A DNA stretch of 64,000 nucleotides from an uncultured Bryobacteraceae bacterium (GTDB lineage Bacteria > Acidobacteriota > Terriglobia > Bryobacterales > Bryobacteraceae), in contig CALDSU010000008.1 of NCBI GenBank assembly GCA_937924525.1, positions 1-64,000 of the forward strand, written 5' to 3'. How positions within the stretch are numbered: position 1 is the first letter of the stretch; every line of letters begins with the position of its first letter. Both the position numbers and the translations under genes were made by a program. Below, one piece after another: positions 1 to 64,000 of this stretch. The notes below the pieces were generated by a model. That model worked only from the letters and a program-made list of their open reading frames with translations. It searched no databases and had not been told where the DNA came from.

Positions 1-2669
1 AGGAGATTGTTACCCGCGGGCTCGACCTGTCGCCGACGACCGAGGTGTTGCTTGAGGAGTCCATGCTCGGCTGGAAAGAGTTCGAGATGGAGGTGGTTCG
101 GGACAAGGCGGACAACTGCATCATCGTCTGCTCGATCGAGAATTTCGATCCGATGGGCGTCCACACGGGCGACTCGATCACGGTCGCGCCGGCGCAGACC
201 CTGACCGACAAGGAATACCAGAGGCTGCGGAACGCCTCGATCGACGTATTGCGCAAGATCGGTGTGGAAACCGGCGGGTCGAATGTGCAGTTTGCGATCT
301 GTCCGAATACCGGGCGCGTGCTGATCATCGAAATGAATCCTCGTGTGTCGCGCTCGTCGGCGCTCGCCTCCAAGGCCACCGGTTTCCCTATCGCGAAAAT
401 CGCCGCCAAACTCGCCGTGGGTTACCGCCTCGATGAGATTCCCAACGACATCACTCTGAAAACTCCGGCCTGCTTCGAACCGACCATCGACTACGTCGTC
501 ACCAAGATCCCGAAATGGCAGTTTGAGAAGTTCCCCGGCGCCGACCCGGCGCTCGGCACCCAGATGAAGTCGGTGGGCGAGGTGATGGCCATCGGGCGCA
601 CCTTCAAACAATCGTTCTGGAAGGCGATCCGCAGCCTGGAGACCGGGAAGCGCTTTGGCTCGGAGACCTTCGACGATGCGCTGATCAACGCCAAGCTGAT
701 CACCCCCACCCCGGAGCGCGTCAACTATCTGCGCTATGCCTTTTCGCGGGGCTACACGGTCGAGCAGGTCCACGAACTGACAGCGATCGATCCGTGGTTT
801 CTCCGCCAGCTATGGCAGGTGGTGCAATTGGAAATCCGCCTGCAAAATCTTTCGCTGGAGACCGCCACGCGCGAGGATTTTTTGGAAGCCAAACGGAGCG
901 GCATCTCCGACTCGTTCCTGGCGCGCGCCTGGAACACCCACGAAATGGAGGTCCGCGCCCGGCGCAAAGAACTGGGCGTGCGCGCCGTTTTCAACCGGGT
1001 GGATACGTGCGCCGCCGAGTTCGAAAGTTTTACCCCGTACCTGTATTCAAGCTATGAATCGGCCTGCGAAGCCGAGCCCACGGGGCAGCGAAAGGTGATG
1101 ATCCTGGGCAGCGGGCCCAATCGCATCGGACAAGGGATCGAATTCGATTACTGCTGCTGCCACGCCTCGTTCGCGCTCCAGGACTTTGGGATCGAGTCGA
1201 TCATGGTGAACTGCAATCCGGAAACCGTGTCGACCGACTACGACACCAGTGACCGGCTGTATTTTGAGCCCTTGACGCTGGAGAACGTGCTGAACATCTG
1301 CGACACCGAGCGGCCGGACGGCGTGATTGTGCAATTCGGAGGACAAACGCCGCTGACGCTGGCCCTGCCGCTGAAGCGGCAGGGGGTTCCCATCATCGGC
1401 ACCGACCCGGACAGCATTGATCTGGCCGAGGACCGCAAGCGTTTCGGCGAATTGCTGGATGACTTGGGGATTCCCGCGCCGGCCAACGGCAGCGCCACCA
1501 GCGTCGAGGAAGCCTGCGACGTGGCGCGCCGGATCGGTTATCCGGTGCTGGTCCGCCCCAGTTACGTGCTGGGCGGCCGGGCCATGGTCATCGCCTACGA
1601 CGAGGAAATGGTGCGCCAGTATATGCGGGAGGCGGTCAGCTTCTCGCAGGACCGGCCGGTGCTGATCGACCGGTTCCTGGAAGACGCTACGGAAGTGGAC
1701 GTGGATGCGCTGTGCGACGGCGACAACGTCCTGATTGCCGGCATCATGGAGCACATCGAGGAGGCGGGCGTCCATTCCGGCGACAGTTCCTGCGTGCTCC
1801 CCGCCCAAGGCATAGCGGCCCAGGCGCGGGCGCGCATTGAGGATTACACCCACCGTCTGGCGCGGTCGCTGCGGGTGGTGGGGCTGATGAACCTGCAATT
1901 CGCAATCAAGGACGGAACCGTGTATGTCCTGGAAGTGAACCCCCGCGCCTCGCGCACCGTGCCTTACGTGAGCAAAGCGACGGGCGTGCCGCTGCCCAAG
2001 ATCGCGGTAGGCCTGATGCTGGGCCGCAAACTCACCGACTTCACCCACCTGACCGGTGGACTCGTGAGCGGCACGCTGTCCGTGCCCCAGTGCTTTGTGA
2101 AGAGCCCGGTGTTCCCGTTCAACAAGTTCCCGGATGTCGATCCTTCCCTGGGACCGGAGATGCGGTCGACGGGAGAAGTGATGGGCGTGGGCATGACCTT
2201 CGGCGAAGCCTTCGCCAAGGCGCAATTGAGCGCCGGCACGCCGCTGCCTGATTCCGGATGTGTGCTCATCAGCGTGAATGAGCGCCACAAGCACGACGCG
2301 GTGCAGGTCGGCCGGCGGTTCCACGCGCTGGGCTTCCAGTTGGTGGCCACGCGAGGCACGGCGGCCGCGCTCTCCGCCGCGGGTTTGCCCTGCAAGACCG
2401 TCTTCAAGTTCAACGAGGGCCGCCCGAACGCGGTGGACTTGATCAAAGCCGGCACGCTGGATCTGATCATCTACACCGCGACCGGCGCCCACTCTTTCAG
2501 CGACGAGAAGGCGATCCGGCGGGCGGCGATTTCCCATCGGGTTCCTTGCATCACCACGCTCAGCGCCGCCAAGGCGGCCGTCGAGGCGGTGACGTCCCGC
2601 CGGGAAAATCCCGTGCGGGTTTGGAGCCTCCAGGACATTCACTCGCGGGCGGAACAGCAGGCGACGTAG
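1..2669 (+). CDS. carB: carbamoyl-phosphate synthase large subunit, 5'-truncated by window edge
   Basis: CarB makes carbamoyl phosphate from bicarbonate, glutamine-derived ammonia and two ATP, for arginine and pyrimidine synthesis. The frame is open from base 3, so the gene begins outside the window. About 888 residues are visible and roughly 190 N-terminal residues are missing compared with the usual ~1070. Visible in order are the end of the first ATP-grasp domain ([28 protein letters not shown]), the oligomerisation region, the second ATP-grasp copy ([32 protein letters not shown]) and a C-terminal MGS-like regulatory domain from about residue 750 of the visible part. The two ATP-grasp halves align to each other, as expected for CarB. 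Alternative starts inside the frame (GTG at 45) are not real starts. Confidence 0.97.
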
Positions 2670-2686
2670 CGGCCGGCGGCGGATGG

Positions 2687-3001
2687 CTAATCCAGCAGGT
2701 CGAGGGCGGCTTCCAGTTCGCTCCGCGCGTGCTGGTCTCCGGCGCGCGACGTCACCTCGATCCCGCGCCGGTACATGGCGCGCGCCTCCTCCAGGCGGCC
2801 TAGCTTTTCGTAAGTCTGCCCGGCGTGAAAATACGCCGCCGCATAATCAGGATTGCGGGCGACCAGTTCCTGAAACTCGCGCGCGGCGTCTTCCAGACGG
2901 CCGCCGTTGACGTATTCCATGGCCAGTCCGTAGCGCGCGAACGCGCTCTGCGGGTCCTGCGCCAGCATCGATTGCAACACCTCAATTCGGTTTGCGGGCA
3001 T
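2687..3001 (-). CDS. small tetratricopeptide-repeat protein
   Basis: A 104-residue protein beginning MPANRIEVLQSML. It contains two clear TPR-type helix pairs (around residues 22-50 and 54-88, with the pattern A..Y..G......A...F). TPRs mediate protein-protein contacts; the partner is unknown. There is no signal peptide or membrane segment, so it is probably cytoplasmic. The frame stays open upstream, but the TPR-like composition ends at this ATG; an ATG eight codons upstream (3025) is the other plausible start. It is convergent with carB and divergent from the gene at 3041. Confidence 0.75.
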   Translation of the reverse strand: MPANRIEVLQSMLAQDPQSAFARYGLAMEYVNGGRLEDAAREFQELVARNPDYAAAYFHAGQTYEKLGRLEEARAMYRRGIEVTSRAGDQHARSELEAALDLLD

Positions 3002-3030
3002 GAGCGTGAAAAGTCTAATGCCCATGCTAC

Positions 3031-3036
3031 TATACC
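3031..3036 (+). promoter_or_regulatory. -10 element (TATACC) for the gene at 3041
   Basis: The hexamer TATACC ends 4 nt before the ATG at 3041. A start of transcription about 7 nt downstream would fall on the start codon, giving a leaderless mRNA. No purine-rich ribosome binding site lies in the gap. No good -35 was seen. Confidence 0.45.
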
Positions 3037-3040
3037 GGCG

Positions 3041-3436
3041 ATGGCATGTCCGTTCTTCGAGCCCGGAAACCGGCTTGAGGATCCGCCGACCGCCTCGGGG
3101 CCGCCGCCGCTCGGCGACTGGTACACGGGCATCTGCCGCAGTCCTTGGCCGGCAGTTGGCTCCCTGCCCTTGATGCTTTGCCACTACGGGTATGCACGCG
3201 GCCTCTGCGCCCGCTTCCCCCTGGCCTGCGACGCCCCGGACGCGGTTCGCTTCGCGATGGCGACCTCTGCTGGAGCGGATCCCAAGGTGCGCTTTGCCCT
3301 CGAAAAAGACCACTATCCCGCCGGTCACGGCGTGCTCTCTCTGCCTTCGCCTGCCGGCGGCGCCGGCCTGGTTCTGCCAGCGCAGGCGCTGGCCTTCTGG
3401 TCCGCCTGCCGGCGCAGGCTCATCCACCGGTCATGA
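3041..3436 (+). CDS. conserved-looking hypothetical protein, 131 aa
   Basis: A protein of 131 residues starting MACPFFEPGNRLEDPP. The N-terminus carries a Cys-Pro-Phe-Phe motif and four further cysteines follow (CRSPW, MLCHYGYARGLC, ACDAPD), which could bind a metal; this is inference. No signal peptide, membrane helix or known domain is recognised. The stop overlaps the start of the thioesterase gene (ATGA at 3433-3436), so the two are translationally coupled and likely act together. The ATG at 3041 is chosen because a -10 hexamer lies just before it and the upstream part of the frame is antisense to the TPR gene. Confidence 0.7.
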   Translation: MACPFFEPGNRLEDPPTASGPPPLGDWYTGICRSPWPAVGSLPLMLCHYGYARGLCARFPLACDAPDAVRFAMATSAGADPKVRFALEKDHYPAGHGVLSLPSPAGGAGLVLPAQALAFWSACRRRLIHRS

Positions 3437-3921
3437 CGCCCAAGTTCGTAAGGGAATCGATCTCCGAGTACTCGGAACTGGCCTTGCCGGACGACGCCAA
3501 TATCCTTGGCAACGTGCAGGGCGGAAAAGTGATGCACCTGGTGGACCTCTGCGCCGCGCTGGCGGCCCTCCGTCACGCGCGGTGTCCGGTGGTGACCGCC
3601 TCCATCGATCACATGAGTTTTCTCCACCCGGTCCGGATCGGCCAACTGCTCACCCTCCGTTCCAGCGTCAACCGGGTCTTTCGCAGCTCCATGGAAGTCG
3701 GGGTAAAGGTCTTCGTCGAGGATCTCATGACGGGAGAAGTACGCCATACTTCTTCGGCCTACCTGACGTTTGTGGCGATCGATGCGGAAGGCAACCGCGT
3801 GCCCGTAGCGCCGGTGGTCCCGGAGACAGCGGAAGAGAAACGGCGATATGAAGAGGCCGCGCTGCGCCGGGAATACCGCCTGAGGCAGAAGCGCGGTGGA
3901 GGAGGGCCCGCGGGCGCGTAG
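3433..3921 (+). CDS. acyl-CoA thioesterase, hotdog fold (YciA/BACH type)
   Basis: A 162-residue single-hotdog protein that is predicted to hydrolyse acyl-CoA to fatty acid and CoA. It shows the family pattern: an early strand ending in DDANILGNVQGGKVMHLVDL with the catalytic Asn/Asp region, then ASIDHMSFLHPVRIGQLL and SSMEVGVKVFVEDLMTGE. The C-terminal 40 residues are a charged tail (EEKRRYEEAALRREYR) often seen in this family. It is coupled by ATGA overlap to the preceding 131-residue gene. Substrate length cannot be read from the sequence. Confidence 0.88.
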   Translation: MTPKFVRESISEYSELALPDDANILGNVQGGKVMHLVDLCAALAALRHARCPVVTASIDHMSFLHPVRIGQLLTLRSSVNRVFRSSMEVGVKVFVEDLMTGEVRHTSSAYLTFVAIDAEGNRVPVAPVVPETAEEKRRYEEAALRREYRLRQKRGGGGPAGA

Positions 3922-4016
3922 GCCAAGCCGCCCCCACGAGCACACGCGACGCTGGCGCAGGTCTCCCGCGCGTGCCGGCTGAGGCCGAAACCAGGCGGCG
4001 GCGATGCGCCTCCGGG

Positions 4017-4247
4017 CTAGTTCATCCCGCACAGACCGGGCGTGCGGCACATGCCGCCCGGACACATGGGCGCTTCGGCGCGGGCTGGCGCCGTGCCGGT
4101 GTTCGAGTGCGCCGCGAAGGTCGAAAGCTGCTGCGTCAGATGCGCCTCGCCGCATGAGGGGCAGCACAGCCCGTCCGTCTCGGGGCGACGCACCAGCTTC
4201 TCGAAGCGGGTTCCGCAATCATCGCATCGGTATTCGAAGATCGGCAT
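4017..4247 (-). CDS. FmdB family zinc-ribbon protein
   Basis: A 76-residue protein starting MPIFEYRCDDCG, the usual beginning of the FmdB regulatory-protein family. Two CxxC-type pairs (CDDC and CPSC) form the zinc ribbon, and a second Cys-rich tail (MCPGGMCRTPGLCGMN) follows. FmdB-like proteins are small zinc proteins of poorly known function, named from a putative regulator of formamidase. A TTG three codons upstream is possible, but the ATG matches the family. The start lies inside the 3' end of the PBP4 gene (29-nt overlap in another frame), so it is the last gene of the MFS-PBP4-FmdB operon. Confidence 0.85.
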   Translation of the reverse strand: MPIFEYRCDDCGTRFEKLVRRPETDGLCCPSCGEAHLTQQLSTFAAHSNTGTAPARAEAPMCPGGMCRTPGLCGMN

Positions 4248-5682
4248 ATTCGTCAAAAAGGCTCACCACGATTTTATCAAGCAACGCGGCGGGCGCGCCC
4301 GGCTGGAAGTTGGCGAGGAGAGAAAAGATCCAGCGCGAGCCATCACCGCGGTCCAGGTACCCGGACAGGGCCGCGACGCGCGCAAGGGTGCCGGTTTTGG
4401 CGCGCAACCGACCCTCGGCGGCAGTGCCGCGAAAACGCGCCCGCAACGTCCCGTCTTCGCCTCCCACGGGCAGGAGGTCCATCCAGGCGTCGCGGAGCGG
4501 CGACTGGTGCCAATAGCGGAGCAGGGCATGCACCGCGGCCGGCGTGACCAGATTCCGGCGCGTGAGACCGGAGCCGTCGGCCAAGGCGACGCCGGTGGTG
4601 GGAATGCCCGCCTCGGCGAGAAAAGACTCCAACTCGGCGAGGCCGCCCTCGCGCGTGCCCGCGCGCCCGGCGGCGTGGGCGACCGCGCAAAGCATCAACT
4701 CGGCATGTAGATTCTGGCTGACTTTGTTGAGAATTTTCAGCCCTTCGAGCAGCGGCGGCGATTCGCGGACGGCCAGTTCCACTCCGGCGACCGCGGGCGG
4801 GGCCGGGCGGCCGGGCCACCAGTGGCGGGCGGCCGCGCGGCCATCGACCCGGATGCCGCGGCGGAGCAGCGCCTCGCGCAGGGCCGCGGCTGCGAACTCC
4901 GCCGGATCCTCCACCGCCAGCCGTGTGCTGACGCCGGTCCCCTGGGGATCCAGTTGTCCGGTGAGCCGTACCTGGCGGGAGCCCGCGGCCCGCTCCACTT
5001 CCAGGCGGGCCGGCGAGCCCACGGTCACCCGGTTGTCGAACAGGAAATACTCGACGGGCGGATCCAGCACAATCCTGGCCGGATCTCCCGGTTGCAAGGT
5101 CAGGGTGATCGCGTTGTCATTGAACGCCAGCGCGCTGACCGGCGCGCCGTAGGCCCAAACGGCATCCTCCCTCGTCCATCCCGGCGGGTGCGGTTCGAAT
5201 GGATAGCGGCTGTCGTCGCCGATGACGTCACCGTCGATGCGGGTGACGCCGCGGGCGGCGACTTGGTCCGCCAGCTCCTCGATGGGTTGCAGAGCGGCCT
5301 GGGATGGCGGATCGGGAAGGTAGGGAATCGCGCGCGCGGAGAAGTTGGGATCGCCGCCGCCCACCAGATAAACCGGTCCAGCAATGCGTCCCCGCCGGTC
5401 CGGAGCCGCGCCCGCGATCACCGTGGTCCGAAACGTGTGCCGCGGTCCCAGCCGCGCCAGGGCCAGCGAAGACGAGAAGAGCTTGGTATTGGAAGCGGGC
5501 ACAAAGACGCGCCGCGAATCTTTCTCAAAGACGATCTCGCCGGTGGCGGCGTCGGTGATCAGGATGCCGAGATGGCCTTCCGCGGCCGCCGCCTCGGACT
5601 CGAGGATCTGGCGAATCCGCTCCCCCACGCCGCCCGCGCTGGCGCAGGCCGCCAGCAACATCCCGAGCACAATCAGGCGCAT
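4219..5682 (-). CDS. dacB: D-alanyl-D-alanine carboxypeptidase/endopeptidase, PBP4 (DacB) family
   Basis: A class C penicillin-binding protein that trims or cleaves peptidoglycan peptides outside the cytoplasmic membrane. All three serine-enzyme motifs are present: SNTK at residues 64-67, SQN at 322-324 and KTG at 429-431. The large insertion between the first two motifs is typical of PBP4. The N-terminus (MRLIVLGMLLAACAS) is a short export signal with a possible lipobox LAAC, so it may be a lipoprotein. Length 487 is normal. A GGAGG site lies 8 nt before the ATG, inside the end of the MFS gene, whose stop is 3 nt upstream. Confidence 0.93.
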   Translation of the reverse strand: MRLIVLGMLLAACASAGGVGERIRQILESEAAAAEGHLGILITDAATGEIVFEKDSRRVFVPASNTKLFSSSLALARLGPRHTFRTTVIAGAAPDRRGRIAGPVYLVGGGDPNFSARAIPYLPDPPSQAALQPIEELADQVAARGVTRIDGDVIGDDSRYPFEPHPPGWTREDAVWAYGAPVSALAFNDNAITLTLQPGDPARIVLDPPVEYFLFDNRVTVGSPARLEVERAAGSRQVRLTGQLDPQGTGVSTRLAVEDPAEFAAAALREALLRRGIRVDGRAAARHWWPGRPAPPAVAGVELAVRESPPLLEGLKILNKVSQNLHAELMLCAVAHAAGRAGTREGGLAELESFLAEAGIPTTGVALADGSGLTRRNLVTPAAVHALLRYWHQSPLRDAWMDLLPVGGEDGTLRARFRGTAAEGRLRAKTGTLARVAALSGYLDRGDGSRWIFSLLANFQPGAPAALLDKIVVSLFDEYADLRIPMR

Positions 5683-5685
5683 CCA

Positions 5686-6894
5686 TCAGCCTCCAATTTT
5701 CGCTTCCAGCCAGATCAGCCCGATCAGGAGCACCACCATCACCGTGCCTGCCATCGGCAGGGCCATCACGACCCACATGCCCACGACATCGGCGAGAAAG
5801 CCGAGGCTGGCCGGCGCCAGCGTGGCGCCGATCATCGCCAAGGAAAAGATGCCGCTGAACAAGCCCGGCTGATAGTAGTCGAACCGATGCCCGATTCTTT
5901 CCGCCACCAGCGGGTAGATCGTGGCGAAGCCGCCCCCGGCCAGCAACACGCCGACGATGGCTCCGAAGAGGTTGTTCGTCAGCAGCAGCAGGATGCACCC
6001 GAACATCGCGGCGGCCGCACTGGAGAACAAGACCCGGCCGTGCGGAACCCGCGGCAGCACGGCGACGGCGGCGATGCGTCCCACCAGCAGCGCAAGGAAA
6101 TACAGCGCCAACAGCGAAAGAGCGGACTCCGGGCTTACGCCGAGCCGATGGATCAAATACACGCAGAGCCAGGCCGCGATGGACCACTCGTTGCCAAACT
6201 GGAAGAACAGCAAGAGCGCCAGGAGAATCGCCGCGGGATTGGCGAAATCGGTCAGACTCCGCCGCAAAGTGGGTTCGTCGATGGGGCTGGGGGGCGGAAA
6301 CGCCGTATTGCGATACACAGCCGCGAAGCAGGCAGGGACTAGCGCCACCAAGAGCAGGATTTGCGGCACCGTGTAGGCGTAAAACGCGCCACCTACGCTC
6401 AACGCCGCCAGCAGACACCCCGCCCCGAAGAAAACGCCGGCGATGCTTACCGTGGCCGCGGCATTCATCCGATAGGCGGGCGCGACCGCTTGAAACAGGC
6501 CAAAGTTCAAAACGCCCATCGCCGTGCCCACCAGCAGCATTCCGGCCTGCCGCCAATACGGAGCCAGAGGAGGACCGACAAACGCCATCACCGCCAGAGT
6601 GACGCTGGCCAGCGCGGCGGCCAGCACCAGCACCGCGGCAGTCCCCCGCCGGGCCAGCAAGGGACGCACCGCCAGCGGGCTCAGGAGGATACCCATGCCC
6701 AGCGCGAGGAAATAGAACCCTACCGTCGTGAACTGAAACGATAAATGGTGCCCCCAGGCAGGCAGGAGCGCTCCCGGCAGCGCCGCCAGGAATCCCGAGA
6801 GTGCGTACCCTGCCAGGGCTCGCCGCGCGGAGGAAACCAGCAGTGACAGATCCGCGGGAATCGCTGGCTGGGCGGTTGGCGGCACTCGTTCCAT
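5686..6894 (-). CDS. MFS transporter
   Basis: A polytopic membrane protein of about 402 residues with about twelve hydrophobic segments, for example GYALSGFLAALPGALLPAWG, a charged loop near the middle, and a C-terminal set ending MVVLLIGLIWLEAKIGG. It is predicted to be a major facilitator superfamily carrier; the substrate is unknown. The loop after helix 2-3 (LAVRPLLARRGTAAVL) resembles the MFS A-motif region. The start MERVPPTAQ is preferred; an in-frame ATG 18 codons upstream (6948) adds a non-hydrophobic tail. Gene order MFS-PBP4-FmdB hints at a cell-wall-related substrate, but this is inference. Confidence 0.85.
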   Translation of the reverse strand: MERVPPTAQPAIPADLSLLVSSARRALAGYALSGFLAALPGALLPAWGHHLSFQFTTVGFYFLALGMGILLSPLAVRPLLARRGTAAVLVLAAALASVTLAVMAFVGPPLAPYWRQAGMLLVGTAMGVLNFGLFQAVAPAYRMNAAATVSIAGVFFGAGCLLAALSVGGAFYAYTVPQILLLVALVPACFAAVYRNTAFPPPSPIDEPTLRRSLTDFANPAAILLALLLFFQFGNEWSIAAWLCVYLIHRLGVSPESALSLLALYFLALLVGRIAAVAVLPRVPHGRVLFSSAAAAMFGCILLLLTNNLFGAIVGVLLAGGGFATIYPLVAERIGHRFDYYQPGLFSGIFSLAMIGATLAPASLGFLADVVGMWVVMALPMAGTVMVVLLIGLIWLEAKIGG

Positions 6895-7078
6895 TGTAGT
6901 GTCCAACCAAGGCGCAAGCGCCATCCAGAATTCTGGACGCCGCTCCACTGAGAATCCGGATTTCGGGAACTTCCGGCGTCGCGGCGCTTGCGCCTCCCGC
7001 GCCGGCGGCGCCGCGATGTCTTTGCAAGCACGTTGATTAGGCGGTTACGGCAACCACCCCGGGGGGGACGCCCGCCGA

Positions 7079-7153
7079 ATGGCAGATCAGGTGCATCCTA
7101 GACGCCGAGTCCGCTTTTGGTGTAGTTGCCTCTCCAACTTACGTAAACGTTGA
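7079..7153 (+). CDS. candidate small ORF, 24 aa, just before an orphan terminator
   Basis: ATG to TGA encodes 24 residues, very basic (many Arg) with a CSC motif. The stop lies 5 nt before a perfect terminator hairpin. There is a G-run about 8 nt upstream of the ATG, which may serve as a ribosome binding site. It sits between two minus-strand genes in a gap with no other plus-strand gene. It may instead be part of a non-coding RNA ending at the same terminator. No homology is claimed. Confidence 0.25.
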   Translation: MADQVHPRRRVRFWCSCLSNLRKR

Positions 7154-7158
7154 TCCTG

Positions 7159-7184
7159 CCCTGGCCGGTGCCAGGGTTTTTTTT
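7159..7184 (+). terminator. strong Rho-independent terminator with no annotated upstream gene
   Basis: CCCTGGC, loop CGGT, GCCAGGG and then eight T. This is a perfect 7-bp GC-rich stem with a T-run on the plus strand only; on the minus strand the hairpin is not followed by T. Both flanking genes are on the minus strand, so it must end a transcript that starts in the 6895-7158 gap. Confidence 0.8.
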
Positions 7185-7185
7185 G

Positions 7186-7872
7186 CTACTTGCGGGCCAC
7201 CAGCACGCGGGACGGGTACAGTCCTTGCTTCACTGGCTGGTGGTGAAGCACCGTGAAGTCAGCAGCTTCAATAAAGTCAACCACTTGGTGTTCCACCTGC
7301 CTGCCCCAGAACGCCGGCGCCAGGGCTCCCGCAACCCGATACAGCCGGTTGAATATCTCGGTGTTCTCGCCAATGACGATCAGGGCCAGCCGTCCGTGAA
7401 GCCGAAGGATACGGTGGAATTCCTCCACCGTCCGCGCAATGTCCTCGGCAGCCAGCAATTCCAACAGGTAACAGCAGACCACCAAATCGAACGTGGAGTC
7501 CCGGAAAGGCATCTGGCGGGCATCCACGGCCTGGCAGCAAACATAGGAATGAGGACTTTGGCGGCGGGCCAGGCGCTGGGTGCGCGCCGCCATGTTGGGC
7601 GACAGATCCAGGCCCAGGTTCATGCCGTTAGGATTGCTTTTCACCAGGCGCAGGAACATCTCTCCCGAACCCGTGGCCACCTCCAGCACCCGCATGCCAT
7701 CAGCGATCCCGCAGACTTCGAGCAACTTCTGATGGGCGCGCGAATGGAAGAGCCTGGTCGAAATCGAATAGAACGGCGCCACGCGATCGTACAAACGGCG
7801 TGTCCGCCCGGCCAGCGTGGCAGGAAAGTCGGCGGCGTTTAGGAGCGGTGCGGGAACAGTCAGACGCGGCAA
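7186..7872 (-). CDS. class I SAM-dependent methyltransferase (UbiE-like)
   Basis: A 228-residue Rossmann-fold methyltransferase. Motif I is VLEVATGSGEMFLRL (SAM glycine loop), motif II GLDLSPNMAARTQ, motif III DARQMPFRDSTFDLVVCC, and a post-motif RILRLHGRLALIV. The pattern matches ubiquinone/menaquinone-type and related lipid methyltransferases, but the substrate cannot be assigned. The start is TTG, supported by a consensus site GAGGAGG (plus-strand 7880-7886) 7 nt upstream; an ATG 4 nt earlier is out of frame and stops after five codons. Confidence 0.88.
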   Translation of the reverse strand: MPRLTVPAPLLNAADFPATLAGRTRRLYDRVAPFYSISTRLFHSRAHQKLLEVCGIADGMRVLEVATGSGEMFLRLVKSNPNGMNLGLDLSPNMAARTQRLARRQSPHSYVCCQAVDARQMPFRDSTFDLVVCCYLLELLAAEDIARTVEEFHRILRLHGRLALIVIGENTEIFNRLYRVAGALAPAFWGRQVEHQVVDFIEAADFTVLHHQPVKQGLYPSRVLVARK

Positions 7873-7879
7873 ATCATTG

Positions 7880-7886
7880 CCTCCTC
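7880..7886 (-). promoter_or_regulatory. ribosome binding site that fixes a TTG start
   Basis: GAGGAGG on the minus strand, 7 nt before the TTG at 7872. It is the evidence for choosing TTG as start of the methyltransferase. Confidence 0.75.
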
Positions 7887-7947
7887 GAAAAGGCGCGGGG
7901 GCGCGGGAAGATCCTGAGGTCCTGAGCCCGTATGCATCATGAATTCC

Positions 7948-9273
7948 TTAGGATACCGCTGCCAGGTCAGGTGAGGGGGAGGCGGGTTGCCAAACGGGCA
8001 GATCCAGTTCGATCCGGGTCCCCCGTCCAGGGTGGCTGTCGATCCGCATGCGGTAATCATCGCCAAAGAGCACTTTAAGCCTTTCCGTCACGTTGCGCAC
8101 GCCGACCCCCCCGTCCAGCATGGTGGCCAGGCGCTCCGCGGCAATGCCGACCCCGTCATCCTCCACCACCAGATGAAGGCGCGTGCCCTTGCGGCGGGCG
8201 CGCAGGGTGATCGCGCCTCCATCCACTTTCGAGCTCAGGCCGTGCTTGATGGAGTTTTCCACGAGTGGCTGGAGCAACATGCTTGGCACGGGCGCATCGA
8301 GCGCGCCGGGATCCACTTCCTTGACAAACCGCAGTTGATCGCCGAAGCGGACCATTTCGATGGCGAGATAGTCTTCGATGAAGCTGAGTTCGTCGCGCAG
8401 CGGGGCCAGGTTCTCCGACCGCCGCAACAGCCGGCGGAGGATGCTGGAGAGCCGGACCACCACCGCGCGGGCGCGGTCCGGATCGGTGCGAATGAGGGCG
8501 GCGACCGAGTTGAGGGTGTTGAAGAGGAAGTGCGGATTGATCTGCCGGGTGAGCGCGTCCAGCCGCGCTTCGATCAGGGAGCGCTGCTGTTCCTCGAGTT
8601 TGACTTCATTGCGCGTGTTGTTCCAGATCTTAAGCGGCAGGGTTACCGCGAACAACGTGCTCAGGTACACGGCGGCGACGCCCCAACCGCCCGTCGAAGC
8701 CGGCATCTCCAGGTGAAAGAGCCGTGCAGGTCCGAACAAGGAGACGGCCACCTGCCGCAGCAACTCGGCAACCAGGATCGACGCGAGCGCCAGCAGATGA
8801 AACAACGACCGGCGGCGGTCCTTGGCCCGGCGGAACAGGCGATAGACGTTGAGATCCAAGGCGGGCGTAAACGACCAGATGTCTTCGGGGTCGGCGGCCA
8901 GATCGCGGATCAGTCCCCCGAGCACTCCCAGGCCGGCGTACAGGGGCAAACTGACCACCTCATGATGGATCATGGCCGGGATCGCGATCAGCCCGCCCGC
9001 CACCAGACCCGTGAAATAGCCGCCCAGCATGCCGGCCAGCAGAGAGCCTTCCAGACCCAGGTCAATCGCGGGATATCCGCCGGTCACCACGCGGGTGGCG
9101 ACGCCGGCGCCGAAGACCACGGCGAACCACAACGCCAGTTGCAGGCGCTGGTACAGTGTCCGGCCCTCGCGCAGCAGCATCTTCTTCACGCCGCCGGAGC
9201 GGACAAGAATGCTAGCCAGCGCCGAGACAATCCCCAGCTTGACCAGCAGCGGAACCAGAGCCTGTTCTGCCAT
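7948..9273 (-). CDS. sensor histidine kinase, LytS/YehU type
   Basis: About 441 residues. The N-terminal half has about six hydrophobic segments (residues 8-25, 45-65, 70-100, 105-125, 160-180, 195-215), consistent with a 5TM-LYT-like sensor. The C-terminal half is a HisKA_7TM/His_kinase (PF06580) module with phospho-acceptor His248 in QINPHFLFNTLNSV, N-box LVENSIKHGL and G-box VVEDDGVGI. Such kinases usually pair with LytR/AlgR-type regulators; none is encoded nearby, so it is an orphan here. Start MAEQALVPLL is chosen; an upstream in-frame start (9324) would run across the ribA promoter. Divergent from ribA, with an overlapping -10 region. Confidence 0.88.
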   Translation of the reverse strand: MAEQALVPLLVKLGIVSALASILVRSGGVKKMLLREGRTLYQRLQLALWFAVVFGAGVATRVVTGGYPAIDLGLEGSLLAGMLGGYFTGLVAGGLIAIPAMIHHEVVSLPLYAGLGVLGGLIRDLAADPEDIWSFTPALDLNVYRLFRRAKDRRRSLFHLLALASILVAELLRQVAVSLFGPARLFHLEMPASTGGWGVAAVYLSTLFAVTLPLKIWNNTRNEVKLEEQQRSLIEARLDALTRQINPHFLFNTLNSVAALIRTDPDRARAVVVRLSSILRRLLRRSENLAPLRDELSFIEDYLAIEMVRFGDQLRFVKEVDPGALDAPVPSMLLQPLVENSIKHGLSSKVDGGAITLRARRKGTRLHLVVEDDGVGIAAERLATMLDGGVGVRNVTERLKVLFGDDYRMRIDSHPGRGTRIELDLPVWQPASPSPDLAAVS

Positions 9274-9298
9274 GGGTGACGCGCTGACCGCGCGCCTC

Positions 9299-9306
9299 GT
9301 TATAAT
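9299..9306. promoter_or_regulatory. bidirectional -10 region between the kinase and ribA
   Basis: The octamer GTTATAAT contains TATAAT on the plus strand (9301-9306, for ribA at 9339) and TATAAC on the minus strand (9304-9299, for the kinase at 9273). The same octamer recurs at 27026-27033 between another divergent pair. Confidence 0.55.
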
Positions 9307-9338
9307 TGAAACAGATTCCCGCAATCTTCGCGCACACC

Positions 9339-9956
9339 ATGAATGACGTCGTTTCCGCCGGATTGGAAAAAGTTGCCGAGGCGGACTTCCCCACCCGTTT
9401 CGGCCCGTTCCGGATTTATGGATTCCGGCTCCAGGAGGGCGACCGCGTGGAGGAGGCGGTGGTGTTGCGCCGGGGCGATCTTGCCGGCGACCCGCCGCCG
9501 CTGGTCCGGATTCATTCCCAGTGTCTCACCGGCGACGTGTTCCATAGCCTGCGCTGCGACTGCCGCCCCCAACTCGAACTGGCGATCCAGAAGATCGGGG
9601 AAGAAGAGCGGGGACTGCTGATCTACGAACACAAGGAAGGGCGCGGCATTGGCCTGCTGAATAAACTGCGGGCGTACGAACTCCAGGATCAGGGCGCCGA
9701 CACGGTCGAGGCGAATGAACGGCTGGGGTTCGCCGCGGACCTGCGGGACTACGCGCTGCCGGGCGAGATCCTACGCTTCTTCGGACTGGCCCGCGTGCGC
9801 CTGCTTTCCAACAATCCGGAAAAGGTGCTCGCGGTCGAGCGCGCGGGGATAGCGGTCACCGAGCGGATACCCTGCGTGGCGGAAGCGGCGGAATTCGCCA
9901 CTGACTACCTGCGCACAAAAAAGGAGAAGATGGGCCACCTGTTGGAGGGGTTCTGA
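9339..9956 (+). CDS. ribA: GTP cyclohydrolase II
   Basis: First step of riboflavin synthesis: GTP to diaminohydroxyribosylamino-pyrimidinone phosphate, formate and pyrophosphate. The zinc site is present as Cys62, Cys73 and Cys75 (CLTGDVFHSLRCDC), followed by the catalytic region EERGLLIYEHKEGRGIGL. The usual HEGRGIGL is KEGRGIGL here. At 205 residues it is a stand-alone RibA without the RibB (DHBP synthase) domain that is often fused to it. Start ATG at 9339 fits the family N-terminus; an upstream in-frame ATG at 9306 overlaps the -10 element. Confidence 0.93.
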   Translation: MNDVVSAGLEKVAEADFPTRFGPFRIYGFRLQEGDRVEEAVVLRRGDLAGDPPPLVRIHSQCLTGDVFHSLRCDCRPQLELAIQKIGEEERGLLIYEHKEGRGIGLLNKLRAYELQDQGADTVEANERLGFAADLRDYALPGEILRFFGLARVRLLSNNPEKVLAVERAGIAVTERIPCVAEAAEFATDYLRTKKEKMGHLLEGF

Positions 9957-10359
9957 ACGCGGCGGGAGGGGGCCGGAAATGAAGCAAGGGCGGCCGCCGG
10001 ATCTCCCTGGGTTCAACTCTTGAACCCATCAACTCTTCTTCCGAGTCTTCGTAATGCTTCAGTGGCCCTCTTCCTGTTAATGCGGGGCAAAATCCGCTAC
10101 GCCTGAGGATTTCAAGCAATCCGGTGCGGCGTCAGGGGGCGCTACTGAAGGGAACGGGAGAACCAGCGACCGCCCTTCATCTCAATGTTCTCGATGCAGT
10201 CCTCCTCTCATCGATATCCCTTCGCTGCCGAAGGGGCCTTTGTTCCCTCTTGCGAGGGGCGGGAGCGAGGCCGATTGCCCATCGCTTCCCCGCACTTTCA
10301 ATATGCCTCCGTTTCCCTGGGACGTCAAGACGCAAACGAATTGCCATTTTGGCGAGAGA
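9957..10359. other. 403-bp non-coding gap downstream of ribA
   Basis: Lies between convergent ribA and the amidohydrolase gene. It holds an inverted repeat GGGTTCA-ACTCT-TGAACCC (10009-10027), which could be a weak ribA terminator although no clean T-run follows. No RNA gene or convincing coding frame was seen in the rest; the open frames there have no family-like sequence. Confidence 0.6.
10009..10027 (+). repeat. perfect inverted repeat, possible weak terminator of ribA
   Basis: Seven-base arms GGGTTCA/TGAACCC around a 5-nt loop, 53 bp after the ribA stop. It is followed by ATCAACTCTTCTT rather than a continuous T-run. Confidence 0.4.
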
Positions 10360-11436
10360 TCAATTCGGAAAGGCGCTCGCATCCAAGCCCGGGATGATCC
10401 GCAGCGCGTTGCGGTAGTACACCTTGCGCAACACCTCGTCCGGAAGGTCGAGGCCGTAGACTTTCCAATACGCCTGGTAGCGGCGCAGGTGGTCGAAGTA
10501 TTCATCCGCCGTCTCGAGCACGCGGAAGTAGTAAGGGTACTCGGCGGTGTTCCAGGTGTCTTTGCCGAACAGGATGCGATCCTGAAAGCGGATGAAGAAC
10601 GCCCGCGCCGCCCGGGGCTGGCGTCCCAGTTCGCCCAGGATGGCCGCGATCTCCAGGTACATGTTGGGCAGTTTCTCCATCCAGCGGCCCAGTTCGCCCA
10701 GATCGTGCGCCATCCAACCGAAATGCGCGTTGATGAAGCGCGTCCGCGGGTGCTTGGCGAAGAGCCTGCGCTGCTCGGCGATCAACGTCTCCCACGTCAC
10801 GTCCAGCGCGCTGGCATTGCGCCGGGGGTGGGTTTTCAATTCCAGCCAGCGCTCGTTGAAGCGGTCCATAGGATCCCAGAAGGGTTTGGGATCGGCGGTG
10901 TGGATGAGCACGGGAATGCCGCGCCGCCCGCAGGTTTCGAAAGCGCGGTCAAAGCGCGGGTCATCGAGCGGAATGCGCTTGCCGCCCGCGTCCTTGAGAC
11001 CCATGCCGAAATGCTTCCAGACCTTCAGCCCTTGCGCGCCGGCGCGAATGTCGTCCTCCAGCAGGCGCGCTGCGCGCTCGGCGTAACCGGGGTCGTCGAG
11101 GCCGGTTTCCTCCAGGTTGGTGAACGCCGCGAAGCGCTTCGGCGCGTGTCCCTTCTGCGCTTCGGAGAACTCCCGGAAACGCGCGCCGCCTCCTCCCCGC
11201 ACGGGCGAATTGACCATGACGGCCATGTTCAGCGCGTCCATGTCCTTGAGCAGCCCGTCCAGGCATTGCGCCGTCACGCAGCGGGTCTGGTGCAGATGAA
11301 CGTCGACAAATGGATACTTGGCGCGCGGCACGTGGCGCTGTTCCGTCACCAACGTCGAGCGCGGCTCGTATTCCTCGAACGAGAGCGATTGCCCCCACAA
11401 ACCACAGGCCGCCACCAGCGGCAGGATGCAGCGCAT
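10360..11436 (-). CDS. exported amidohydrolase family 2 protein (PF04909-like)
   Basis: A 358-residue TIM-barrel hydrolase or decarboxylase of the amidohydrolase_2 group. Metal-site motifs are visible: FVDVHLHQT near residue 44, KVWKHFG, PVLIHTADP, FINAHFGW and a late Asp in ILFGKDTW. The N-terminus (MRCILPLVAACGLWGQS) is a signal peptide, so it acts in the periplasm. A site AGGAGA precedes the ATG. It follows the exonuclease gene by 17 nt in the same direction, so it is probably cotranscribed. The reaction is not assigned. Confidence 0.83.
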   Translation of the reverse strand: MRCILPLVAACGLWGQSLSFEEYEPRSTLVTEQRHVPRAKYPFVDVHLHQTRCVTAQCLDGLLKDMDALNMAVMVNSPVRGGGGARFREFSEAQKGHAPKRFAAFTNLEETGLDDPGYAERAARLLEDDIRAGAQGLKVWKHFGMGLKDAGGKRIPLDDPRFDRAFETCGRRGIPVLIHTADPKPFWDPMDRFNERWLELKTHPRRNASALDVTWETLIAEQRRLFAKHPRTRFINAHFGWMAHDLGELGRWMEKLPNMYLEIAAILGELGRQPRAARAFFIRFQDRILFGKDTWNTAEYPYYFRVLETADEYFDHLRRYQAYWKVYGLDLPDEVLRKVYYRNALRIIPGLDASAFPN

Positions 11437-11453
11437 ATCGTCTCCTGATCGTA

Positions 11454-12755
11454 CTATGCGCGCCCCAGGGGAAGCTGCGGGCGAAGCCGTTGCAGGCGGC
11501 GGCGCAAGCGCTCTTCGCGGCGTTCGAGCGCCGGCGAGTCGGCCACCTCCCGCGCCGCGCGAGTCCAGGCGAGGGCTTGGGCCCAGTCTCGCGCCGCGTG
11601 CTCGTAATGTTTAGCGAGTTGCTCGAGCGCAGGCGCCCGGTAGGGATTGCGGCTGCCGCTCAGGTCGCGCCAGATCTCCAGGGCAGCCTCCGGGCGGCCC
11701 TGCTTATTCTCGATCCCAGCCAGGTCCCAGAGCGTCCGGAAGAGCAACGTGTCCGGCAGTCCGATGGCGACCGCCCGCCGCAGAAGCCGCGCCGCCTGCT
11801 CCGGACGCTCGGCCTGCAACAGCCAGCGCGCCACGCCGATCAGGTCCGCGCCGTGATGGACGTGAATTTCTTCCGGCGCCCGGAACGCCTGCGGGACCAG
11901 TCCGGTCAGACAAGCCAGCGACACAATGTCCACCATGTTGTGATGAAACACCGGCACCAGGCGGAAGGCCTGGCGCGAGCGCAAGTAGTCGAAATAGACG
12001 TAGGGAATCAGTTCTCCCGGGACATCCCCCTGCCGCTCGACGCCGAGGATGCGGTTTTCCAGTTCGACCAGCCGGCACGACTCCAGCCGCAGCTTCCAGA
12101 GCCGGCGTGCGCCGAAGAGGAGATCGAGGTGGGCCAGCCGATCAAACGGGGGCCGCGCCCGCGCCATTCGGTACCGCGTTTCGAGCAGTGGCACATCGTA
12201 CGCTTTGCCGTTGTACGTAATCAGCACGTCGAAACGCGCCAGGTGCTCCGCCAGCCGCTCGAGCAGGGAGGCTTCTTCGCCGAAATCGCGCATGAAGAAC
12301 TGCCGCACCCGGAACCCCTCCGCGTCGATGTGGCCGACGCCGATGAGAAAGGCGTAGGTCCCCGCGCCGCCCGCCAGGCCGGTGGTCTCGGTGTCGAGGA
12401 ACGCCCATGTTCCGGGCGCCGCGTGCGCGATCTGGCCTTCGGACAGCGCGGCCAGCAAGTCCGGTGGCAACTCCTGCAACGTGGAAATGTCCATGCTGCC
12501 GTGCCGGCGGTGGCGTTCGTACAGCCGCTCGGTCTCGAAGTGCTCGCCCCCGCGCGTTTTCACGACTTCGCCGGAGATCAGATCCTCGACGAAGTAGCGC
12601 GCCGGGCGCACCTCGCCGGCGAATTCGCCGTCGCCGGGCGCTGCCTCGTCCACTGGGGTGGCCTCCGGCTGCGGGCGCGGGACGCCCGCGCGATAGCGCT
12701 CGTTGATCCGCGCTACCTTCTCCCGCAACAGCGCCAATTGTTCTTCTACCGTCAT
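11454..12755 (-). CDS. RNase H-like DEDD exonuclease with TPR-like C-terminus (YprB-type)
   Basis: 433 residues. The central part is an RNase_H_2/YprB-like 3'-5' exonuclease domain: Exo I in WAFLDTETTGLAGG, Exo II in LITYNGKAYDVPLLETR, and Exo III in VFHHNMVDIVSL. The C-terminal 150 residues are helical repeats (GVARWLLQAERPEQAARLL, ALEQLAKHYEHAARDW) of TPR type. The substrate is unknown; nucleic acid is expected. The start MTVEEQLALL at 12755 is preferred over a GTG at 12788, because a minus-strand -10 (TATAGT, 12794-12789) ends immediately before that GTG. Confidence 0.82.
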   Translation of the reverse strand: MTVEEQLALLREKVARINERYRAGVPRPQPEATPVDEAAPGDGEFAGEVRPARYFVEDLISGEVVKTRGGEHFETERLYERHRRHGSMDISTLQELPPDLLAALSEGQIAHAAPGTWAFLDTETTGLAGGAGTYAFLIGVGHIDAEGFRVRQFFMRDFGEEASLLERLAEHLARFDVLITYNGKAYDVPLLETRYRMARARPPFDRLAHLDLLFGARRLWKLRLESCRLVELENRILGVERQGDVPGELIPYVYFDYLRSRQAFRLVPVFHHNMVDIVSLACLTGLVPQAFRAPEEIHVHHGADLIGVARWLLQAERPEQAARLLRRAVAIGLPDTLLFRTLWDLAGIENKQGRPEAALEIWRDLSGSRNPYRAPALEQLAKHYEHAARDWAQALAWTRAAREVADSPALERREERLRRRLQRLRPQLPLGRA

Positions 12756-12788
12756 GCCTACTTTCGCTGTTTCTTTGCCGTCCTTCAC

Positions 12789-12796
12789 ACTATACT
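12789..12796. promoter_or_regulatory. overlapping divergent -10 elements between exonuclease gene and galU
   Basis: ACTATACT holds TATACT on the plus strand (12791-12796), 6 nt before the galU GTG, and TATAGT on the minus strand (12794-12789). The plus-strand spacing predicts a transcript starting at the GTG itself, that is, a leaderless galU mRNA. Confidence 0.55.
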
Positions 12797-12802
12797 CGGC
12801 AG

Positions 12803-13684
12803 GTGATCAACCGCGCAATTGTACCCGTGGCCGGGCATGGCACCCGGCTGCTGCCCGCCACCAAGTCGCAGCCGAAGGAAATGCTGCCGGTGGCGCGCAA
12901 GCCGATCGTGCAGTACGTGGTGGAGGAGTTGTGCCGCAACGGCGTCGATGAGATTCTCTTCGTCACCGGCCGCAACAAGAGCTCGATTGAGAACCACTTC
13001 GATTACGATCCCGAGTTGTACCGCACGCTGGCCGACGCGCAGAAGCTCGATCTGCTGAACGAGACGTTCCGGGATTCCCGGGCGAACTTTTTCTATACGC
13101 GCCAGCGCATGCAAAAGGGGCTGGGGGACGCCATTCTTTGCGGTGAAAGTTTCGCCGGGGAAGAGCCGTTCGTGGTGGCGCTGGGCGACTCGATCCTTGG
13201 TTTGCACGCGAATTCGCAAGTGGTGACCAGGATGGCGGAGGTGTTCACGGCCAAGCGCGCCAGTTGCGTGCTGGCGGTAGAGGAAGTGCCGCGGGAAGAG
13301 ACCCGCCACTATGGCATTGTGCAGCCCGAGGGCCTGGCCGAAGACGTGTTCCGCGTCGTCGACCTGGTCGAGAAACCCGCGCCGGAGGAAGCGCCCAGCA
13401 ACCTGGCGATCGCGGGCCGGTACGTGTTCTCCCCGTTGATTTTCGACCTGATCCGCAGCGTCCAGCCCGACAAACGCGGCGAAATCCAGGTGACCGACGC
13501 CATTCGCCTGTTGTGTGAGGAAGGCAAGCGGGTGGTCGCCGTGCGCTTGCCGGCGGGCGAGAAGCGTTATGACATCGGCAACTTCCCCAGCTATTTTGAA
13601 TCCTTTGTGGAATTCGCGCTCGCCGATCCGGAATATGGGGCGGAGTTCCGCAAGACGCTGGAACGGATGCTGAGGAGCGCCTGA
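12803..13684 (+). CDS. galU: UTP--glucose-1-phosphate uridylyltransferase
   Basis: GalU makes UDP-glucose from UTP and glucose 1-phosphate, a precursor for polysaccharides and glycolipids. The nucleotidyltransferase signature VPVAGHGTRLLPATKSQPKE is at the N-terminus, with the KPIVQYVVEE helix, VALGDSILG (metal-binding Asp) and LVEKPAPEEAPSNLAIAGRY further on. Length 293 is normal. Start is GTG with no Shine-Dalgarno in the 6 nt after the -10 hexamer. A monocistronic unit. Confidence 0.95.
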   Translation: MINRAIVPVAGHGTRLLPATKSQPKEMLPVARKPIVQYVVEELCRNGVDEILFVTGRNKSSIENHFDYDPELYRTLADAQKLDLLNETFRDSRANFFYTRQRMQKGLGDAILCGESFAGEEPFVVALGDSILGLHANSQVVTRMAEVFTAKRASCVLAVEEVPREETRHYGIVQPEGLAEDVFRVVDLVEKPAPEEAPSNLAIAGRYVFSPLIFDLIRSVQPDKRGEIQVTDAIRLLCEEGKRVVAVRLPAGEKRYDIGNFPSYFESFVEFALADPEYGAEFRKTLERMLRSA

Positions 13685-13732
13685 ACGGCGGATGGGGCTT
13701 ACGGGGTCTCCCGCGCTTGCCGAAGGCGGCGG

Positions 13733-14062
13733 CTATTCCGCGGTTTCGCGTTTCTTCAGACTCGCCTCGTTAGCCGCCATAAAGGAGATCAGGTCCTCGG
13801 CGTGGCTCAGCAGCCGCTCCCACTGCTCCTTATAGAGCGTCACGGGGAAACGGCCCAGCCCGTATACGGACAGGGCGCCCTTCTCGCTGACTTTCATGGT
13901 GAGGCCGCCTCGGGCGGACATGCGGCGCAGGCGTTCCCGCTCCGCCTCCAGTTCCTGCCGGTGGATCGCGAGGTCGCTTTTCACCTGCGCGAGTTCGGCC
14001 TGGACGCCGTCCACATCGGCGCGCAAACGCGCCAGCTCTTCCCGCAAGGATTCATCGGTCAT
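13733..14062 (-). CDS. small coiled-coil protein of unknown function
   Basis: 109 residues, MTDESLREELARLRAD at the start. Residues 3-50 have heptad-like leucines and many Glu/Arg, predicting a coiled coil. The C-terminal half (TMKVSEKGALSVYGLGRFPVTLYKEQW) is a compact domain found in small acidobacterial hypotheticals by my recollection; no function is known. Divergent from tsaD, separated by 57 bp. The longer upstream frame is antisense to tsaD and was dropped. Confidence 0.65.
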   Translation of the reverse strand: MTDESLREELARLRADVDGVQAELAQVKSDLAIHRQELEAERERLRRMSARGGLTMKVSEKGALSVYGLGRFPVTLYKEQWERLLSHAEDLISFMAANEASLKKRETAE

Positions 14063-14119
14063 ACTTAGCCCTCCATCGTAACGCAGCGCGGAGCGGCGCG
14101 CGCGTGTTACAAGGGGAGC

Positions 14120-15196
14120 GTGCGAATCCTGGGCATCGAGTCCTCGTGCGACGAGACAGCCGCGGCGGTCGTGGACAGCGAAGGCGTGGTGCGCTCGTCC
14201 GTCGTGGCGTCGCAGCTCGATGTGCACGGCAAGTACGGCGGCGTGGTTCCGGAACTGGCGTCGCGGGAGCACCTGCGGGCCATCGTGGTGGTGGTGCGCG
14301 ACGCGCTGGCGCAGGCCGAGGCCCGGCTCGAGGATCTGGCGGCCATCGCGGTGACCGAGGGGCCGGGGCTGGTGGGGTCGCTCCTGGTGGGCATCACCTA
14401 CGCGAAAGCGCTGGCGTTTGCCGCGGACAAGCCGCTGATTGCGGTCAACCACCTGGAAGGGCACATCCATGCGGCGGTCCTGGAGGCGCGGCGCCGCGGA
14501 CAGCCCGTCGAATTTCCCGCGCTGGCCCTGGTGGTCAGCGGCGGGCACACGCATTTGTACGCGGTGCAGGAGGATTTCCGGTATCGGTTATTGGGACGCA
14601 CCCGCGACGATGCCGCGGGGGAGGCGTACGACAAAGTCGCCAAACTGCTTGGGTTCGGGTATCCCGGAGGACCCACGCTCGACCGGCTGGCGCCGTTCGG
14701 CGATCCTGAGCGGTTCCGCTTCTCCCTTGCCAAGATGAAGGGCAACGCCTTGGATTTCAGCTTCAGCGGGCTGAAGACCGCGGTGCTGCGCTGGGTGGAA
14801 GCGCGCGAGCTGGCCGGCGAGATTCAGGCGCGGCGGGAGTTGCTGCGCGGGGGCGGCAGGCCCGGGCTGGAGGCGTGGCTGCGGGCGACGCCACAGGAAA
14901 CGCTGGATTTGATCGCCTGTTTCCAGCGCACGGTCATTGAGGAACTGATGCGCCGCGTGCGGGTTTCCGCCGCGGAAATCGGCGCCCGGGCGATTCTCAT
15001 CACGGGCGGCGTCGCCGGCAATGCGGGCCTGCGCGAGACGGCGGCGCGCGCAATCGCCGGAGTTCCCGTGCACTTCCCCACGCCGGAACTCTCGACCGAC
15101 AACGCCGCCATGATCGCGGCCGCGGCATTCCCGAAACTGCTCCGCGGCGAGCGGGCGGGATTTGAGCTGACGGCCAAGGCGAACCTTGGCCTGTAG
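14120..15196 (+). CDS. tsaD: tRNA N6-adenosine threonylcarbamoyltransferase TsaD
   Basis: TsaD transfers threonylcarbamoyl to A37 of ANN-decoding tRNAs, working with TsaB and TsaE. ASKHA-fold motifs are clear: [15 protein letters not shown] at the N-terminus, metal ligands His111 and His115 in [20 protein letters not shown], and the late [13 protein letters not shown] and STDNAAM motifs. 358 residues, slightly longer than the usual 340 because of an insertion around [15 protein letters not shown] start, preceded by AAGGGGAG. Confidence 0.96.
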
Positions 15197-15257
15197 CGCC
15201 GGCGGCGGGGGAGGCGGACCGGGCCGGCGCTGCTGTATGCTTGCCGATGGATCCCCT

Positions 15258-16598
15258 ATGCAACGCCGCCGATTCCTGCAAAGCGCCGCCGCCCCTGCCG
15301 CGGCCGCCGGCCAGCCTTCGCCCAGCGACCGCATCCGCGTCGGCATCATCGGGAGCGGGGGAATGGGCCGCAACAACCTGCGCGATTTCCAGCGCAACCG
15401 CGACGTCGAGATCGTGGCCGTGTGCGACGTGTTTCAGCCGAATCTCAAAGCCGGAGTCGAGCTCACCGAGGGACGCGCCAAGGCGTACACCGACTACCGC
15501 CGCCTGCTCGAGCAGAAGGACATCGACGCGGTGGTGATCGCGACGCCCGAACACTGGCACGCGTTGATGTGCGTGGACGCCTGCCAGGCGGGCAAGGATG
15601 TCTACGTGGAAAAACCGATCTCGCTGTGCGTACGGGAAGGCCGCCTGATGGTGGAGGCGGCGCGGCGGCACCAGCGGGTGGCGCAAGTGGGGATCCAGCA
15701 GCGCTCCGGCACGCATTTTCAGCGGGCCGTCCGGGCAGTGCAGCAGGGGCGCATCGGCAAAGTGCTTTATGCCCAGTGCTGGAATCATTCCTGGGAACCG
15801 CCCTCGAATCTCGGCTTCCCCGCCGACACGCCGCCGCCCGCCGAGCTCGACTGGGACGCCTGGCTGGGCCCTGCCCCGTTTGTGCCCCACAATCCCGCGC
15901 GGCGGCGCTTTGGAAACTGGTGGGCCACCGGCGGCGGGCAGATGACCAATTGGGCGGTACATCTGATCGACATCGTGCATTGGGCCACCGGCGAGGATTC
16001 GCCGGTCAGCGTGGCTTCGACCGGCGGCGTGCTGTACCTGCACGAAGCGCGGGAAACGCCGGATACCCAGCAGGTGATCTTCTCCTACCCGGGCTATCAA
16101 CTGTACTATTCGACGCTGCGGCACAACAGCTTTGGGCACGACGGCCATCCCGGCAACAAACCTTTCGGCAGCTACGGCATCCGGCTGCACGGCACGGCGG
16201 GAACTTGTTTTGTCGACCGCGCGGGCTATCAGATTACGCCCCAAATGCGCGGGTTTTCCGATCCCGGCGCGATGGGCTCGCGCGATTCCTACGACGACCT
16301 CACCGGCGTGGGGATCTACTTCGCGGGCGAAACAGCCGGCGAGCGCGGCACCACCTCGATTCAGCATTTCCCGCACGTCCGCCATTTCCTGGACTGCGTC
16401 CGGAGCCGCCAGCGTCCCATCGGCGATATCGAGATCGGCCATAAGGCGACCGTGGCGTGTCATCTGGCCAACATCGCCTACCGGACCGGTGAACGGATCG
16501 AGTGGGACGCGCGAGCCGAGCGGATCACCAACAGCGCGAAGGCCAACGCGCTGCTTACGGTGAAGTACCGCGCGCCCTGGTCGCTCCCGGGGCTGTAA
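15258..16598 (+). CDS. Gfo/Idh/MocA family oxidoreductase with Tat-like signal
   Basis: 446 residues. The N-terminus MQRRRFLQSAAAPAAAAG carries an RRxFL twin-arginine-like signal, so the protein is probably exported folded with its NAD(P) cofactor. The Rossmann domain follows (VGIIGSGGMGRNNL), then the EKPISLCVREG motif, which holds the family Lys, and the C-terminal substrate-binding part (ATGGGQMTNWAVHLIDIVHW). It is the acidobacterial/planctomycete type of Gfo/Idh/MocA protein; the sugar substrate is unknown. The start at 15258 begins with the signal peptide; a frame extension upstream overlaps tsaD and was rejected. Confidence 0.87.
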   Translation: MQRRRFLQSAAAPAAAAGQPSPSDRIRVGIIGSGGMGRNNLRDFQRNRDVEIVAVCDVFQPNLKAGVELTEGRAKAYTDYRRLLEQKDIDAVVIATPEHWHALMCVDACQAGKDVYVEKPISLCVREGRLMVEAARRHQRVAQVGIQQRSGTHFQRAVRAVQQGRIGKVLYAQCWNHSWEPPSNLGFPADTPPPAELDWDAWLGPAPFVPHNPARRRFGNWWATGGGQMTNWAVHLIDIVHWATGEDSPVSVASTGGVLYLHEARETPDTQQVIFSYPGYQLYYSTLRHNSFGHDGHPGNKPFGSYGIRLHGTAGTCFVDRAGYQITPQMRGFSDPGAMGSRDSYDDLTGVGIYFAGETAGERGTTSIQHFPHVRHFLDCVRSRQRPIGDIEIGHKATVACHLANIAYRTGERIEWDARAERITNSAKANALLTVKYRAPWSLPGL

Positions 16599-16642
16599 CG
16601 GATCCGCGCCGGCCCGGCCGTCCTGCCGCTTGAGGAAGCCTC

Positions 16643-17254
16643 TCAGCGCGGGTGCAAGGCCTCGCGCAAGCGCTGCGGAACTTCGCCGGGCGCCCGGACG
16701 CGCAGCACCTGGAAGCCGGCGGCGCGGGCGCTCGCTTCCCCGGTGTCGGTATCTTCGACCACCAGCGGCCGCCGCGCACCGGTCCGCCGGGCGGCCAGCA
16801 GGTAGGGGTCGGGCGCGGGCTTGCGCCGGTCTACTTCGTCACCGTAGACCGCCGCCGCCAAGTGATGGCGCACCTTACCCTGCTCCAGAATCGGCTCCAC
16901 TTCGCTCCGTTCGCTGGAAGTCACCACCGCCACGGGCAAGGAAGCCGCCACCGTTCCGATCAGTTCCCGGATGGCGGGGGAGACCAGTTGCGCCTGGAGG
17001 GCCAGCGTCTGGAAATGCACCCGCTTCTCCGCGTAAATGGAGCGCATCTCGTCGCCGCGCACGGGACGAGGCGCCAGACCCGCCAGAAAGTTCAATAAGT
17101 CCACATCGGACGAGCCAACGCACCGCCGCTGGTAGAGATCCCAATCCAGGGAAATGCCGAGGGGTCCCAGCACCGCCTGCCAGGCCGCGAAATGTACGGG
17201 CTCGGAGTCGACCAGCACCCCGTCAAAGTCAAAGAAGACCGCGTCGTAGGGCAA
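16643..17254 (-). CDS. HAD-superfamily phosphatase/phosphomutase
   Basis: 203 residues with all HAD motifs: FFDFDGVLVDSE (motif I nucleophile Asp), VVTSSERSEV (motif II Ser/Thr), RRKPAPDPYLLA (motif III Lys) and VVEDTDTGEASARAAG (motif IV). A helical cap lies between motifs I and II, as in phosphoglycolate phosphatase and beta-phosphoglucomutase relatives. It starts 12 nt after the M48 protease gene on the same strand, so the two form an operon. The substrate is not assigned. Confidence 0.87.
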   Translation of the reverse strand: MPYDAVFFDFDGVLVDSEPVHFAAWQAVLGPLGISLDWDLYQRRCVGSSDVDLLNFLAGLAPRPVRGDEMRSIYAEKRVHFQTLALQAQLVSPAIRELIGTVAASLPVAVVTSSERSEVEPILEQGKVRHHLAAAVYGDEVDRRKPAPDPYLLAARRTGARRPLVVEDTDTGEASARAAGFQVLRVRAPGEVPQRLREALHPR

Positions 17255-17265
17255 GCGCTGCTCCG

Positions 17266-18657
17266 TCAGTTGGCGAACCGCAGCGAGCGGGCGATCTCAT
17301 CGAAGGTGCGCTGGTAGTCGCCAAACTCCCGCTCGGGGGCGATGAACACCACATAGAAGACGCCATCGGGACGTTCCACGGTGAGCAGGACGTTCTGCTC
17401 GCGCTGGCCCCGGAGGGGCGATTCGCCCTGGAGGTCGGTCAGCAAGGCGGACCGGCGATCCACACGGGCGCGCCGGGGGTTCGAGGTGACTCGCAAACCC
17501 GGATTCCCGTCAATCAGTTGCTCGATGAGCGCCCGGGTGTCGTTGGCCAGATTCCTCCGCCCGGGAGATGGAAAGATCCCGGCTACCGCGCCGTACGCGA
17601 TGGCATGCCCATTGGCGTTTTGAATCACCCCGGCGCGGGGCGCGATGGTCATATTGGCGGAGTTCTGCGTGCCAAACACCTCCCAGTTGTCCGGATAGTT
17701 GAACGACACATTGGGCCCGCGATACGCCCGGAATCGGCCGGACGGCGGCGGCACGTTCAGACTCTCCGGGCGCTGCTGCGACGCGGCGGGCGTCCCCGAC
17801 GGCGACGCCCCACCGCCCGAGAGCGCGTTCGGTTGCTGCTGCTGCCGGGGCGGAGGAAGCTTGGCCAATTGCGCCTTTACGCGTTCGAACTCCGCCTGGT
17901 TCCCATCGGTGAAAGAGAGGCGCGGCATCACCGCGATCTCGGCCTCCACCGCCTTGACGCGGTTGCCCGGGTTAGGGTGGCTGGAGAGGAACTGCGGGGC
18001 GCGTGAGCCGCCTTGGGCTTCGAGCTTTTCAAAGAAGCGCGCCATCTCCACCGGGTTATAGCCAGCCTGCGCCATCATGCGTGCTCCCAGCGCGTCGGCC
18101 TGGTCCTCAGCCGTCCGGGAGAATTTGAGCAGGAATCCCTGAGCCCCGATTTGCGTGAGCGCCGCGGCCAGGTTGCTGCCGGTGGCGATGCCGGCCAGGA
18201 TGGCCGGGATCTGCATAAACTGGGCTTTGGATGCCTGGTTGGTGCCGTGGCGCAGCGCGACATGGGCGATCTCATGGCCAACCACGCCCGCCACCTGCGC
18301 TTCGTTATCCGCCGCGAGAATCAACCCCGAGTGGATGAACGTCGGACCGCCAGGCAGGGCGAAGGCATTGATCGATGGATCGTTGATGAGAGTAAAGGAG
18401 TAGGGATAGTCTCCAGCTTCGGGGGTGGCTGCGAGCTTCCGCCCCATGCGGGTGATGTAATCCTGGAGTTCCCGGTTGTCGATCACCTGCACCTGCCGGC
18501 TGATCTGGGCGGCATACTCCCGCCCCAGTTGGATGTCCTGGTCCCGGGAGAAGAGGTTCCAGCCCGGCTTAATTGGTTCTCCAGGTTTCCTAGCCCAGCC
18601 GGCCGGCACGGTAAGAATTACCGCCAGCGACGCCGCACAAAGTCGATTCCGGACCAT
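17266..18657 (-). CDS. exported M48-family zinc metalloprotease
   Basis: 463 residues. Signal peptide at the N-terminus (cleavage near PAGWA). The M48 catalytic region is present: HEIAH at 128-132 and the third zinc ligand Glu184 in RTAEDQADALGARMM, with SSHPNPGNRVKAVE downstream. This matches BepA/YfgC-like periplasmic proteases, which police outer-membrane protein assembly. After a Pro/Gln-rich linker (about 275-315) a separate 145-residue C-terminal domain replaces the TPR domain of BepA. AGGAG precedes the ATG. HAD gene follows. Confidence 0.9.
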   Translation of the reverse strand: MVRNRLCAASLAVILTVPAGWARKPGEPIKPGWNLFSRDQDIQLGREYAAQISRQVQVIDNRELQDYITRMGRKLAATPEAGDYPYSFTLINDPSINAFALPGGPTFIHSGLILAADNEAQVAGVVGHEIAHVALRHGTNQASKAQFMQIPAILAGIATGSNLAAALTQIGAQGFLLKFSRTAEDQADALGARMMAQAGYNPVEMARFFEKLEAQGGSRAPQFLSSHPNPGNRVKAVEAEIAVMPRLSFTDGNQAEFERVKAQLAKLPPPRQQQQPNALSGGGASPSGTPAASQQRPESLNVPPPSGRFRAYRGPNVSFNYPDNWEVFGTQNSANMTIAPRAGVIQNANGHAIAYGAVAGIFPSPGRRNLANDTRALIEQLIDGNPGLRVTSNPRRARVDRRSALLTDLQGESPLRGQREQNVLLTVERPDGVFYVVFIAPEREFGDYQRTFDEIARSLRFAN

Positions 18658-18761
18658 GATTTCATTCTCCTACAACAGATCCGGCGGTCCGGCGAGCGCC
18701 GTTCGACCACCTCGCCCCTAGCCTGTTGCAAGTGGAGGGCCAAGGAGCGAGGGTAGCCCGC

Positions 18762-19547
18762 CTAGGCGACTTGCAGCCGCCCCAGGGCCAGCGCCGGGTG
18801 CTCCCGCAGCGCGGTTTCGGCGTCGGCCGCGCCCCGGGCAATCCAGCCGTGGAGTTTGGCCGGGTTCCACTGGGCCGCCGCCGCGAAATCCCCCAGGGGC
18901 GAAGCCGGTTGAATGCGAATGATCTCGACATGAGGGGGATAAGGCTTCCGCGGACCGGAGAGCAGTTGGAGCCCTCGCGCCGCCACGCGCACCCCGGCCG
19001 GCGGCGCCGATCCTGCCAGAGCATTGATCGCAATGATCCGCGTGGCGCCCAGTTCGATGGCGGTCGCAATCGGCAGCGAAGACAGGATGCCGCCGTCGAC
19101 AAACAGGTTCAGGCCGATCCGAACCGGGGGAAAGCCGCCGGGCACGGCGCAGGACGCCACCAGATGCTTCCAGGTGATCTCTCGGTCGCGGAAGACCCGG
19201 GTGCGGAATTGGGGCACTTGGGTAGCCGTAATGGCGACCGGAAGGCGCGGCCTCCACTTGGCCGTCAGGGCGCGGCACTTCTGCTCAAGCGGCTCCCGGC
19301 GAAACACGCCGAGCGCGGGGAAGCTCCCGGCGCGCCGCTCCAGCAGGCGGGCGGTCGCTTCGCTCCGCCAATCCGCCACCAGTTCATGGGGCGGCATGCC
19401 CGAGGCAATCGCCCAGGCGTTCAAGCCGCCCGCAGACACTCCCACTACCAGATCCGGACGGATTTCTTCAGCCAGCACGCTCCAAGCCCCCGCCTGATAC
19501 GAACAAAACAGAGCTCCGCCGGATAATACCAACGCTGTCGTCCCCAT
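18762..19547 (-). CDS. patatin-like phospholipase with altered oxyanion hole
   Basis: 261 residues of the patatin lipid acyl hydrolase fold. The nucleophile elbow is VVGVSAGGLNAW (GxSxG) and the Asp of the Ser-Asp dyad is in FVDGGILSSLP. The oxyanion-hole loop reads LSGGALFCSYQAG, whereas relatives read GGGxxGAYQAG; the third Gly is Ala and a later Gly is Cys. It could lower or change activity. Start MGTTALVLSGG is chosen as in the family; an upstream TTG adds 12 residues. Divergent from the 194-residue gene. Confidence 0.85.
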   Translation of the reverse strand: MGTTALVLSGGALFCSYQAGAWSVLAEEIRPDLVVGVSAGGLNAWAIASGMPPHELVADWRSEATARLLERRAGSFPALGVFRREPLEQKCRALTAKWRPRLPVAITATQVPQFRTRVFRDREITWKHLVASCAVPGGFPPVRIGLNLFVDGGILSSLPIATAIELGATRIIAINALAGSAPPAGVRVAARGLQLLSGPRKPYPPHVEIIRIQPASPLGDFAAAAQWNPAKLHGWIARGAADAETALREHPALALGRLQVA

Positions 19548-19598
19548 ATGGCTCAATAGATGCCCAAGGGTGGCGTGCGACAATAAAACTTTCCACTC

Positions 19599-20183
19599 AT
19601 GTTCGACCTGAGCCGTTATGGGGAGGCCGTACGGGAGTTGCTCCGGCTGGAGGGGGCAGGCGAGCGGCTGATGCCTCTGGTCGCGGGGCCGTGTTCGTCG
19701 CCCGAAGCCCGGCGCCGACTGGGGCAGCTTTCCGCGAAAGAGCTATTTGCCGGGGCGCGGGCGCCGGAAGCCGCCTTGGCCGGGTTGTACGTCTACTTCT
19801 CCTGCTGGCAGGAAGCTCACCAAACGGCTCAGGAGATTGCAACCCCTGAAGGCAGCTACTGGCACGCCATCGTGCACCGGCAGGAACCGGACGCCGGCAA
19901 TGCCGCTTACTGGTTCCACCGGGTGGGCAGGTTCCACCCGATTTTTCCCGCGCTGCGGCGAGCGGCGGCGGAGATCGCCTCCGCTCACGCTGCGGCGGGC
20001 ATCGCCTTTCCGGAGAACTGGGATCCGCTCGCGTTTCTCCAGGTGTGCGAGCAGGCGCGCCGGAAGCCGTCCTCCCTGGAGCAGGCGGCGCGAGAGATCC
20101 AGCGGGCGGAATGGCAACTCCTCTTCGACTACTGCGCCCGGCCGGCGGGAGCGTCGCTTGCGGAGGGGCAGCCCGCGCCGTGA
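19599..20183 (+). CDS. hypothetical protein, first gene of a six-gene operon
   Basis: 194 residues, MFDLSRYGEAVRELLRL at the start. Mostly helical, with a striking conserved-looking core GSYWHAIVHRQEPD followed by AAYWFHRVGRFHPIF, rich in His and aromatic residues, which could be a metal or substrate site. No export signal or membrane segment. No family is recognised. The stop overlaps the GTG start of the adaptor gene (20180-20183), so it is translationally coupled to it. Confidence 0.72.
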   Translation: MFDLSRYGEAVRELLRLEGAGERLMPLVAGPCSSPEARRRLGQLSAKELFAGARAPEAALAGLYVYFSCWQEAHQTAQEIATPEGSYWHAIVHRQEPDAGNAAYWFHRVGRFHPIFPALRRAAAEIASAHAAAGIAFPENWDPLAFLQVCEQARRKPSSLEQAAREIQRAEWQLLFDYCARPAGASLAEGQPAP

Positions 20184-21388
20184 AAAGAGTTCTGCTGGCG
20201 TTGCTGCTCCTGGTGGCGGCAGGCGCCGCCTGGCTGATGTTCCGCCCCTCCCGGCCGGCGGAGGTCCCTTGCGCTCGCGTCGCGCGCGCGACGCTGGTGG
20301 CCACGCTGCCCACGAATGGCAAGGTAGAGCCGGCGGAATGGCGGCCAGTGCGGGCCGAACGCGGCGGGGTGGTGACCAGGGTAGCGGTGGAAGAGGGCAT
20401 GGCGGTCAAGGCGGGAGCGCTGCTGGCCGAGCTGCGCCCGGAAGACGCGGCGGGGGAACTGGCGAGCGCCCAAGCCAGAGTGGAAGCGGTCCGCGCCGAA
20501 CTCGAACGCCTCAGCCAGGGCGGCAGCGCGGCCGAGCGAGCCGAGTTGGACAACCAAGAGCAAACGGCCGAAGCGGCGCGCGCGCGCGCCGAACGGGAAA
20601 TCGCCGCGCTCCGCCGCCTGGTGGAGAAGAACGCCGCGACCCGCGCCGAACTGGAGAACGCTGAACGTCAGCGCGAGCAGGCTCAACTGGAACTGGCGGC
20701 CGTCCGGCGCAAGCGCGCGGCGCTGATCATGCCCGGCGAGCGCGTGGCCGCCGAAGCCCGGCTGCGGGAAGCCGAGGCAGCCCTGGCGCAAGCCCGGCGC
20801 AGGCTCTCGCTGACCCGCGTGCTCGCGCCCGCCGCCGGCACGATCTACGCCTTGGCGGTTCGCGAGGGCGCTTACTTACAGCCGGGCGACCTGGTGGCCA
20901 ATCTCGGACGCCTGGAGCGCTTGCGGGTGCGGGTCTACGTGGATGAACCCGAAGTAGGGCGCGTGGCGGTGGGGCAACCGGTGGAGATCCGCTGGGATGC
21001 GCTGCCCGGCGTCACCTGGAAAGGCGCAGTGGAACGGCTGCCGGCCGAAATCGTAGCGCTTGGCACCCGGCAAGTCGGCCAGGTCATCTGCACCATCGAG
21101 AATACCGACGGCCGGCTGATCCCTGGCGTGAATGTCACGGCGGAGATCCGGACCGCACGGGTGGAACGGGCCTTGCTCGTACCTAAGGAAACGCTCCGTA
21201 ATGAACGGGGTCAGACCGGCGTTTACCGTTTGCGTGGCGAGGCGCTCGAATGGCGTGCCGTGCGCACCGGGACGTCCAGCGCCACCCAGGCCGAAATTCT
21301 GGAAGGTTTGGCGGAAGGTGACGCGGTGGCGCTGCCCACCGAACAGCCGCTCGCGCAAGGCCAACGGGTGAAGGCCGTCTTCCCGTGA
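20180..21388 (+). CDS. HlyD/RND-type membrane-fusion (periplasmic adaptor) protein
   Basis: 402 residues. A single N-terminal membrane anchor (VLLALLLLVAAGAAWLMF) is followed by the biotinyl-lipoyl half (GGVVTRVAVEEGMAVKAGALL), a long coiled-coil hairpin rich in Glu, Ala and Arg (about 90-210), the second lipoyl half (VLAPAAGTIYALAVREGAYL) and beta-barrel domains ending near VFP. Such adaptors bridge an inner-membrane ABC or RND pump to an outer-membrane channel; neither partner is encoded in this window. GTG start, overlapping the previous stop. Confidence 0.88.
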   Translation: MKRVLLALLLLVAAGAAWLMFRPSRPAEVPCARVARATLVATLPTNGKVEPAEWRPVRAERGGVVTRVAVEEGMAVKAGALLAELRPEDAAGELASAQARVEAVRAELERLSQGGSAAERAELDNQEQTAEAARARAEREIAALRRLVEKNAATRAELENAERQREQAQLELAAVRRKRAALIMPGERVAAEARLREAEAALAQARRRLSLTRVLAPAAGTIYALAVREGAYLQPGDLVANLGRLERLRVRVYVDEPEVGRVAVGQPVEIRWDALPGVTWKGAVERLPAEIVALGTRQVGQVICTIENTDGRLIPGVNVTAEIRTARVERALLVPKETLRNERGQTGVYRLRGEALEWRAVRTGTSSATQAEILEGLAEGDAVALPTEQPLAQGQRVKAVFP

Positions 21389-22326
21389 AACCTTTCGACA
21401 TCGTGGGCATCGGCTTGAACGCCACCGACACCCTGATCGTAGTCCCGCGCATGCCAGCCTATGCGGGCAAGGCGAGGTTTACGGAGGAACTAGTGAGTCC
21501 TGGGGGCCAGGTGGCCAGCGCCATGGTGGCCTGCGCCCGCCTCGGTTTGCGCGTCCAGTACATCGGCGCGGTGGGAGACGACGAGCGCGGCCGGATGCAA
21601 CTGGAAAGCCTCAGGGAGCACGGCATCGACCTGTCCGCGGTGCGCGTCCGCCCCGGCTGCCCGACCCAAACGGCTTATATCCTGATCGACCGTTCCACGG
21701 GCGAGCGGACCGTGTTCTGGAAGCGCGACGATCGCCTCGCGCTCCTGCCCGCCGACATCGATCCGCAAGCCATCGGCGGGGCGCGCCTGCTCCACATCGA
21801 CGGGCATGACGTGGAGGCCGTGGGCAAGGCGGCCCGCCTGGCGCGGCAAGCCGGGATTCCCGTCACGGTGGACGTGGACACGATTTATCACGGGTTTGAA
21901 ACGGTGCTGCCCTGCGTGGACTACCTGATCACCAGCAGTGAGTTTCCGATGCAGTGGACCGGCGAAGGCGATCCGTTCCGCGCGCTGGAACGCATCCAAT
22001 GCGAGTACGGCATGCGGGTGGCAGGCATGACCTTGGGCGCGCACGGCGCGCTGGCCCGCGCCGCAGGCCGCTTTGTCTACTCCCCCGCCTACATCGTCGA
22101 CTGCGTCGACACGACGGGCGCGGGCGACATCTTCCACGGCGCGTTCTGTTACGGTGTGCTGGAGGGGATGGGTCTCCGCGAGACGCTGGATTTCGCCAAC
22201 GCCATGGCGGCTTTGAATTGCACGGCGATCGGGGCCCGGGGCGGCGTCGCCGGCCTCGAGGCCGTGCGGGCGCTGATGGCCCGAGCTGGACGGCGGGCCG
22301 CCAAACCGTATCAGGTGGGTCTATGA
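21385..22326 (+). CDS. PfkB-family carbohydrate kinase
   Basis: 313 residues of the ribokinase fold. PfkB signature 1 region (SPGGQVASAMVACARLGLRVQYIGAVGDD) and signature 2 (DTTGAGDIFHGAFCYG, containing the catalytic Asp and anion hole) are both present. It phosphorylates a sugar or nucleoside; the substrate is unknown. GTG start overlaps the stop of the adaptor gene (GTGA, 21385-21388), and its own stop overlaps the rhomboid start. Confidence 0.9.
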   Translation: MKPFDIVGIGLNATDTLIVVPRMPAYAGKARFTEELVSPGGQVASAMVACARLGLRVQYIGAVGDDERGRMQLESLREHGIDLSAVRVRPGCPTQTAYILIDRSTGERTVFWKRDDRLALLPADIDPQAIGGARLLHIDGHDVEAVGKAARLARQAGIPVTVDVDTIYHGFETVLPCVDYLITSSEFPMQWTGEGDPFRALERIQCEYGMRVAGMTLGAHGALARAAGRFVYSPAYIVDCVDTTGAGDIFHGAFCYGVLEGMGLRETLDFANAMAALNCTAIGARGGVAGLEAVRALMARAGRRAAKPYQVGL

Positions 22327-22988
22327 TTCCGCTGCGCGATACGCTGCCGAGCCATGCCACGCCCGTCGTCACCATCGGGCTGATCGTGGCGAATGTGCTG
22401 ATTTTCCTGTATGAAATGAGCCTGGACGCGTACACCCTGAACGAATTCGTCTACGCGTACGGCATGGTGCCCGACCGCTTCGCCTGGTCCGCCGTGCTGA
22501 CCTCTATGTTTCTGCATGGCGGCTGGATGCACCTGATCGGGAACATGTGGTTTCTGTGGATCTACGGAGACAACGTGGAGGACATCCTGGGGAAGGCGCG
22601 GTACCTGGGCTTCTATTTGCTTTCGGGCACTGCGGCGGTGCTCGTCCAGGTGGCGATTCAGCCGGATTCACGGATCCCCATTATCGGCGCCAGCGGCGCC
22701 ATCGCGGGCGTGATGGGCGCCTACATGGTGAAATTCCCGCACGCGCGCATTCTGACTCTGATTCCTATCTTCTTCATCGTCACCTTCCAGGAAATCCCGG
22801 CTTTTTTGATTTTGGTCTACTGGTTCGTCATCCAGTTTTTCAGCGGGGTCGGCTCCATCGCCAGTGCGCATCAGGGCGGTGGAGTGGCGTGGTTTGCGCA
22901 CATCGGCGGGTTTCTGGCCGGCATGGTGCTCATCCAGTTCATGCGGACGCGCGAGCGCTACCGGCGGCGCTATGACCTGCACTGGTAA
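22323..22988 (+). CDS. rhomboid-family intramembrane serine protease
   Basis: 221 residues, six or seven membrane segments. The catalytic dyad is visible: Ser124 in IIGASGAIAGVMGAY and His193 in WFAHIGGFLAG. The family helix pair GGWMHLIGNMWFLWIYGDNVED is also present. Rhomboids cut single-pass membrane proteins within the bilayer; here the substrate is unknown, although the adaptor two genes upstream is a single-pass membrane protein. ATGA overlap with the kinase gene (22323-22326). Confidence 0.92.
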   Translation: MIPLRDTLPSHATPVVTIGLIVANVLIFLYEMSLDAYTLNEFVYAYGMVPDRFAWSAVLTSMFLHGGWMHLIGNMWFLWIYGDNVEDILGKARYLGFYLLSGTAAVLVQVAIQPDSRIPIIGASGAIAGVMGAYMVKFPHARILTLIPIFFIVTFQEIPAFLILVYWFVIQFFSGVGSIASAHQGGGVAWFAHIGGFLAGMVLIQFMRTRERYRRRYDLHW

Positions 22989-22994
22989 CGGGGG

Positions 22995-23246
22995 GTGAAG
23001 ATCACGTTATACTCCCGGGCCGGTTGTCACCTCTGCGAGGACGCCTGGGAGATGATCGAGGAAGCAGCAGAACGGGCGCGGCAGACCGGCCGCGTGGTGG
23101 ACGCTGAGCAGGTGGACGTCGACTCCATCCCCGCCTTGCGGTTGCGTTACGGCCTGGACGTACCGGTCGTGGCGATCGACGGTCAGGAGGCCTTCCGCCA
23201 TTTCGTATCCGCAGAGGACTTATGGAAGAGACTCAGCAGCACGTAG
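22995..23246 (+). CDS. glutaredoxin-like thiol protein
   Basis: 83 residues. Starts MKITLYSRAGCHLCEDAWE, with the CxxC redox motif CHLC at residues 11-14, and continues with the cis-proline region DVPVVAIDG. It is the short glutaredoxin-like family (DUF836-like) that reduces disulfides. GTG start 6 nt after the rhomboid stop. It is directly followed, with a 25-nt overlap, by the bacillithiol gene bshB1, so it may use bacillithiol as reductant; that is inference. Confidence 0.85.
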   Translation: MKITLYSRAGCHLCEDAWEMIEEAAERARQTGRVVDAEQVDVDSIPALRLRYGLDVPVVAIDGQEAFRHFVSAEDLWKRLSST

Positions 23247-23947
23247 ACATTCTCGCCATCGCCGCGCACCCGGACGATGTCGAACAGACTTGCGGCGGCA
23301 CGCTGCTCCGCATGGCCGAACTGGGCTACCGGACGGGCATCCTCGACCTCACCGCCGGCGAGATGGGCACGCGGGGTACGCCCGAGCAGCGGATCGCCGA
23401 ATCGGAAGAGGCCGCGCGGCGCCTGCTGGCGTCCTGGCGGGGCAACCTGCGCTTTCCGGACGCCCGCCTGGAAAACACCATATCCGCCCGCATGACCTTG
23501 GCGATGCAGATCCGTCTGCTCAAACCCCGCGTGGTGATCCTGCCCTACTGGGAAGGCCGGCATCCCGATCATTACCGGACCAGCGAACTGGGTTTTGAGG
23601 CCTGTTTCTTGGCTGGTTTGCGTAAACTCGACGAGGAGACCGAACCGCACCGCCCGTACAAGATCGTCTACGCCTCGCAGTACGCCAACGTCCCGCCTTC
23701 GTTTGTGGTGGATATCACGGCGCAGTTCGAACGCCGGATGGCAGCCCTGCTGGCATATCAGTCGCAATACGGCCCGACGCCCGAGGGCGGCGAGCTGTTT
23801 CCGCGGGAATCGGAGATCCGCGAACGGCTGGGAGCGATTGCGCGCTTCTACGGCAACCTGATCGGCGTCCGGTACGGCGAACCGTTTGTCGTCAAGGAGA
23901 CCCAGCGCGTGGACGATCTGGTGGCCATGGGCGTCCGGAGCTTATAG
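23222..23947 (+). CDS. bshB1: bacillithiol biosynthesis deacetylase BshB1
   Basis: 241 residues of the PIG-L/LmbE zinc deacetylase family. It should remove acetyl from N-acetylglucosaminyl-L-malate in bacillithiol synthesis. Motifs: AAHPDDVEQTCGGTL (zinc ligands), TAGEMGTRGTPEQR, which is typical of BshB1 rather than other LmbE proteins, and EGRHPDHYRTSE. Last gene of the 19.6-23.9 kb operon; bshA and bshC are not in the window. Confidence 0.9.
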   Translation: MEETQQHVDILAIAAHPDDVEQTCGGTLLRMAELGYRTGILDLTAGEMGTRGTPEQRIAESEEAARRLLASWRGNLRFPDARLENTISARMTLAMQIRLLKPRVVILPYWEGRHPDHYRTSELGFEACFLAGLRKLDEETEPHRPYKIVYASQYANVPPSFVVDITAQFERRMAALLAYQSQYGPTPEGGELFPRESEIRERLGAIARFYGNLIGVRYGEPFVVKETQRVDDLVAMGVRSL

Positions 23948-24059
23948 GGGTCCGCGCCATGCGGCGACCTTCGTCCTCTCAAGAAGAGTGCGCGGATCAG
24001 GCTGACTGCTTTTTCCCGGGCGCTGCCGCTCGCGGCTCTGTATCGTTTAAAGGGCGGAC

Positions 24060-24470
24060 TTAACTTCGCCACGGCAACAACCCGCGCGACACGAGGTCGC
24101 GCAGGATCGGCCCGCGAAGGCTGGGCGCCAGGTCGGAGCGGTTGTCCTCTTCTCCAAACCAGACGAGTTCGGCAATCTCCGCGCGCGGCGCGGGCTCGCC
24201 CCGCAGTTCGGCCGCGAACAGTTCGATCCGGACCTGCCGGCGCGGGTCGCCGGCGGCCTGGTCGACGTACGTGCCGACATGCCGGACACCTACCGCCTCC
24301 ACCGGACCGAGTTCTTCACGCAGTTCGCGCTCCAGACACGCGAGCGGCGTTTCTCCCGGTTCGATCTTGCCGCCCGGCAGAATCAGCGGCCCGCCGGCGC
24401 GCTTGCGGCACAGCAACAGGCGCGCGCCGCGCACGCTCAGCAGGCCGGCCTTGTGAACTTCGCGGTTCAT
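24060..24470 (-). CDS. NUDIX hydrolase (MutT-like)
   Basis: 136 residues. The Nudix box is complete: it begins GGKIEPGET and ends ERELREELG (residues about 33-56). The N-terminus (HKAGLLSVRGARLLLCRKR) is the usual beta-strand pair. It hydrolyses a nucleoside diphosphate-linked substrate; which one is not readable. Its ATG overlaps the stop of the U32 gene (ATGA at 24470-24467), so it is coupled to it. Confidence 0.88.
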   Translation of the reverse strand: MNREVHKAGLLSVRGARLLLCRKRAGGPLILPGGKIEPGETPLACLERELREELGPVEAVGVRHVGTYVDQAAGDPRRQVRIELFAAELRGEPAPRAEIAELVWFGEEDNRSDLAPSLRGPILRDLVSRGLLPWRS

Positions 24471-26983
24471 GGCAGGATAGGCAGCGCGGGGTGATTCGCC
24501 GGGACGTACAGACTGCCCTGCGTCGTGCCCTGCGGCGCCAGCTTTCGCAGCCGCGCGCTCAACTGGCGGAAGCTCACGCGCGCGGCGAGCGCTTCGGCAA
24601 AGGATCCGGCGACGCCGCGGACGGCAGCCGCGTCCTCGTGGACAAATTCCAGCCGGAAATGCCGGATGCCGGCTTCCAGCCACTCCTCGAGGTGCGCGCT
24701 CGCTTCCTGCGCTTCCGCCCCGAAGAGGGTGTTGCGGCAACCGGCGTCGGCCATCAGGGGATGGCTGCGTCCGGAGGAGTCGCGGAGGGCGACGCGGTGT
24801 TTTTCGCAGGGACGTCCACAATCCTGGTAGCTCGTGCCGGCGGACAGGAACCGGCAGAACACGCAATGCTCGGTGTGAAACACCGGCAGGTGTTGGTAGG
24901 CGATCACTTCCAGGCGGGCGGCGCCCACGTCGCGGGCCAGTTCGGCGACCTGCGCGGCGTTGAGATCGTGCCCCGGCGTCAAGCGGACCAACCCCTGCTC
25001 GAGCAGCAGGGAGGCGGTCAGCTTGTTGGCGGCGTTCAGGCTGAAATCGCCGGTGAGCTCGTGTTCCGTCCGCTCGCGCAACGATTCGGCGAGCCCCGCG
25101 GGCCGTACCAGGATGGCGCAGTCGAGGCGCAGCAGGAAATCCGTCATGCGCTCCTCGCCGGGTTTCAGAATCCGCGGAGTCGCCACCCGCACCGCGATGC
25201 CGCTTGCTTTGACGCGCTCCACGGAGGGCTTTAAGCCGTAAAGGTCCAGGTAGTCGAGAGTGATGCTGGCGGGGCGGCAGGCGAGGGCGGCGTCCAGTTG
25301 CTCTGGCGTCCGGACCAGCAGGTGCAGTTGCGGGGCGGGAGGCGCCGGGAGCGACTCCGGCCGGACGCGCGCGCGGAACTCCGCGGCCGCGGCCGGCCGG
25401 AGGGTGCGGGCGGGCGGCTGCGCGAGCCGCCCGTCCAGGGCCGCCACCGCGTCCCGCCGCAGACGATTCAACAGCGAGGCGGGGGCAAAGACGGGCGGGC
25501 CGGGCGGCAGCCGCACTTCGGCCAACTCGTAAGGCGTCGGTCCCAGGCGCGACAACTGCTCCCGGAGCGAGTCGACGGTGAGCGCGCGATTGCGCGCCGC
25601 GGCGAGCGGTTCGGCGGACTGCACCGTGATCTCGATCGCGGGATCGCGCCGCAGCTTCCAGCACATGCGGAGCGGCTCGCCGGGCCGCGCCGAGACTTCG
25701 ACGTCCACTTCCTGTTTCCGCAGCGGCGCGGCAGGCTGGGTGACCGCGGCCAGGGCTTTTTCCAGCGCCGGATCATGGGTGCGCCACAACAAGTCGCCGG
25801 GCCGGACGCGCTCCCAGCGAATCGCGTCGCGGGCGAAGCGGATTTCCACCCCGCCGCGCGGTGCAGCTTCCACGGCAAACAGCCGGCCGCCTTCTTCGGC
25901 CTCTTCAGGGCTTCGCCAGGACGCGGCGTCGAACACGACGCCGTCGCCGGGCTTCAAAGGAGAGAGGGCGTGCGCCTCAGCGGGTTCCAGCAGCGCGGTT
26001 TCCGGACCCGCGCGTTTCACCACGCCCATCAGCACGCCGCGATGGCGGGGCGTGCGGGCGCGCACGACCGCCTGATGATTCACGCCGGTAAGGAAGTGGG
26101 GGCCCATCCCCCGGGAGTACACCTGTTCGAGGTTCAGTTCCTCGGCCCGCGCGATGACGGGCGGCAGCCCCACCCAGGCCTGGTCGACCGCCTTGCGGTA
26201 CGCCGCGGTCGCCGCCGCGACGTAATCCGCGTCCTTGTAGCGTCCCTCAATCTTGAAGGCGGCGATGCCGATGGCCATCAGCTCGGGAATCTGACGGAGA
26301 GCATACAGGTCGCCCGGGGAGAGCAGGTAGCGTGCGTCGCCCAGCGGCTCGGCGCGGCCGTCGACGATCAAGTCGTAGGGCAGGCGGCACGCCTGGGCGC
26401 ACTGCCCGCGGTTGGCGCTGCGGCCTCCCCAGGCTTCCGAGGAAAAGCATTGCCCGGAATAGGCGACGCACAGCGCGCCGTGGACGAATACTTCCAACTC
26501 GACATCGGTCTGTTCGGCGATCGCGCGAATTTCGGCGAGAGAAAGCTCGCGGGCCAGGGTCACCCGGCGCGCGCCCATGCGCGCCGCCCAGCGAACGCCG
26601 TGCAGGTCCGTAACGCTCAACTGCGTGCTGGCGTGGAGTTCCAGTTCGGGCGCGAGTTCGCCGGCCAGGCGAAGCACGCCAGGGTCCTGTACGATGATGG
26701 CGTCGGCGCCGGCCTCGACGATGCGGGCCAGGGCGCGCACCGCCTCCTCGAACTCGTGGTCGAACACGAGCGTATTGAAGGTTACAAAGCCCCGCACGCC
26801 GCGCCGATGCAGCGTCCGCATCGCCTCCGGCAACTCATCGAGGTCGAAACCCACCTTGGCCCGCGCGGTAAAGTGGCGAAGGCCGAAGTACACCGAGTCG
26901 GCGCCCGCCTCCACGGCCGCATGGAGTTGGGGCCAGTGGCCGGCGGGACTCATCACTTCAGGTTTCTGGGAACGGAGCGGCAC
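24467..26983 (-). CDS. U32 family protein (RlhA/YdcP-like), three-part
   Basis: About 838 residues. The N-terminal U32 domain shows PEVMSPAGHWPQLHAAVEAG, VFVHGALCVAYSGQCFSSE and the SANRGQCAQACRLPY Cys cluster. A middle DUF3656-like region follows, and the C-terminal part has another set of cysteines (TEHCVFCRFL, YQDCGRPCEKH, DAGCRNTLFG). E. coli RlhA of this family hydroxylates C2501 of 23S rRNA; others act in ubiquinone hydroxylation and bind iron-sulfur clusters. The start is uncertain: GTG at 26983 is chosen because family members begin just before this point; an ATG at 27046 would overlap the divergent gene's start. Confidence 0.85.
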   Translation of the reverse strand: MPLRSQKPEVMSPAGHWPQLHAAVEAGADSVYFGLRHFTARAKVGFDLDELPEAMRTLHRRGVRGFVTFNTLVFDHEFEEAVRALARIVEAGADAIIVQDPGVLRLAGELAPELELHASTQLSVTDLHGVRWAARMGARRVTLARELSLAEIRAIAEQTDVELEVFVHGALCVAYSGQCFSSEAWGGRSANRGQCAQACRLPYDLIVDGRAEPLGDARYLLSPGDLYALRQIPELMAIGIAAFKIEGRYKDADYVAAATAAYRKAVDQAWVGLPPVIARAEELNLEQVYSRGMGPHFLTGVNHQAVVRARTPRHRGVLMGVVKRAGPETALLEPAEAHALSPLKPGDGVVFDAASWRSPEEAEEGGRLFAVEAAPRGGVEIRFARDAIRWERVRPGDLLWRTHDPALEKALAAVTQPAAPLRKQEVDVEVSARPGEPLRMCWKLRRDPAIEITVQSAEPLAAARNRALTVDSLREQLSRLGPTPYELAEVRLPPGPPVFAPASLLNRLRRDAVAALDGRLAQPPARTLRPAAAAEFRARVRPESLPAPPAPQLHLLVRTPEQLDAALACRPASITLDYLDLYGLKPSVERVKASGIAVRVATPRILKPGEERMTDFLLRLDCAILVRPAGLAESLRERTEHELTGDFSLNAANKLTASLLLEQGLVRLTPGHDLNAAQVAELARDVGAARLEVIAYQHLPVFHTEHCVFCRFLSAGTSYQDCGRPCEKHRVALRDSSGRSHPLMADAGCRNTLFGAEAQEASAHLEEWLEAGIRHFRLEFVHEDAAAVRGVAGSFAEALAARVSFRQLSARLRKLAPQGTTQGSLYVPANHPALPILP

Positions 26984-27025
26984 TGTTCTTTTCAGAGTAA
27001 CCTGGACCCGCCGCAGGGCATGGCC

Positions 27026-27033
27026 GTTATAAT
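27026..27033. promoter_or_regulatory. bidirectional -10 region between U32 gene and DUF1592 gene
   Basis: GTTATAAT: TATAAT on the plus strand (27028-27033), 11 nt before the ATG at 27045, and TATAAC on the minus strand (27031-27026). Identical octamer to the one at 9299-9306. Confidence 0.55.
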
Positions 27034-27044
27034 GGCGATCATCC

Positions 27045-29012
27045 ATGCGGTTCGTCTCCCCGGCCACAATTCTGGGCGTGCTCCTGGCGGCCGTTTCCGC
27101 GGCGACGGCGGATGTGGAATTTGTCGACCGGGTGTATCCGGTCCTCGAGAAAGCCAACTGCCGCGGTTGTCATACGGCGCAAGGGGTCGCTTCGGCGACG
27201 CGGCTCCAGTTCCCGGAGCCGGAAGCAGGCCGGGAGGAGATTGAGGCGTTCGGCCGGGGACTGGCAAGGCTGGTGGATCGCCAGCGTCCGGAAGAATCTT
27301 TGCTGCTGAGCAAACCCACCAACCGCGTCCAGCATACGGGGGGCCGGCTGATTGCGCCCGCCAGTCCCCAGGAGGCGGCGCTGCGGGACTGGGTGCGGCG
27401 CTTGATCGCGCGTCCGCCGACGGCGGCGCCGGAACAGCCCAAGAGCGCGCGCGCGGCGGCGGCGCCCATCCGGCGGCTGACGCACAGCCAGTACAACCGC
27501 ACGGTGCGCGACCTGCTGGGCGACCAGACGCGGCCGGCGGACCAGTTCCCGCCGGAGGACTTTGTCTACGGATTTAAGAATCAGGCGGAGGCGCAGAGCA
27601 TCCCCGCGCTGCTGGCCGACCGCTACAGCGCGGCCGCGGAAAAGCTCGCGCGCAACGCGCGGCGGGATCCTTCCCGCCTGCTGCCCTGCCGTCCGCGCCC
27701 GCGGGCGGACGCGACCTGCCGGGAGCAGTTCCTCCGCGAATTCGGCCGCCGCGCGTTCCGCCGTCCACTCCGCGCCGACGAACTGGCGCGGTACCGCGCG
27801 CTGCACGCCGCCGCGCCCGACTTCGACGAGGGCGTCCGGCGCGTAGTGGAGGCGATGTTGCAATCGCCTGCGTTCCTATACCGCGTGGAGGCCGACGCGC
27901 GCCGGCCCGGCGGATACGAGGTTGCCTCCCGCCTGGCGTTCTTCCTGTGGGACACCATGCCGGACGACACGCTGCTGCGCGCGGCGGAGGCCGGCGAACT
28001 GGCCTCGGCCGCGGGCGTCGCGCGCCAGGTCCGCCGGATGCTCGACGATCCGCGCGCCCGGGAGGCGCTCGACGAGTTTGTCGCGCAGTGGCTACGCTTT
28101 GACCGCGTCCGGAATACGGTTCGGGAACGGCGGCTGTTCCCGCAGTTCAGCCCTGAATTGGCCTGGGCCATGACCGAGGAGACCCGCCGCCTGATCGCCG
28201 ACGCCGTATGGAACGAGCGCAACTTCCTGACGGTGTTTACGGCGGACTACAGCTTTCTGAACCACGACCTGGCGAACCTGTACGGCGTGCCGCCGCCGGC
28301 GGAAGATTTCGGAAGAACGCCGCTGACGGCGGACCGGGACCGCGCGGGGTTGCTGGGCCAGGCGCTGTTCCTGACCTTGACCAGCAAGCCGGCCGATACT
28401 TCGCCCACGGCCCGGGGACTGTTTGTGCGGGAGCAGTTCCTGTGCCAGCACGTGCCGGATCCTCCTCCGGGTACGAATGCGAATCTGCCCCCGCTGCGCG
28501 AGTCGAAACCGCAAACCAACCGCGAGCGGCTGGGCGTGCACCTGGCGAACGAATCCTGCGCCGGCTGCCACCGGCTCATCGATCCGATCGGTTTCGGCTT
28601 CGAGAAGTACGACGCCATTGGCGCGCGGCGCGAGAAGCTCAAGCTGGTATTCCCGGAAGACCGCTCGGGGAAGGAACCGGTGACGGTCGAGTTGGCGTTC
28701 GACACCCGCGGCGAGGTCGCCGGGCTGGAGAACTCCCGGTTTGCGTCGCCGCGCGAACTGGGCGAGGTGCTCGCGGCCAGCCGCCAATGTCAGGAGTGCA
28801 TTGTCAGGCAGCTTTTCCGCTATGCGTACGGCCGTCCGGAGACCGCCGCGGACCGCGAGACCATCGGGGCGGTGTGCGAGCGGTTTCGCGCCTCTGGCTT
28901 TCGGCTGAAGGAAGTCCTGGCGGCGCTGGCGCTGGCCCAGGCGGGAGTGGCGCCGGAGGCGATCCGGAATTCTACCGGGGCACAGTCAGGGGCCAGGTCG
29001 AGCCCGCGGTGA
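27045..29012 (+). CDS. exported DUF1587/1595/1592/1588/1585 cytochrome-like protein
   Basis: 655 residues with an N-terminal signal ([20 protein letters not shown]). A heme site C39-R-G-C42-H43 is near the N-terminus (PSCyt-like) and a second CAGCH lies near residue 510. Between them are the ordered DUF domains known from Planctomycetes and Solibacter: DUF1587 ([18 protein letters not shown]), DUF1595, DUF1592 ([20 protein letters not shown]), DUF1588 ([18 protein letters not shown]) and DUF1585 at the C-terminus. In other genomes such genes usually sit beside a DUF1552 partner, which is missing here. Function is unknown; a periplasmic redox role is inferred. The 3' end overlaps the convergent SDR gene by 41 nt. 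Confidence 0.88.
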
Positions 29013-29733
29013 AGCCGCCGTCGACGTAGATCACCTGGCCGGTGAGAAAATCGCTGGCGGCGCTGGCCAGAAAGATCGCCGTTCCAATCAGGTCCTCGGG
29101 AACGCCGACGCGTCCGGCCGGAGTGCGCGCCTCCACCCACGAGCGAATCTCGGCGTTCTCCCAAAGCGACTTGTTCAGGTCCGTCCGGATGAAGCCGGGC
29201 GCGAGCGCGTTCACTTGCACGTTGAACGCCGCCCACTCGACGGCCAGCGCGCGCGTGAGCGACGCGATCGCCCCTTTGCTGGCGCCGTAGACGCTGACGC
29301 CGGCGAGGCTCTCGTGCGTGTGCAGGCTGGCGATGTTGATGATCTTGCCCCGGCGCTGCGAGACCATCACTTTGCCGCACGCGCTCGCCATCAGGTAATT
29401 GCCCCGGACGTTGACGCGGAAAATGTCGTCCATCCGGTCTTCCGGAAAGGTTTCGGCGGCGTGACGGAAGTTGATGCCGGCGACATTGAACATCACGTCC
29501 AGCCGGCCGTGCTGCTGGGCGACGGCGTCGACGCAGGCGCGGATTTGCGCCCCGTCGCCGATGTCGCAAACCCGGTAGGGCAGTCCCGTCGCGCGCAGCG
29601 TGTCTTCGCGCCGCGCCGTGACGGTCACCCGCGCGCCCGCCTGGTGGAAGGCCTCCGCGATGGCGCGCCCGATGCCGCGCGACCCGCCGCTCACCAGCAC
29701 CACTTTGTCCTGGACCGAGAACCGCTCTTGCAT
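28972..29733 (-). CDS. short-chain dehydrogenase/reductase
   Basis: 253 residues, classical SDR. NAD(P) site [19 protein letters not shown] motif, catalytic Ser in [10 protein letters not shown] and YGASKG (Tyr/Lys). The C-terminal DGGFTAGS is also typical. The substrate is unknown; it resembles the gluconate-5-dehydrogenase/FabG-like group. ATG at 29733 is chosen because it begins the usual N-terminus; the frame stays open far upstream. It overlaps the convergent DUF1592 gene. Confidence 0.9.
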
Positions 29734-29941
29734 ATTCTCACGGTAAATCGGGCCGCGGGCAAAACAAAGCCGGTCCACGCGGCCTGGCCGCGAACGCTTC
29801 AGCGGGACGCTGAAGCTCCGAGAAAAAGCCCGCGACAGACAGCCTTTTCGCGTTAGCCATGGCGAGGAATCAGCCAATGGTGGTTCGAAGAAGGTGGGTG
29901 TCCGGGTTTTCTCTTGCCGGGTGAGAGCGGGGCGGGTGAGA

Positions 29942-29947
29942 TAGAAT
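29942..29947 (+). promoter_or_regulatory. -10 element (TAGAAT), leaderless start of the SMP-30 gene
   Basis: TAGAAT is separated from the ATG at 29954 by 6 nt (CTCGAC), the same spacing as at galU. The transcript would begin at the start codon. There is no ribosome binding site in the gap. Confidence 0.5.
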
Positions 29948-29953
29948 CTCGAC

Positions 29954-30985
29954 ATGCGAAGCAACTGGTGGATTGGCCTGATGGCGCTGGGCGCGGCGGT
30001 TCTGACCGGCTGCGCCCCGGCGGAGAAGAAGGAAGAACCGGCCGCGCCGCCGCCGCTCGGTTCGATCGAGCGCAAGGACCCCGCGCTGGACGCGCTGGTC
30101 CCGGCGGACGCACGCATTGAAAAGCTCGCCGAGGGCTTCACCTTCACCGAAGGCCCGGTGTGGGTTCGGGAAGGCGGCGGATATTTGCTGTTCAGCGATG
30201 TTCCGAATAACGTGATTCACAAGTGGATGCCGGATGGCACGGTGACCGAGTTCCTCAAGCCCAGCGGTTTCGACGGCACGGACGCGCCGGCGGGCGCGTT
30301 TGTGGGCTCCAACGGCCTCACGCTGGACCAGTCCGGACGCCTGGTGATCTGCCAGCACGGCAACGGCCAGGTGGTGCGGCGCGAGCCGGACGGCAAGCTC
30401 ACGGTGCTGGCCGCCAAGCACCAGGGCAAGCGCCTGAACAGCCCCAATGACGCGGTCTACAAATCCAACGGCGATCTGTACTTCACCGATCCGCCCTATG
30501 GATTCCCGAAGCAGGACGACGATCCGAAGAAGGAACTGAAGTTCAACGGGATCTACCGGCTGACGGCGGCGGGCAAACTGGAGCTGCTCAACCGAGACCA
30601 GACGCGGCCGAACGGCCTGGGCTTTTCGCCGGATGAAAAAGTGCTTTACGTGGCCAACTCAGACCCCGCCCGGAAGGTGTGGATGCGGTACGACGTGACG
30701 GCGGACGGCAAGCTGGCGAACGGCCGGGTGTTCTACGACGTCACCGCGGAGACGGCGGACGGGCTGCCGGACGGGTTGAAGCTGGATAAGCAGGGCAACG
30801 TGTACGCGACGGGACCGGGCGGCGTGTGGATCTTCACGCCGGAAGGAAAGCACCTGGGCACGATCGCGCCTCCGGAAGCACCGGCGAACGTGGCCTGGGG
30901 CGACGCGGACGGCAGGACGCTGTACATGACGGCGCGCACCGGGCTCTACCGCATCAAGCTGGCGGCGGAAGGGATCCGGCCGTAG
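29954..30985 (+). CDS. SMP-30/gluconolactonase-like lipoprotein
   Basis: 343 residues. The lipoprotein signal has lipobox LTGC after a hydrophobic run, so the protein is anchored in a membrane. The rest is a six-bladed propeller of the SMP-30/LRE type: GFTFTEGPVW at the first blade (metal-binding Glu), LNSPNDAVYKSNGDLYFTDP (Asn and Asp ligands) and RPNGLGFSPDEKVLYV. These enzymes open sugar lactones with a divalent metal. The exact lactone is not known. Confidence 0.9.
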   Translation: MRSNWWIGLMALGAAVLTGCAPAEKKEEPAAPPPLGSIERKDPALDALVPADARIEKLAEGFTFTEGPVWVREGGGYLLFSDVPNNVIHKWMPDGTVTEFLKPSGFDGTDAPAGAFVGSNGLTLDQSGRLVICQHGNGQVVRREPDGKLTVLAAKHQGKRLNSPNDAVYKSNGDLYFTDPPYGFPKQDDDPKKELKFNGIYRLTAAGKLELLNRDQTRPNGLGFSPDEKVLYVANSDPARKVWMRYDVTADGKLANGRVFYDVTAETADGLPDGLKLDKQGNVYATGPGGVWIFTPEGKHLGTIAPPEAPANVAWGDADGRTLYMTARTGLYRIKLAAEGIRP

Positions 30986-31003
30986 CGAGGGGTTTGCGTT
31001 CTT

Positions 31004-31867
31004 TCACGCGAGCGGGGAGAACGCGCCCGGCGGCGCCAGCGCCCGGAGGCGGTCCGCGCAGGCGCGGACTTCGCTTTCGGGCAGGTCGTGCATGATCAGC
31101 GCGCCCTGGAAGCCGCTGGCGGCCAGGCGGCGGAGATAACAGGACCAGTCCAGCGTGCCGGTCCCGGGTGCAACGCGCCGCGGGTGATCCGCGCCCGCCG
31201 CGGCGGGGGCGATGTCCTTGGCATGCGCTAGGACGATTTCGCCGCCCAGGCGGTCAAAGGCGTCTTCGATCACCGGCGTGGTCGCGTGGACGGTTTCCTG
31301 GGAGATGAGGTTGGCGCAGTCGATGAGGACCTTGAGCCGGGGGGAGGCGACCTCGCGCAAAAGCTGTTGCGCCTTTGCGGCGGTATCGACCACGTTGACG
31401 ACTTCCGGTTCGAAAGCCAGCACCACGCCGGAGCCCTCGGTGGCGTCCAGCAGGCGCCGGATCGTGTCCACCATTTCCGTCCAGGCTGCCGGATCGTGGT
31501 TGCCGGGGTGGAAGCGCCACATGTCAGCGGGATCGCGCGTCCCGGTGCAGAGCGAGAGGATGCGCGTACCCAGGGCGCCGCAGCGGGCGGCGAGCCGGCC
31601 CAACCGCCGGATGCATTCGGCGCGGTAGGCGCGGGACGGATGGATCACGTTGAACGCGCCGATGAGCGCGGCCAGTTCGAGGCCGCGCGTCCGAAAGACG
31701 TCCCCGATGCGGCGCGCGGTGCGCTCATCGAGGTCCGCGGGAAGCGTTTCCAGCCCGGCGTTGATCAGGTTCAACTGCATGGCCTGCATCCCGTCGGCGC
31801 AGGCGGCATCCGCGATCGCCTCGAGCGAATCGCGCGGGTAAGTGCGGGCCATCGTACCGAGCAGCAT
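31004..31867 (-). CDS. sugar phosphate isomerase/epimerase (xylose isomerase-like TIM barrel)
   Basis: 287 residues of the AP-endonuclease 2/xylose isomerase fold (PF01261). Metal ligands are likely Glu in VLAFEPEVVN, Asp and Asn in LIDCANLIS, His in VLAHAKDIA, and a late acidic residue. The family in Bryobacterales handles unusual sugars or polyols; the substrate is not known. Adjacent to the SMP-30 lactonase but convergent with it. It is divergent from the response-regulator fusion. Confidence 0.85.
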   Translation of the reverse strand: MLLGTMARTYPRDSLEAIADAACADGMQAMQLNLINAGLETLPADLDERTARRIGDVFRTRGLELAALIGAFNVIHPSRAYRAECIRRLGRLAARCGALGTRILSLCTGTRDPADMWRFHPGNHDPAAWTEMVDTIRRLLDATEGSGVVLAFEPEVVNVVDTAAKAQQLLREVASPRLKVLIDCANLISQETVHATTPVIEDAFDRLGGEIVLAHAKDIAPAAAGADHPRRVAPGTGTLDWSCYLRRLAASGFQGALIMHDLPESEVRACADRLRALAPPGAFSPLA

Positions 31868-31929
31868 CGGAACTCTATCGTAGCGATTCAGGCGCGCGCG
31901 GGAGGCGATGTTACGCTAGAAGTCCCGGT

Positions 31930-33588
31930 ATGAGCAAACCAGTGATCCTGACGGTCGACGACGATGCCGCGGTGCTCCGGGCCATTGCCCGCGACCTGCG
32001 GCAGAAGTACGCGAATGGGTATCGGATCGTCCAGGCGGAATCGGGCGCCGAGGCGCTGGAAGTGCTGGAGGAGTTGCAGGAGCGCGAGGAACCGGTCGCC
32101 CTGCTGCTGGCCGACCAGCGCATGCCCGGTCTGGATGGCGTGGGTTTTCTGCGGGAGGCCCGATCGCGGTGCGCCGGCGCCAAGCGCGTCATCCTGACCG
32201 CCTACGCGGACACCGACGCGGCGATCTCCGCGATCAATCAATCGCAGGTGGATTATTACCTGCTGAAACCTTGGGATCCTCCGGAGGAGCGGCTATTCCC
32301 CGTGCTCGATGACCTGCTGGAAGACTGGCGCGCGGGCTTCCGGCCCGGCTACGGTGGGATTCGGGTGATTGGGCATCGCTGGTCGCCCCGTTCGCAAGCG
32401 GTCAAGGATTTCCTGGCGCGGAATCACGTCCCCTACCGGTTCCAGGATGTGCAGAACGATCCGGAGGCCGCCGCGCAGGCGGAGGCGGCCGGGGTGAGGG
32501 AGGCGGCGCAGCTACCGGTGGTGATTCTGCCCGGCGGCGAGCGTCTGCTGGCGCCGGACCTGCAGCAATTGGCCGCCGCGGCGGGACTCCGGACAGGCGC
32601 CGAAGAGCCTTTTTACGCGCTGGCCATCGTGGGCGGCGGTCCGGCAGGATTGGCCGCCGCCGTGTACGGAGCGTCGGAGGGGCTGCGGACGGTGCTGATC
32701 GAACGGGAGGCGCCGGGAGGCCAGGCCGGAACCAGCAGCCGCATCGAGAATTACCTGGGATTTCCGGTGGGTCTGTCCGGCGGCGATCTGGCGCGGCGCG
32801 CGCTCGCGCAGGCACGGCGGTTCGGAGTGGAAATCCTGTCGCCGCGGGAAGTAATCGGCCTGGAGATCGAAGGCCCGTACAAGCAGCTGGAGTTGTCCGG
32901 CGGTTCGCGAATCTCCTGTCATGCGCTGATGCTGGCGATGGGCGTTGCCTGGCGCAAACTGAGCGCTCCGCGCGCCGATGACCTGGCCGGACGCGGCGTT
33001 TATTACGGGGCGGCGGTGAGCGAGGCCGTGCACTGCAAGGACGAAGACGTCTTCATCGTGGGCGCGGGGAATTCGGCCGGACAGGCGGCGCTGTACTTCG
33101 CCGACTACGCCTACCGGGTGGTGATGCTGGTGCGCGGCGATTCGCTGGGCGCCAGAATGTCGCAGTACCTGGTGGACCGGATCACGCAGACTCCCAATAT
33201 TGAAGTCCGGCTTCAGACCGAGGTGCACGCGTGTCACGGAGTGGAGCGCCTGGAGGCGATCACCCTGCTCGACCGGAAGACGCGGGAAACCGAAAAGGTG
33301 CGCGCGAATTATCTGTTTGCGTTCATCGGCGCCTCGCCGCACACCGAATGGCTGGCCGGGAAAGTGGCTCGCGACCGCCAAGGCTTCGTGCTGACAGGTC
33401 CGGACCTCACTTCCGAAGACCTGCGCGGCTGGCCCCTGCCTCGCGCGCCGTATCTGCTAGAGGCAAGCGTGCCTGGTATCTTCGCGGCGGGCGACGTACG
33501 CCACGATTCGGTGAAACGGGTCGCCTCCGCCGTGGGGGAAGGGTCTGTCGCGGTGCATTTCATCCACCGTCATCTGGCTTCGCTGTAG
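31930..33588 (+). CDS. response regulator/thioredoxin-like/FAD oxidoreductase fusion without redox cysteine pairs
   Basis: 552 residues in three parts. Residues 1-125 are a receiver domain (acidic Asp10-12, phospho-acceptor Asp62 in LLADQRMPGLDG, Lys in YLLKPWDP). Residues 140-215 resemble a thioredoxin/glutaredoxin fold but the redox site reads SPRS instead of CxxC. Residues 225-552 resemble thioredoxin reductase (VGGGPAGLAAAVYG, VGAGNSAGQAA, FAAGDVRHDSVKR), yet the CATC site is replaced by GAAV. FAD and NAD(P) motifs are intact. Such fusions are known and often called fused response regulator/thioredoxin reductase; the missing cysteines argue against dithiol reduction. A phospho-regulated flavoprotein is inferred. 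Confidence 0.86.
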   Translation: MSKPVILTVDDDAAVLRAIARDLRQKYANGYRIVQAESGAEALEVLEELQEREEPVALLLADQRMPGLDGVGFLREARSRCAGAKRVILTAYADTDAAISAINQSQVDYYLLKPWDPPEERLFPVLDDLLEDWRAGFRPGYGGIRVIGHRWSPRSQAVKDFLARNHVPYRFQDVQNDPEAAAQAEAAGVREAAQLPVVILPGGERLLAPDLQQLAAAAGLRTGAEEPFYALAIVGGGPAGLAAAVYGASEGLRTVLIEREAPGGQAGTSSRIENYLGFPVGLSGGDLARRALAQARRFGVEILSPREVIGLEIEGPYKQLELSGGSRISCHALMLAMGVAWRKLSAPRADDLAGRGVYYGAAVSEAVHCKDEDVFIVGAGNSAGQAALYFADYAYRVVMLVRGDSLGARMSQYLVDRITQTPNIEVRLQTEVHACHGVERLEAITLLDRKTRETEKVRANYLFAFIGASPHTEWLAGKVARDRQGFVLTGPDLTSEDLRGWPLPRAPYLLEASVPGIFAAGDVRHDSVKRVASAVGEGSVAVHFIHRHLASL

Positions 33589-33677
33589 CAGCCCGGCAAC
33601 CCTCGCCGCCTAGCGCGACGCGGCGCCCGGCCGGCGAGCGGGGCTGGGGAACGCGGCGAATCCTTGGCGCGGGGGCT

Positions 33678-36600
33678 TCAGTTGAGCACCCTCAACCGCA
33701 GCGGAGGCGCGGGAACGCCGCCGACGGAAACCACCAAATCCGCGTCGCCAAGCGGAGCGGCGGGCGGAATGCGGTAGTTGATCTGAATCGCGCCCACGAC
33801 GCCCGGCGGGATTCCCGCGAAGAGAATTTCCGCGGGAACAGCCCCGACGGTGACCTGCACCGGCAAGTGCGGACGGGGCATCAGCTCAGGCGTGCTGTTC
33901 ACCGGACCGTCGCCGGTGGGTACGCTGGGCGTGACGAAACCCACGCCCGTGGCATAAGCGATGAGGATCTCTCCGCGTCTGCCTTGCCACTGCGGCGCAG
34001 GCCTGCTGCCGTCGATCGTGAACACTCCCGGGGCTACCGCGGAGACCGTGACATGGGCGGAGGACTCGCTGCCGCCCACCGAAACCGTGACCGTCGCCGC
34101 GCCCGGCCGGACTTCGTAGGGCAACTGGGCGTTGATCTGCCGCGCCGAAACGTAAAGCAGCGGGCAGAGGATTCCGTTTACCCGCACCACCGTGCCACCG
34201 AGCGAGGACGGCAACGGGAGACGCGTGGCGAACGCCTCTGTCTGCGAGAGGTTCGTTCCCGCGATGGTGAACAGCATACCCGGCGCGAGGGCGTCGCGGA
34301 ACGACGCGGCATTGACCACCGTGCCGGAAGAAAACCGGGGCGGGGGCGGCGCGGACCCGCCGATGCGCAGCTGGATCGGGACCTCGACACGCGCCGACGC
34401 CGCTCCGGGCGCCTCGATCACCAGGGTTGCCTGGTATGTGCCAGCCGCCAGGCGTTCCGCGGTGAGGCTCAGCACACTGAGCAAGATCGAGCCATCGCCG
34501 GCCCCGGAAAGGGGAACCGCAGTCAGCCATCCGCTAATATTCCCCTGGTAGTCGACCCGGGCGCTCCAACCGACGCTCTGGCCGCTCAGGCTCAAGGTAA
34601 CGCGCTGGGAGAGCGACCCGGACGGCGACGCCAGATTCACCAGCGCGGGAGACACCGCCAAGGCGGGCACCTCACCCGCTGCACCAACGAAGCGCACCTG
34701 AGCAGTTACTCGCACTTGGTTGCCGTGATCGTCGGCGCCGGCGACCTCGAAGGGAATGGTGGCCGGTACGATCAGACCGCGCCAGCAGATGCCGGTCCGC
34801 AAACGTCCCAGCGGCTCGAGGCGCGTCGTCCCGAACCAATTGGCGATCTGCCCCGAAAGGTCGTGCGAGCCGGCTAGCCAGCGTGTCAGGTTCACGCCGA
34901 CCGCCGCCGTTTCGGCGAGCGTCAGGCTATGGCGCCACGCGCAATCAGCGGATTCAGGGTCGCGCGCCACCGTTTCGGGATCCGACACCAGCCTCAGGTC
35001 CGCCTGACGCCGCCGGCTGAGAAACTGCACCACGAAGGACTGGCTCCAGGCCTGGTTGCCGGCGTCGAGGCCGCCGATTTCAAAAAGGGAATCGCTCGGG
35101 GTTTGCAAATCCCGCGACCGCAGGTGGACCGCCAGCGAACCTAGCGCGGGCAGGCGATGGGAGCCAAACCATTCGACGATGCGCGCGGAGTAGTCCTGGC
35201 CGCCGATCCGCAGCGTGCTGACCCGTGCCTCCAGGCCGGCGCGTTCCTGCAACCGCAGTTCAAAGAACCAGCGGAATCCGTCGCGGTCGGGATCCTGCTC
35301 GTAGACCGGGTTCGGCGTGACCGAGGCCACCACGGCGGCTCGGCTGGCCCCGAGGTCGGCGCGGACGCTGACGGCTACGGGAAGCGCGCCGGCCGCCTGC
35401 ACGGTGACGTTCCCGGTGAAACTGCCCGCCGCGGGCAGGCGCGCGGTGTCGATCGAAACCTCGAGCGTCGCTGGCGCGGCGGCGGACACCATGCCGGCGG
35501 CGGCCGACAGGACAAGCCAGGCCTCGCTGGGCGTGGCGGTAAAGCTCACCGCCGCGGCCGAAGCGGTCTCGATCCGCAGGGTCTGCCGGGCCGGCGGCGC
35601 GATCACCCCGTCGGCGCCGCGAAAGGTGAGCGTGGCAGGCGTCACCGTCACTTTCACGCTGGGACCGTCTTCCAGAAAGGAGCGCAGCGCGGGATAGGCG
35701 GTGGCGAAGCGCCCATAGCCCGCGCGGAAACTCGAGACTTCGCACTCGGTTTGCCCCGGCGGGGCCTCCGGGCCGTAACTGAGATTTCCCACCACGTGGC
35801 CGGTCCCGTCGTAAAGGGGCGACCCGGAGGAACCACCCGCAATGCGTCCTTCGTTCATCAGCACCTGCCAATAGCGGTTGGCGGGCGCCAGCACGCCGTC
35901 CACCAGCGCGTTCCGGTCGGCGTCGCGCGTGCCGAAGGCAATCCGCTTGAATGAACCGCCTGGATGATGAATACCCACCAGAGCAGAGCCGAAGTTCGGT
36001 TCGGTGACCTGCCAGCCCGCGAACCAGACGGAGCGATCCGGTAATCCGTTCAACTCCACCAAGCTGAAATCGCCCTCGCCCTGTCCGCCGCCGACGAGGA
36101 ACCGGGCGCCGTCCACGCGGGTGGCGACGCCGCGGGTCACCGCCGGCCCATTGCACTGCGCCGTCTCGTAGAACCAATAGGTCTGGACGCTGCGAGCCTC
36201 CCGATCGTCGCCCAGGCAATGGTTGGCGGTGAGGAAGTAAGGCCGCAAACTGCTGGAACGCGTGTTCAGCAGCGCCCCGGAGCAGACGTAGAAGCGGTTG
36301 TCGTCAGAGGACTGAAAGGCGATGTGCGCCACGCCCGAACCGGGTTGCGCCCATGCGGGGTAGCAGCGGTAATCCAGGTGGCAACTGCCGAGGAAGCGTT
36401 CGCCGGCGGGGGCCAGACCGAGCGGCAAGGTGTCGGGCTCCGGCTGAAAACGGTGCAGGGGAACAAGGGCGGCATGGTCGACGCTCGCCGCGGGTTCCTC
36501 CCAGAAGTGGGCAACCGCGTCCACCAGGAAGGGGACCGCGCGCGCGGCAGTAATCTCCGGTTCGTACTCGATCACGATGCGGCTGCCGGAGACCGTACCG

Positions 36601-37052
36601 CTCCAGAACTCGCCGTCCTCGTAGAGTCCGGAGCCGGCGTAAGGGCCTTCCACTTCGCCGTCCACGCCGTACACCCAGACCCGCCCGCGGCCCGCCGAGA
36701 AGCGCACGAAGTGGATTCGCATCGCCTTGGCTGCGGGAGACTCGACCGCGGCGCGCCAGATCGCGCGGCCGGTGGAAAGATCGGTCCACTCGCCGCGGGG
36801 GGACTCGACCGGCCGGGTGACCCCGATGGGCAGCTGGCCGCGGCGGTTCGCCACCCGCTCCGCAGCCACGTCCAACCGCGTCAGGGTCATGGGCTCGACC
36901 GGGTTGAGCGCCGCGGCGGCGCTCGGCAACGCCTCGCGCGCGAAGCGGACTTTCGGTTTCCCGCTGGGAAGCGACCACGTTCCGTCCACCGGCGGCTGCG
37001 CCCACAGCGCGGCGGCGCTTAGGAAAAAGGCCCAGCGGGCAAGTCTCATCAT
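33678..37052 (-). CDS. secreted trypsin-like protease with BACON-like and TIGR03437 domains
   Basis: 1124 residues with a signal peptide ending near AALWAQ. A chymotrypsin-fold protease lies at about 215-460, with a likely triad His278 (LTANHC), Asp328 (GEGDFSL) and Ser409 (GGSSGSPLYD), most like lysyl endopeptidase-type enzymes. After it come a BACON-like beta domain (about 470-560), further beta-sandwich repeats and, at the C-terminus (about 895-1124), the TIGR03437 Solibacter domain (VNAASF, IAGTNLS, YVSARQINAQLPYEV, GVVGAIQINYRIP). The protein is probably secreted. Two ATGs occur in a row; the second (37049) is better spaced from GGGAG. Confidence 0.9.
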   Translation of the reverse strand: MMRLARWAFFLSAAALWAQPPVDGTWSLPSGKPKVRFAREALPSAAAALNPVEPMTLTRLDVAAERVANRRGQLPIGVTRPVESPRGEWTDLSTGRAIWRAAVESPAAKAMRIHFVRFSAGRGRVWVYGVDGEVEGPYAGSGLYEDGEFWSGTVSGSRIVIEYEPEITAARAVPFLVDAVAHFWEEPAASVDHAALVPLHRFQPEPDTLPLGLAPAGERFLGSCHLDYRCYPAWAQPGSGVAHIAFQSSDDNRFYVCSGALLNTRSSSLRPYFLTANHCLGDDREARSVQTYWFYETAQCNGPAVTRGVATRVDGARFLVGGGQGEGDFSLVELNGLPDRSVWFAGWQVTEPNFGSALVGIHHPGGSFKRIAFGTRDADRNALVDGVLAPANRYWQVLMNEGRIAGGSSGSPLYDGTGHVVGNLSYGPEAPPGQTECEVSSFRAGYGRFATAYPALRSFLEDGPSVKVTVTPATLTFRGADGVIAPPARQTLRIETASAAAVSFTATPSEAWLVLSAAAGMVSAAAPATLEVSIDTARLPAAGSFTGNVTVQAAGALPVAVSVRADLGASRAAVVASVTPNPVYEQDPDRDGFRWFFELRLQERAGLEARVSTLRIGGQDYSARIVEWFGSHRLPALGSLAVHLRSRDLQTPSDSLFEIGGLDAGNQAWSQSFVVQFLSRRRQADLRLVSDPETVARDPESADCAWRHSLTLAETAAVGVNLTRWLAGSHDLSGQIANWFGTTRLEPLGRLRTGICWRGLIVPATIPFEVAGADDHGNQVRVTAQVRFVGAAGEVPALAVSPALVNLASPSGSLSQRVTLSLSGQSVGWSARVDYQGNISGWLTAVPLSGAGDGSILLSVLSLTAERLAAGTYQATLVIEAPGAASARVEVPIQLRIGGSAPPPPRFSSGTVVNAASFRDALAPGMLFTIAGTNLSQTEAFATRLPLPSSLGGTVVRVNGILCPLLYVSARQINAQLPYEVRPGAATVTVSVGGSESSAHVTVSAVAPGVFTIDGSRPAPQWQGRRGEILIAYATGVGFVTPSVPTGDGPVNSTPELMPRPHLPVQVTVGAVPAEILFAGIPPGVVGAIQINYRIPPAAPLGDADLVVSVGGVPAPPLRLRVLN

Positions 37053-37118
37053 GGGCTCCCTTTTCCGTTTATCTCACGATCGCGCGGAAAAGTTGCGCGC
37101 ACACGGTGTAGGACGCGT

Positions 37119-37778
37119 TCAGAACACTTTTCTTTTCAGCCGGGCAATGTTAAATTTCGCGGTCTCGGCCACGGCCATGACGGCCATCACGCCGGCCTGC
37201 ACCGGATCCGAGACTACCAGATCGGCGGCGTCGGGCACACTGCCGGCCATGTTGAGACTGATTACCAGGAGTCCAGCCTCACGGACTTCCCGCACGGCCT
37301 TTTCAATTTCTCCGCCCATCAATGCACCCGCCAGGACCAGCGCGCGAGCCCGCGGCAGCCGGGCGACGGCGCGCACCGCGTCGGCAAGCTGCTGTTCGCC
37401 CACCAGGGGAATCGTGTCCACCGAGATGTGTTCGCCGCGGATGTTATGACGGTCGGCTTCCGAAATCGCGCCGATGGCCACCTGCCCAACCTGCGCGCCG
37501 CCGCCCATGATGATGATGCGCTTGCCGTAGATCCGCTCCATCACATTGACGATCTCGACGCCGTGCACGATGGGCAGCGCGGTCAGGTCGGCCGCGAGCT
37601 GCGCGGCGTTGGTGGGCAGCTCGATCTCGAAAAAAATCCGCGCCACCGGCGGACGGCTATCAAGAATGGCGACCGAAGTGATGTCGCCTTCATGCTGGGC
37701 GATGACGCCGGTGAGCTGGTGGAGCACCCCGGGGCCGGAACTTGCGCGGATTACCAGACCGATGCGTGCCGAGTCCAT
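37119..37778 (-). CDS. ACT-domain protein (DUF5612-like)
   Basis: 219 residues. The N-terminal 75 are an ACT domain (IGLVIRASSGPGVLHQLTGV, IFFEIELPTNAAQL), which usually binds an amino acid. The rest contains a glycine-rich segment (IIIMGGGAQVGQVAIGAI) and LVLAGALMGGEIEKAV, consistent with the DUF5612 family also found in Archaea. No function is known. It starts 28 nt after the ornithine cyclodeaminase-like gene, so an allosteric role in the same amino-acid pathway is inferred. AAGGGAA precedes the ATG. Confidence 0.75.
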   Translation of the reverse strand: MDSARIGLVIRASSGPGVLHQLTGVIAQHEGDITSVAILDSRPPVARIFFEIELPTNAAQLAADLTALPIVHGVEIVNVMERIYGKRIIIMGGGAQVGQVAIGAISEADRHNIRGEHISVDTIPLVGEQQLADAVRAVARLPRARALVLAGALMGGEIEKAVREVREAGLLVISLNMAGSVPDAADLVVSDPVQAGVMAVMAVAETAKFNIARLKRKVF

Positions 37779-37806
37779 ATCATTCCCTTGCTTGCCGCCG
37801 TTTGCC

Positions 37807-38784
37807 TCACAGATCCAGCCAGGTTCCCGCCCCCGCGGCGAGAGCGCGTTCATAGAGCAGCCTGCCCACGGCGACATCTTCCAGCGCGAGGCCGAGATTG
37901 AGGGAAATGATGCGCTGGTCGTTGGCCGTGCGCCGGGGAGCGCCGGCAGCGATGACATCGCCGAGGTCGGCCGGATCGGGCCGCACGTGAGCGAAGTAAC
38001 CAGCCTGGCGGAAGTAGCGGTACTGCCCCAGGTCGTCGGTGCAGAGCAAGTCGGCGGCGGCGAAAGCTTGAGGCGACACGTAGGAGTCGAAGTCCAAAGG
38101 ACAGACAAACACTCCGTCGCGCAGCCAGGCCGGCTCAATGACGGGAGTAGGATGGCGGAGGATCGGGCCTGAGGTCACCACCAGATCGGCCGGGCGCACG
38201 GCTTGTTCAGGCGTTGCGCAGATTTCGCAGGCGAACCCGGACTCGGTCTGGCATTCCCGGGCGAAAGCCGCAGCGGCTTCGGGACGCACGTCGTAGGCGA
38301 CCACCCGCTCGAGACCTGGGAATACGGTGCGCAAAGCGAGGGTGTTCGCGCGGCCCTGGACTCCGCAGCCCAGAATCGCCAGGGTTCGCGCATCCGGCCG
38401 CGCCAGGTACTTGGCCGCCAAGGCGGTCGCGGCGCCGGTGCGCATGGCGGTGATCCAGGTGGCGTCCATCACGGCCAAGGGGAAGCCGGTGGCCGCGTCG
38501 TTCAGGATCAACAAGCCGGAAATATACGGGAGGCCACGGTCCTGATTCGCAGGGTAGCCCGCAATCCATTTCAGGCCCGCGGCGTCCTGAGCGCTCAGGT
38601 AAGCGGGCATGGCGTGGAGGAAGGCGTCGGGACGGGGGTGAATGTCTGTCTTGGGAGGCATTTGCACTTGCCCGCGCCCCTTCTGAACAAACGCGGCTTC
38701 CACGGCCTCCAGAACGGCGCGCATTTCGAGCCGCAGGCTCTCCACGTCCTGGCACGAGAGATAGAGCAGTTTACCGGGCGTCAT
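37807..38784 (-). CDS. ornithine cyclodeaminase/mu-crystallin family protein
   Basis: 325 residues. Rossmann site LAILGCGVQGRANTLAL and the family region GLPYISGLLILNDAATGFPLAVMDATWITAMRTGAAT are intact. Members include ornithine cyclodeaminase, alanine dehydrogenases and opine or imino-acid reductases that use NAD(P). The precise substrate is open. First gene of a two-gene unit with the ACT-domain protein, divergent from the SDR at 38861. Confidence 0.88.
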   Translation of the reverse strand: MTPGKLLYLSCQDVESLRLEMRAVLEAVEAAFVQKGRGQVQMPPKTDIHPRPDAFLHAMPAYLSAQDAAGLKWIAGYPANQDRGLPYISGLLILNDAATGFPLAVMDATWITAMRTGAATALAAKYLARPDARTLAILGCGVQGRANTLALRTVFPGLERVVAYDVRPEAAAAFARECQTESGFACEICATPEQAVRPADLVVTSGPILRHPTPVIEPAWLRDGVFVCPLDFDSYVSPQAFAAADLLCTDDLGQYRYFRQAGYFAHVRPDPADLGDVIAAGAPRRTANDQRIISLNLGLALEDVAVGRLLYERALAAGAGTWLDL

Positions 38785-38823
38785 CGTGTTTTCCGGAACT
38801 CTTCAGCGTAGCGAATCGGGCGG

Positions 38824-38829
38824 TATACT
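38824..38829 (+). promoter_or_regulatory. -10 element (TATACT) for the SDR gene
   Basis: TATACT lies 31 nt before the GTG at 38861. Unlike the leaderless examples, a purine-rich site AAGGAAAGGAAA (about 38841-38852) lies between it and the start. Confidence 0.45.
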
Positions 38830-38860
38830 GCGAAGTCGGCAAAGGAAAGGAAATTGGCAA

Positions 38861-39625
38861 GTGGACCAGGAACTGGCGGGTAGAACGGCGCTGATCACGG
38901 GCGCTTCGCGGGGAATTGGCGCGGCCACGGCGCGGACGCTGGCGGGCGCGGGCGTGAGCCGCTTCCTTCTGCATTATGGCTCCTACCGGGAGGGCGCCGA
39001 AGGGGTGGCGGCTGCCGTGCGCGCCGGCGGCGCGCGGGCGGACCTGCTCCCAGCCGACCTGACGACCAGCGACGGGATCCGGTCGCTTATCGCGCAGTTC
39101 CGGGCGCTGGAGACGCCCGTGGATCTCTTGATCAACAACGCCGGGTCCCTGGTGAGGCGGGCGCGGCTGGCCGAGTACACCGAGGAACTTTACGAGCAGG
39201 TGCTGAATCTGAACGTGAAGAGCGTGTGGTTCCTCACGCAGGCGGTGGCTCCGGGAATGATCGAGCGCGGCAGCGGCGTGATTGTGAACGTCAGTTCGAT
39301 CGCCGCGCGCAATGGCGGCGGTCCGGGCGCGACGGTCTACGCCGCGGCCAAGGCGATGGTGTCGACGATCACCAAGGGGCTGGCCAAGGAACTCGCGCCG
39401 AAAGGCATCCGCGTGAACGCGGTGTCGCCCGGCACCGTGGACAATCATTTTCACGAGACGTTTTCCACGCGGCAGATGCTCGAGACGGTGATCGCCCAGA
39501 CACCCGCCGGAACCCTGGGCACCAATGAAGAGGTCGCCGACACGATTCTCTTTTTGTGCACCCACGGTGCGCGATACATTCACGGGCAGACGATCGAAAT
39601 CAACGGCGGCATGTTCATGGTTTGA
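38861..39625 (+). CDS. short-chain dehydrogenase/reductase (FabG-like)
   Basis: 254 residues. TALITGASRGIGAATARTL (NAD(P) site), LLINNAGSLV, VSSIAARNGG (catalytic Ser) and YAAAKAMV (Tyr/Lys) are all present, with TIEINGGMFMV at the end. A classical SDR of the 3-oxoacyl-ACP reductase-like group; substrate unknown. GTG start is chosen because it is preceded by AAGGAAAGG and fits the usual N-terminus; the frame is open further upstream. Confidence 0.9.
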   Translation: MDQELAGRTALITGASRGIGAATARTLAGAGVSRFLLHYGSYREGAEGVAAAVRAGGARADLLPADLTTSDGIRSLIAQFRALETPVDLLINNAGSLVRRARLAEYTEELYEQVLNLNVKSVWFLTQAVAPGMIERGSGVIVNVSSIAARNGGGPGATVYAAAKAMVSTITKGLAKELAPKGIRVNAVSPGTVDNHFHETFSTRQMLETVIAQTPAGTLGTNEEVADTILFLCTHGARYIHGQTIEINGGMFMV

Positions 39626-39689
39626 GCGTACCCGATGATTCCAAGGGGTCCGGCGCACGCCCGCCCGCGCTGATTTCACCGGCGGCGCT

Positions 39690-40646
39690 TCAGGACAGCG
39701 CGGCCGCTTCGGCCAGACGGCGCAACTCGGCAGGCTGGCTGTCATCGGGAACGGAACAGCCAGGCGTCACGATCAGTTTGGGGCCGGCCTGGGCGCGGGC
39801 GAGGCGGATATCGGCGCGCATGCGCTCCGTCGTGCGGGTGCGATAGTCGCGCTCGTCGACGCCGCCCAGCAGGACGCCCGTGAACTTGCGCCGCACCTGC
39901 GCAAAAGGAATTCCGGAGCCGTGCACCGAGTAATTGATCGCTGGTGCGGGCCAGCCGGCCAGGAATTCGTCGAGATTCACGCGGTCGCCGTGCAAGTGGA
40001 GGATATTGAGCGGCGCCGAGCGGGCCGCGTCGAGCACCATGCGGTCGAAGGGCGCGGAGAACTTGCGATACTCCTCGCGCGTCAGCAAGCCTTCCTGGGC
40101 GTTGGCAATCGCCAGAAAGATGCCCGAGGCCCCGGCGGCGAGCGCGCGGCGGACATGGCTGGCCTCGGATCGGGCAATGACCTCCAGGGCGTCGAGCAAC
40201 CGCTGCGGCTGTTCCCGCATCAGCCTCCGCACCTCGTCGGGCGAGGACAGCTTCTCGGCGACATTCCAGGGATTGAAGATGGTCTCCACGAAATGAGCGC
40301 TGCCGGCCAGTCCTCTCGCAATCGCCCGGAGGGCGCCGACCTGCTCGGGAAACGGGTTGTCTTGCTCGCGAACTTCCCACCAGGCGCCGGCCGGTTTCGG
40401 GAAGGGGAAATCGCTCATCACCTTCACCAGGTCGGTCGCATAGTCGCGGTGGAACTGCAAGGTGGCCTCGGCGTGACGGGCGCCTCCGTGCTTCTCCAAT
40501 CCGAAATGATGCCAGAGAGAGATCGGCGGCCGGTCCAGATCCTGGCCGGCGAGTGCGCGGTCGACGCGTTGGCGTGGCGTCAGGGTGGCGGCGCGAGCCA
40601 GGCAGGCGAACGGCACGGCGAGCAGGGAGCGGCGGGTGCGGTTCAT
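39690..40646 (-). CDS. uroporphyrinogen decarboxylase-fold protein with export signal
   Basis: 318 residues of the URO-D/cobalamin methyltransferase TIM-barrel superfamily (LTPRQRVDRALAGQDLDRPPISLW at the start of the domain, LHLHGDRVNLDEFL, ITPGC-like VTPGCSVPDD near the end). True HemE is cytoplasmic and has other conserved residues; this one starts with MNRTRRSLLAVPFACLARA, a twin-arginine-like or Sec signal. The function of such exported URO-D paralogues is unknown. AGAGGA precedes the ATG at 40646; an in-frame ATG 7 codons upstream is the alternative. Confidence 0.8.
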   Translation of the reverse strand: MNRTRRSLLAVPFACLARAATLTPRQRVDRALAGQDLDRPPISLWHHFGLEKHGGARHAEATLQFHRDYATDLVKVMSDFPFPKPAGAWWEVREQDNPFPEQVGALRAIARGLAGSAHFVETIFNPWNVAEKLSSPDEVRRLMREQPQRLLDALEVIARSEASHVRRALAAGASGIFLAIANAQEGLLTREEYRKFSAPFDRMVLDAARSAPLNILHLHGDRVNLDEFLAGWPAPAINYSVHGSGIPFAQVRRKFTGVLLGGVDERDYRTRTTERMRADIRLARAQAGPKLIVTPGCSVPDDSQPAELRRLAEAAALS

Positions 40647-40848
40647 CGTTCGGGTCCTCTTGCCCATTGAGTATAGGGAACGGAGGACCGCACCTGAAGC
40701 CCTTTGCGAGTGCGGCTGTTCGCCGAGGCTGGCGATCCGGTAAGAATTACCGGCCCGCGACCGGCCGGGTATCCGTATGTTCTTGATTCTCCGATTAATA
40801 CTCTGTGGCGTTTGGCTTGCAAGAAGGTGCGCTCGAGGAGGTCAAACG

Positions 40849-41304
40849 ATGCGTTTCGAAAACTTCCGCATGGCAGCCGCAGGATTGCTGGCTGGCGCAC
40901 TGCTGATGGGGGCGGCCACGGCGATCGTGAACCGCGACAAGGCAGAAAGAGAGCCTGCGCCACAGGCGGTTCCGATCGCGGCAGTCCCGCCGGCGTCGGT
41001 CCCGGGTTACGTGGGCCCGCTGTACGATGTCGAGGGCAAACTGGTTGGCTACGCCCATCCACCAGAACCGCCTGCCGTGGCGCCGTCGAGGGCAGCGTCT
41101 TCGCTGGCGCCATCTTCCTCGCCCCCCGCGCCGGCCCGTTCCCGGACCCGTTCTACAGGGAAGTCGGTGGCGATCGTGGCGGGTAGCGCGGGCGTCGGTT
41201 CGGCAATCGGGGCCCTGGCGGGCGGTGGAAAAGGCGCGGGAATCGGCGCTCTCTCGGGCGGAACCGCGGGCTTTGTGTACGACCGCTTGACGCGCAACAA
41301 GTAA
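40849..41304 (+). CDS. glycine-zipper membrane protein
   Basis: 151 residues. An N-terminal hydrophobic segment (AAAGLLAGALLMGAATAIV) acts as signal or anchor; a Pro/Ala/Ser-rich linker follows, and then a glycine zipper (GSAIGALAGGGKGAGIGALSGG, shown only in part: residues about 118-142) of the YMGG/17 kDa antigen type. Such proteins sit in the cell envelope. A consensus ribosome site GAGGAGG (40835-40841) is 7 nt before the ATG, which fixes the start. Confidence 0.8.
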   Translation: MRFENFRMAAAGLLAGALLMGAATAIVNRDKAEREPAPQAVPIAAVPPASVPGYVGPLYDVEGKLVGYAHPPEPPAVAPSRAASSLAPSSSPPAPARSRTRSTGKSVAIVAGSAGVGSAIGALAGGGKGAGIGALSGGTAGFVYDRLTRNK

Positions 41305-41338
41305 GCCGCCCAGAAAGGTTTCGCGTGGAAACCGGGTA

Positions 41339-42667
41339 TCAGTCCGGATAGGGGTGACCGTTGCGGGTCAATCCGTAGGCACGCAACCGGTATTGCAGTT
41401 TCCGCAAGCTGATGCCCAGAGCGCGGGCAGCGTGGGTGCGGTTACCGGCATGGCGGGCGAGCGCGTCCTCGATCGCTCGCCGCTCAATATCTCGCCAACT
41501 GCGGGCATGGGCGGAACCCGGTTCCAGCGGCGCGCCCGTTCTCGGTATCTGCAAGTCCTTGCGCCGCACGCTTCCCTCGGCCAGGAGCGCCGCACGAAAC
41601 ATCACGGCCTCCAGCTCGGTGACGTTGCCGGGCCAGGAGTACTCCAGCAGCGCCTGGACCGCGTCCGGTTCAAGGGAGAGGGGAGGACGGTGTAGTCTCT
41701 GGCAGGCGAGTTCGAGGAATAGCCGGCCTAGCCGCTCCACCGCACGAGGACGCCGCCGCAGGGGAGGAACCTCGATCTGGCACTTAAGGAAGCGATCGGC
41801 CAAGTCGGCCCGAAACTTGCTGATCTGCGAGAGCTTGGGGAGATTCGCCGATGTCGCGGCAAGGGTACGGCATTCCGACCAGATGCGGCGGCTCTGGCCG
41901 ACGCGGTGGAAGAACCCGCCGTTGAAGAATTCAACAAGACGTAGCTGAGCGCCAGGGGAGATTGCGGAAACTTCGTTGAGAAACACGGCGCCGTCCCCGG
42001 CCATCTCCAACACGCCCGCGCCCTCCGGAGAAGAGCCCACGCCGAACAACCGCGCGTCGAAAGCGCCCGGCTCCAGGCTGCAATTCACGGCAACGAAAGC
42101 GCCTAGGCGGCCGCGGCTGCGAGAGTAGATCAGCCGGGCCAGAGTCTGCCTCCCCGACCCTGGTTCGCCGACCAGCAGGACTGGCTCGTGGTGAGATGCC
42201 GCTTGGGCGGCTGCCTCCATGGCTTGAAGCATTGCCTCATCCCGGCCGTCGCGCGGATCTCCACCACAGGCGGAGCATTCCACCTCTGACCAGATGGATC
42301 GCAACCTTTCCAACTGAGCCGTGTCGGCAGCTTTGCGCGCCCGCAACGCCAGTTCCTCGTCGCATGCCGCCGCCGAAACCACGTCTGCGGCACCGCGGGC
42401 CAAGGCCTTGCAGTAGTTACCGTTGGACGTGGCCGCCACCAGGATCGTCGCGACCCGGGAAGGCTCGGCGGCGAGCCAGTCCAGCACCCGGTCCCCGCCA
42501 CATTCCTCCGCGCTACAGATCAGAACCCGGTACTGCCGCGCCGCCATCAGCAAGCGTGCTTGGGTTTCGCCAGCGGCAAAGTCGGCGTGAAAGCCCTCCT
42601 CGCTGAGGCAGCGGACCAGATTCCGAGCTCGGCTCTGCTCCAGTCCAACGATGAGCACCGGTTCCAT
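41339..42667 (-). CDS. NtrC-family regulator with degenerate ATPase and receiver motifs
   Basis: 442 residues laid out as receiver (1-120), AAA+ (145-375) and Fis-type HTH (about 400-442; HAGNRTHAARALGISLRK). Key residues are lost: the receiver lacks the phospho-acceptor Asp (LICSAEECGG), Walker A reads GEPGSGRQT with Arg173 for Lys, Walker B reads VFLNE with Asn231 for Asp, and the sigma-54-contacting GAFTGA loop is replaced by LFGVGSSPEGAGVLE. The DNA-binding end looks intact. It probably does not activate sigma-54 transcription, and may act as a repressor or scaffold; this is inference. Confidence 0.85.
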   Translation of the reverse strand: MEPVLIVGLEQSRARNLVRCLSEEGFHADFAAGETQARLLMAARQYRVLICSAEECGGDRVLDWLAAEPSRVATILVAATSNGNYCKALARGAADVVSAAACDEELALRARKAADTAQLERLRSIWSEVECSACGGDPRDGRDEAMLQAMEAAAQAASHHEPVLLVGEPGSGRQTLARLIYSRSRGRLGAFVAVNCSLEPGAFDARLFGVGSSPEGAGVLEMAGDGAVFLNEVSAISPGAQLRLVEFFNGGFFHRVGQSRRIWSECRTLAATSANLPKLSQISKFRADLADRFLKCQIEVPPLRRRPRAVERLGRLFLELACQRLHRPPLSLEPDAVQALLEYSWPGNVTELEAVMFRAALLAEGSVRRKDLQIPRTGAPLEPGSAHARSWRDIERRAIEDALARHAGNRTHAARALGISLRKLQYRLRAYGLTRNGHPYPD

Positions 42668-42716
42668 CGTAGTTGTCTCGGCGCATCATCGCGCCAAGCC
42701 CATCACAGGGGCGCGC

Positions 42717-43178
42717 TCAGGCGTGGGTGACCTGCTGCCGTCCGGCCGTCCTGAACGCGCGCTCGTAACCCAACACCAGGTGGTACAGCAGGAAGTCGAA
42801 GAAACAGTCCACGCGATGTTCGAGTTCTTCCTCCGCGTAAATCTCCACCGACGATTGGGCGAACCCCTGCGCGCGAATGAAATCAATCGTTTCCTGCTTT
42901 AGGAGTTGCAGCGCCCGAACGCACTCGTGTAACGGGATCCCTTCGTAGTAGCGCAGCCTTCCCAGTTCCTCGTACCGTTTGCTGAGGTTGCGTCGTTCTT
43001 CCTCGCCCAGCCAGACGCCGGCATGACGAAGAATCCCCCGCCCCCAAACTTCCAGGTCATTCCGGGGCAACTTGCTGATGTCCGGCAGCGTCGGATCGCT
43101 CTTGATGTGGTCGATGGCTTTCGAAGTGATCTGGTCGCAGTGGTCTTCGATCGCCTGGATGAGTCTGTTCGTCATCAT
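42717..43178 (-). CDS. RsbRD N-terminal-like (globin-fold) sensory protein
   Basis: 153 residues, all helical. It resembles the RsbRD_N domain (PF14361) that senses stress in stressosome and some kinase proteins: a long helix MTNRLIQAIEDHCDQITSKA, then LRYYEGIPLHECVRALQLLK and DCFFDFLLYHLVLGYERAF. It is a stand-alone domain without STAS or kinase part. It lies 49 nt upstream of the degenerate NtrC-like gene and on the same strand, so the two may form one regulatory unit. Two ATGs are adjacent; the first is used. Confidence 0.75.
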   Translation of the reverse strand: MMTNRLIQAIEDHCDQITSKAIDHIKSDPTLPDISKLPRNDLEVWGRGILRHAGVWLGEEERRNLSKRYEELGRLRYYEGIPLHECVRALQLLKQETIDFIRAQGFAQSSVEIYAEEELEHRVDCFFDFLLYHLVLGYERAFRTAGRQQVTHA

Positions 43179-43190
43179 GGGGCTAGCCCC
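43179..43190. promoter_or_regulatory. perfect 12-bp palindrome abutting the start codon
   Basis: GGGGCTAGCCCC ends exactly at the ATG of the RsbRD-like gene (43178). It could be an operator or a hairpin that hides the start region. No Shine-Dalgarno is visible between it and the ATG. Confidence 0.4.
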
Positions 43191-43344
43191 CGTGGAGGAT
43201 TGTAGGGCACGTGAACTGCCAACCTTCCTAAGGCACGGTTTATACAGGAGATGTAGCGTTTGGTGGCGACTTCGCACCCGGCATGCGCCAGAACTGGGCC
43301 AAACAGCGCAACAGAATGCGTCAAAGCTCGCCGTCGCCGTCCCG

Positions 43345-43350
43345 TATACT
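43345..43350 (+). promoter_or_regulatory. -10 element (TATACT) for the Cys-rich gene
   Basis: TATACT is 8 nt before the ATG at 43359. GGAAAGG fills the gap but would be too close to the ATG and partly lost from the transcript, so a near-leaderless start is likely. Confidence 0.45.
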
Positions 43351-43358
43351 GGAAAGGT

Positions 43359-43991
43359 ATGACGTGCGCCCTCTGCGACACCCGTCGGCCCCGGCGCTTC
43401 TGCCCCGGCGTAAGGGGTGAGATTTGCACCCTGTGTTGCGGCACGGAGCGGGAAGAAACGATCGATTGCCCGCTGGATTGCGCGTTTCTTCAGGAAGCCC
43501 ATCGCCATGAGAAACCTTTAGGGGTGCGCCCCGAGGACCTGCCGGAGCCCGACATCCGGGTGAACGAGGAGTTTCTCCGGCAGCACGAGACGCTGATCGT
43601 GCTGTTTTCCAGGGCGCTCCTGGATTCCGCATCCGAGATTCAGGGAGTTACAGACGAAGACGCGCGCCAGGCGCTGGCTTGTTTGGTTCGAACCTTTCGC
43701 ACCCTCCAAAGCGGATTGATCTACGAATCCCGGCCGGATAACCCCTTTGCGGCCCATATCTTTAGCGGCATGCAAAACTTGGTTGGGCAACTGCGGAGCG
43801 CCGAGGAACGCACGGGCGGCGTGCAGAGGATTCGCGACGCGGAGTTACTGGGAGTTTTTGTGTTCCTCTTGCGGATGGAGGTTGCGCAGCGCAATGGCCG
43901 GAAGCGGTCCCGGGCCTTTCTGACGTTTCTACGCTCGGCGATCGGCGCGCCCTCCTCCCCCCAAAGTCAACCATCTCTCTTGGTTCCATAG
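43359..43991 (+). CDS. Cys-rich zinc-binding-type conserved protein
   Basis: 210 residues. The first 45 hold eight cysteines in the order CALC, FCPGVRGEICTLCC and IDCPLDC, a probable zinc module seen in conserved hypotheticals of several phyla. The remainder is helical (NEEFLRQHETLIVLFSRALL, EDARQALACLVRTFRTL). No function is known. First of four closely spaced genes (CbiX-like, FNR-like, YggX) that handle metals or electrons. Confidence 0.78.
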   Translation: MTCALCDTRRPRRFCPGVRGEICTLCCGTEREETIDCPLDCAFLQEAHRHEKPLGVRPEDLPEPDIRVNEEFLRQHETLIVLFSRALLDSASEIQGVTDEDARQALACLVRTFRTLQSGLIYESRPDNPFAAHIFSGMQNLVGQLRSAEERTGGVQRIRDAELLGVFVFLLRMEVAQRNGRKRSRAFLTFLRSAIGAPSSPQSQPSLLVP

Positions 43992-44003
43992 GCTAAGCGC
44001 CCA

Positions 44004-44399
44004 ATGAAGACAGGGATCGCCGTGTTTGCTCATGGTTCCAGTGTCCCGGAAGCCAACCAGGCTGTCCTGGAGGTGGTCTGCGCGGCGGCCGGGCTTGGCG
44101 GGTTCGATCTGGTCGAGACAGCGTTTCTGGAACTGGCGGAGCCAAGCCTGCCGGTAGCGGTCGAGCGTCTGGTGGCGCAGGGAGCGACCCGTATCCTGGT
44201 GGTACCCTACTTTCTGACCTTGGGAATTCACCTGCGCCGGGATCTGCCCCGAATCGTCGAGGAGATTTCCCGCATCCATCAGGGCATGGAGATTCGGATC
44301 GCTCCTCCGTTGGACGGGCACCCGGCGTTAAGCCAGGTCTTGCGTGACCGCGCGCAGGAGGCGCTGGACCGTTGGGCAGCGAGGGAGGGCGCCCAGTGA
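44004..44399 (+). CDS. CbiX/SirB-type sirohydrochlorin chelatase
   Basis: 131 residues, the short single-domain form of the class II chelatase fold. Conserved features: VFAHGSSVPEANQ (catalytic His), VETAFLELAEPSLP and VVPYFLTLGIHLRRDLP (second His). Members insert Co or Fe2+ into sirohydrochlorin; nickel insertion (CfbA) is known in archaea. The metal cannot be told from the sequence. Its stop overlaps the GTG of the following reductase (44396-44399). No cobalamin or siroheme genes are adjacent. Confidence 0.85.
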   Translation: MKTGIAVFAHGSSVPEANQAVLEVVCAAAGLGGFDLVETAFLELAEPSLPVAVERLVAQGATRILVVPYFLTLGIHLRRDLPRIVEEISRIHQGMEIRIAPPLDGHPALSQVLRDRAQEALDRWAAREGAQ

Positions 44400-45085
44400 A
44401 GGCGCGGCTGATCGAGTCTCGGGAGATCGCCCCGGAAGTCCGCCATTTCGTCTTCGAGGTGCCGGAGTTCGAGCGGTTGGAGTTCCAGCCGGGCCAGTTT
44501 TTCTCCTTGTCTCATCCGCTCGGCGATCGGGTCATTACACGTGCCTATTCGGTGGCGGCGCCGCCTTCAGGCAACCGGTTTGAACTGTGTCTGAATCGCG
44601 TGCAAGAGGGGCGGTTCTCGCCGTTTCTCTTTGACCTGAGCCCGGGCGATCTGGTGGACTGCAAAGGACCTTATGGGAATTTCACGTGGCGTGCGCCCGT
44701 TACGGATTTGGTCCTGATCGCCACCGGTACCGGCATCGCCCCGTTCCGCGCGATGCTGCGAGATCGTACGGCGTTGGATCGCGCCTCCGACGTGATCCTG
44801 CTGTTCGGAGTGCGCTACGAGCAAAATTTGCTGTATCGTGAAGAGTTTGAACAGATGGCGCGGGAATGCGGCAACTTCCGCTTCTGGCCTACGCTCAGCC
44901 GTCCTGAACCGTCCTGGCCAGGGCGGGTGGGTCACGTCCAAAATCACCTGGATGAGGCCATTGCTGGCCGAACCGAGCTGACGTTCTATGTTTGCGGATT
45001 AAAGGCGATGGTGGACGACGTGCGCCAGATGCTGAAGAGCCGGGGTTTTGACCGCAAACAGATCGTCTACGAGAAGTACGACTAA
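44396..45085 (+). CDS. ferredoxin--NADP reductase-like flavoprotein
   Basis: 229 residues of the FNR superfamily. FAD domain: QFFSLSHPLGDRVITRAYSVA (RAYS motif). NAD(P) domain: LIATGTGIAPFRAMLRD and VCGLKAMVDDV. The C-terminus (IVYEKYD) is tyrosine-containing, as in FNRs. It transfers electrons between NAD(P)H and a one-electron carrier. GTG start overlaps the CbiX-like stop. Confidence 0.88.
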   Translation: MKARLIESREIAPEVRHFVFEVPEFERLEFQPGQFFSLSHPLGDRVITRAYSVAAPPSGNRFELCLNRVQEGRFSPFLFDLSPGDLVDCKGPYGNFTWRAPVTDLVLIATGTGIAPFRAMLRDRTALDRASDVILLFGVRYEQNLLYREEFEQMARECGNFRFWPTLSRPEPSWPGRVGHVQNHLDEAIAGRTELTFYVCGLKAMVDDVRQMLKSRGFDRKQIVYEKYD

Positions 45086-45127
45086 GCGGCAAACCATCCG
45101 CGTCAGAAGGAGCGAATACCCCTAGTT

Positions 45128-45403
45128 ATGGCACGCACTGTGTTCTGCGTCAAGTTTCAGAAGGAAATGGAAGGGTTGGACGAAGTCCCCTTCGAAGGGC
45201 ACCCGATCGGCCAGCGCATCTACGACAACGTTTCGAAGCAAGCCTGGAAGATGTGGGTCGAGCACATGAAGATGATCATGAACGAGTACCGCCTGAACCT
45301 GGGGACACGGGAAGCTCAGGAGTTCCTGATCGAGCAGATGGAGCGGTTCTTCTTCGGAGAGGGGGCTGCGTTGCCCCCGGACTACGTCCCTCCACAGCAT
45401 TAG
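45128..45403 (+). CDS. yggX: Fe(2+)-trafficking/oxidative damage protection protein YggX
   Basis: 91 residues; aligns by eye to E. coli YggX: MARTVFCVKFQKEMEGLDE (conserved Cys7), GQRIYDNVSKQAWKMW, and the helix LIEQMERFFFG. YggX protects iron-sulfur clusters from oxidation. The neighbouring nadA and moaA products both carry 4Fe-4S clusters, which fits the location. AAGGAG is 16 nt upstream, farther than usual. Confidence 0.9.
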   Translation: MARTVFCVKFQKEMEGLDEVPFEGHPIGQRIYDNVSKQAWKMWVEHMKMIMNEYRLNLGTREAQEFLIEQMERFFFGEGAALPPDYVPPQH

Positions 45404-45483
45404 AGCCCCGAGGCGCCGCTCCGCATCCGGATGCCTCAGGTGGTGCGGAAAGCAGGGCCGGTTCGTTACGATAGTCTTACGGG

Positions 45484-46422
45484 TTGATCGAAGCCATGCT
45501 CGCCACACGCACCCTCGTCGAAGAAATCGCCGACCTGAAGCGCGAGCGCCGGGCCATTCTGCTGGCTCACCACTACCAGGAGCCGGAGATCCAGGAAATC
45601 GCCGATTCCATTGGAGACAGCCTGGAACTGGCGCGCGCCGCCCGCAAGTTCGACGGCGAGGTCATCGTCTTCTGCGGGGTCCGCTTCATGGCCGAAACGG
45701 CCAAGGTGCTGAACCCGAACCGGACCGTAGTACTCCCGGATTGGAATGCAAGCTGTAGTCTGGTAGATAACTGCCCCGTGGAACCGATCCGCGCGTATCG
45801 CCGCGCCCACCCGGACCACGTGATTGTGGCCTATATCAACACCTCCGTCGAGGTGAAAGCCGAAGCCGACATTCTGTGCACCTCCCGCAATGCGGTCGAC
45901 GTGGTGAATTCCATCCCCCGCGACAAGACGATCCTCTTCTTGCCGGACCGAAATCTGGGCGCCTGGGTGCAACAGAAGACCGGACGGCCGAACTTCAAAA
46001 TCTGGCAGGGAGCCTGTGTGGTCCACGCCACCTTTCCGGCGCGGCGTCTGACAGAGGCGAAACTGAAGTTTCCCCATGCCATGGTGGCCGCTCATCCGGA
46101 ATGCCCTCCCTCCGTGTTGGCAATGGCCGATTTCGTGGGCTCGACCTCCGCGATCATCCAGCATTGTGTGGCTTCTCCGGCGGACGAGTGGATTATCATG
46201 ACCGAGAGCGGGGTGCGGTTCTCGCTCGAGCGCCTCGCCCCCGGCAAGCGCTTTCACTTCGTCGCCAATGAACACTGCAATTGCAGCGAGTGCCCGTTCA
46301 TGAAGCTGAATACGCTCGAAAAGGTGCGGGATTGCCTCATCGACCTCACGCCTCGGATCGAGATTGCGCCGGAGGTGATGGTGCGTGCCCTCCGGCCAAT
46401 CGAGCGTATGCTGGCCCTTTAA
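45484..46422 (+). CDS. nadA: quinolinate synthase
   Basis: NadA condenses iminoaspartate and dihydroxyacetone phosphate to quinolinate for NAD synthesis. 312 residues. The 4Fe-4S cysteines are visible in WNASCSLVDNC, WQGACVVHATF and ANEHCNCSECPFM; LLAHHYQEPEIQEIADSIGDS is the N-terminal signature. Start is TTG at 45484 or, more usually, ATG at 45496 (MLATRTLVEEI). nadB and nadC are not in the window. moaA follows by 8 nt. Confidence 0.95.
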   Translation: MIEAMLATRTLVEEIADLKRERRAILLAHHYQEPEIQEIADSIGDSLELARAARKFDGEVIVFCGVRFMAETAKVLNPNRTVVLPDWNASCSLVDNCPVEPIRAYRRAHPDHVIVAYINTSVEVKAEADILCTSRNAVDVVNSIPRDKTILFLPDRNLGAWVQQKTGRPNFKIWQGACVVHATFPARRLTEAKLKFPHAMVAAHPECPPSVLAMADFVGSTSAIIQHCVASPADEWIIMTESGVRFSLERLAPGKRFHFVANEHCNCSECPFMKLNTLEKVRDCLIDLTPRIEIAPEVMVRALRPIERMLAL

Positions 46423-46430
46423 TCACGCCT

Positions 46431-47426
46431 ATGCCGCCCCCGCTCGCTGACACCTTCGGCCGCTTGCATGACAACCTGCGCATCAGCGTCACCGACCGCT
46501 GCAATATTCGCTGCTTTTACTGCATGCCGGAATCCGGTGTTACCTTCATGGACCGCCGCGAGATTCTGTCGTTTGAAGAAATTGAGCGATTCGTGCGGGT
46601 GGCGGTCGGACTCGGCATTACGAAACTTCGTGTCACGGGCGGAGAGCCGCTCGTCCGCAGAGATCTGCCCCGTCTCATCGAGAAACTCCATAACATCCAG
46701 GGCGTCCAGGATTTGGCTCTGACCACCAACGCGGTGCTGCTCGAGGGATTGGCCGAACCGCTGTATCGCGCCGGGTTGCGCCGCGTCAACATCCATCTCG
46801 ACACGCTGGACCGGGATCGTTTTAAACAGATCACCCGCCGGGATGACTTGCATCTTGTCCTGCGCGGAATCGACCGCTGCCTGGAGTTGGGCTATCGGCC
46901 GGTCAAGTTGAATGCGGTCGCGGTTCATGGCCTTTCCGAGCCCGACATCGTCCCGCTGGCGCGCTTCGGCCGCGAGCGCGGCATTGAAGTGCGCTACATC
47001 GAGTTCATGCCGCTCGATGCCCAACAACTGTGGGACCGCTCGCGGGTCTTGACCATGGAGCAGATTCTCGCCACCCTCTCGCATGAAATCGCTCCCCTCG
47101 AACCCGTGCCCGACCCGGATCCGCGCGCCCCGGCCACCGAGTTCCGTTTTCGCGACGGCCTTGGCGGAGTAGGTTTCATCCCCTCTGTCACCAAACCATT
47201 CTGCCTGAACTGCAACCGAATTCGATTAACTGCCGACGGCAAGTTGCGCTACTGCCTCTTCGCTCTGGACGAGTATGATGTGAAGCACCTGTTGCGCGGC
47301 GGCGCCTCCGACGAAAGCATTGCGGATCTCATTCGCGGCACGGTGCGCGCGAAATGGCTGGGGCACGAAATCAATAGCGTACGTTTTGTTCCGCCTCCGC
47401 GCCCCATGTATGCGATCGGTGGTTGA
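46431..47426 (+). CDS. moaA: GTP 3',8-cyclase MoaA
   Basis: Radical-SAM enzyme for the first step of molybdenum cofactor synthesis. 331 residues. The SAM 4Fe-4S motif is Cys24-x3-Cys28-x2-Cys31 (CNIRCFYC); the C-terminal cluster cysteines are FCLNCNRI and LRYC; the protein ends in Gly-Gly, as active MoaA must. ATG at 46431 is 8 nt after nadA. Other mo-cofactor genes are absent here. It ends 43 bp before the convergent phage cluster. Confidence 0.95.
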   Translation: MPPPLADTFGRLHDNLRISVTDRCNIRCFYCMPESGVTFMDRREILSFEEIERFVRVAVGLGITKLRVTGGEPLVRRDLPRLIEKLHNIQGVQDLALTTNAVLLEGLAEPLYRAGLRRVNIHLDTLDRDRFKQITRRDDLHLVLRGIDRCLELGYRPVKLNAVAVHGLSEPDIVPLARFGRERGIEVRYIEFMPLDAQQLWDRSRVLTMEQILATLSHEIAPLEPVPDPDPRAPATEFRFRDGLGGVGFIPSVTKPFCLNCNRIRLTADGKLRYCLFALDEYDVKHLLRGGASDESIADLIRGTVRAKWLGHEINSVRFVPPPRPMYAIGG

Positions 47427-47469
47427 TTGCTTCGGATGGCGCTGGGCGTGAGCTCGTTTTTGGCTGCCC

Positions 47470-50217
47470 TCAACCCTGAAAGCGGCTCGCCCCTCGGCCG
47501 TTCTCCAAAGGCGCCCGGTAGCCGATCAGGCAGAACTGATCGAGCGCCCAGATCACCGCTGACTCGAGTCCTTCTCCCTTCGTAATCTGGATTTCTCGCT
47601 CCCATGGACTCGTGTAATCGCCAACGCCCACCAGGTGGCTTGCACGCTCGCGCGGAAAACCGCGCCCCAGCGGGTACAGCACCGACGCCTTCGCCTTGTT
47701 GAGATTCCGCTCGGAGGTGTACGTGAAGTTCTCGGTTTTCAGGTTTTCCAACTTTGCCGGAGTCCATGCTCCTGCCGCGTAGTTCACCGCCAGGCTCCAC
47801 CGCGGCTCGTTGACATCCAACGGGAACAGCACCTCGAATTTCGCCTCCGGATAGCTGTTCTTCACGAAGCTCATCACCTCTTCGGTGAAGGCGCTGATCA
47901 AGCCGTGGAGATGCGCGGTCTCTTCGGGGAAGTCACCCGGATCCAGTCCGGTGTGGGTGAATACCGGCATCGGCCTCCCGTGTACGGCTTGAAAGGAAGA
48001 CACAGTGTATGCATCGTAGTAGGGCAACCCCGACTGATCCGGGAAGTACCACCATTGCACCTCGCCGAATTGCAGGTACACTGGCATCGACGCCTCGTCC
48101 ATCAGACCCGCCATCTCCAGGTACACTTGCCTCCAGAATGCGGTGCTTGCCGGACCGAAGTTCGTCTGGAGCGCGGGCGTGTTCAACAGGACAGGCGCCC
48201 CGCTGGGGTACCTTTGCGCGATTCCCGCCTCCTCCGACGGGTCGCCGTCTTGTAGTTCCATGCTAAACGCGGCGGTCGCCTCGATGCCATACCCCTTGAG
48301 CGCCGCCAAATAGCTTCGCGTCCAGTCTCGGGCCGCTCGATTCAAGCGCGGCGCCGCCGCCAGATCCGTTCGCCATGTCGGGTCTGTCCCCCCGTCCAGG
48401 TACCATTTCCCATCGCCCGCGTCAAAACGACCCTCGATCTCTCCCCAGAACGCACCTCCTGCGGTAGCCGGCGAGACGGTGACTGAGATCTGGTTTCCCT
48501 CCGTGCCCAAACGCCGGGACCAGATCGTCAGCCTTGCTCCGGTTAGCTCCGCCCACACTGCGGTGTAACCTGAGTTCAGTTCTAGCTCGAACGCCCGCGC
48601 GACACTCTCCTTCGTGTCCCCGATGAGGTTCAGGTGCGGAATACTGGTCTCCACGCCACCGATCCCGATCCGCAACTCCGTAATCGCGCTGAACTCCGGC
48701 GTCCCGAAAAACTCGACACTCGCTTGCGCATACTGCCCCCCTGCCGCCGCCAACTCGTAAAAGACGAGCGCGCCCACATAATGATTCGCCCGACCCAGAA
48801 AACCCAACGACTTGAGCATCCAGGCGGTCCTTTCCGGCGCGATCGCGAGACAATGGTCCGTGTCCCAGTCGGTGGCTAGCGTGGTCTTCTCGTCTGGCGT
48901 CAGCACCGGTAACTCTTGACTCGGTACTACCACCTCTACGAAGTCGAAGTATAGGTCGCCGGTCCCCCCGCTTTTCCTGACCTCAACCTGATGCTTCCCC
49001 GGACCAAAGGAGCCCACGGGAACCCGCACCAGGACGTCCTCGCCCGCCAGCGCGATATTTCGCGCCACTCGCACCACGCCGTCCACCAGCACCTCCAGCG
49101 GACCGGCCGTCGCCGTGCGCCGCGTTCCGAGAAAAAGGCGATGGGGGGTTATGGCTTCGTACTCAACAAGCGCCGCCGCGCCGGCGCTGCTGGTCCGATG
49201 GATTGCGCCTCCCGAGTAATTGCCAAGTTCCCTGGTCCAGGCGGCCGTGTACGCCACCCTTGCCTCGGTGTCCTCGATGCGTTGCGATCCTGGCCCCGCC
49301 ACTTCGTAAATTAGGCCTTGGCCGCTCACCTGCCAATTCGTCACGCTTACCTGGAACTCCGACCGGACATACGCCCCGCTCTGAATGTCAGCCGCGTAAG
49401 TCCACCGCATCTTGCGCACTTGCGTTGTGGGCACCAGCGTCCCGTATTCGTCCCTGAGGTTTCCGAAATCAAGCGTCACACGCCACTTGGTCGGGGACGT
49501 GCCGCCCCCGAATCGCCGCCATGCCTCCACCCAGTATTCCGTGCGGGCGCCGCTCACATTGCCGTAAACGCCCATCCGATTGCCGTTTGCGCCTGTCGTG
49601 CTGCTCTCGACGGTGCTCGCGTAACCCGTGTAATACAGGGTGATCGACGTGCCGTTCACACTGGCGCGAATTCGGTGGTCCGCCCCATTGATCGCGGTTG
49701 CGAGTTCGTCAACAATATCTGCCAAAGACTCCCCCGCCGCCACTTGATGCGTGTAGTGCTCGGACAGACACGCCAACTCCACGTGGTCTCCTGGAGTCGC
49801 CATGCCTTCCAAAGTCATCACTGCCGTCGCGCAAGTGAACCCTCCCTCAAGGGGAGTTGCGTTTTGCCTGAGTGGGACCCGATAAAATCCTTGCTCCCCG
49901 CTCGCGCTCTCGGTCCACACCCGCAAATAGGGCCATTCCACCGTGGGGTAAAGATCCGAATCGAGCGCGATGCAGTTCGTCCGCTCTTCCTCGTAGGATA
50001 GCTGCAGCCCGCTAAGATCGCCGTCCGGCAGACACCGAAACCACGGGTGCTCGAACGTGTTGTCGCGTGCCCACTCCACCACCGCCCAGTCGAACTGCTG
50101 CCGCCATGCGCCGCTCAGCCGAAAACCGGTCGCCGACGCTTCACTCATCGCCGCGATGGCCGACGGGCGCTCAAAGTAGCACTGAAGATCACGGTCGGGT
50201 CTTAATTTCGTCAGCAC
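47470..50217 (-). CDS. phage tail protein with TIM-barrel-like C-terminal half
   Basis: 915 residues, last gene of the cluster. The first ~430 residues are beta-rich, and a small module occurs twice: DELATAINGADHRIRASVNG...GANGNRMGVYG near 165-225 and ELNSGYTAVWAELTGARL...TEGNQISVTV near 540-585. Residues about 610-900 look like a glycoside-hydrolase-type TIM barrel (YLQFGEVQWWYFPD, AVIWALDQFCLIGYR), similar in idea to the GTA_TIM domain of RcGTA tail proteins. It may bind or cut a cell-surface polysaccharide. GTG start 38 nt after the hub gene. Confidence 0.7.
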   Translation of the reverse strand: MLTKLRPDRDLQCYFERPSAIAAMSEASATGFRLSGAWRQQFDWAVVEWARDNTFEHPWFRCLPDGDLSGLQLSYEEERTNCIALDSDLYPTVEWPYLRVWTESASGEQGFYRVPLRQNATPLEGGFTCATAVMTLEGMATPGDHVELACLSEHYTHQVAAGESLADIVDELATAINGADHRIRASVNGTSITLYYTGYASTVESSTTGANGNRMGVYGNVSGARTEYWVEAWRRFGGGTSPTKWRVTLDFGNLRDEYGTLVPTTQVRKMRWTYAADIQSGAYVRSEFQVSVTNWQVSGQGLIYEVAGPGSQRIEDTEARVAYTAAWTRELGNYSGGAIHRTSSAGAAALVEYEAITPHRLFLGTRRTATAGPLEVLVDGVVRVARNIALAGEDVLVRVPVGSFGPGKHQVEVRKSGGTGDLYFDFVEVVVPSQELPVLTPDEKTTLATDWDTDHCLAIAPERTAWMLKSLGFLGRANHYVGALVFYELAAAGGQYAQASVEFFGTPEFSAITELRIGIGGVETSIPHLNLIGDTKESVARAFELELNSGYTAVWAELTGARLTIWSRRLGTEGNQISVTVSPATAGGAFWGEIEGRFDAGDGKWYLDGGTDPTWRTDLAAAPRLNRAARDWTRSYLAALKGYGIEATAAFSMELQDGDPSEEAGIAQRYPSGAPVLLNTPALQTNFGPASTAFWRQVYLEMAGLMDEASMPVYLQFGEVQWWYFPDQSGLPYYDAYTVSSFQAVHGRPMPVFTHTGLDPGDFPEETAHLHGLISAFTEEVMSFVKNSYPEAKFEVLFPLDVNEPRWSLAVNYAAGAWTPAKLENLKTENFTYTSERNLNKAKASVLYPLGRGFPRERASHLVGVGDYTSPWEREIQITKGEGLESAVIWALDQFCLIGYRAPLENGRGASRFQG

Positions 50218-50254
50218 GTCGTATCCCTACACACCATAAGTACCCGGCTGCGCT

Positions 50255-53200
50255 TTAGACCTGAATCACCACGCTCAGCCCGCCCCCTGGCGTAACGGCG
50301 CCCACCGTAAGCACGTCCAGCGATATCCGGGACTCCTTGCGGATCACTGGCAAATCCCTCCCGCTCAGTGCGCTCGACTCCGCGGCGCCGTTGGGAATCG
50401 TGAGCTGACACCACTCTTGATTGTTCAACCGCAGACGAATGGTTACCCCAGGCCCTTGCGCGCCGGTCGCCGGGCTCAGCACGAACGCTTGGATGAATCC
50501 GATGCTGTAGTCGCGCTCGGCGATAAATGCGGGTATGGCGTCTGCTTGCACCGCCAGAAAGCCATCGATAGTCAGCGAGATCTGACCGCCGGAGAGCGTC
50601 CGCAGGCCCCGGTCAATCGTCTGCGTGAAGCTCACCTCCCTTGCCACGCTATTTCCAATCGCGTTGCTCACATACATCTGCGCACTCGCCACCCGTGCGT
50701 TGGGCAAGGTAATCGCGTGTCGCCAACTGCCTGCGGCCGGACTCCCAAAATAGCCCCGCGGAAACGCTAACGCCGTGGTGCGCCTCCGCAATCGGTAGAT
50801 CGCGCTGCCTGCGCTGTGCCCCGTGGCCGTGCTTCCGTGTAACCCCCTGGTGACTCGCACACTTTCGCCGCCCGGCAGCGTTTCCTCAATTCGAAGGATC
50901 TCGGCATCGATCTGAATCACATCGTCCGAGCTCAGACCTTCCGTCCCCGCCATGTGAATGATTGTGCTCTCCCCGCTTGCCGCGGCGGCGAGACTCCGTG
51001 CCCCCTCGTCCTCGAGTTCGTCCACGTAATAAAGCGTGGTTGTCGCCGATGAGATGTGCCGCGTGTTTTCGAGACTCGCGAAAGAGATTCCCGACAGCTC
51101 TACAACCCCTTGCGGGGACCGAGCGACTGAAACCGCGAAGAAAGGTGCTGGCGGAACGCCGTCGTCGAGCGGTCCGCTTTCGTCGCCCATTCTCCACCGG
51201 GTTACGGGACAAAGCTCCGCGACTGACTCAACATCGTTTGCGTCCGCGGCCCTCCCCGTGATGTGAATCGTCGCGCCCTCTCGGTAGGGAACTTCGAGCT
51301 GCGCCGGACTGCTGCTCACCGCCACGGGCCCCGTCCAGCCGTTCTCCATGATCACCCAGCGCGACGTCTCGTCGGGCATCTCGCTCCACGCTGGCGCGAC
51401 TGTTAACGCCACCGCGCTATTGGCAATGATCCTCCGCTCCTGGCCCGCGCCTTTTCCTCGTGTGATCCGCACGCCGCGCCCTACCTGTTCGCCGGGCGTC
51501 ATTTCGAGATTTCCGTTCCCTACTGTAGCCGGCCCCCAAGACAGTGCCGCTACCTCTGGTTGGACTTCCCACCGCCAATAGAAGTTCGCATGGTGAAAAC
51601 ATCTGTCCGGCGGAGTGACGAGGCTCCCGCCAAAGCCGGTGTCGACGAACTCCTGGGCCACAGCCGCGTTCTCGCGAATCCGGTATAGCTGCTGCGGGTT
51701 GGGGCCGCGATACACATGAAACGTTGCCGCGTCCCCGGGAAAGCTTAACCTCGTCAATTTCACGCTCCAACCCGGCCCGGGTGGCGTTTGTGCCCGGACG
51801 ATGAAAGACAAGTCGCCTTCTTCCCCGGCGGCGTTTACCGCGCTGAGCGCATAATAAAAGACGGTGTCGCCCTCCAGACTGCCGCCCCCAACGGTCTCCG
51901 GCGCCAAACCTACCGCCGGCGGCGCCGGACCGAACGCCGAGGCGGCGTGCGGCGTTTGAAACTCTGCGCGGATGACCGCGTTCACTCCGCCGCCCGGATT
52001 GATCCGCAGCGTTTCCGTAATCCCAAACTCCGGCCATCCGCTTTCGCCGCTCTCCACCCCCGCCAAAGGCCTGGGCACGCGCAGACCTCCGTTGGGAGGA
52101 CGCCGTGGCCCCTCCGATCGCGCATCGATCTCCGCCACGTCCCCGTACCAACTGTCATCATGGATTTGCGCCACCACCCCGACGGTCCGGAAATCGGCGG
52201 CCGGCGCCAGCCTGATGATCCGGAAGGGTTGCCGGTCAAAACCCTCCCGCAAGTATGTCATCGTGATCAGGTCGCCCGGTTGCAGCCCTATCCCGCGGAC
52301 ACTGGTGTCGAACTCCACATAGACGTTGCCTCTCACCGAACGATCCAGGTGGTACTTTAGCGTTCGAGCCGCCTGGCTGAAGTTCGCCACACCCACCGCA
52401 TGCACCGGTCCGGTAATCTCTTGTCCCGTCCGCGCCACGTCTCCGAGATCCACCAGCGACAGGCTGTCTTGTTGGTATTCGTTGAATTCATCCTGGAACT
52501 CGATGGCATACCGATTGGGCGTGTCATTCGTAGGTCTGCTGAACACTCTCACACTCGCCTCGCCATTCGGCCGCCGCAGAATGCCGCCCCGCTGCAAGGT
52601 GCCGTCTCCAAACTCATACGCCGGCCAGCCTCCCAGCACAGGCGTGACCGCGTTACTGCCCGCCCGCGGAGTGGGTTGTTGCTCCGCCACAGTTCCTTCC
52701 ACTGTCACCCGCAACGCGCCCGTGGCGGCGTAGGTCAACATCAGTCTGCCCGTCTGCCGGATGGCCCGCATCACTTCCGCCGCGCTTCGTCTCTTTTGGA
52801 TCACCAGATTGCACTGGAACCTCGGAATCGTGGTCGGGTTCCCGTGCAGATCCTCGGCCCCGATTGGCTCGCCGCAGAACGCCGCCGCCCGATGAAAACT
52901 CGGGAGGTCGATATCCCCCACTCGCCAGCCAGTTCGTCGCAGTACGTCCAGCAGGATCCAGGATGGGTTGTTCGTGAACTGCGTTCCCGAGTAAGCGCCC
53001 TCTCCGTCGAAAGTGTCCAGGCGCATCCCTTTCACCAGCACTCGCACGCGTGGCCACGACCTTCCGTCGCTGATTCGGTTGGGCACCACCAAGGAAATAT
53101 AGGCCATGCTCCCGTAGGGATCGCCTAGCGGCGCTCCCGACATGTCCCGAAAGTTCAGGTTGAAGCCTCCCGTCCGGTGGCCCAGACTCACCACGTTGAA

Positions 53201-54190
53201 CCACCCCGTGCCTGTCATGTTCTTCCCATTCACACCCAACGGGATGTCGATGTCGTTCACCAGCACCTTGACCACGCCTTCCAGAACCCCTTGACCCAGG
53301 AGCACCTCCAGGTATGTGAGGTTCCCGTCGTTGCGTGAGAACACGATGGGAGGCGAATACCAGCACGTGCCATAAATCAGCGGTACCACATCGTTGTACC
53401 GGGCTTCGTTCTCCCGCACGACCGACGTGTGCCAGGTCTTGTCCCCCGCTCCCCTCACCTGCACCGCCGGCGGCACAAACTCAATCCCCCCAAACCTTGC
53501 GGTTGGCCGCGCCGCCGCGTCCACCCGGAACATCCCTCTGGCTTCGCAATCGCTCCGGGTGTACCCGCATGTCGTAAAGGGAGCCCCGCCGCTCGTCAGG
53601 TTCCCATGCCCGCCAGGTTGGTCCGGCGCGTAACCGCACTTGTAGAAAAGCGAATAGGCGCCTTCTCCTCCGCCGTTCACCGCCTCGGCCCGCTCTGCCG
53701 GGTTGCTCGGAAATGTCCACGGACATCGTTTCTGGATGCGCACGCTCGGAACCAGCGTCCGCTGCAGGTTCATCCGGTTGATCGCGCTCAGCCGAAACGT
53801 TGCCTCCGTGATTTCTTCAGGGGCGTTGAACACCCCCCGAAACAGCACCACCCGGTCGGTGGCTGGCGTGTCGCTCACCAGGTCGTAGAACAGCAGCGAC
53901 ACCGTCACCTCTCGGCCTTTCCAACCCACGCTCCTCTCTCGCTGCGAAAAGTAACCGTCTGCGTTCGCCAGCGTCACCGACACGCGGGGAATCGCATCCA
54001 CCCCTTGGTCCGCGGCCGTCGAAATCTCAAAGCGGTTGTGCCCGATCACGCGGGCGTCGAATGCGTGGCCTTCTACCCGGACCGCATGCGTGCTCCAGCG
54101 TTCCCATACGCCGCCGGGCAGCGCCGTCTCAAATAGCAGCAGGGGAACGTGTGTGACGTCCCCTTCCTTGTGCGATAGTATTGATTCCAT
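50255..54190 (-). CDS. tail tip/hub protein, gpL-like cysteine module fused to gpJ-like hub
   Basis: 1311 residues. The first ~280 resemble lambda gpL/DUF2163-like proteins, and four cysteines (156, 185, 208, 215; RCPWTF, KCGYAP, TTCGYT, SDCEAR) follow the spacing of the gpL 4Fe-4S domain. The rest resembles a tail tip hub (RRSAAEVMRAIRQTGRLMLTY, PGDLITMTY), then fibronectin-like modules (VFYYALSAVNAAGEEGD) and a C-terminal receptor-binding-like part. It joins the tail tube to the host-contact parts. It starts 3 nt after the upstream gene's stop. Confidence 0.78.
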   Translation of the reverse strand: MESILSHKEGDVTHVPLLLFETALPGGVWERWSTHAVRVEGHAFDARVIGHNRFEISTAADQGVDAIPRVSVTLANADGYFSQRERSVGWKGREVTVSLLFYDLVSDTPATDRVVLFRGVFNAPEEITEATFRLSAINRMNLQRTLVPSVRIQKRCPWTFPSNPAERAEAVNGGGEGAYSLFYKCGYAPDQPGGHGNLTSGGAPFTTCGYTRSDCEARGMFRVDAAARPTARFGGIEFVPPAVQVRGAGDKTWHTSVVRENEARYNDVVPLIYGTCWYSPPIVFSRNDGNLTYLEVLLGQGVLEGVVKVLVNDIDIPLGVNGKNMTGTGWFNVVSLGHRTGGFNLNFRDMSGAPLGDPYGSMAYISLVVPNRISDGRSWPRVRVLVKGMRLDTFDGEGAYSGTQFTNNPSWILLDVLRRTGWRVGDIDLPSFHRAAAFCGEPIGAEDLHGNPTTIPRFQCNLVIQKRRSAAEVMRAIRQTGRLMLTYAATGALRVTVEGTVAEQQPTPRAGSNAVTPVLGGWPAYEFGDGTLQRGGILRRPNGEASVRVFSRPTNDTPNRYAIEFQDEFNEYQQDSLSLVDLGDVARTGQEITGPVHAVGVANFSQAARTLKYHLDRSVRGNVYVEFDTSVRGIGLQPGDLITMTYLREGFDRQPFRIIRLAPAADFRTVGVVAQIHDDSWYGDVAEIDARSEGPRRPPNGGLRVPRPLAGVESGESGWPEFGITETLRINPGGGVNAVIRAEFQTPHAASAFGPAPPAVGLAPETVGGGSLEGDTVFYYALSAVNAAGEEGDLSFIVRAQTPPGPGWSVKLTRLSFPGDAATFHVYRGPNPQQLYRIRENAAVAQEFVDTGFGGSLVTPPDRCFHHANFYWRWEVQPEVAALSWGPATVGNGNLEMTPGEQVGRGVRITRGKGAGQERRIIANSAVALTVAPAWSEMPDETSRWVIMENGWTGPVAVSSSPAQLEVPYREGATIHITGRAADANDVESVAELCPVTRWRMGDESGPLDDGVPPAPFFAVSVARSPQGVVELSGISFASLENTRHISSATTTLYYVDELEDEGARSLAAAASGESTIIHMAGTEGLSSDDVIQIDAEILRIEETLPGGESVRVTRGLHGSTATGHSAGSAIYRLRRRTTALAFPRGYFGSPAAGSWRHAITLPNARVASAQMYVSNAIGNSVAREVSFTQTIDRGLRTLSGGQISLTIDGFLAVQADAIPAFIAERDYSIGFIQAFVLSPATGAQGPGVTIRLRLNNQEWCQLTIPNGAAESSALSGRDLPVIRKESRISLDVLTVGAVTPGGGLSVVIQV

Positions 54191-54193
54191 ACG

Positions 54194-54994
54194 CTACGGA
54201 TGCCACGGACTCTCCAGGTCCAGAGTCACATCGTGGTCGTCTGGTCCTTGGCAGACGATCTGTAGTTCGTCCCGCGCAAATCGGCACTGCGAGTACAGTC
54301 CCCCGTGGCTGAAAGTGCGCTTGTATGTGCTTGGATTGGGCTGCGCTTCCACCTGGGCCCCGAATACTTCGACCGTCTTCCCTGCCTCCAGTTCGCAGGC
54401 GAATACCGAAGCCTCGCCCGACACTGTCAGTTGCGTGCGGAATACCGCTCGCTTCCAAGCGGTGTCCACGCGTAGGTCGGTGGAATCCTCCGCCCCGTCG
54501 GCGCTTCGCACCAGCCGAATCCACCCTTCCGTAGCAGAGCGCACGTACACGGAAAACGTGCAACTGTAGTATCCCGGCAGTGCGACCGATTGGCTGAACT
54601 TCGCCGGCGCGACCCCGCTGTTCGTCAACCTCCACGCCCCCTGGCCCCCTTGCGGATCTTCTCCCCCAGGCTCCACGTGCCCCCAGGGCGGCCGCTCCCA
54701 GCTTGCTTTGCTGAAATCTTCGCTCCACTTGAGGAGGTTATCGGTCGGATCCGCAAAGGTGAATTCCAGCAGACGCCCCCCGCAGGATAGGAAGAAATTC
54801 TTGATATGCTCAGTCTCCTGATCGGAAAGCGCGCGGTAGACGCAGCGCCACGCAACCATCGGCGACCGGTCATCGGCCGCTTTGATCCGCCGCCCGTCTG
54901 CGGACTCCGTCGCGATCGTCCTCCACCGTGACGTCCTCCGCAACGGGAACTGCACCGTCGCGCCGCTGGCCAACTGCGGAAAGTACCGGGCCAT
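54194..54994 (-). CDS. DUF2460-like distal tail protein with jelly-roll domain
   Basis: 266 residues. N-terminus MARYFPQLASGATVQFPLRR matches the next gene upstream (MARFPLLKTGAVAQYPLEER), so the two are duplicates. After about residue 85 a carbohydrate-binding-like jelly roll is inserted (LLKWSEDFSKASW, YYSCTFSVYVRSATEGWIRL), common in tail proteins. The C-terminus returns to the tail fold. It probably sits in the distal tail ring. 2 nt from its neighbour. Confidence 0.72.
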   Translation of the reverse strand: MARYFPQLASGATVQFPLRRTSRWRTIATESADGRRIKAADDRSPMVAWRCVYRALSDQETEHIKNFFLSCGGRLLEFTFADPTDNLLKWSEDFSKASWERPPWGHVEPGGEDPQGGQGAWRLTNSGVAPAKFSQSVALPGYYSCTFSVYVRSATEGWIRLVRSADGAEDSTDLRVDTAWKRAVFRTQLTVSGEASVFACELEAGKTVEVFGAQVEAQPNPSTYKRTFSHGGLYSQCRFARDELQIVCQGPDDHDVTLDLESPWHP

Positions 54995-54996
54995 CC

Positions 54997-55356
54997 CTAG
55001 CTCCGGTTCTGCCGCACGATCAGCACCCCGGCGCCGCGGCTCTCACCGGAGAATTCCCACGTGCACTCCGGTTGGTCGAAGCTGCAGTTGGGATACTCCT
55101 GCTGATCCAGTGGATCAACGAAGGTGAAGTTTCCAAACTCCCCTTTGTGCTCCATGTAGAACTCCCCCAAAGTACGCGCCTCGCTAGGCTCCAGCATTTC
55201 CAGACGGATGATCCAACGCTTGAGCGCCGTGCCGGCGCCCCGGTACGCCTGTCTGGTTCCGTCCACAAACCAGAGCAGCTCGTTTCGAAACGCCAGACGC
55301 TCCTCCAGCGGGTACTGCGCCACCGCGCCAGTCTTCAGCAAGGGAAAGCGAGCCAT
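54997..55356 (-). CDS. DUF2460-like small distal tail protein
   Basis: 119 residues, the short paralogue of the gene at 54194. Shared pattern: MARFPLLKTGAVAQYPLEE, then a Trp and a Leu-rich helix (LEMLEPSEARTLGEFYMEHK), and GNFTFVDPLDQ. It ends where its partner has the jelly-roll insertion. Proteins of this type form the distal tail ring under the hub. It lies 6 nt after the tape-measure candidate. Confidence 0.72.
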   Translation of the reverse strand: MARFPLLKTGAVAQYPLEERLAFRNELLWFVDGTRQAYRGAGTALKRWIIRLEMLEPSEARTLGEFYMEHKGEFGNFTFVDPLDQQEYPNCSFDQPECTWEFSGESRGAGVLIVRQNRS

Positions 55357-55362
55357 CTCCGC

Positions 55363-56043
55363 CTACAACTCCGCCACCAGGTCGTTCAGTGGATTCATGT
55401 TGAGCATCGCGCGCCGGACTGCCAGTGCAATATCGTCGCTGCGGTCCAGAAATGATTGCGTGTCCAGCGCGTTCACTTGCACCACCACCTGCTGTGGTCC
55501 GCGGTCGCTCCCCAGGCTGAGCCCTGCGGCCCGCGGCCGGGACCGTTCGTCGTAACTCACCTCTCCCACCCAGGCAGTCCGGCTCCCCTCTTGGTATGCC
55601 GCCGCGATACGCACCGGAGTCGGCAACACGTACCTGGTCAGCTCCGGCAATTCCGGCTGCTTCCTTCCGCCGAACAGCCCCCACAAACCGGCCAGCAGCG
55701 GAGCGAATCCCAGTCCGCCCGCGATTCCCTTCCAGAACCACCCCGCGCTGTTGTCGTCCGTACGTTCGTTCGCCGGGACTAGACTCTTCGCTAGGTTCTG
55801 TGCAATCCCTCCGCCAAGCCCCGGTGAAGAAAGGAGGGGAAGCACCCATGCCGACGATCGCCCTGCGGCGTTCAATGCCGGCCGCGCTTCCTCCGGTCGC
55901 ACCCGCGGCTCCCCGCGCGGCCCCGCCGCAAGCGTGGTCGCCGGACTGGAGAACAACGACTCTATCCGCCATTCCACGTCCCCCCCCTCCCACACTTGCT
56001 CAAACAAGGACCAAAGGGAGGCCAACTCATGTGACTCGTTCAC
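55363..56043 (-). CDS. very short tape-measure-like tail protein
   Basis: 226 residues. A hydrophobic stretch (FWKGIAGGLGFAPLLAGLWG, near 105-125) and the C-terminal pattern VVVQVNALDTQSFLDRSDDIALAVRRAML resemble tape-measure proteins, and its place after the chaperone pair is right. At about 0.15 nm per residue (the usual rule for tape measures) the tail would be about 34 nm, unusually short for a siphovirus-type tail. The start overlaps the 110-residue gene by 17 nt. It may alternatively be only the end of a ruler whose longer part is missing. Confidence 0.6.
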   Translation of the reverse strand: MNESHELASLWSLFEQVWEGGDVEWRIESLFSSPATTLAAGPRGEPRVRPEEARPALNAAGRSSAWVLPLLSSPGLGGGIAQNLAKSLVPANERTDDNSAGWFWKGIAGGLGFAPLLAGLWGLFGGRKQPELPELTRYVLPTPVRIAAAYQEGSRTAWVGEVSYDERSRPRAAGLSLGSDRGPQQVVVQVNALDTQSFLDRSDDIALAVRRAMLNMNPLNDLVAEL

Positions 56044-56359
56044 GCTCCTCCTCCTTCATCCGCTCCCGCTCCAGGATCAGAAACGCCTCAACGTCTCTCG
56101 CCCGCAGGCTCTCAGCTTCCGCCGGGGCCCATCGCGACCACACCGCGTAACGATCCAGCCACTCCATGCTCTGCGGCGTGATGAGTGACTTCGGGCAACG
56201 CGCCGTCGCCACGCCCGGTCCGGCCCACACCGGTGTCTCGCTTTCCGCGGGACACGGCCTCAGCCAGGCGCACCTCCGCGTCTCCGCCAGGCCGCTGCTC
56301 CGGCAGGTGTCGCACTTCCACGCGGCCTGGTCCCGGCGAAAGAAATGGAAGGCGACCAT
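56027..56359 (-). CDS. Cys-rich tail assembly chaperone-like protein
   Basis: 110 residues. The N-terminus has cysteines that could bind zinc (KCDTCRSS, RRCAWLRPC). The C-terminus is very charged (LILERERMKEEERERV). It lies between major tail protein and tape measure, the place of gpG/gpT-like chaperones. Its ATG overlaps the previous stop (TGATG, 56361-56359) and its end overlaps the tape-measure start. Confidence 0.6.
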   Translation of the reverse strand: MVAFHFFRRDQAAWKCDTCRSSGLAETRRCAWLRPCPAESETPVWAGPGVATARCPKSLITPQSMEWLDRYAVWSRWAPAEAESLRARDVEAFLILERERMKEEERERVT

Positions 56360-56724
56360 CAGTTTTTTCTCTCTTCTTCCGTGACTCCGTACTCGCGCGC
56401 CACCGCCCGTACCGCTTCCGCTACCAGTTCCTCCGGTCCGCTCTCCACCAACGATTCCGGTGTGGCTGGTGCCCCGTCAATCTCGAGCCCGCGCACCTCT
56501 CGCAGCCCGTGGCGCAGATACAGCCGCTCTATCTCGCCGTTGAGCAGCCGGCTCTCCATCTGGTCCGCTGCTTCCTTGCTTGCCGCCAGGAACTCGCCCC
56601 GCACCGCGAGCTCGCGGACTTGCCGCGCCAGCTCCAGCCTTCTTCCGAACGACGCCCGCGCCACGACGAACGTGACCTCCGGCCGCTTCTCCGAGCGGAC
56701 CTCCGCTACGCTCTCGTATTTCAT
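56359..56724 (-). CDS. tail assembly chaperone-like protein
   Basis: 121 residues, helical, MKYESVAEVRSEKRPEVTFV. No database family is recognised. The location directly after the major tail protein and the coupled overlap with the next gene fit the first half of a tail chaperone pair. No slippery heptamer is obvious at its end, so a stop-start overlap rather than a frameshift would join the two. Confidence 0.6.
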   Translation of the reverse strand: MKYESVAEVRSEKRPEVTFVVARASFGRRLELARQVRELAVRGEFLAASKEAADQMESRLLNGEIERLYLRHGLREVRGLEIDGAPATPESLVESGPEELVAEAVRAVAREYGVTEEERKN

Positions 56725-56732
56725 ACTGTTCT

Positions 56733-57902
56733 TTAGCCGAACGCGATCACTACTTCATCCTCGCCCTCGCCGAAGGCCCGGCCATCGCGAAAGCGCCACT
56801 TCAGCCGCCGATCCTCGTCGTCGAACTGCGGCGTCTCCGGCACCACCTGCTTTGCGTAAAGTCCGCACAACTGCCCCGTCTTCTGGCCCAACTGAAACAT
56901 CACCGCGATCGGCGACTGCTGCCGCGCCGCCTGATAGAGGCTGATCGTCTGCGCTTCATCGCGCTCATAGATCTCAAACCCGACGCGCACCTCCCTCCGC
57001 CCCGGAACCACCGCCGCCGCAAGTGTGCGTCCGAATTCGGTCGCCCGCACCTCCACATCGTTGTGCAGTTCGAAAGTCCCTGCCGTGACCGTGGCGAATC
57101 GGTGCGGCCCCCCTCCCAGCCACACCTGCCCCAGATGCCCCGGCACGATCGCGTGGTCAAAGTCGCCAGGGGGGGGCTCCGCGGGAAACGTCCCCAGTTC
57201 CCCGGCGCCGCTCTGAAAACTCGCGCTGTCGATAATATCTTGCGCCGGCCCCGAGAAAACGAACTCGTGGTAGTCCCCGTTCAGTCCCACCCGCAGCCGA
57301 TTTACCGCCGCCCCGGCCAGGATCCGCTGGACAGCGGTGCTCGGTGTCCAGTAGTCGTAGATACTCACGCTCGGAAGATCGGTCGCCGGCCAGAATGTGA
57401 CGGTCGGCGGCAAAGCTGCGCCCACCACCGGACTGACGGAAAGGGGGGCGTTCAGCGTCACGGTCGTGTTATTCACTAACGTCTCCACAAAACGAATCTC
57501 ACCCCCGTGCGCCACCCCCTGACTGACGCTCAACCCGTGCGGAGCGGCAAACACCAGCACGCTCTCCGTCGTGCCGCCCGCCAACACCCCCCCGCCGAAA
57601 ACCACCGGCGCCCCTCCTAGGGCCGCACTAAATAAACCACTGTACGCGGGCGGCGTCGGCGGCCTCCACGAAGTGAGATACGTCCGCAGCTCATATTCGC
57701 TGTTGCGCCGTCCTCCTGCCGGCATACCCAGAAAAGTCCGGCTGCCCGTCTTGTCTCGGCGCAGCCTTAAGTCCACTTGCTGGCGTGCCGTCAGCTTGAC
57801 TGCCGGAATCCGGTTGTCGCTGGTGATTGCGGGCACTGTCCCGTACGCGCTCTCCCCTTTCACATACAGCCGGTTTGCATAAGATGAAATATAGCTTCCC
57901 AT
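56733..57902 (-). CDS. major tail (tube) protein
   Basis: 389 residues, beta-rich. Starts MGSYISSYANRLYVKGESAYGTV, a typical beginning of tail tube proteins, and has tube-like features such as SVSIYDYWTPSTAVQRILAG and EVRVGFEIYERDEAQTISLY. Its length is above average, partly because of an inserted beta domain around 110-165. It would form the tail tube around the short tape measure. Confidence 0.75.
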   Translation of the reverse strand: MGSYISSYANRLYVKGESAYGTVPAITSDNRIPAVKLTARQQVDLRLRRDKTGSRTFLGMPAGGRRNSEYELRTYLTSWRPPTPPAYSGLFSAALGGAPVVFGGGVLAGGTTESVLVFAAPHGLSVSQGVAHGGEIRFVETLVNNTTVTLNAPLSVSPVVGAALPPTVTFWPATDLPSVSIYDYWTPSTAVQRILAGAAVNRLRVGLNGDYHEFVFSGPAQDIIDSASFQSGAGELGTFPAEPPPGDFDHAIVPGHLGQVWLGGGPHRFATVTAGTFELHNDVEVRATEFGRTLAAAVVPGRREVRVGFEIYERDEAQTISLYQAARQQSPIAVMFQLGQKTGQLCGLYAKQVVPETPQFDDEDRRLKWRFRDGRAFGEGEDEVVIAFG

Positions 57903-57920
57903 TTCTCCGCCTTCGCCGCG

Positions 57921-58415
57921 TCACACACTCACATCGATCGTCATCCGGACTGTGGCGGTGTGCACATAACGTTTCCCGCCTGGCTTCAGCGCCGGAAAGT
58001 CTACCTCGTACCCTCCGCTGTAAAACAGCCCTTCGCCCCAGTCGCCCCGCTGTTGGTCCAGTGTCCGCAAGACTGCCGCCGTATAAAGATGCAGCAGCCC
58101 TTCCGCTCGCGCCGCGTGGTCATGCGTCACCCGCACATCGATGCACATGCGCGCCTTGCCGGAAAACTGGCGGAACTTCTCCGTTAGTGCGTTGCTCAAA
58201 GATTCACACCGCACGCTCGCCGACGGGTACCTTCCCTCTCCCCGCCGTTCCAGGAAGTCGGTCCCGCTATTCATGGCCACCACCTCGCAATTCGCCAGCT
58301 CCGTCCGCGCCACGCCTTCCGTTTCCGCAACGGCGTCCAGGTTGTCCCCGAGTCCGCCAGGCCCGGCCAGCAGACCCACCACCCGCTCGATTGCCCGCTT
58401 ACTGATCACCGTCAC
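57921..58415 (-). CDS. tail terminator/completion-like protein
   Basis: 164 residues. Recognised by position (just before the tube gene) and by features: N-terminal helix ISKRAIERVVGLLAG, a conserved acidic CEVVAMNSGTDFLERRGEG and beta strands FSGKARMCIDVRVTHD. The start is GTG. It starts 2 nt after the connector gene's stop. Confidence 0.6.
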   Translation of the reverse strand: MTVISKRAIERVVGLLAGPGGLGDNLDAVAETEGVARTELANCEVVAMNSGTDFLERRGEGRYPSASVRCESLSNALTEKFRQFSGKARMCIDVRVTHDHAARAEGLLHLYTAAVLRTLDQQRGDWGEGLFYSGGYEVDFPALKPGGKRYVHTATVRMTIDVSV

Positions 58416-58417
58416 GG

Positions 58418-59167
58418 CTACCCCCGCTGCATCACGCCCCGCACCTGGTGATACTGCTGTGGCGCTTGCCCTTCGCCGGGCTCACGCGTCCCGCTCACCA
58501 GCGTCGTGACGGTGTAGCTCTCTGTCGCCGCGATCGGTGAGTTGTTCTGGAGGGCCAGCCTCGACGGGTCGGTCCCCGCGTACAGGTTCCAACCCGCCGC
58601 CCTCGGTGGCGGCGGACCGGCCGTCACCAGGAGGCCGTCGCCCCCCTCGACTTCTACCGCCGTTTCTGGGCCTGGCGCCCCCTCTTCGCCATCCGCGTTT
58701 GTCCACGCCGACCGCAAATAATAGACCCCGCCAGCCAGTCCCCCCGCCACGCGCGTCGTCCCGACCGCCCGTGCCTGGGCAATCGGGTTGGTCACCGTCC
58801 CGATACCGATTTCGCCGAGCAATCGCGCCGCCCATTTGGCCAGCTCGCGGTGCTCTCTCCATTTCCCTTGGTAGCGGTCGTTCACCTGGCGGTTGCATGC
58901 CTCGCGATACACCAGCTCCAGTGACCGGAACACCAGCCAAAGCCGCAGCGCCGGCGTCACCACGACCCCCGCCAGCGGATCACGGCCCGCGGCCGGAGGC
59001 GTCGCATGCCGAAGCGTCGCCGTCAGTTCCAGCGCGATCTCATCCCGCGCCAGTAGGACCTTCTTCCCCAAATCGATGCCTTCCGCCGCCGCCGTCTCTA
59101 GCAGACTGCCGTCGTGGGCCGCCAGCTCCTCCGGACCCACTCCCGGGACATCCATTAGCAGCGCCAT
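58418..59167 (-). CDS. head-tail connector-like protein with fibronectin-type module
   Basis: 249 residues. The first 155 are helical and resemble head-tail adaptors (RDEIALELTATLRHA, WKWREHRELA-type region with RYQGKWREHRELAKWAARLL). The last ~90 form an Ig/FN3-like unit (VYYLRSAWTNADGEEGAPGPE, GWNLYAGTDPSRLALQNNS), which resembles a module in the hub protein. It may decorate the neck. The exact role is inferred from position. Confidence 0.6.
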   Translation of the reverse strand: MALLMDVPGVGPEELAAHDGSLLETAAAEGIDLGKKVLLARDEIALELTATLRHATPPAAGRDPLAGVVVTPALRLWLVFRSLELVYREACNRQVNDRYQGKWREHRELAKWAARLLGEIGIGTVTNPIAQARAVGTTRVAGGLAGGVYYLRSAWTNADGEEGAPGPETAVEVEGGDGLLVTAGPPPPRAAGWNLYAGTDPSRLALQNNSPIAATESYTVTTLVSGTREPGEGQAPQQYHQVRGVMQRG

Positions 59168-59174
59168 GGATTCG

Positions 59175-59498
59175 CTAGCTCCCGCGCTCCCCGCCTCGCT
59201 TGAGCGCCCGGAAGTCCTGCTCGCTCACCACCCGTACTTGTAGTCGCGAGGCCGCGTCCCGCTCTTCCGCCTCGCGCCGCGCCGCGGCTTTTTCGCTCCG
59301 GTGCGCCGCGCTTTCTTTCGCGTCCGCGAGCCGCGCCCGCCCTTCGATCACCATCTTTGCGGCGACCTCCGCGCTCACCTCCGTCGCGACGCCCGCGCGG
59401 CCTCCGTCTGCGGTCTCCAGGCTGATGACCACCGGATAGTCCTCCCGAATCGACTCCCGGACCTTCCGCATCGCCTCGTAGTATTGCTTGAGATCCAT
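59175..59498 (-). CDS. small phage protein of unknown function (head region)
   Basis: 107 residues. MDLKQYYEAMRKVRESI, then a beta segment (PVVISLETADGGRAGVATEV) and a strongly charged helix (RSEKAAARREAEERDAASRL). It lies between coat and connector. It may be a minor head or neck protein. No family is recognised. Confidence 0.6.
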   Translation of the reverse strand: MDLKQYYEAMRKVRESIREDYPVVISLETADGGRAGVATEVSAEVAAKMVIEGRARLADAKESAAHRSEKAAARREAEERDAASRLQVRVVSEQDFRALKRGGERGS

Positions 59499-59574
59499 TT
59501 CTCACCTCCTCTAATCCGGCGTTGGGGCCGCCGGATTCTCCTCCGCCGGCCCTTGCCGCCCCTCACGCCTCGTG

Positions 59575-60486
59575 CTAGCTCCGCACCTGCACGCCAAACG
59601 CGTTCCGAATCACCGCGCAACCGTACAGCACGTCCACCGTGAACTGTTGCGCCAGGGTGTTCGGCTGGTAGCTCATGATCACGCGCATGCCGAAGTTGCC
59701 CAGCTCCGCATACTCGGCGATGGCCCCCGTCCCGGGCAGCGGTTGCGGTAGCCGCCGGATCACCAGCCCCATCGCATTGCGGGCGAACGCGATGTTGTTG
59801 GTGGTCACCGGCGCGCTGCCTGTCTTCGCCACAAACTGCGACCGGAACACGTAAAAGTCTTTGATCTTCCCCACGGAACCGTCGATCAGCGCCCGCAGCC
59901 CCGCATCCCCGGCCGTCTGAAACTCGCTGAACCGCGGGATCTGCCGCAGGGCCGAATACGCCGCCGAGTCCACCACCAGATACTTCGGCTCGCTCGCCGG
60001 CAGTTTCGCGTTGAACAACGCCGTCTCCGCGCTGTCCACCACCGCTTCGGTCAGCGCTGCCCCCGCCGTGCCCACCGGCGCGTTCGCCGTGAAACCGGCG
60101 TACAGATTCAACAGGTCGGTCTCGATCTTCTGTGCAATCGCGATCACGGCAGGCTGCATGTAAATCTTCAGCAAGTCCGGCACCGCAAGCACCTTGGTGA
60201 CGTCCGGTATCTGGAACGTCGCCTCCACGTGCGAATTCAGCACGATCTGCGACGTGCTCAGGCTCGGGTTCTGCGTGGTGACCGTGCCCCCCTCCGCGAT
60301 GTTATTGGCCATCAGGGTCGGCGGAATCACCACGTTTACGGTGTCCCCCGCCTGCGCCAAGGTCGGCTCGTAGTCGCGATTGACGAGGTTCCCCATCACC
60401 AGGTTCCCCACCAAGGCGGGCAGCGCGTCGGCCGCCACTAACTTCACAATCGCGTTCGCTACGTTCGCTGACGTAATAGCTGGCAT
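59575..60486 (-). CDS. major capsid (coat) protein, P22-like
   Basis: 303 residues. Begins MPAITSANVANAIVKLVAAD and continues GDTVNVVIPPTLMANNIAEG, consistent with the P22 coat family (HK97 fold). A separate scaffold gene lies just upstream, and no head protease is present, both as in P22-like systems. The C-terminus ends GCAVIRNAFGVQVRS. Gene product would form the shell that encloses packaged DNA. Confidence 0.8.
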   Translation of the reverse strand: MPAITSANVANAIVKLVAADALPALVGNLVMGNLVNRDYEPTLAQAGDTVNVVIPPTLMANNIAEGGTVTTQNPSLSTSQIVLNSHVEATFQIPDVTKVLAVPDLLKIYMQPAVIAIAQKIETDLLNLYAGFTANAPVGTAGAALTEAVVDSAETALFNAKLPASEPKYLVVDSAAYSALRQIPRFSEFQTAGDAGLRALIDGSVGKIKDFYVFRSQFVAKTGSAPVTTNNIAFARNAMGLVIRRLPQPLPGTGAIAEYAELGNFGMRVIMSYQPNTLAQQFTVDVLYGCAVIRNAFGVQVRS

Positions 60487-60534
60487 TCCGTTCTCCTCTG
60501 TTCTGCCTTCCCGCGGCTCCTGCGAGCCGCCTGT

Positions 60535-61116
60535 CTATTGCCCGCGGAGCGTCTGCGAGGCTACCCGCAGAATCTCCAGCCGGGCCTTCTCCATGTCCTC
60601 CCGACTCATGCCCGGACGGATCTTCTCCAGGTCAATGCTCCCCCCGCTCGCTGGCGCCCGGTTCCCCGTCCCCGTTCCCGATCCCCCCGGAATCCGCGCC
60701 GGCAGAAACTCGGGATTGGCGCGCAAAAAGTCCGCCACAAAGTCTCGCAACGGCACTTCGCCCGTCTCCGCCCGCGCCAGCAGCTTGCCATCTTCCCCTT
60801 TCACTACGGCGTCCTGAATCACCTTGTACGCCAGGTCCACCTTTTGCACGCCCGCTCGCTGCAACTCCGCGCGAATCCCTGCGCTCCGCTCGGCCTGCTC
60901 CGCCTGCGTCCGCGCCCGCTCGTTCTCCGCAATCAGCTCGTTGACCCGCTTCTCCAGCGCTTCCCGCCTCCGCCGCTCCTCGAGTAGCTCCGCTTTGTGT
61001 GCCGGCTCCGCCTTGCTTTGCTCTCGCTGCCGGTATTCATCGATCACTCTCCGCACCACCGCCTCGAGATCGCCGCTCGCCGCGTCGCCCGGCCGCCCCT
61101 GAGTGTCCTCGTCCAT
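60535..61116 (-). CDS. phage scaffolding protein
   Basis: 193 residues. The central part is a long coiled coil (ELLEERRRREALEKRVNELI, ENERARTQAEQAERSAGIRA) with a glycine/serine-rich linker before a basic-acidic C-terminus (REDMEKARLEILRVASQTLRG). It precedes the coat gene by about 50 nt. A typical scaffold that guides capsid assembly and is then lost. Confidence 0.8.
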   Translation of the reverse strand: MDEDTQGRPGDAASGDLEAVVRRVIDEYRQREQSKAEPAHKAELLEERRRREALEKRVNELIAENERARTQAEQAERSAGIRAELQRAGVQKVDLAYKVIQDAVVKGEDGKLLARAETGEVPLRDFVADFLRANPEFLPARIPGGSGTGTGNRAPASGGSIDLEKIRPGMSREDMEKARLEILRVASQTLRGQ

Positions 61117-61140
61117 GCCTTCCCCTCCTTCCTTTGCTTC

Positions 61141-62532
61141 TCAATTACCGTCCTGCCCCGCATCGATCTCCCTCGCGATCCGGTCCTTGATCTCCTGCCG
61201 GACGTCGCACAGATACTTGAACGCCAGCTTCTTGAACACCTGCTTGCGCAGGGTCTCCGACGGAATCCCCAACGCCAGCATCTTGCGCGCGTCCTCCAAT
61301 TCCCCGCCAAAATCGCCAATGTCGAATTCGTCCAGGCCTGAAACGTCGATCGCGAGCCCGTCTTCCCGCACCGCCTCAATCGACCGCAGCACCTGCTTCA
61401 TCGTTTCTTTCACCGCGTCGCCGTAGGCCCGCAGCACCTCCTGCGTGATCCCGAAGTCCCTCAGTTTGCTCAGGCCGGATTGCGCCAGGCTGCTGGCGCT
61501 GGTGCCCATCGCGTGCGACATCAGGTAACATACCCGGTACAATTCGTCTTTCAGCCGCACCAAGTTGTCCGCCGCGATCTGATACACCGTCCCCGCCGGC
61601 TCCGTCCACCCAAACCGGTCCTCCGGTCCGAGCTGAATGTAGTAGCTCTCCCCCATCACCTGCGCGAACGGTTTCTCCGAGTACACCACCGGCATCGCGA
61701 ACAACCCCATCGTCAGCGCCCACGCCAGGGCGTTGGACTTGTTGAAGTGCTCCAACTGCAACAGCGCGGCCTTGTTCATCAGCCACAGCCCCTCCGAGAT
61801 CCGCAGTTCGAACACCGGCACTCGCGCCAGTCGTGCCAGCCCGTGCCTCCCCTCTGCCACCAGCCGCACCGCCGCCGGCCCCCCGTGGTCCACTGCTGCT
61901 TCGTACACGCCGTACCGCTCGCGGTCGTAGTGCACCCACTGCCGGTGACGCCGCCAGCCGCCCACCTCCGCGCTGTCCTTCCTCAGCGTCTCGGTCCGGA
62001 ACACCACCCACTGGAGATTCCCATCGCTGTCCCGGTCCCAGTTGATCAGGTCCTCCGGCGTGTACGCCGTTAAGTACGCCCGTGACCGCCCGCTCTCGTC
62101 TTCTTCCGCCCGGGTCCGCGCCTCCCCGGAGAGGTTCGGAAACTCCACCACCGTGTAAGCTGTCCCGTGCACCAGGGCCTGCACCAGTTGTGCGCGAAAG
62201 AATTCCGCGCAGTCTGTCCCCCTCAGATCGCAATCCTCCAGAAACTGCGCGTAGAACGCTCGTGCCGCTTCGTTCTTCCCCTCGCACAGCACCACCGGCT
62301 CCCGCCGCATCAGCGTGGCGGCGTACCAGTCGATGATCGAACCAATGTAGTTCTCGTAGAACACGCGGTTCAGCCGCTCGTAGTAGACTTCCGCCGGTTC
62401 CTTGCTGCGCCGGATCAGATACTCGGCCGCGTGCTCGCGAAACCGCTCGCCGCCCGCGTATAAGTCCCCGTATTTCCGCCACATCGCCTTCCTCGCGACG
62501 TATTCGGGATGTTCTCGTTCAATCCACTCCAT
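61141..62532 (-). CDS. portal protein, DUF4055-like
   Basis: 463 residues. Begins MEWIEREHPEYVARKAMWRK and has YLIRRSKEPAEVYYERLNRV and NYIGSIIDWYAATLMRR, the front half of the DUF4055-like portal family; SSLAQSGLSKLRDFGITQEV and the helix near the end form the crown. It makes the dodecameric gate at one vertex. The ATG at 62532 is preferred; an upstream ATG (62583) has a Gly-rich leader that does not fit. Confidence 0.8.
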   Translation of the reverse strand: MEWIEREHPEYVARKAMWRKYGDLYAGGERFREHAAEYLIRRSKEPAEVYYERLNRVFYENYIGSIIDWYAATLMRREPVVLCEGKNEAARAFYAQFLEDCDLRGTDCAEFFRAQLVQALVHGTAYTVVEFPNLSGEARTRAEEDESGRSRAYLTAYTPEDLINWDRDSDGNLQWVVFRTETLRKDSAEVGGWRRHRQWVHYDRERYGVYEAAVDHGGPAAVRLVAEGRHGLARLARVPVFELRISEGLWLMNKAALLQLEHFNKSNALAWALTMGLFAMPVVYSEKPFAQVMGESYYIQLGPEDRFGWTEPAGTVYQIAADNLVRLKDELYRVCYLMSHAMGTSASSLAQSGLSKLRDFGITQEVLRAYGDAVKETMKQVLRSIEAVREDGLAIDVSGLDEFDIGDFGGELEDARKMLALGIPSETLRKQVFKKLAFKYLCDVRQEIKDRIAREIDAGQDGN

Positions 62533-62604
62533 GCCTGGTGCCCCCCCTTTTCCGGCAAAGCCTTGGCGCCTTCTTCCGCGCACGCCGGTCGCCCCCTTCT
62601 CGCG

Positions 62605-63912
62605 CTACAGCCAGAACAGAGGGTCGCTCCGCTCGCCGATCCCCGCTCGGTTCACGGATTCCTGCCACACTAAGTAACCAAGCGCGTCGCTCAGATGCGT
62701 GCGGCTCCGGTCCCGCCCCTTATCGATCTCTACGGTCCCCGCCACGTACTGGACCTGCTCGAGGTCTTTGATGAGCTCCCTGCACCGGCGGTCAATGATC
62801 AACGACACTCGTCCCGACGCCGTCTTCAGCCTCGCGTTCAGCACATTTACTCGGTCCCGCACCGCCGGATTCGCCCGCGGCACCCGGTACTCCAGCCTCA
62901 CCCCGCGCTCTGCGAAACAATCGGCTATCATCTCGTAGTCTGAGTTGCCGGTCGTCTGCCGCCGCGCCCCGGATGCGTCGCCGTACACCACCATGCCGCC
63001 GGCGTGCCCCCCGTACCGGTCGAGAAAGCAGCGGCAGGCATCGGCTGTCGTGGCGCTCTTCAGTACAATCTCGTCCAGCACGCGCACGCATTCCTCCACG
63101 ATCTGCGCTACCACCGAACACATGGGATCCACATTGAAGTCCAGCGCCCACAGCAGTGGCCTTCTTTCGTCAACCGTGAGATCCTTGACGTGTTCGTCCC
63201 GCTGGAAAGCGTAGTACACCAGCCCTCCCGAAGTGCTCAGATACTCCCCGAGCACCTCCTGCTGGAAGAACAGCGGATCGTAGCTTGCCTTGAGACGTTC
63301 GTAAAAGTCCGGCACGCGATCCAGCAGGTAGCGGTTTTCGTAAGGCTTCGCCACCGTCACCTGGTAGCCGGGCGTCGCCTCCCCAACGAAGCGCCGGTAC
63401 ACCCAGTCGAAACCCTTTGGGGTCCATACCCCGAACCCGCACAGCCGTCTCGCCTTGGGATCCCGCAGCCGCCCCTCCAGCCGCAGCCATGCCTCTTCGG
63501 GCGCGTAGGTGAGTTCGTCCAGACCGAACCACGCCAGGTTCGTGCCTCTCAAACGCTCGAAATCGTCCACCGGTCGGAACAGGATGCGCGACCCGCAATC
63601 CCGCAGCACCAGCGTGTTCTCCGCCTTATTCAGCTCGTAGGGAATTCCGTCTTGGTTCAGAATCTCCAGCAGCGTCGCCTGCGTCGCGTCCCTGAGCATC
63701 GGAAAGGTCGGCGCCCCCAGGAATCCCAGCCGTCCCGCGTTGACATACCCCAGCCGGATCGCCTCGTGACACAACGCCAGGCTCTTCCCCGAACCAATTG
63801 GACCCGAATATCCCTTAAATCGCGCCGCAGACCGGTGAAACTCCCTCTGCGAAGGCAAGGGCCTATACGTTATGCCCCTTCTTCGGGTCCGTCGTCCGGT
63901 GGATCTACCCAT
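62605..63912 (-). CDS. terminase large subunit
   Basis: 435 residues. The ATPase domain has Walker A GPIGSGKS (37-44) and Walker B WFGLDEL (Asp132, Glu133). The RNase H-like nuclease has ALDFNVDP (Asp258), VYGDASG (Asp312) and a late Asp in HLSDALGYLVW. All catalytic residues are present, so it may be active. It packages DNA into the head; whether at specific sites or head-full is not readable. Overlaps the preceding gene by 43 nt. Confidence 0.9.
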   Translation of the reverse strand: MGRSTGRRTRRRGITYRPLPSQREFHRSAARFKGYSGPIGSGKSLALCHEAIRLGYVNAGRLGFLGAPTFPMLRDATQATLLEILNQDGIPYELNKAENTLVLRDCGSRILFRPVDDFERLRGTNLAWFGLDELTYAPEEAWLRLEGRLRDPKARRLCGFGVWTPKGFDWVYRRFVGEATPGYQVTVAKPYENRYLLDRVPDFYERLKASYDPLFFQQEVLGEYLSTSGGLVYYAFQRDEHVKDLTVDERRPLLWALDFNVDPMCSVVAQIVEECVRVLDEIVLKSATTADACRCFLDRYGGHAGGMVVYGDASGARRQTTGNSDYEMIADCFAERGVRLEYRVPRANPAVRDRVNVLNARLKTASGRVSLIIDRRCRELIKDLEQVQYVAGTVEIDKGRDRSRTHLSDALGYLVWQESVNRAGIGERSDPLFWL

Positions 63913-64000
63913 GTCACCGTGATCTCCTTGGGGGTGTCCTCTTGCTCCTCCAACTCTCTCCGCAATTGCACCAGCCGAATATAATCGGCCACGGTTGCTT
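63870..64000 (-). CDS. partial gene, likely terminase small subunit (3' end)
   Basis: The minus strand is open from the edge to TAA at 63872-63870, giving the last ~43 residues: TVADYIRLVQLRRELEEQED followed by an acidic tail ending DDGPEEGA. It overlaps the terminase large gene, which is the usual place of the small subunit. The 5' part lies outside the window, so identity rests on position. Confidence 0.5.
   Translation of the reverse strand, partial: ATVADYIRLVQLRRELEEQEDTPKEITVTWVDPPDDGPEEGA

What the first reader, a model, noticed from the sequence alone, without database searches (positions are those of the whole stretch)
47470..64000. Complete head-tail particle cluster without visible phage lifestyle genes
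Every structural step from packaging to fibre is present and intact on one strand, yet no integrase, repressor, replication, lysis or protease gene appears to the window edge, and the inner boundary directly follows moaA without tRNA or att-like repeat. Cases of domesticated clusters (gene transfer agents, tailocin-like devices) look like this. RcGTA is the known analogue (DUF2460-like and TIM-barrel tail genes), but its coat differs from the P22-like coat here, so any GTA role would be a separate origin. A plain prophage whose other half lies outside remains the simplest alternative.
Basis: partly seen in the sequence, partly recalled or inferred. Interest (0 to 1): 0.85.

Follow-up and report, generated by a model that had tools for sequence, protein, structure and literature searches.

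The report
Host-owned phage particle of soil bacteria
About four in five genomes of one order of soil bacteria carry the same inherited set of phage genes for a head and a very short tail but nothing a phage needs to live on its own, so the bacteria seem to have kept it as their own particle, perhaps to move DNA between cells.

Summary
A 16-gene head-tail cluster (window 47470 to contig position 64388) lies between a symporter gene and moaA; ORFs read by eye for about 30 kb and 43 kb beyond it look like host genes. It is not half a prophage: portal matches occur in 202 of 257 Bryobacterales genomes (125 of 163 high-quality ones; 74 of 84 genera), one match in 182 of the 202. In 20 of 20 relatives read in full the gene order is the same and neighbours look like host genes. 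The cluster tree follows host rpoB in part (13 of 25 splits; chance about 0.3), and the genes are under purifying selection. Sister prophages share the layout but have tape measures of 999 and 1145 aa, against 153-233 aa here, and replication genes. So it is a domesticated, inherited siphovirus module; best reading, a gene-transfer-agent-like particle unrelated by our tests to RcGTA. Against it: one genus lacks the packaging motor (0 of 8 genomes) yet keeps head and tail under strong selection. Coats of resident phages group with their own host's cluster. A 2025 paper lists members as Bryobacterales proviruses; the parts I read do not call them domesticated. DNA transfer is untested.

The parts
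63870..64000 (-). Small terminase-like ORF; continues to C8 64388 outside the window; start codon uncertain
   Evidence: a conserved C-terminal ~60 aa found by pattern in 34 of 81 loci that hold a TerL start (many loci are cut close upstream), 33 aligned; helical hairpin model, pLDDT 70, pTM 0.38; no Pfam match. Function inferred from position.
62605..63912 (-). Large terminase (ATPase + nuclease)
   Evidence: phrog_2 3e-36 and PF03237 4e-7; Walker A, Walker B (D132 E133) and Asp 258, 312, 325, 409 invariant in 21 of 21 aligned; which Asp are catalytic is my reading
61141..62583 (-). Portal
   Evidence: phrog_145 3e-45; matches in 202 of 257 Bryobacterales genomes
60535..61116 (-). Scaffolding protein
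   Evidence: phrog_206 4e-7
59575..60486 (-). Major coat, P22 type, 303 aa
   Evidence: PF11651 4e-17, phrog_283; 75-83% identical in 20 relatives
59175..59498 (-). p107, after coat, role unknown; not found in the TerL-less genus
   Evidence: weak phrog_2616 0.003
58418..59167 (-). p249, head-tail connector region (role by position)
   Evidence: no family match; same place in sister prophages
57921..58415 (-). p164, tail terminator/completion position (role by position)
56733..57902 (-). Major tail tube protein, T5/P74-26 type
   Evidence: phrog_290 3e-7; AF2 model pLDDT 87; Foldseek ranks 1-5 are T5, DT57C and P74-26 tail proteins, E 4e-15 to 2e-13, query TM 0.58-0.61
56359..56724 (-). p121, tail assembly chaperone position
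   Evidence: role by position
56027..56359 (-). p110, overlaps p121 by 1 base, Cys-rich N-terminus; chaperone position
55363..56043 (-). Short tape measure (226 aa)
   Evidence: position; conserved C-terminus; 153-233 aa in 20 clusters, own included, G202 missing, against 999 and 1145 aa in two sister prophages
54997..55356 (-). DUF2460 distal tail protein 1
   Evidence: PF09343 1.3e-4, below cut-off
54194..54994 (-). DUF2460 distal tail protein 2
   Evidence: PF09343 8.5e-9
50255..54190 (-). J-like central tail/hub protein, 1311 aa
   Evidence: PF13550 2e-6; phrog_31 3e-27
47470..50217 (-). TIM-barrel / non-contractile-sheath-like protein; the variable last gene
   Evidence: PF23845 8e-18, phrog_165 5e-9; next to J in 12 of 20 relatives, inverted in 1, not found there in 7
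46281..47426 (+). moaA: host boundary, not part of the cluster

Best explanation
The cluster is a domesticated siphovirus head-tail module that the Bryobacterales have inherited vertically as a host trait. Most likely it works as a gene-transfer-agent-like particle. Under some host signal the genes are expressed from the chromosome. Scaffold and coat form a procapsid on the portal. The conserved TerL motor, with a small TerS that appears to lack a DNA-binding domain, would package host DNA headful by headful. A very short tube (tape measure 153-233 aa, so a tail of roughly 23-35 nm at 1.5 angstrom per residue, a recalled rule) with a DUF2460/J hub would deliver it to kin. Shown here: the anatomy, no lifestyle genes found beside it, descent largely with the host, purifying selection, intact TerL motifs outside one genus, and a tape measure shorter than in sister phages. 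Inferred: particle production, packaging of host rather than own DNA, lysis by genes elsewhere, and transfer. I put domestication and vertical descent at about 0.93; the confidence below is for the GTA-like mechanism.
For: Distribution: portal matches in 202 of 257 Bryobacterales genomes, 125 of 163 of high quality, 74 of 84 genera; 182 of the 202 have one match (some matches are fragments). Synteny: 20 of 20 relatives keep the order. Flanks: no gene family shared beyond the cluster except host ones; host-like genes by eye and by family tallies; no PF00589 integrase within 40 kb on the same contig among the matches listed (list cut off). Descent: cluster tree shares 13 of 25 splits with rpoB, label shuffles mean 0.29 and maximum 3; Mantel r 0.775, 0 of 2000 permutations as high. 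Shared site: ABC transporter gene next to or one gene after the cluster in 10 of 33 clusters, 9 genera. Selection: dN/dS 0.02-0.45 where dS was not saturated, one ill-defined d119 pair 0.92. TerL motifs invariant in 21 of 21. Tape measure 153-233 aa against 999 and 1145 aa in sister prophages. TerS-like ORF models as a helical hairpin; [quoted passage not shown] GC3 follows the host, r 0.71, n 28.
Against: Genus g8 has no TerL homologue in 8 of 8 genomes but keeps head and tail genes under strong selection. No lysis, competence or regulatory gene was linked to the cluster. 12 of 25 splits of the cluster tree are not in the rpoB tree, and cluster coats are not one clade. The position is not fixed: G201 and G202, of one genus, have different neighbours. 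38 of 163 high-quality genomes have no portal match. No particle, packaged DNA or transfer has been observed.
Confidence: 0.6

Rival explanations
1. A domesticated particle whose conserved job does not need packaged DNA: a headed tailocin-like weapon, or a coat that co-assembles with and poisons the capsids of invading related phages.
For: Genus g8 lacks TerL (0 of 8), and in the gene models of G046 also TerS and p107, but keeps portal, scaffold, coat and tail; dN/dS in G049/G052 is 0.032 for portal, 0.018 for coat, 0.034 for tube. The coat is about as conserved as RpoB (75-83% in 20 relatives against 77-89% in 24 full-length rows). Three of four second coats found in resident phages sit beside cluster coats of their own host's lineage.
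Against: Outside g8 TerL is kept with invariant motifs (21 of 21) and under selection. Tailocins known to me have no head genes. g8 genomes carry orphan split TerL-like gene pairs that could act in trans.
Confidence: 0.25
2. A phage satellite that uses a helper phage for excision, replication or lysis and so needs only structural genes.
For: No lifestyle genes beside it; related prophages live in three of the genomes; coats are exchanged.
Against: Satellites known to me carry integrase and regulators and a few hijacking genes, not a whole head and tail. Here there is usually a single copy, a shared chromosomal neighbourhood in 9 genera and a largely host-like tree.
Confidence: 0.06
3. An ordinary or decaying prophage whose other genes lie outside the window or are already lost.
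For: Phage origin; an integrase-like N-terminal fragment beside the cluster in G202; published as a provirus group (PMC11924767).
Against: No phage genes seen on either side here or in 20 relatives bar that fragment. Decay would not keep 14 genes open with low dN/dS in so many genera.
Confidence: 0.04

Closest known systems
RcGTA, gene transfer agent of Rhodobacter capsulatus and other alphaproteobacteria
   Same: Domesticated head-tail layout in the host chromosome; distal tail, hub and a tape measure filling a short tube (RcGTA gene order partly recalled; structure paper PMC7296036, abstract and passages seen)
   Different: P22-type coat with scaffold and no protease found; T5/P74-26-type tube; no RcGTA chain in PDB sequence searches with tube, coat, TerL, p249 and J (no positive control was run); function untested
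Bryobacterales provirus group (i), PMC11924767 (Demina et al. 2025; sections 23 and 26 read, other passages seen)
   Same: The same element: its member IMGVR_UViG_639633060_000001 is my locus L092, which is cluster-type; KBS 96, also listed there, is L296
   Different: Described there as proviruses, 'newly reported'; the main text has no occurrence of 'domesticated', 'gene transfer', 'defective' or 'cryptic'
Sister prophages and phages with the same head-tail module (G020 C156, G126 C144, G208 C1; IMG/VR contigs to 54.7 and 66.6 kb)
   Same: Same gene order where read; coat 52-80% identical to the window's
   Different: Portal about 27-37% identical; tape measure 999 and 1145 aa (two cases); replication-type genes (sliding clamp, ParB, exonuclease, methyltransferase); separate from cluster copies in portal, tube and J trees
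Tailocins such as R/F-pyocins, monocin, diffocin (recalled)
   Same: Phage-derived, host-owned, conserved particle genes
   Different: Here a complete head and, outside genus g8, packaging genes are kept

Membership tests
Gene transfer agent (general) | Particle genes in the host chromosome without phage lifestyle genes | tested here: met
   limits: family tallies showed 25 of 71 PHROG and 25 of 183 Pfam families, the integrase list is cut off at weak matches, G202 has an integrase-like fragment
Gene transfer agent (general) | Vertical inheritance with the host and purifying selection | tested here: met
   12 of 25 splits differ from rpoB, and the coat shows exchange with phages
Gene transfer agent (general) | Intact DNA-packaging motor | tested here: inconclusive
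   Met in 21 of 21 aligned; 193 of 257 genomes have a TerL match, some of them other phages'; not met in 8 of 8 genomes of genus g8
Gene transfer agent (general) | Small terminase without DNA-binding domain | tested here: inconclusive
   Two-helix model of moderate confidence, no helix-turn-helix seen; assignment as TerS is by position
Gene transfer agent (general) | Particles hold mostly random host DNA, too short to encode the particle | not testable with these tools
   needs purified particles
Gene transfer agent (general) | Transfer of genes to recipient cells | not testable with these tools
   needs a transfer assay
RcGTA-like family | Sequence homology of main structural proteins to RcGTA | tested here: not met
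   No RcGTA chain at E 0.1 or better with profiles of tube, coat, TerL, p249 or with J alone; DUF2460 is shared at Pfam level (its presence in RcGTA is recalled)
Tailocin | Tail without head and packaging genes | tested here: not met
   Coat, portal and scaffold present in the 21 clusters and in genus g8
Functional prophage | Integrase, repressor, replication or lysis genes and att sites next to the structural genes | tested here: not met
   one exception, an integrase-like fragment in G202
Bryobacterales provirus group (i) of PMC11924767 | Similarity to IMGVR_UViG_639633060_000001 | tested here: met
   L092 is that record; it matches 15 of the 16 query genes, all but the TerS-like ORF

The most novel reading that the evidence does not exclude
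The Bryobacterales keep a head-and-tail particle whose essential job does not depend on its own packaging motor. Genus g8 has dropped TerL (and, where read, TerS) yet holds portal and coat under selection as strong as elsewhere. The particle may deliver or store something other than TerL-packaged DNA, may be loaded by an orphan split terminase encoded elsewhere, or may act through its coat on the capsids of related phages, which repeatedly carry coat genes like those of their own host's cluster. This would be a third fate for a domesticated phage, neither tailocin nor GTA.
Probability: 0.2. Interest if true: 0.92.

Novelty: new variant of a known kind. Interest (0 to 1): 0.8.

Why it matters
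Known GTAs are few; the review I saw in passages has no occurrence of 'Acidobacteri' and calls GTA prevalence unknown (PMC11841831). An order-wide, apparently ancient particle cluster in soil bacteria would make GTA evolution testable far from the alphaproteobacteria, with living sister phages as a control for what domestication changed: the tape measure is short and replication genes are gone. The TerL-less genus poses a direct question: what is a capsid for without a packaging motor?

Tried and rejected
Prophage cut by the window edge: rejected by 43 kb of ORFs beyond the edge and by relatives. Conserved moaA site: rejected. Loss of the cluster in G145: not shown, its TerL runs into a contig end. 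PF03237 matches in g8 as the cluster's TerL: the four read are short ATPase ORFs, three of them followed by a separate ORF that matches phrog_27743, among host genes and far from the cluster; short PF03237 frames also occur in G230 and G143; kept as a caveat. Shared promoter motif upstream of the cluster: only GC-rich words. att-like repeats: none longer than 10 bp. GTA claims for Acidobacteria in print: 'gene transfer agent' with 'Acidobacteria' (28 papers, 20 listings seen), with 'Acidobacteriota' (5), 'Bryobacter' with 'prophage' (12), 'Bryobacteraceae phage capsid' (1), 'gene transfer agent domesticated tail conserved' since 2023 (12): none recognised in the listings or in the passages I opened. 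'non-contractile tail sheath' gave 3 unrelated papers. One search used an antisense rpoB frame by mistake; replaced. One search timed out; done with FastTree. Rows dropped: G148 (contaminant rpoB) and G156 (short rpoB) from the tree comparison, leaving 28 of 30; G003, G197 and G020 rpoB are partial but kept; 9 of 139 flank proteins were left out to meet the size limit (including the inverted TIM gene of G143). dN/dS used stop-to-stop frames, so short genes are biased, and many wider pairs were saturated. The coat clade test was made after a first tree had suggested the result.
Full report
What is there. The window is bases 1-64000 of contig C8 (598 kb) of a 5.5-Mb genome that is 99% complete. 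From 64388 down to 47470 on the minus strand lie a TerS-like ORF, TerL, portal, scaffold, P22-type coat, p107, p249, p164, tail tube, p121, p110, a short tape measure, two DUF2460 proteins, a J-like hub and a TIM-barrel protein. The tube protein's AlphaFold model (pLDDT 87) matches T5, DT57C and P74-26 tail proteins best (E 4e-15 to 2e-13, query TM 0.58-0.61), so this is a siphovirus-type tail. Upstream of the TerS-like ORF is a sodium:solute symporter (Pfam) and then genes named by eye as PIG-L, nuoB and malQ; downstream is moaA. Predicted ORFs read by eye for 43 kb beyond the window and about 30 kb on the moaA side showed no phage lifestyle gene.

It is a trait of the order. Portal matches were found in 202 of 257 Bryobacterales genomes, 125 of 163 of high quality and 74 of 84 genera; 20 of the 202 have two or three matches, some of them pieces of one gene or weak, the rest one. 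Identity is 55-68% in the rows shown. In the class draw the coat was found in 88 of 399 genomes: 84 in the same family (own included), one in another family of the order and three in other families of the class, one of these weak. In the phylum draw the portal had 2 strong (own included) and 4 weak matches in 396 genomes; that draw holds few genomes of this family. So the cluster is a clade trait with rare wider occurrence. Among 20 relatives chosen for long contigs, 20 of 20 keep TerL-portal-scaffold-coat-p107-p249-p164-tube-p121-p110-tape measure-d119-d266-J in the same order and spacing, with two single missing hits (p107 in G189; the tape measure in G202, found). The last gene, TIM, follows J in 12, is inverted in 1 and not found there in 7. 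The coat is 75-83% identical to the window's, close to RpoB (77-89% in 24 full-length rows).

It is inherited, not inserted afresh. On 28 taxa a tree of seven cluster proteins shares 13 of 25 splits with rpoB (label shuffles: mean 0.29, maximum 3), and single genes share 7-11; Mantel r is 0.775, 0 of 2000 permutations as high. The other 12 splits differ, so exchange or tree error is not excluded. No gene family beyond the cluster is shared by the flanks except ones that look like host genes. 130 of 139 selected flank proteins of the 20 relatives were scanned; the families listed (top 25 of 71 PHROG and of 183 Pfam families) hold no integrase or lysis gene, and the replicative helicases among them look like host DnaB. 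The one exception is an integrase-like N-terminal fragment of 195 aa beside J in G202. Tyrosine recombinases exist in all 21 genomes, but none among the listed matches lies within 40 kb of the cluster on its contig (nearest about 42 kb in G097 and 65-70 kb in G143; the list is cut at weak matches). In 10 of 33 clusters whose J end I held, from 9 genera, a Wzt-type ABC transporter gene follows directly (one gene between in G082), usually with a PepP-type peptidase, and it also follows in four further g8 genomes. Pairs whose dS was not saturated show dN/dS of 0.02-0.45, lowest for the coat; one ill-defined d119 comparison gave 0.92. Uneven dS along the cluster in G201/G208 suggests homologous recombination. 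Cluster GC3 follows the host (r 0.71, n 28).

Living sister phages. Three genomes carry a second, phage-type set (G020 C156, G126 C144, G208 C1). It has the same structural order with inserted genes, tape measures of 999 and 1145 aa in the two that reach that far, and replication-type genes such as a DNA polymerase clamp, ParB and an exonuclease. Searching IMG/VR with such a portal finds 12 loci on contigs up to 54.7 and 66.6 kb. In portal, tube and J trees cluster copies and phage copies are separated with full support, in the TerL tree with 0.785. In the cluster the tape measure is 153-233 aa (start codons partly uncertain). At about 1.5 angstrom per residue (recalled) this means a tail of 23-35 nm, against some 150-170 nm in the sisters.

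The coat is an exception. Of four second coats, three nest among cluster coats next to their own host's lineage: G126 with G126 (99/96), G020 with G020/G015 (98/98), and one G208 coat with its genus (87/92); the fourth, G208's other coat, stands apart. One clade for all cluster coats is rejected at p 0.022, in a test made after seeing a first tree and under a simple model. IMG/VR contigs L213 and L222 may be a further case. Coat genes therefore seem to move between the host cluster and resident phages; the direction is not shown.

The motorless genus. Genus g8 has the portal in 8 of 8 genomes and a TerL homologue in 0 of 8, while the same search found TerL in the other four genomes given, and 193 of 257 genomes of the order have a TerL match (some of them other phages'). 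Where upstream sequence was available (6 of 8) a gene named by eye as ribB lies just upstream of the portal, with no room for TerL. p107 has no match in g8, and in G046 none fits between coat and p249; the rest of the order is kept as far as the contigs reach. In G049/G052 dN/dS is 0.032 for portal, 0.018 for coat and 0.034 for the tube. So head and tail are selected without their own motor. A caveat: g8 genomes also hold orphan TerL-like ATPase ORFs (phrog_7579), in three of four cases read followed by a second ORF (phrog_27743), not near the cluster; similar short frames occur in G230 and G143. Such a pair might supply packaging in trans. Outside g8 a few genomes also had portal but no TerL match, mostly incomplete ones; I did not follow these.

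Mechanism and rivals. Outside g8, TerL keeps invariant Walker and candidate nuclease residues in 21 of 21 sequences, and the TerS-like ORF models as a bare helical hairpin (moderate confidence). [quoted passage not shown] Together with vertical descent this favours a GTA-like particle (0.6). A DNA-independent role (0.25), a satellite (0.06) and a plain or decaying prophage (0.04) are the rivals. Domestication as such I hold at about 0.93.

Known or new. RcGTA is an analogue, not a relative by the sequence tests made (no positive control was run). The element itself is in print as the Bryobacterales provirus group (i) of PMC11924767, whose IMG/VR member is my locus L092; its main text does not use the words domesticated, gene transfer, defective or cryptic. 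An earlier survey counts one prophage each in Bryobacter aggregatus and Solibacter usitatus (PMC5900883, passages); whether these are this cluster I did not check there. The domesticated nature, the motorless genus and the coat exchange were not found in the searches made; most subscription papers are not in that library. A peat virome study attributes about 25% of assembled reads to contigs with 16S or GTA-type matches (PMC6172770, passages), which is compatible with GTAs in such soils but does not name this element.

Noticed in passing
L332:4988-6408, L333:5288-6804, L334:5103-6682 (G047, G046): Orphan two-ORF TerL-like pairs (ATPase half phrog_7579, second ORF phrog_27743) among host genes; short PF03237 frames occur in all 8 g8 genomes and several times in G230. 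Mobile or domesticated, unknown.
   Followed up: partly
L333 about 779-5222: A repeat array whose spurious ORFs read like CRISPR repeats lies directly beside one split TerL-like pair in G046.
   Followed up: no
L186 (G208 C1:847037-847906 minus) and L187 (864014-864919 plus): One prophage region carries two coat genes on opposite strands; one groups with the host cluster's coat and is shortened to 289 aa.
   Followed up: partly
   Followed up: yes
L064:196-783 (G202): Integrase-like N-terminal fragment of 195 aa without catalytic part directly after J; perhaps a trace of an old or unrelated insertion.
   Followed up: partly
L253 (DYJN01000047.1) and L260 (NZ_CAJCHS010000017.1): Records titled Arcobacter sp. 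and Nevskia soli carry this coat at 81% identity; probably mislabelled or misbinned Bryobacterales.
   Followed up: no
G201 and G208 C2 clusters: dS is 0.13-0.19 in TerL to coat but 0.43-0.56 in p107 to p121 and J, which suggests recombination inside the cluster.
   Followed up: no
L155 (G148 C287): A second, foreign-looking rpoB in the G148 assembly, probably contamination.
   Followed up: no
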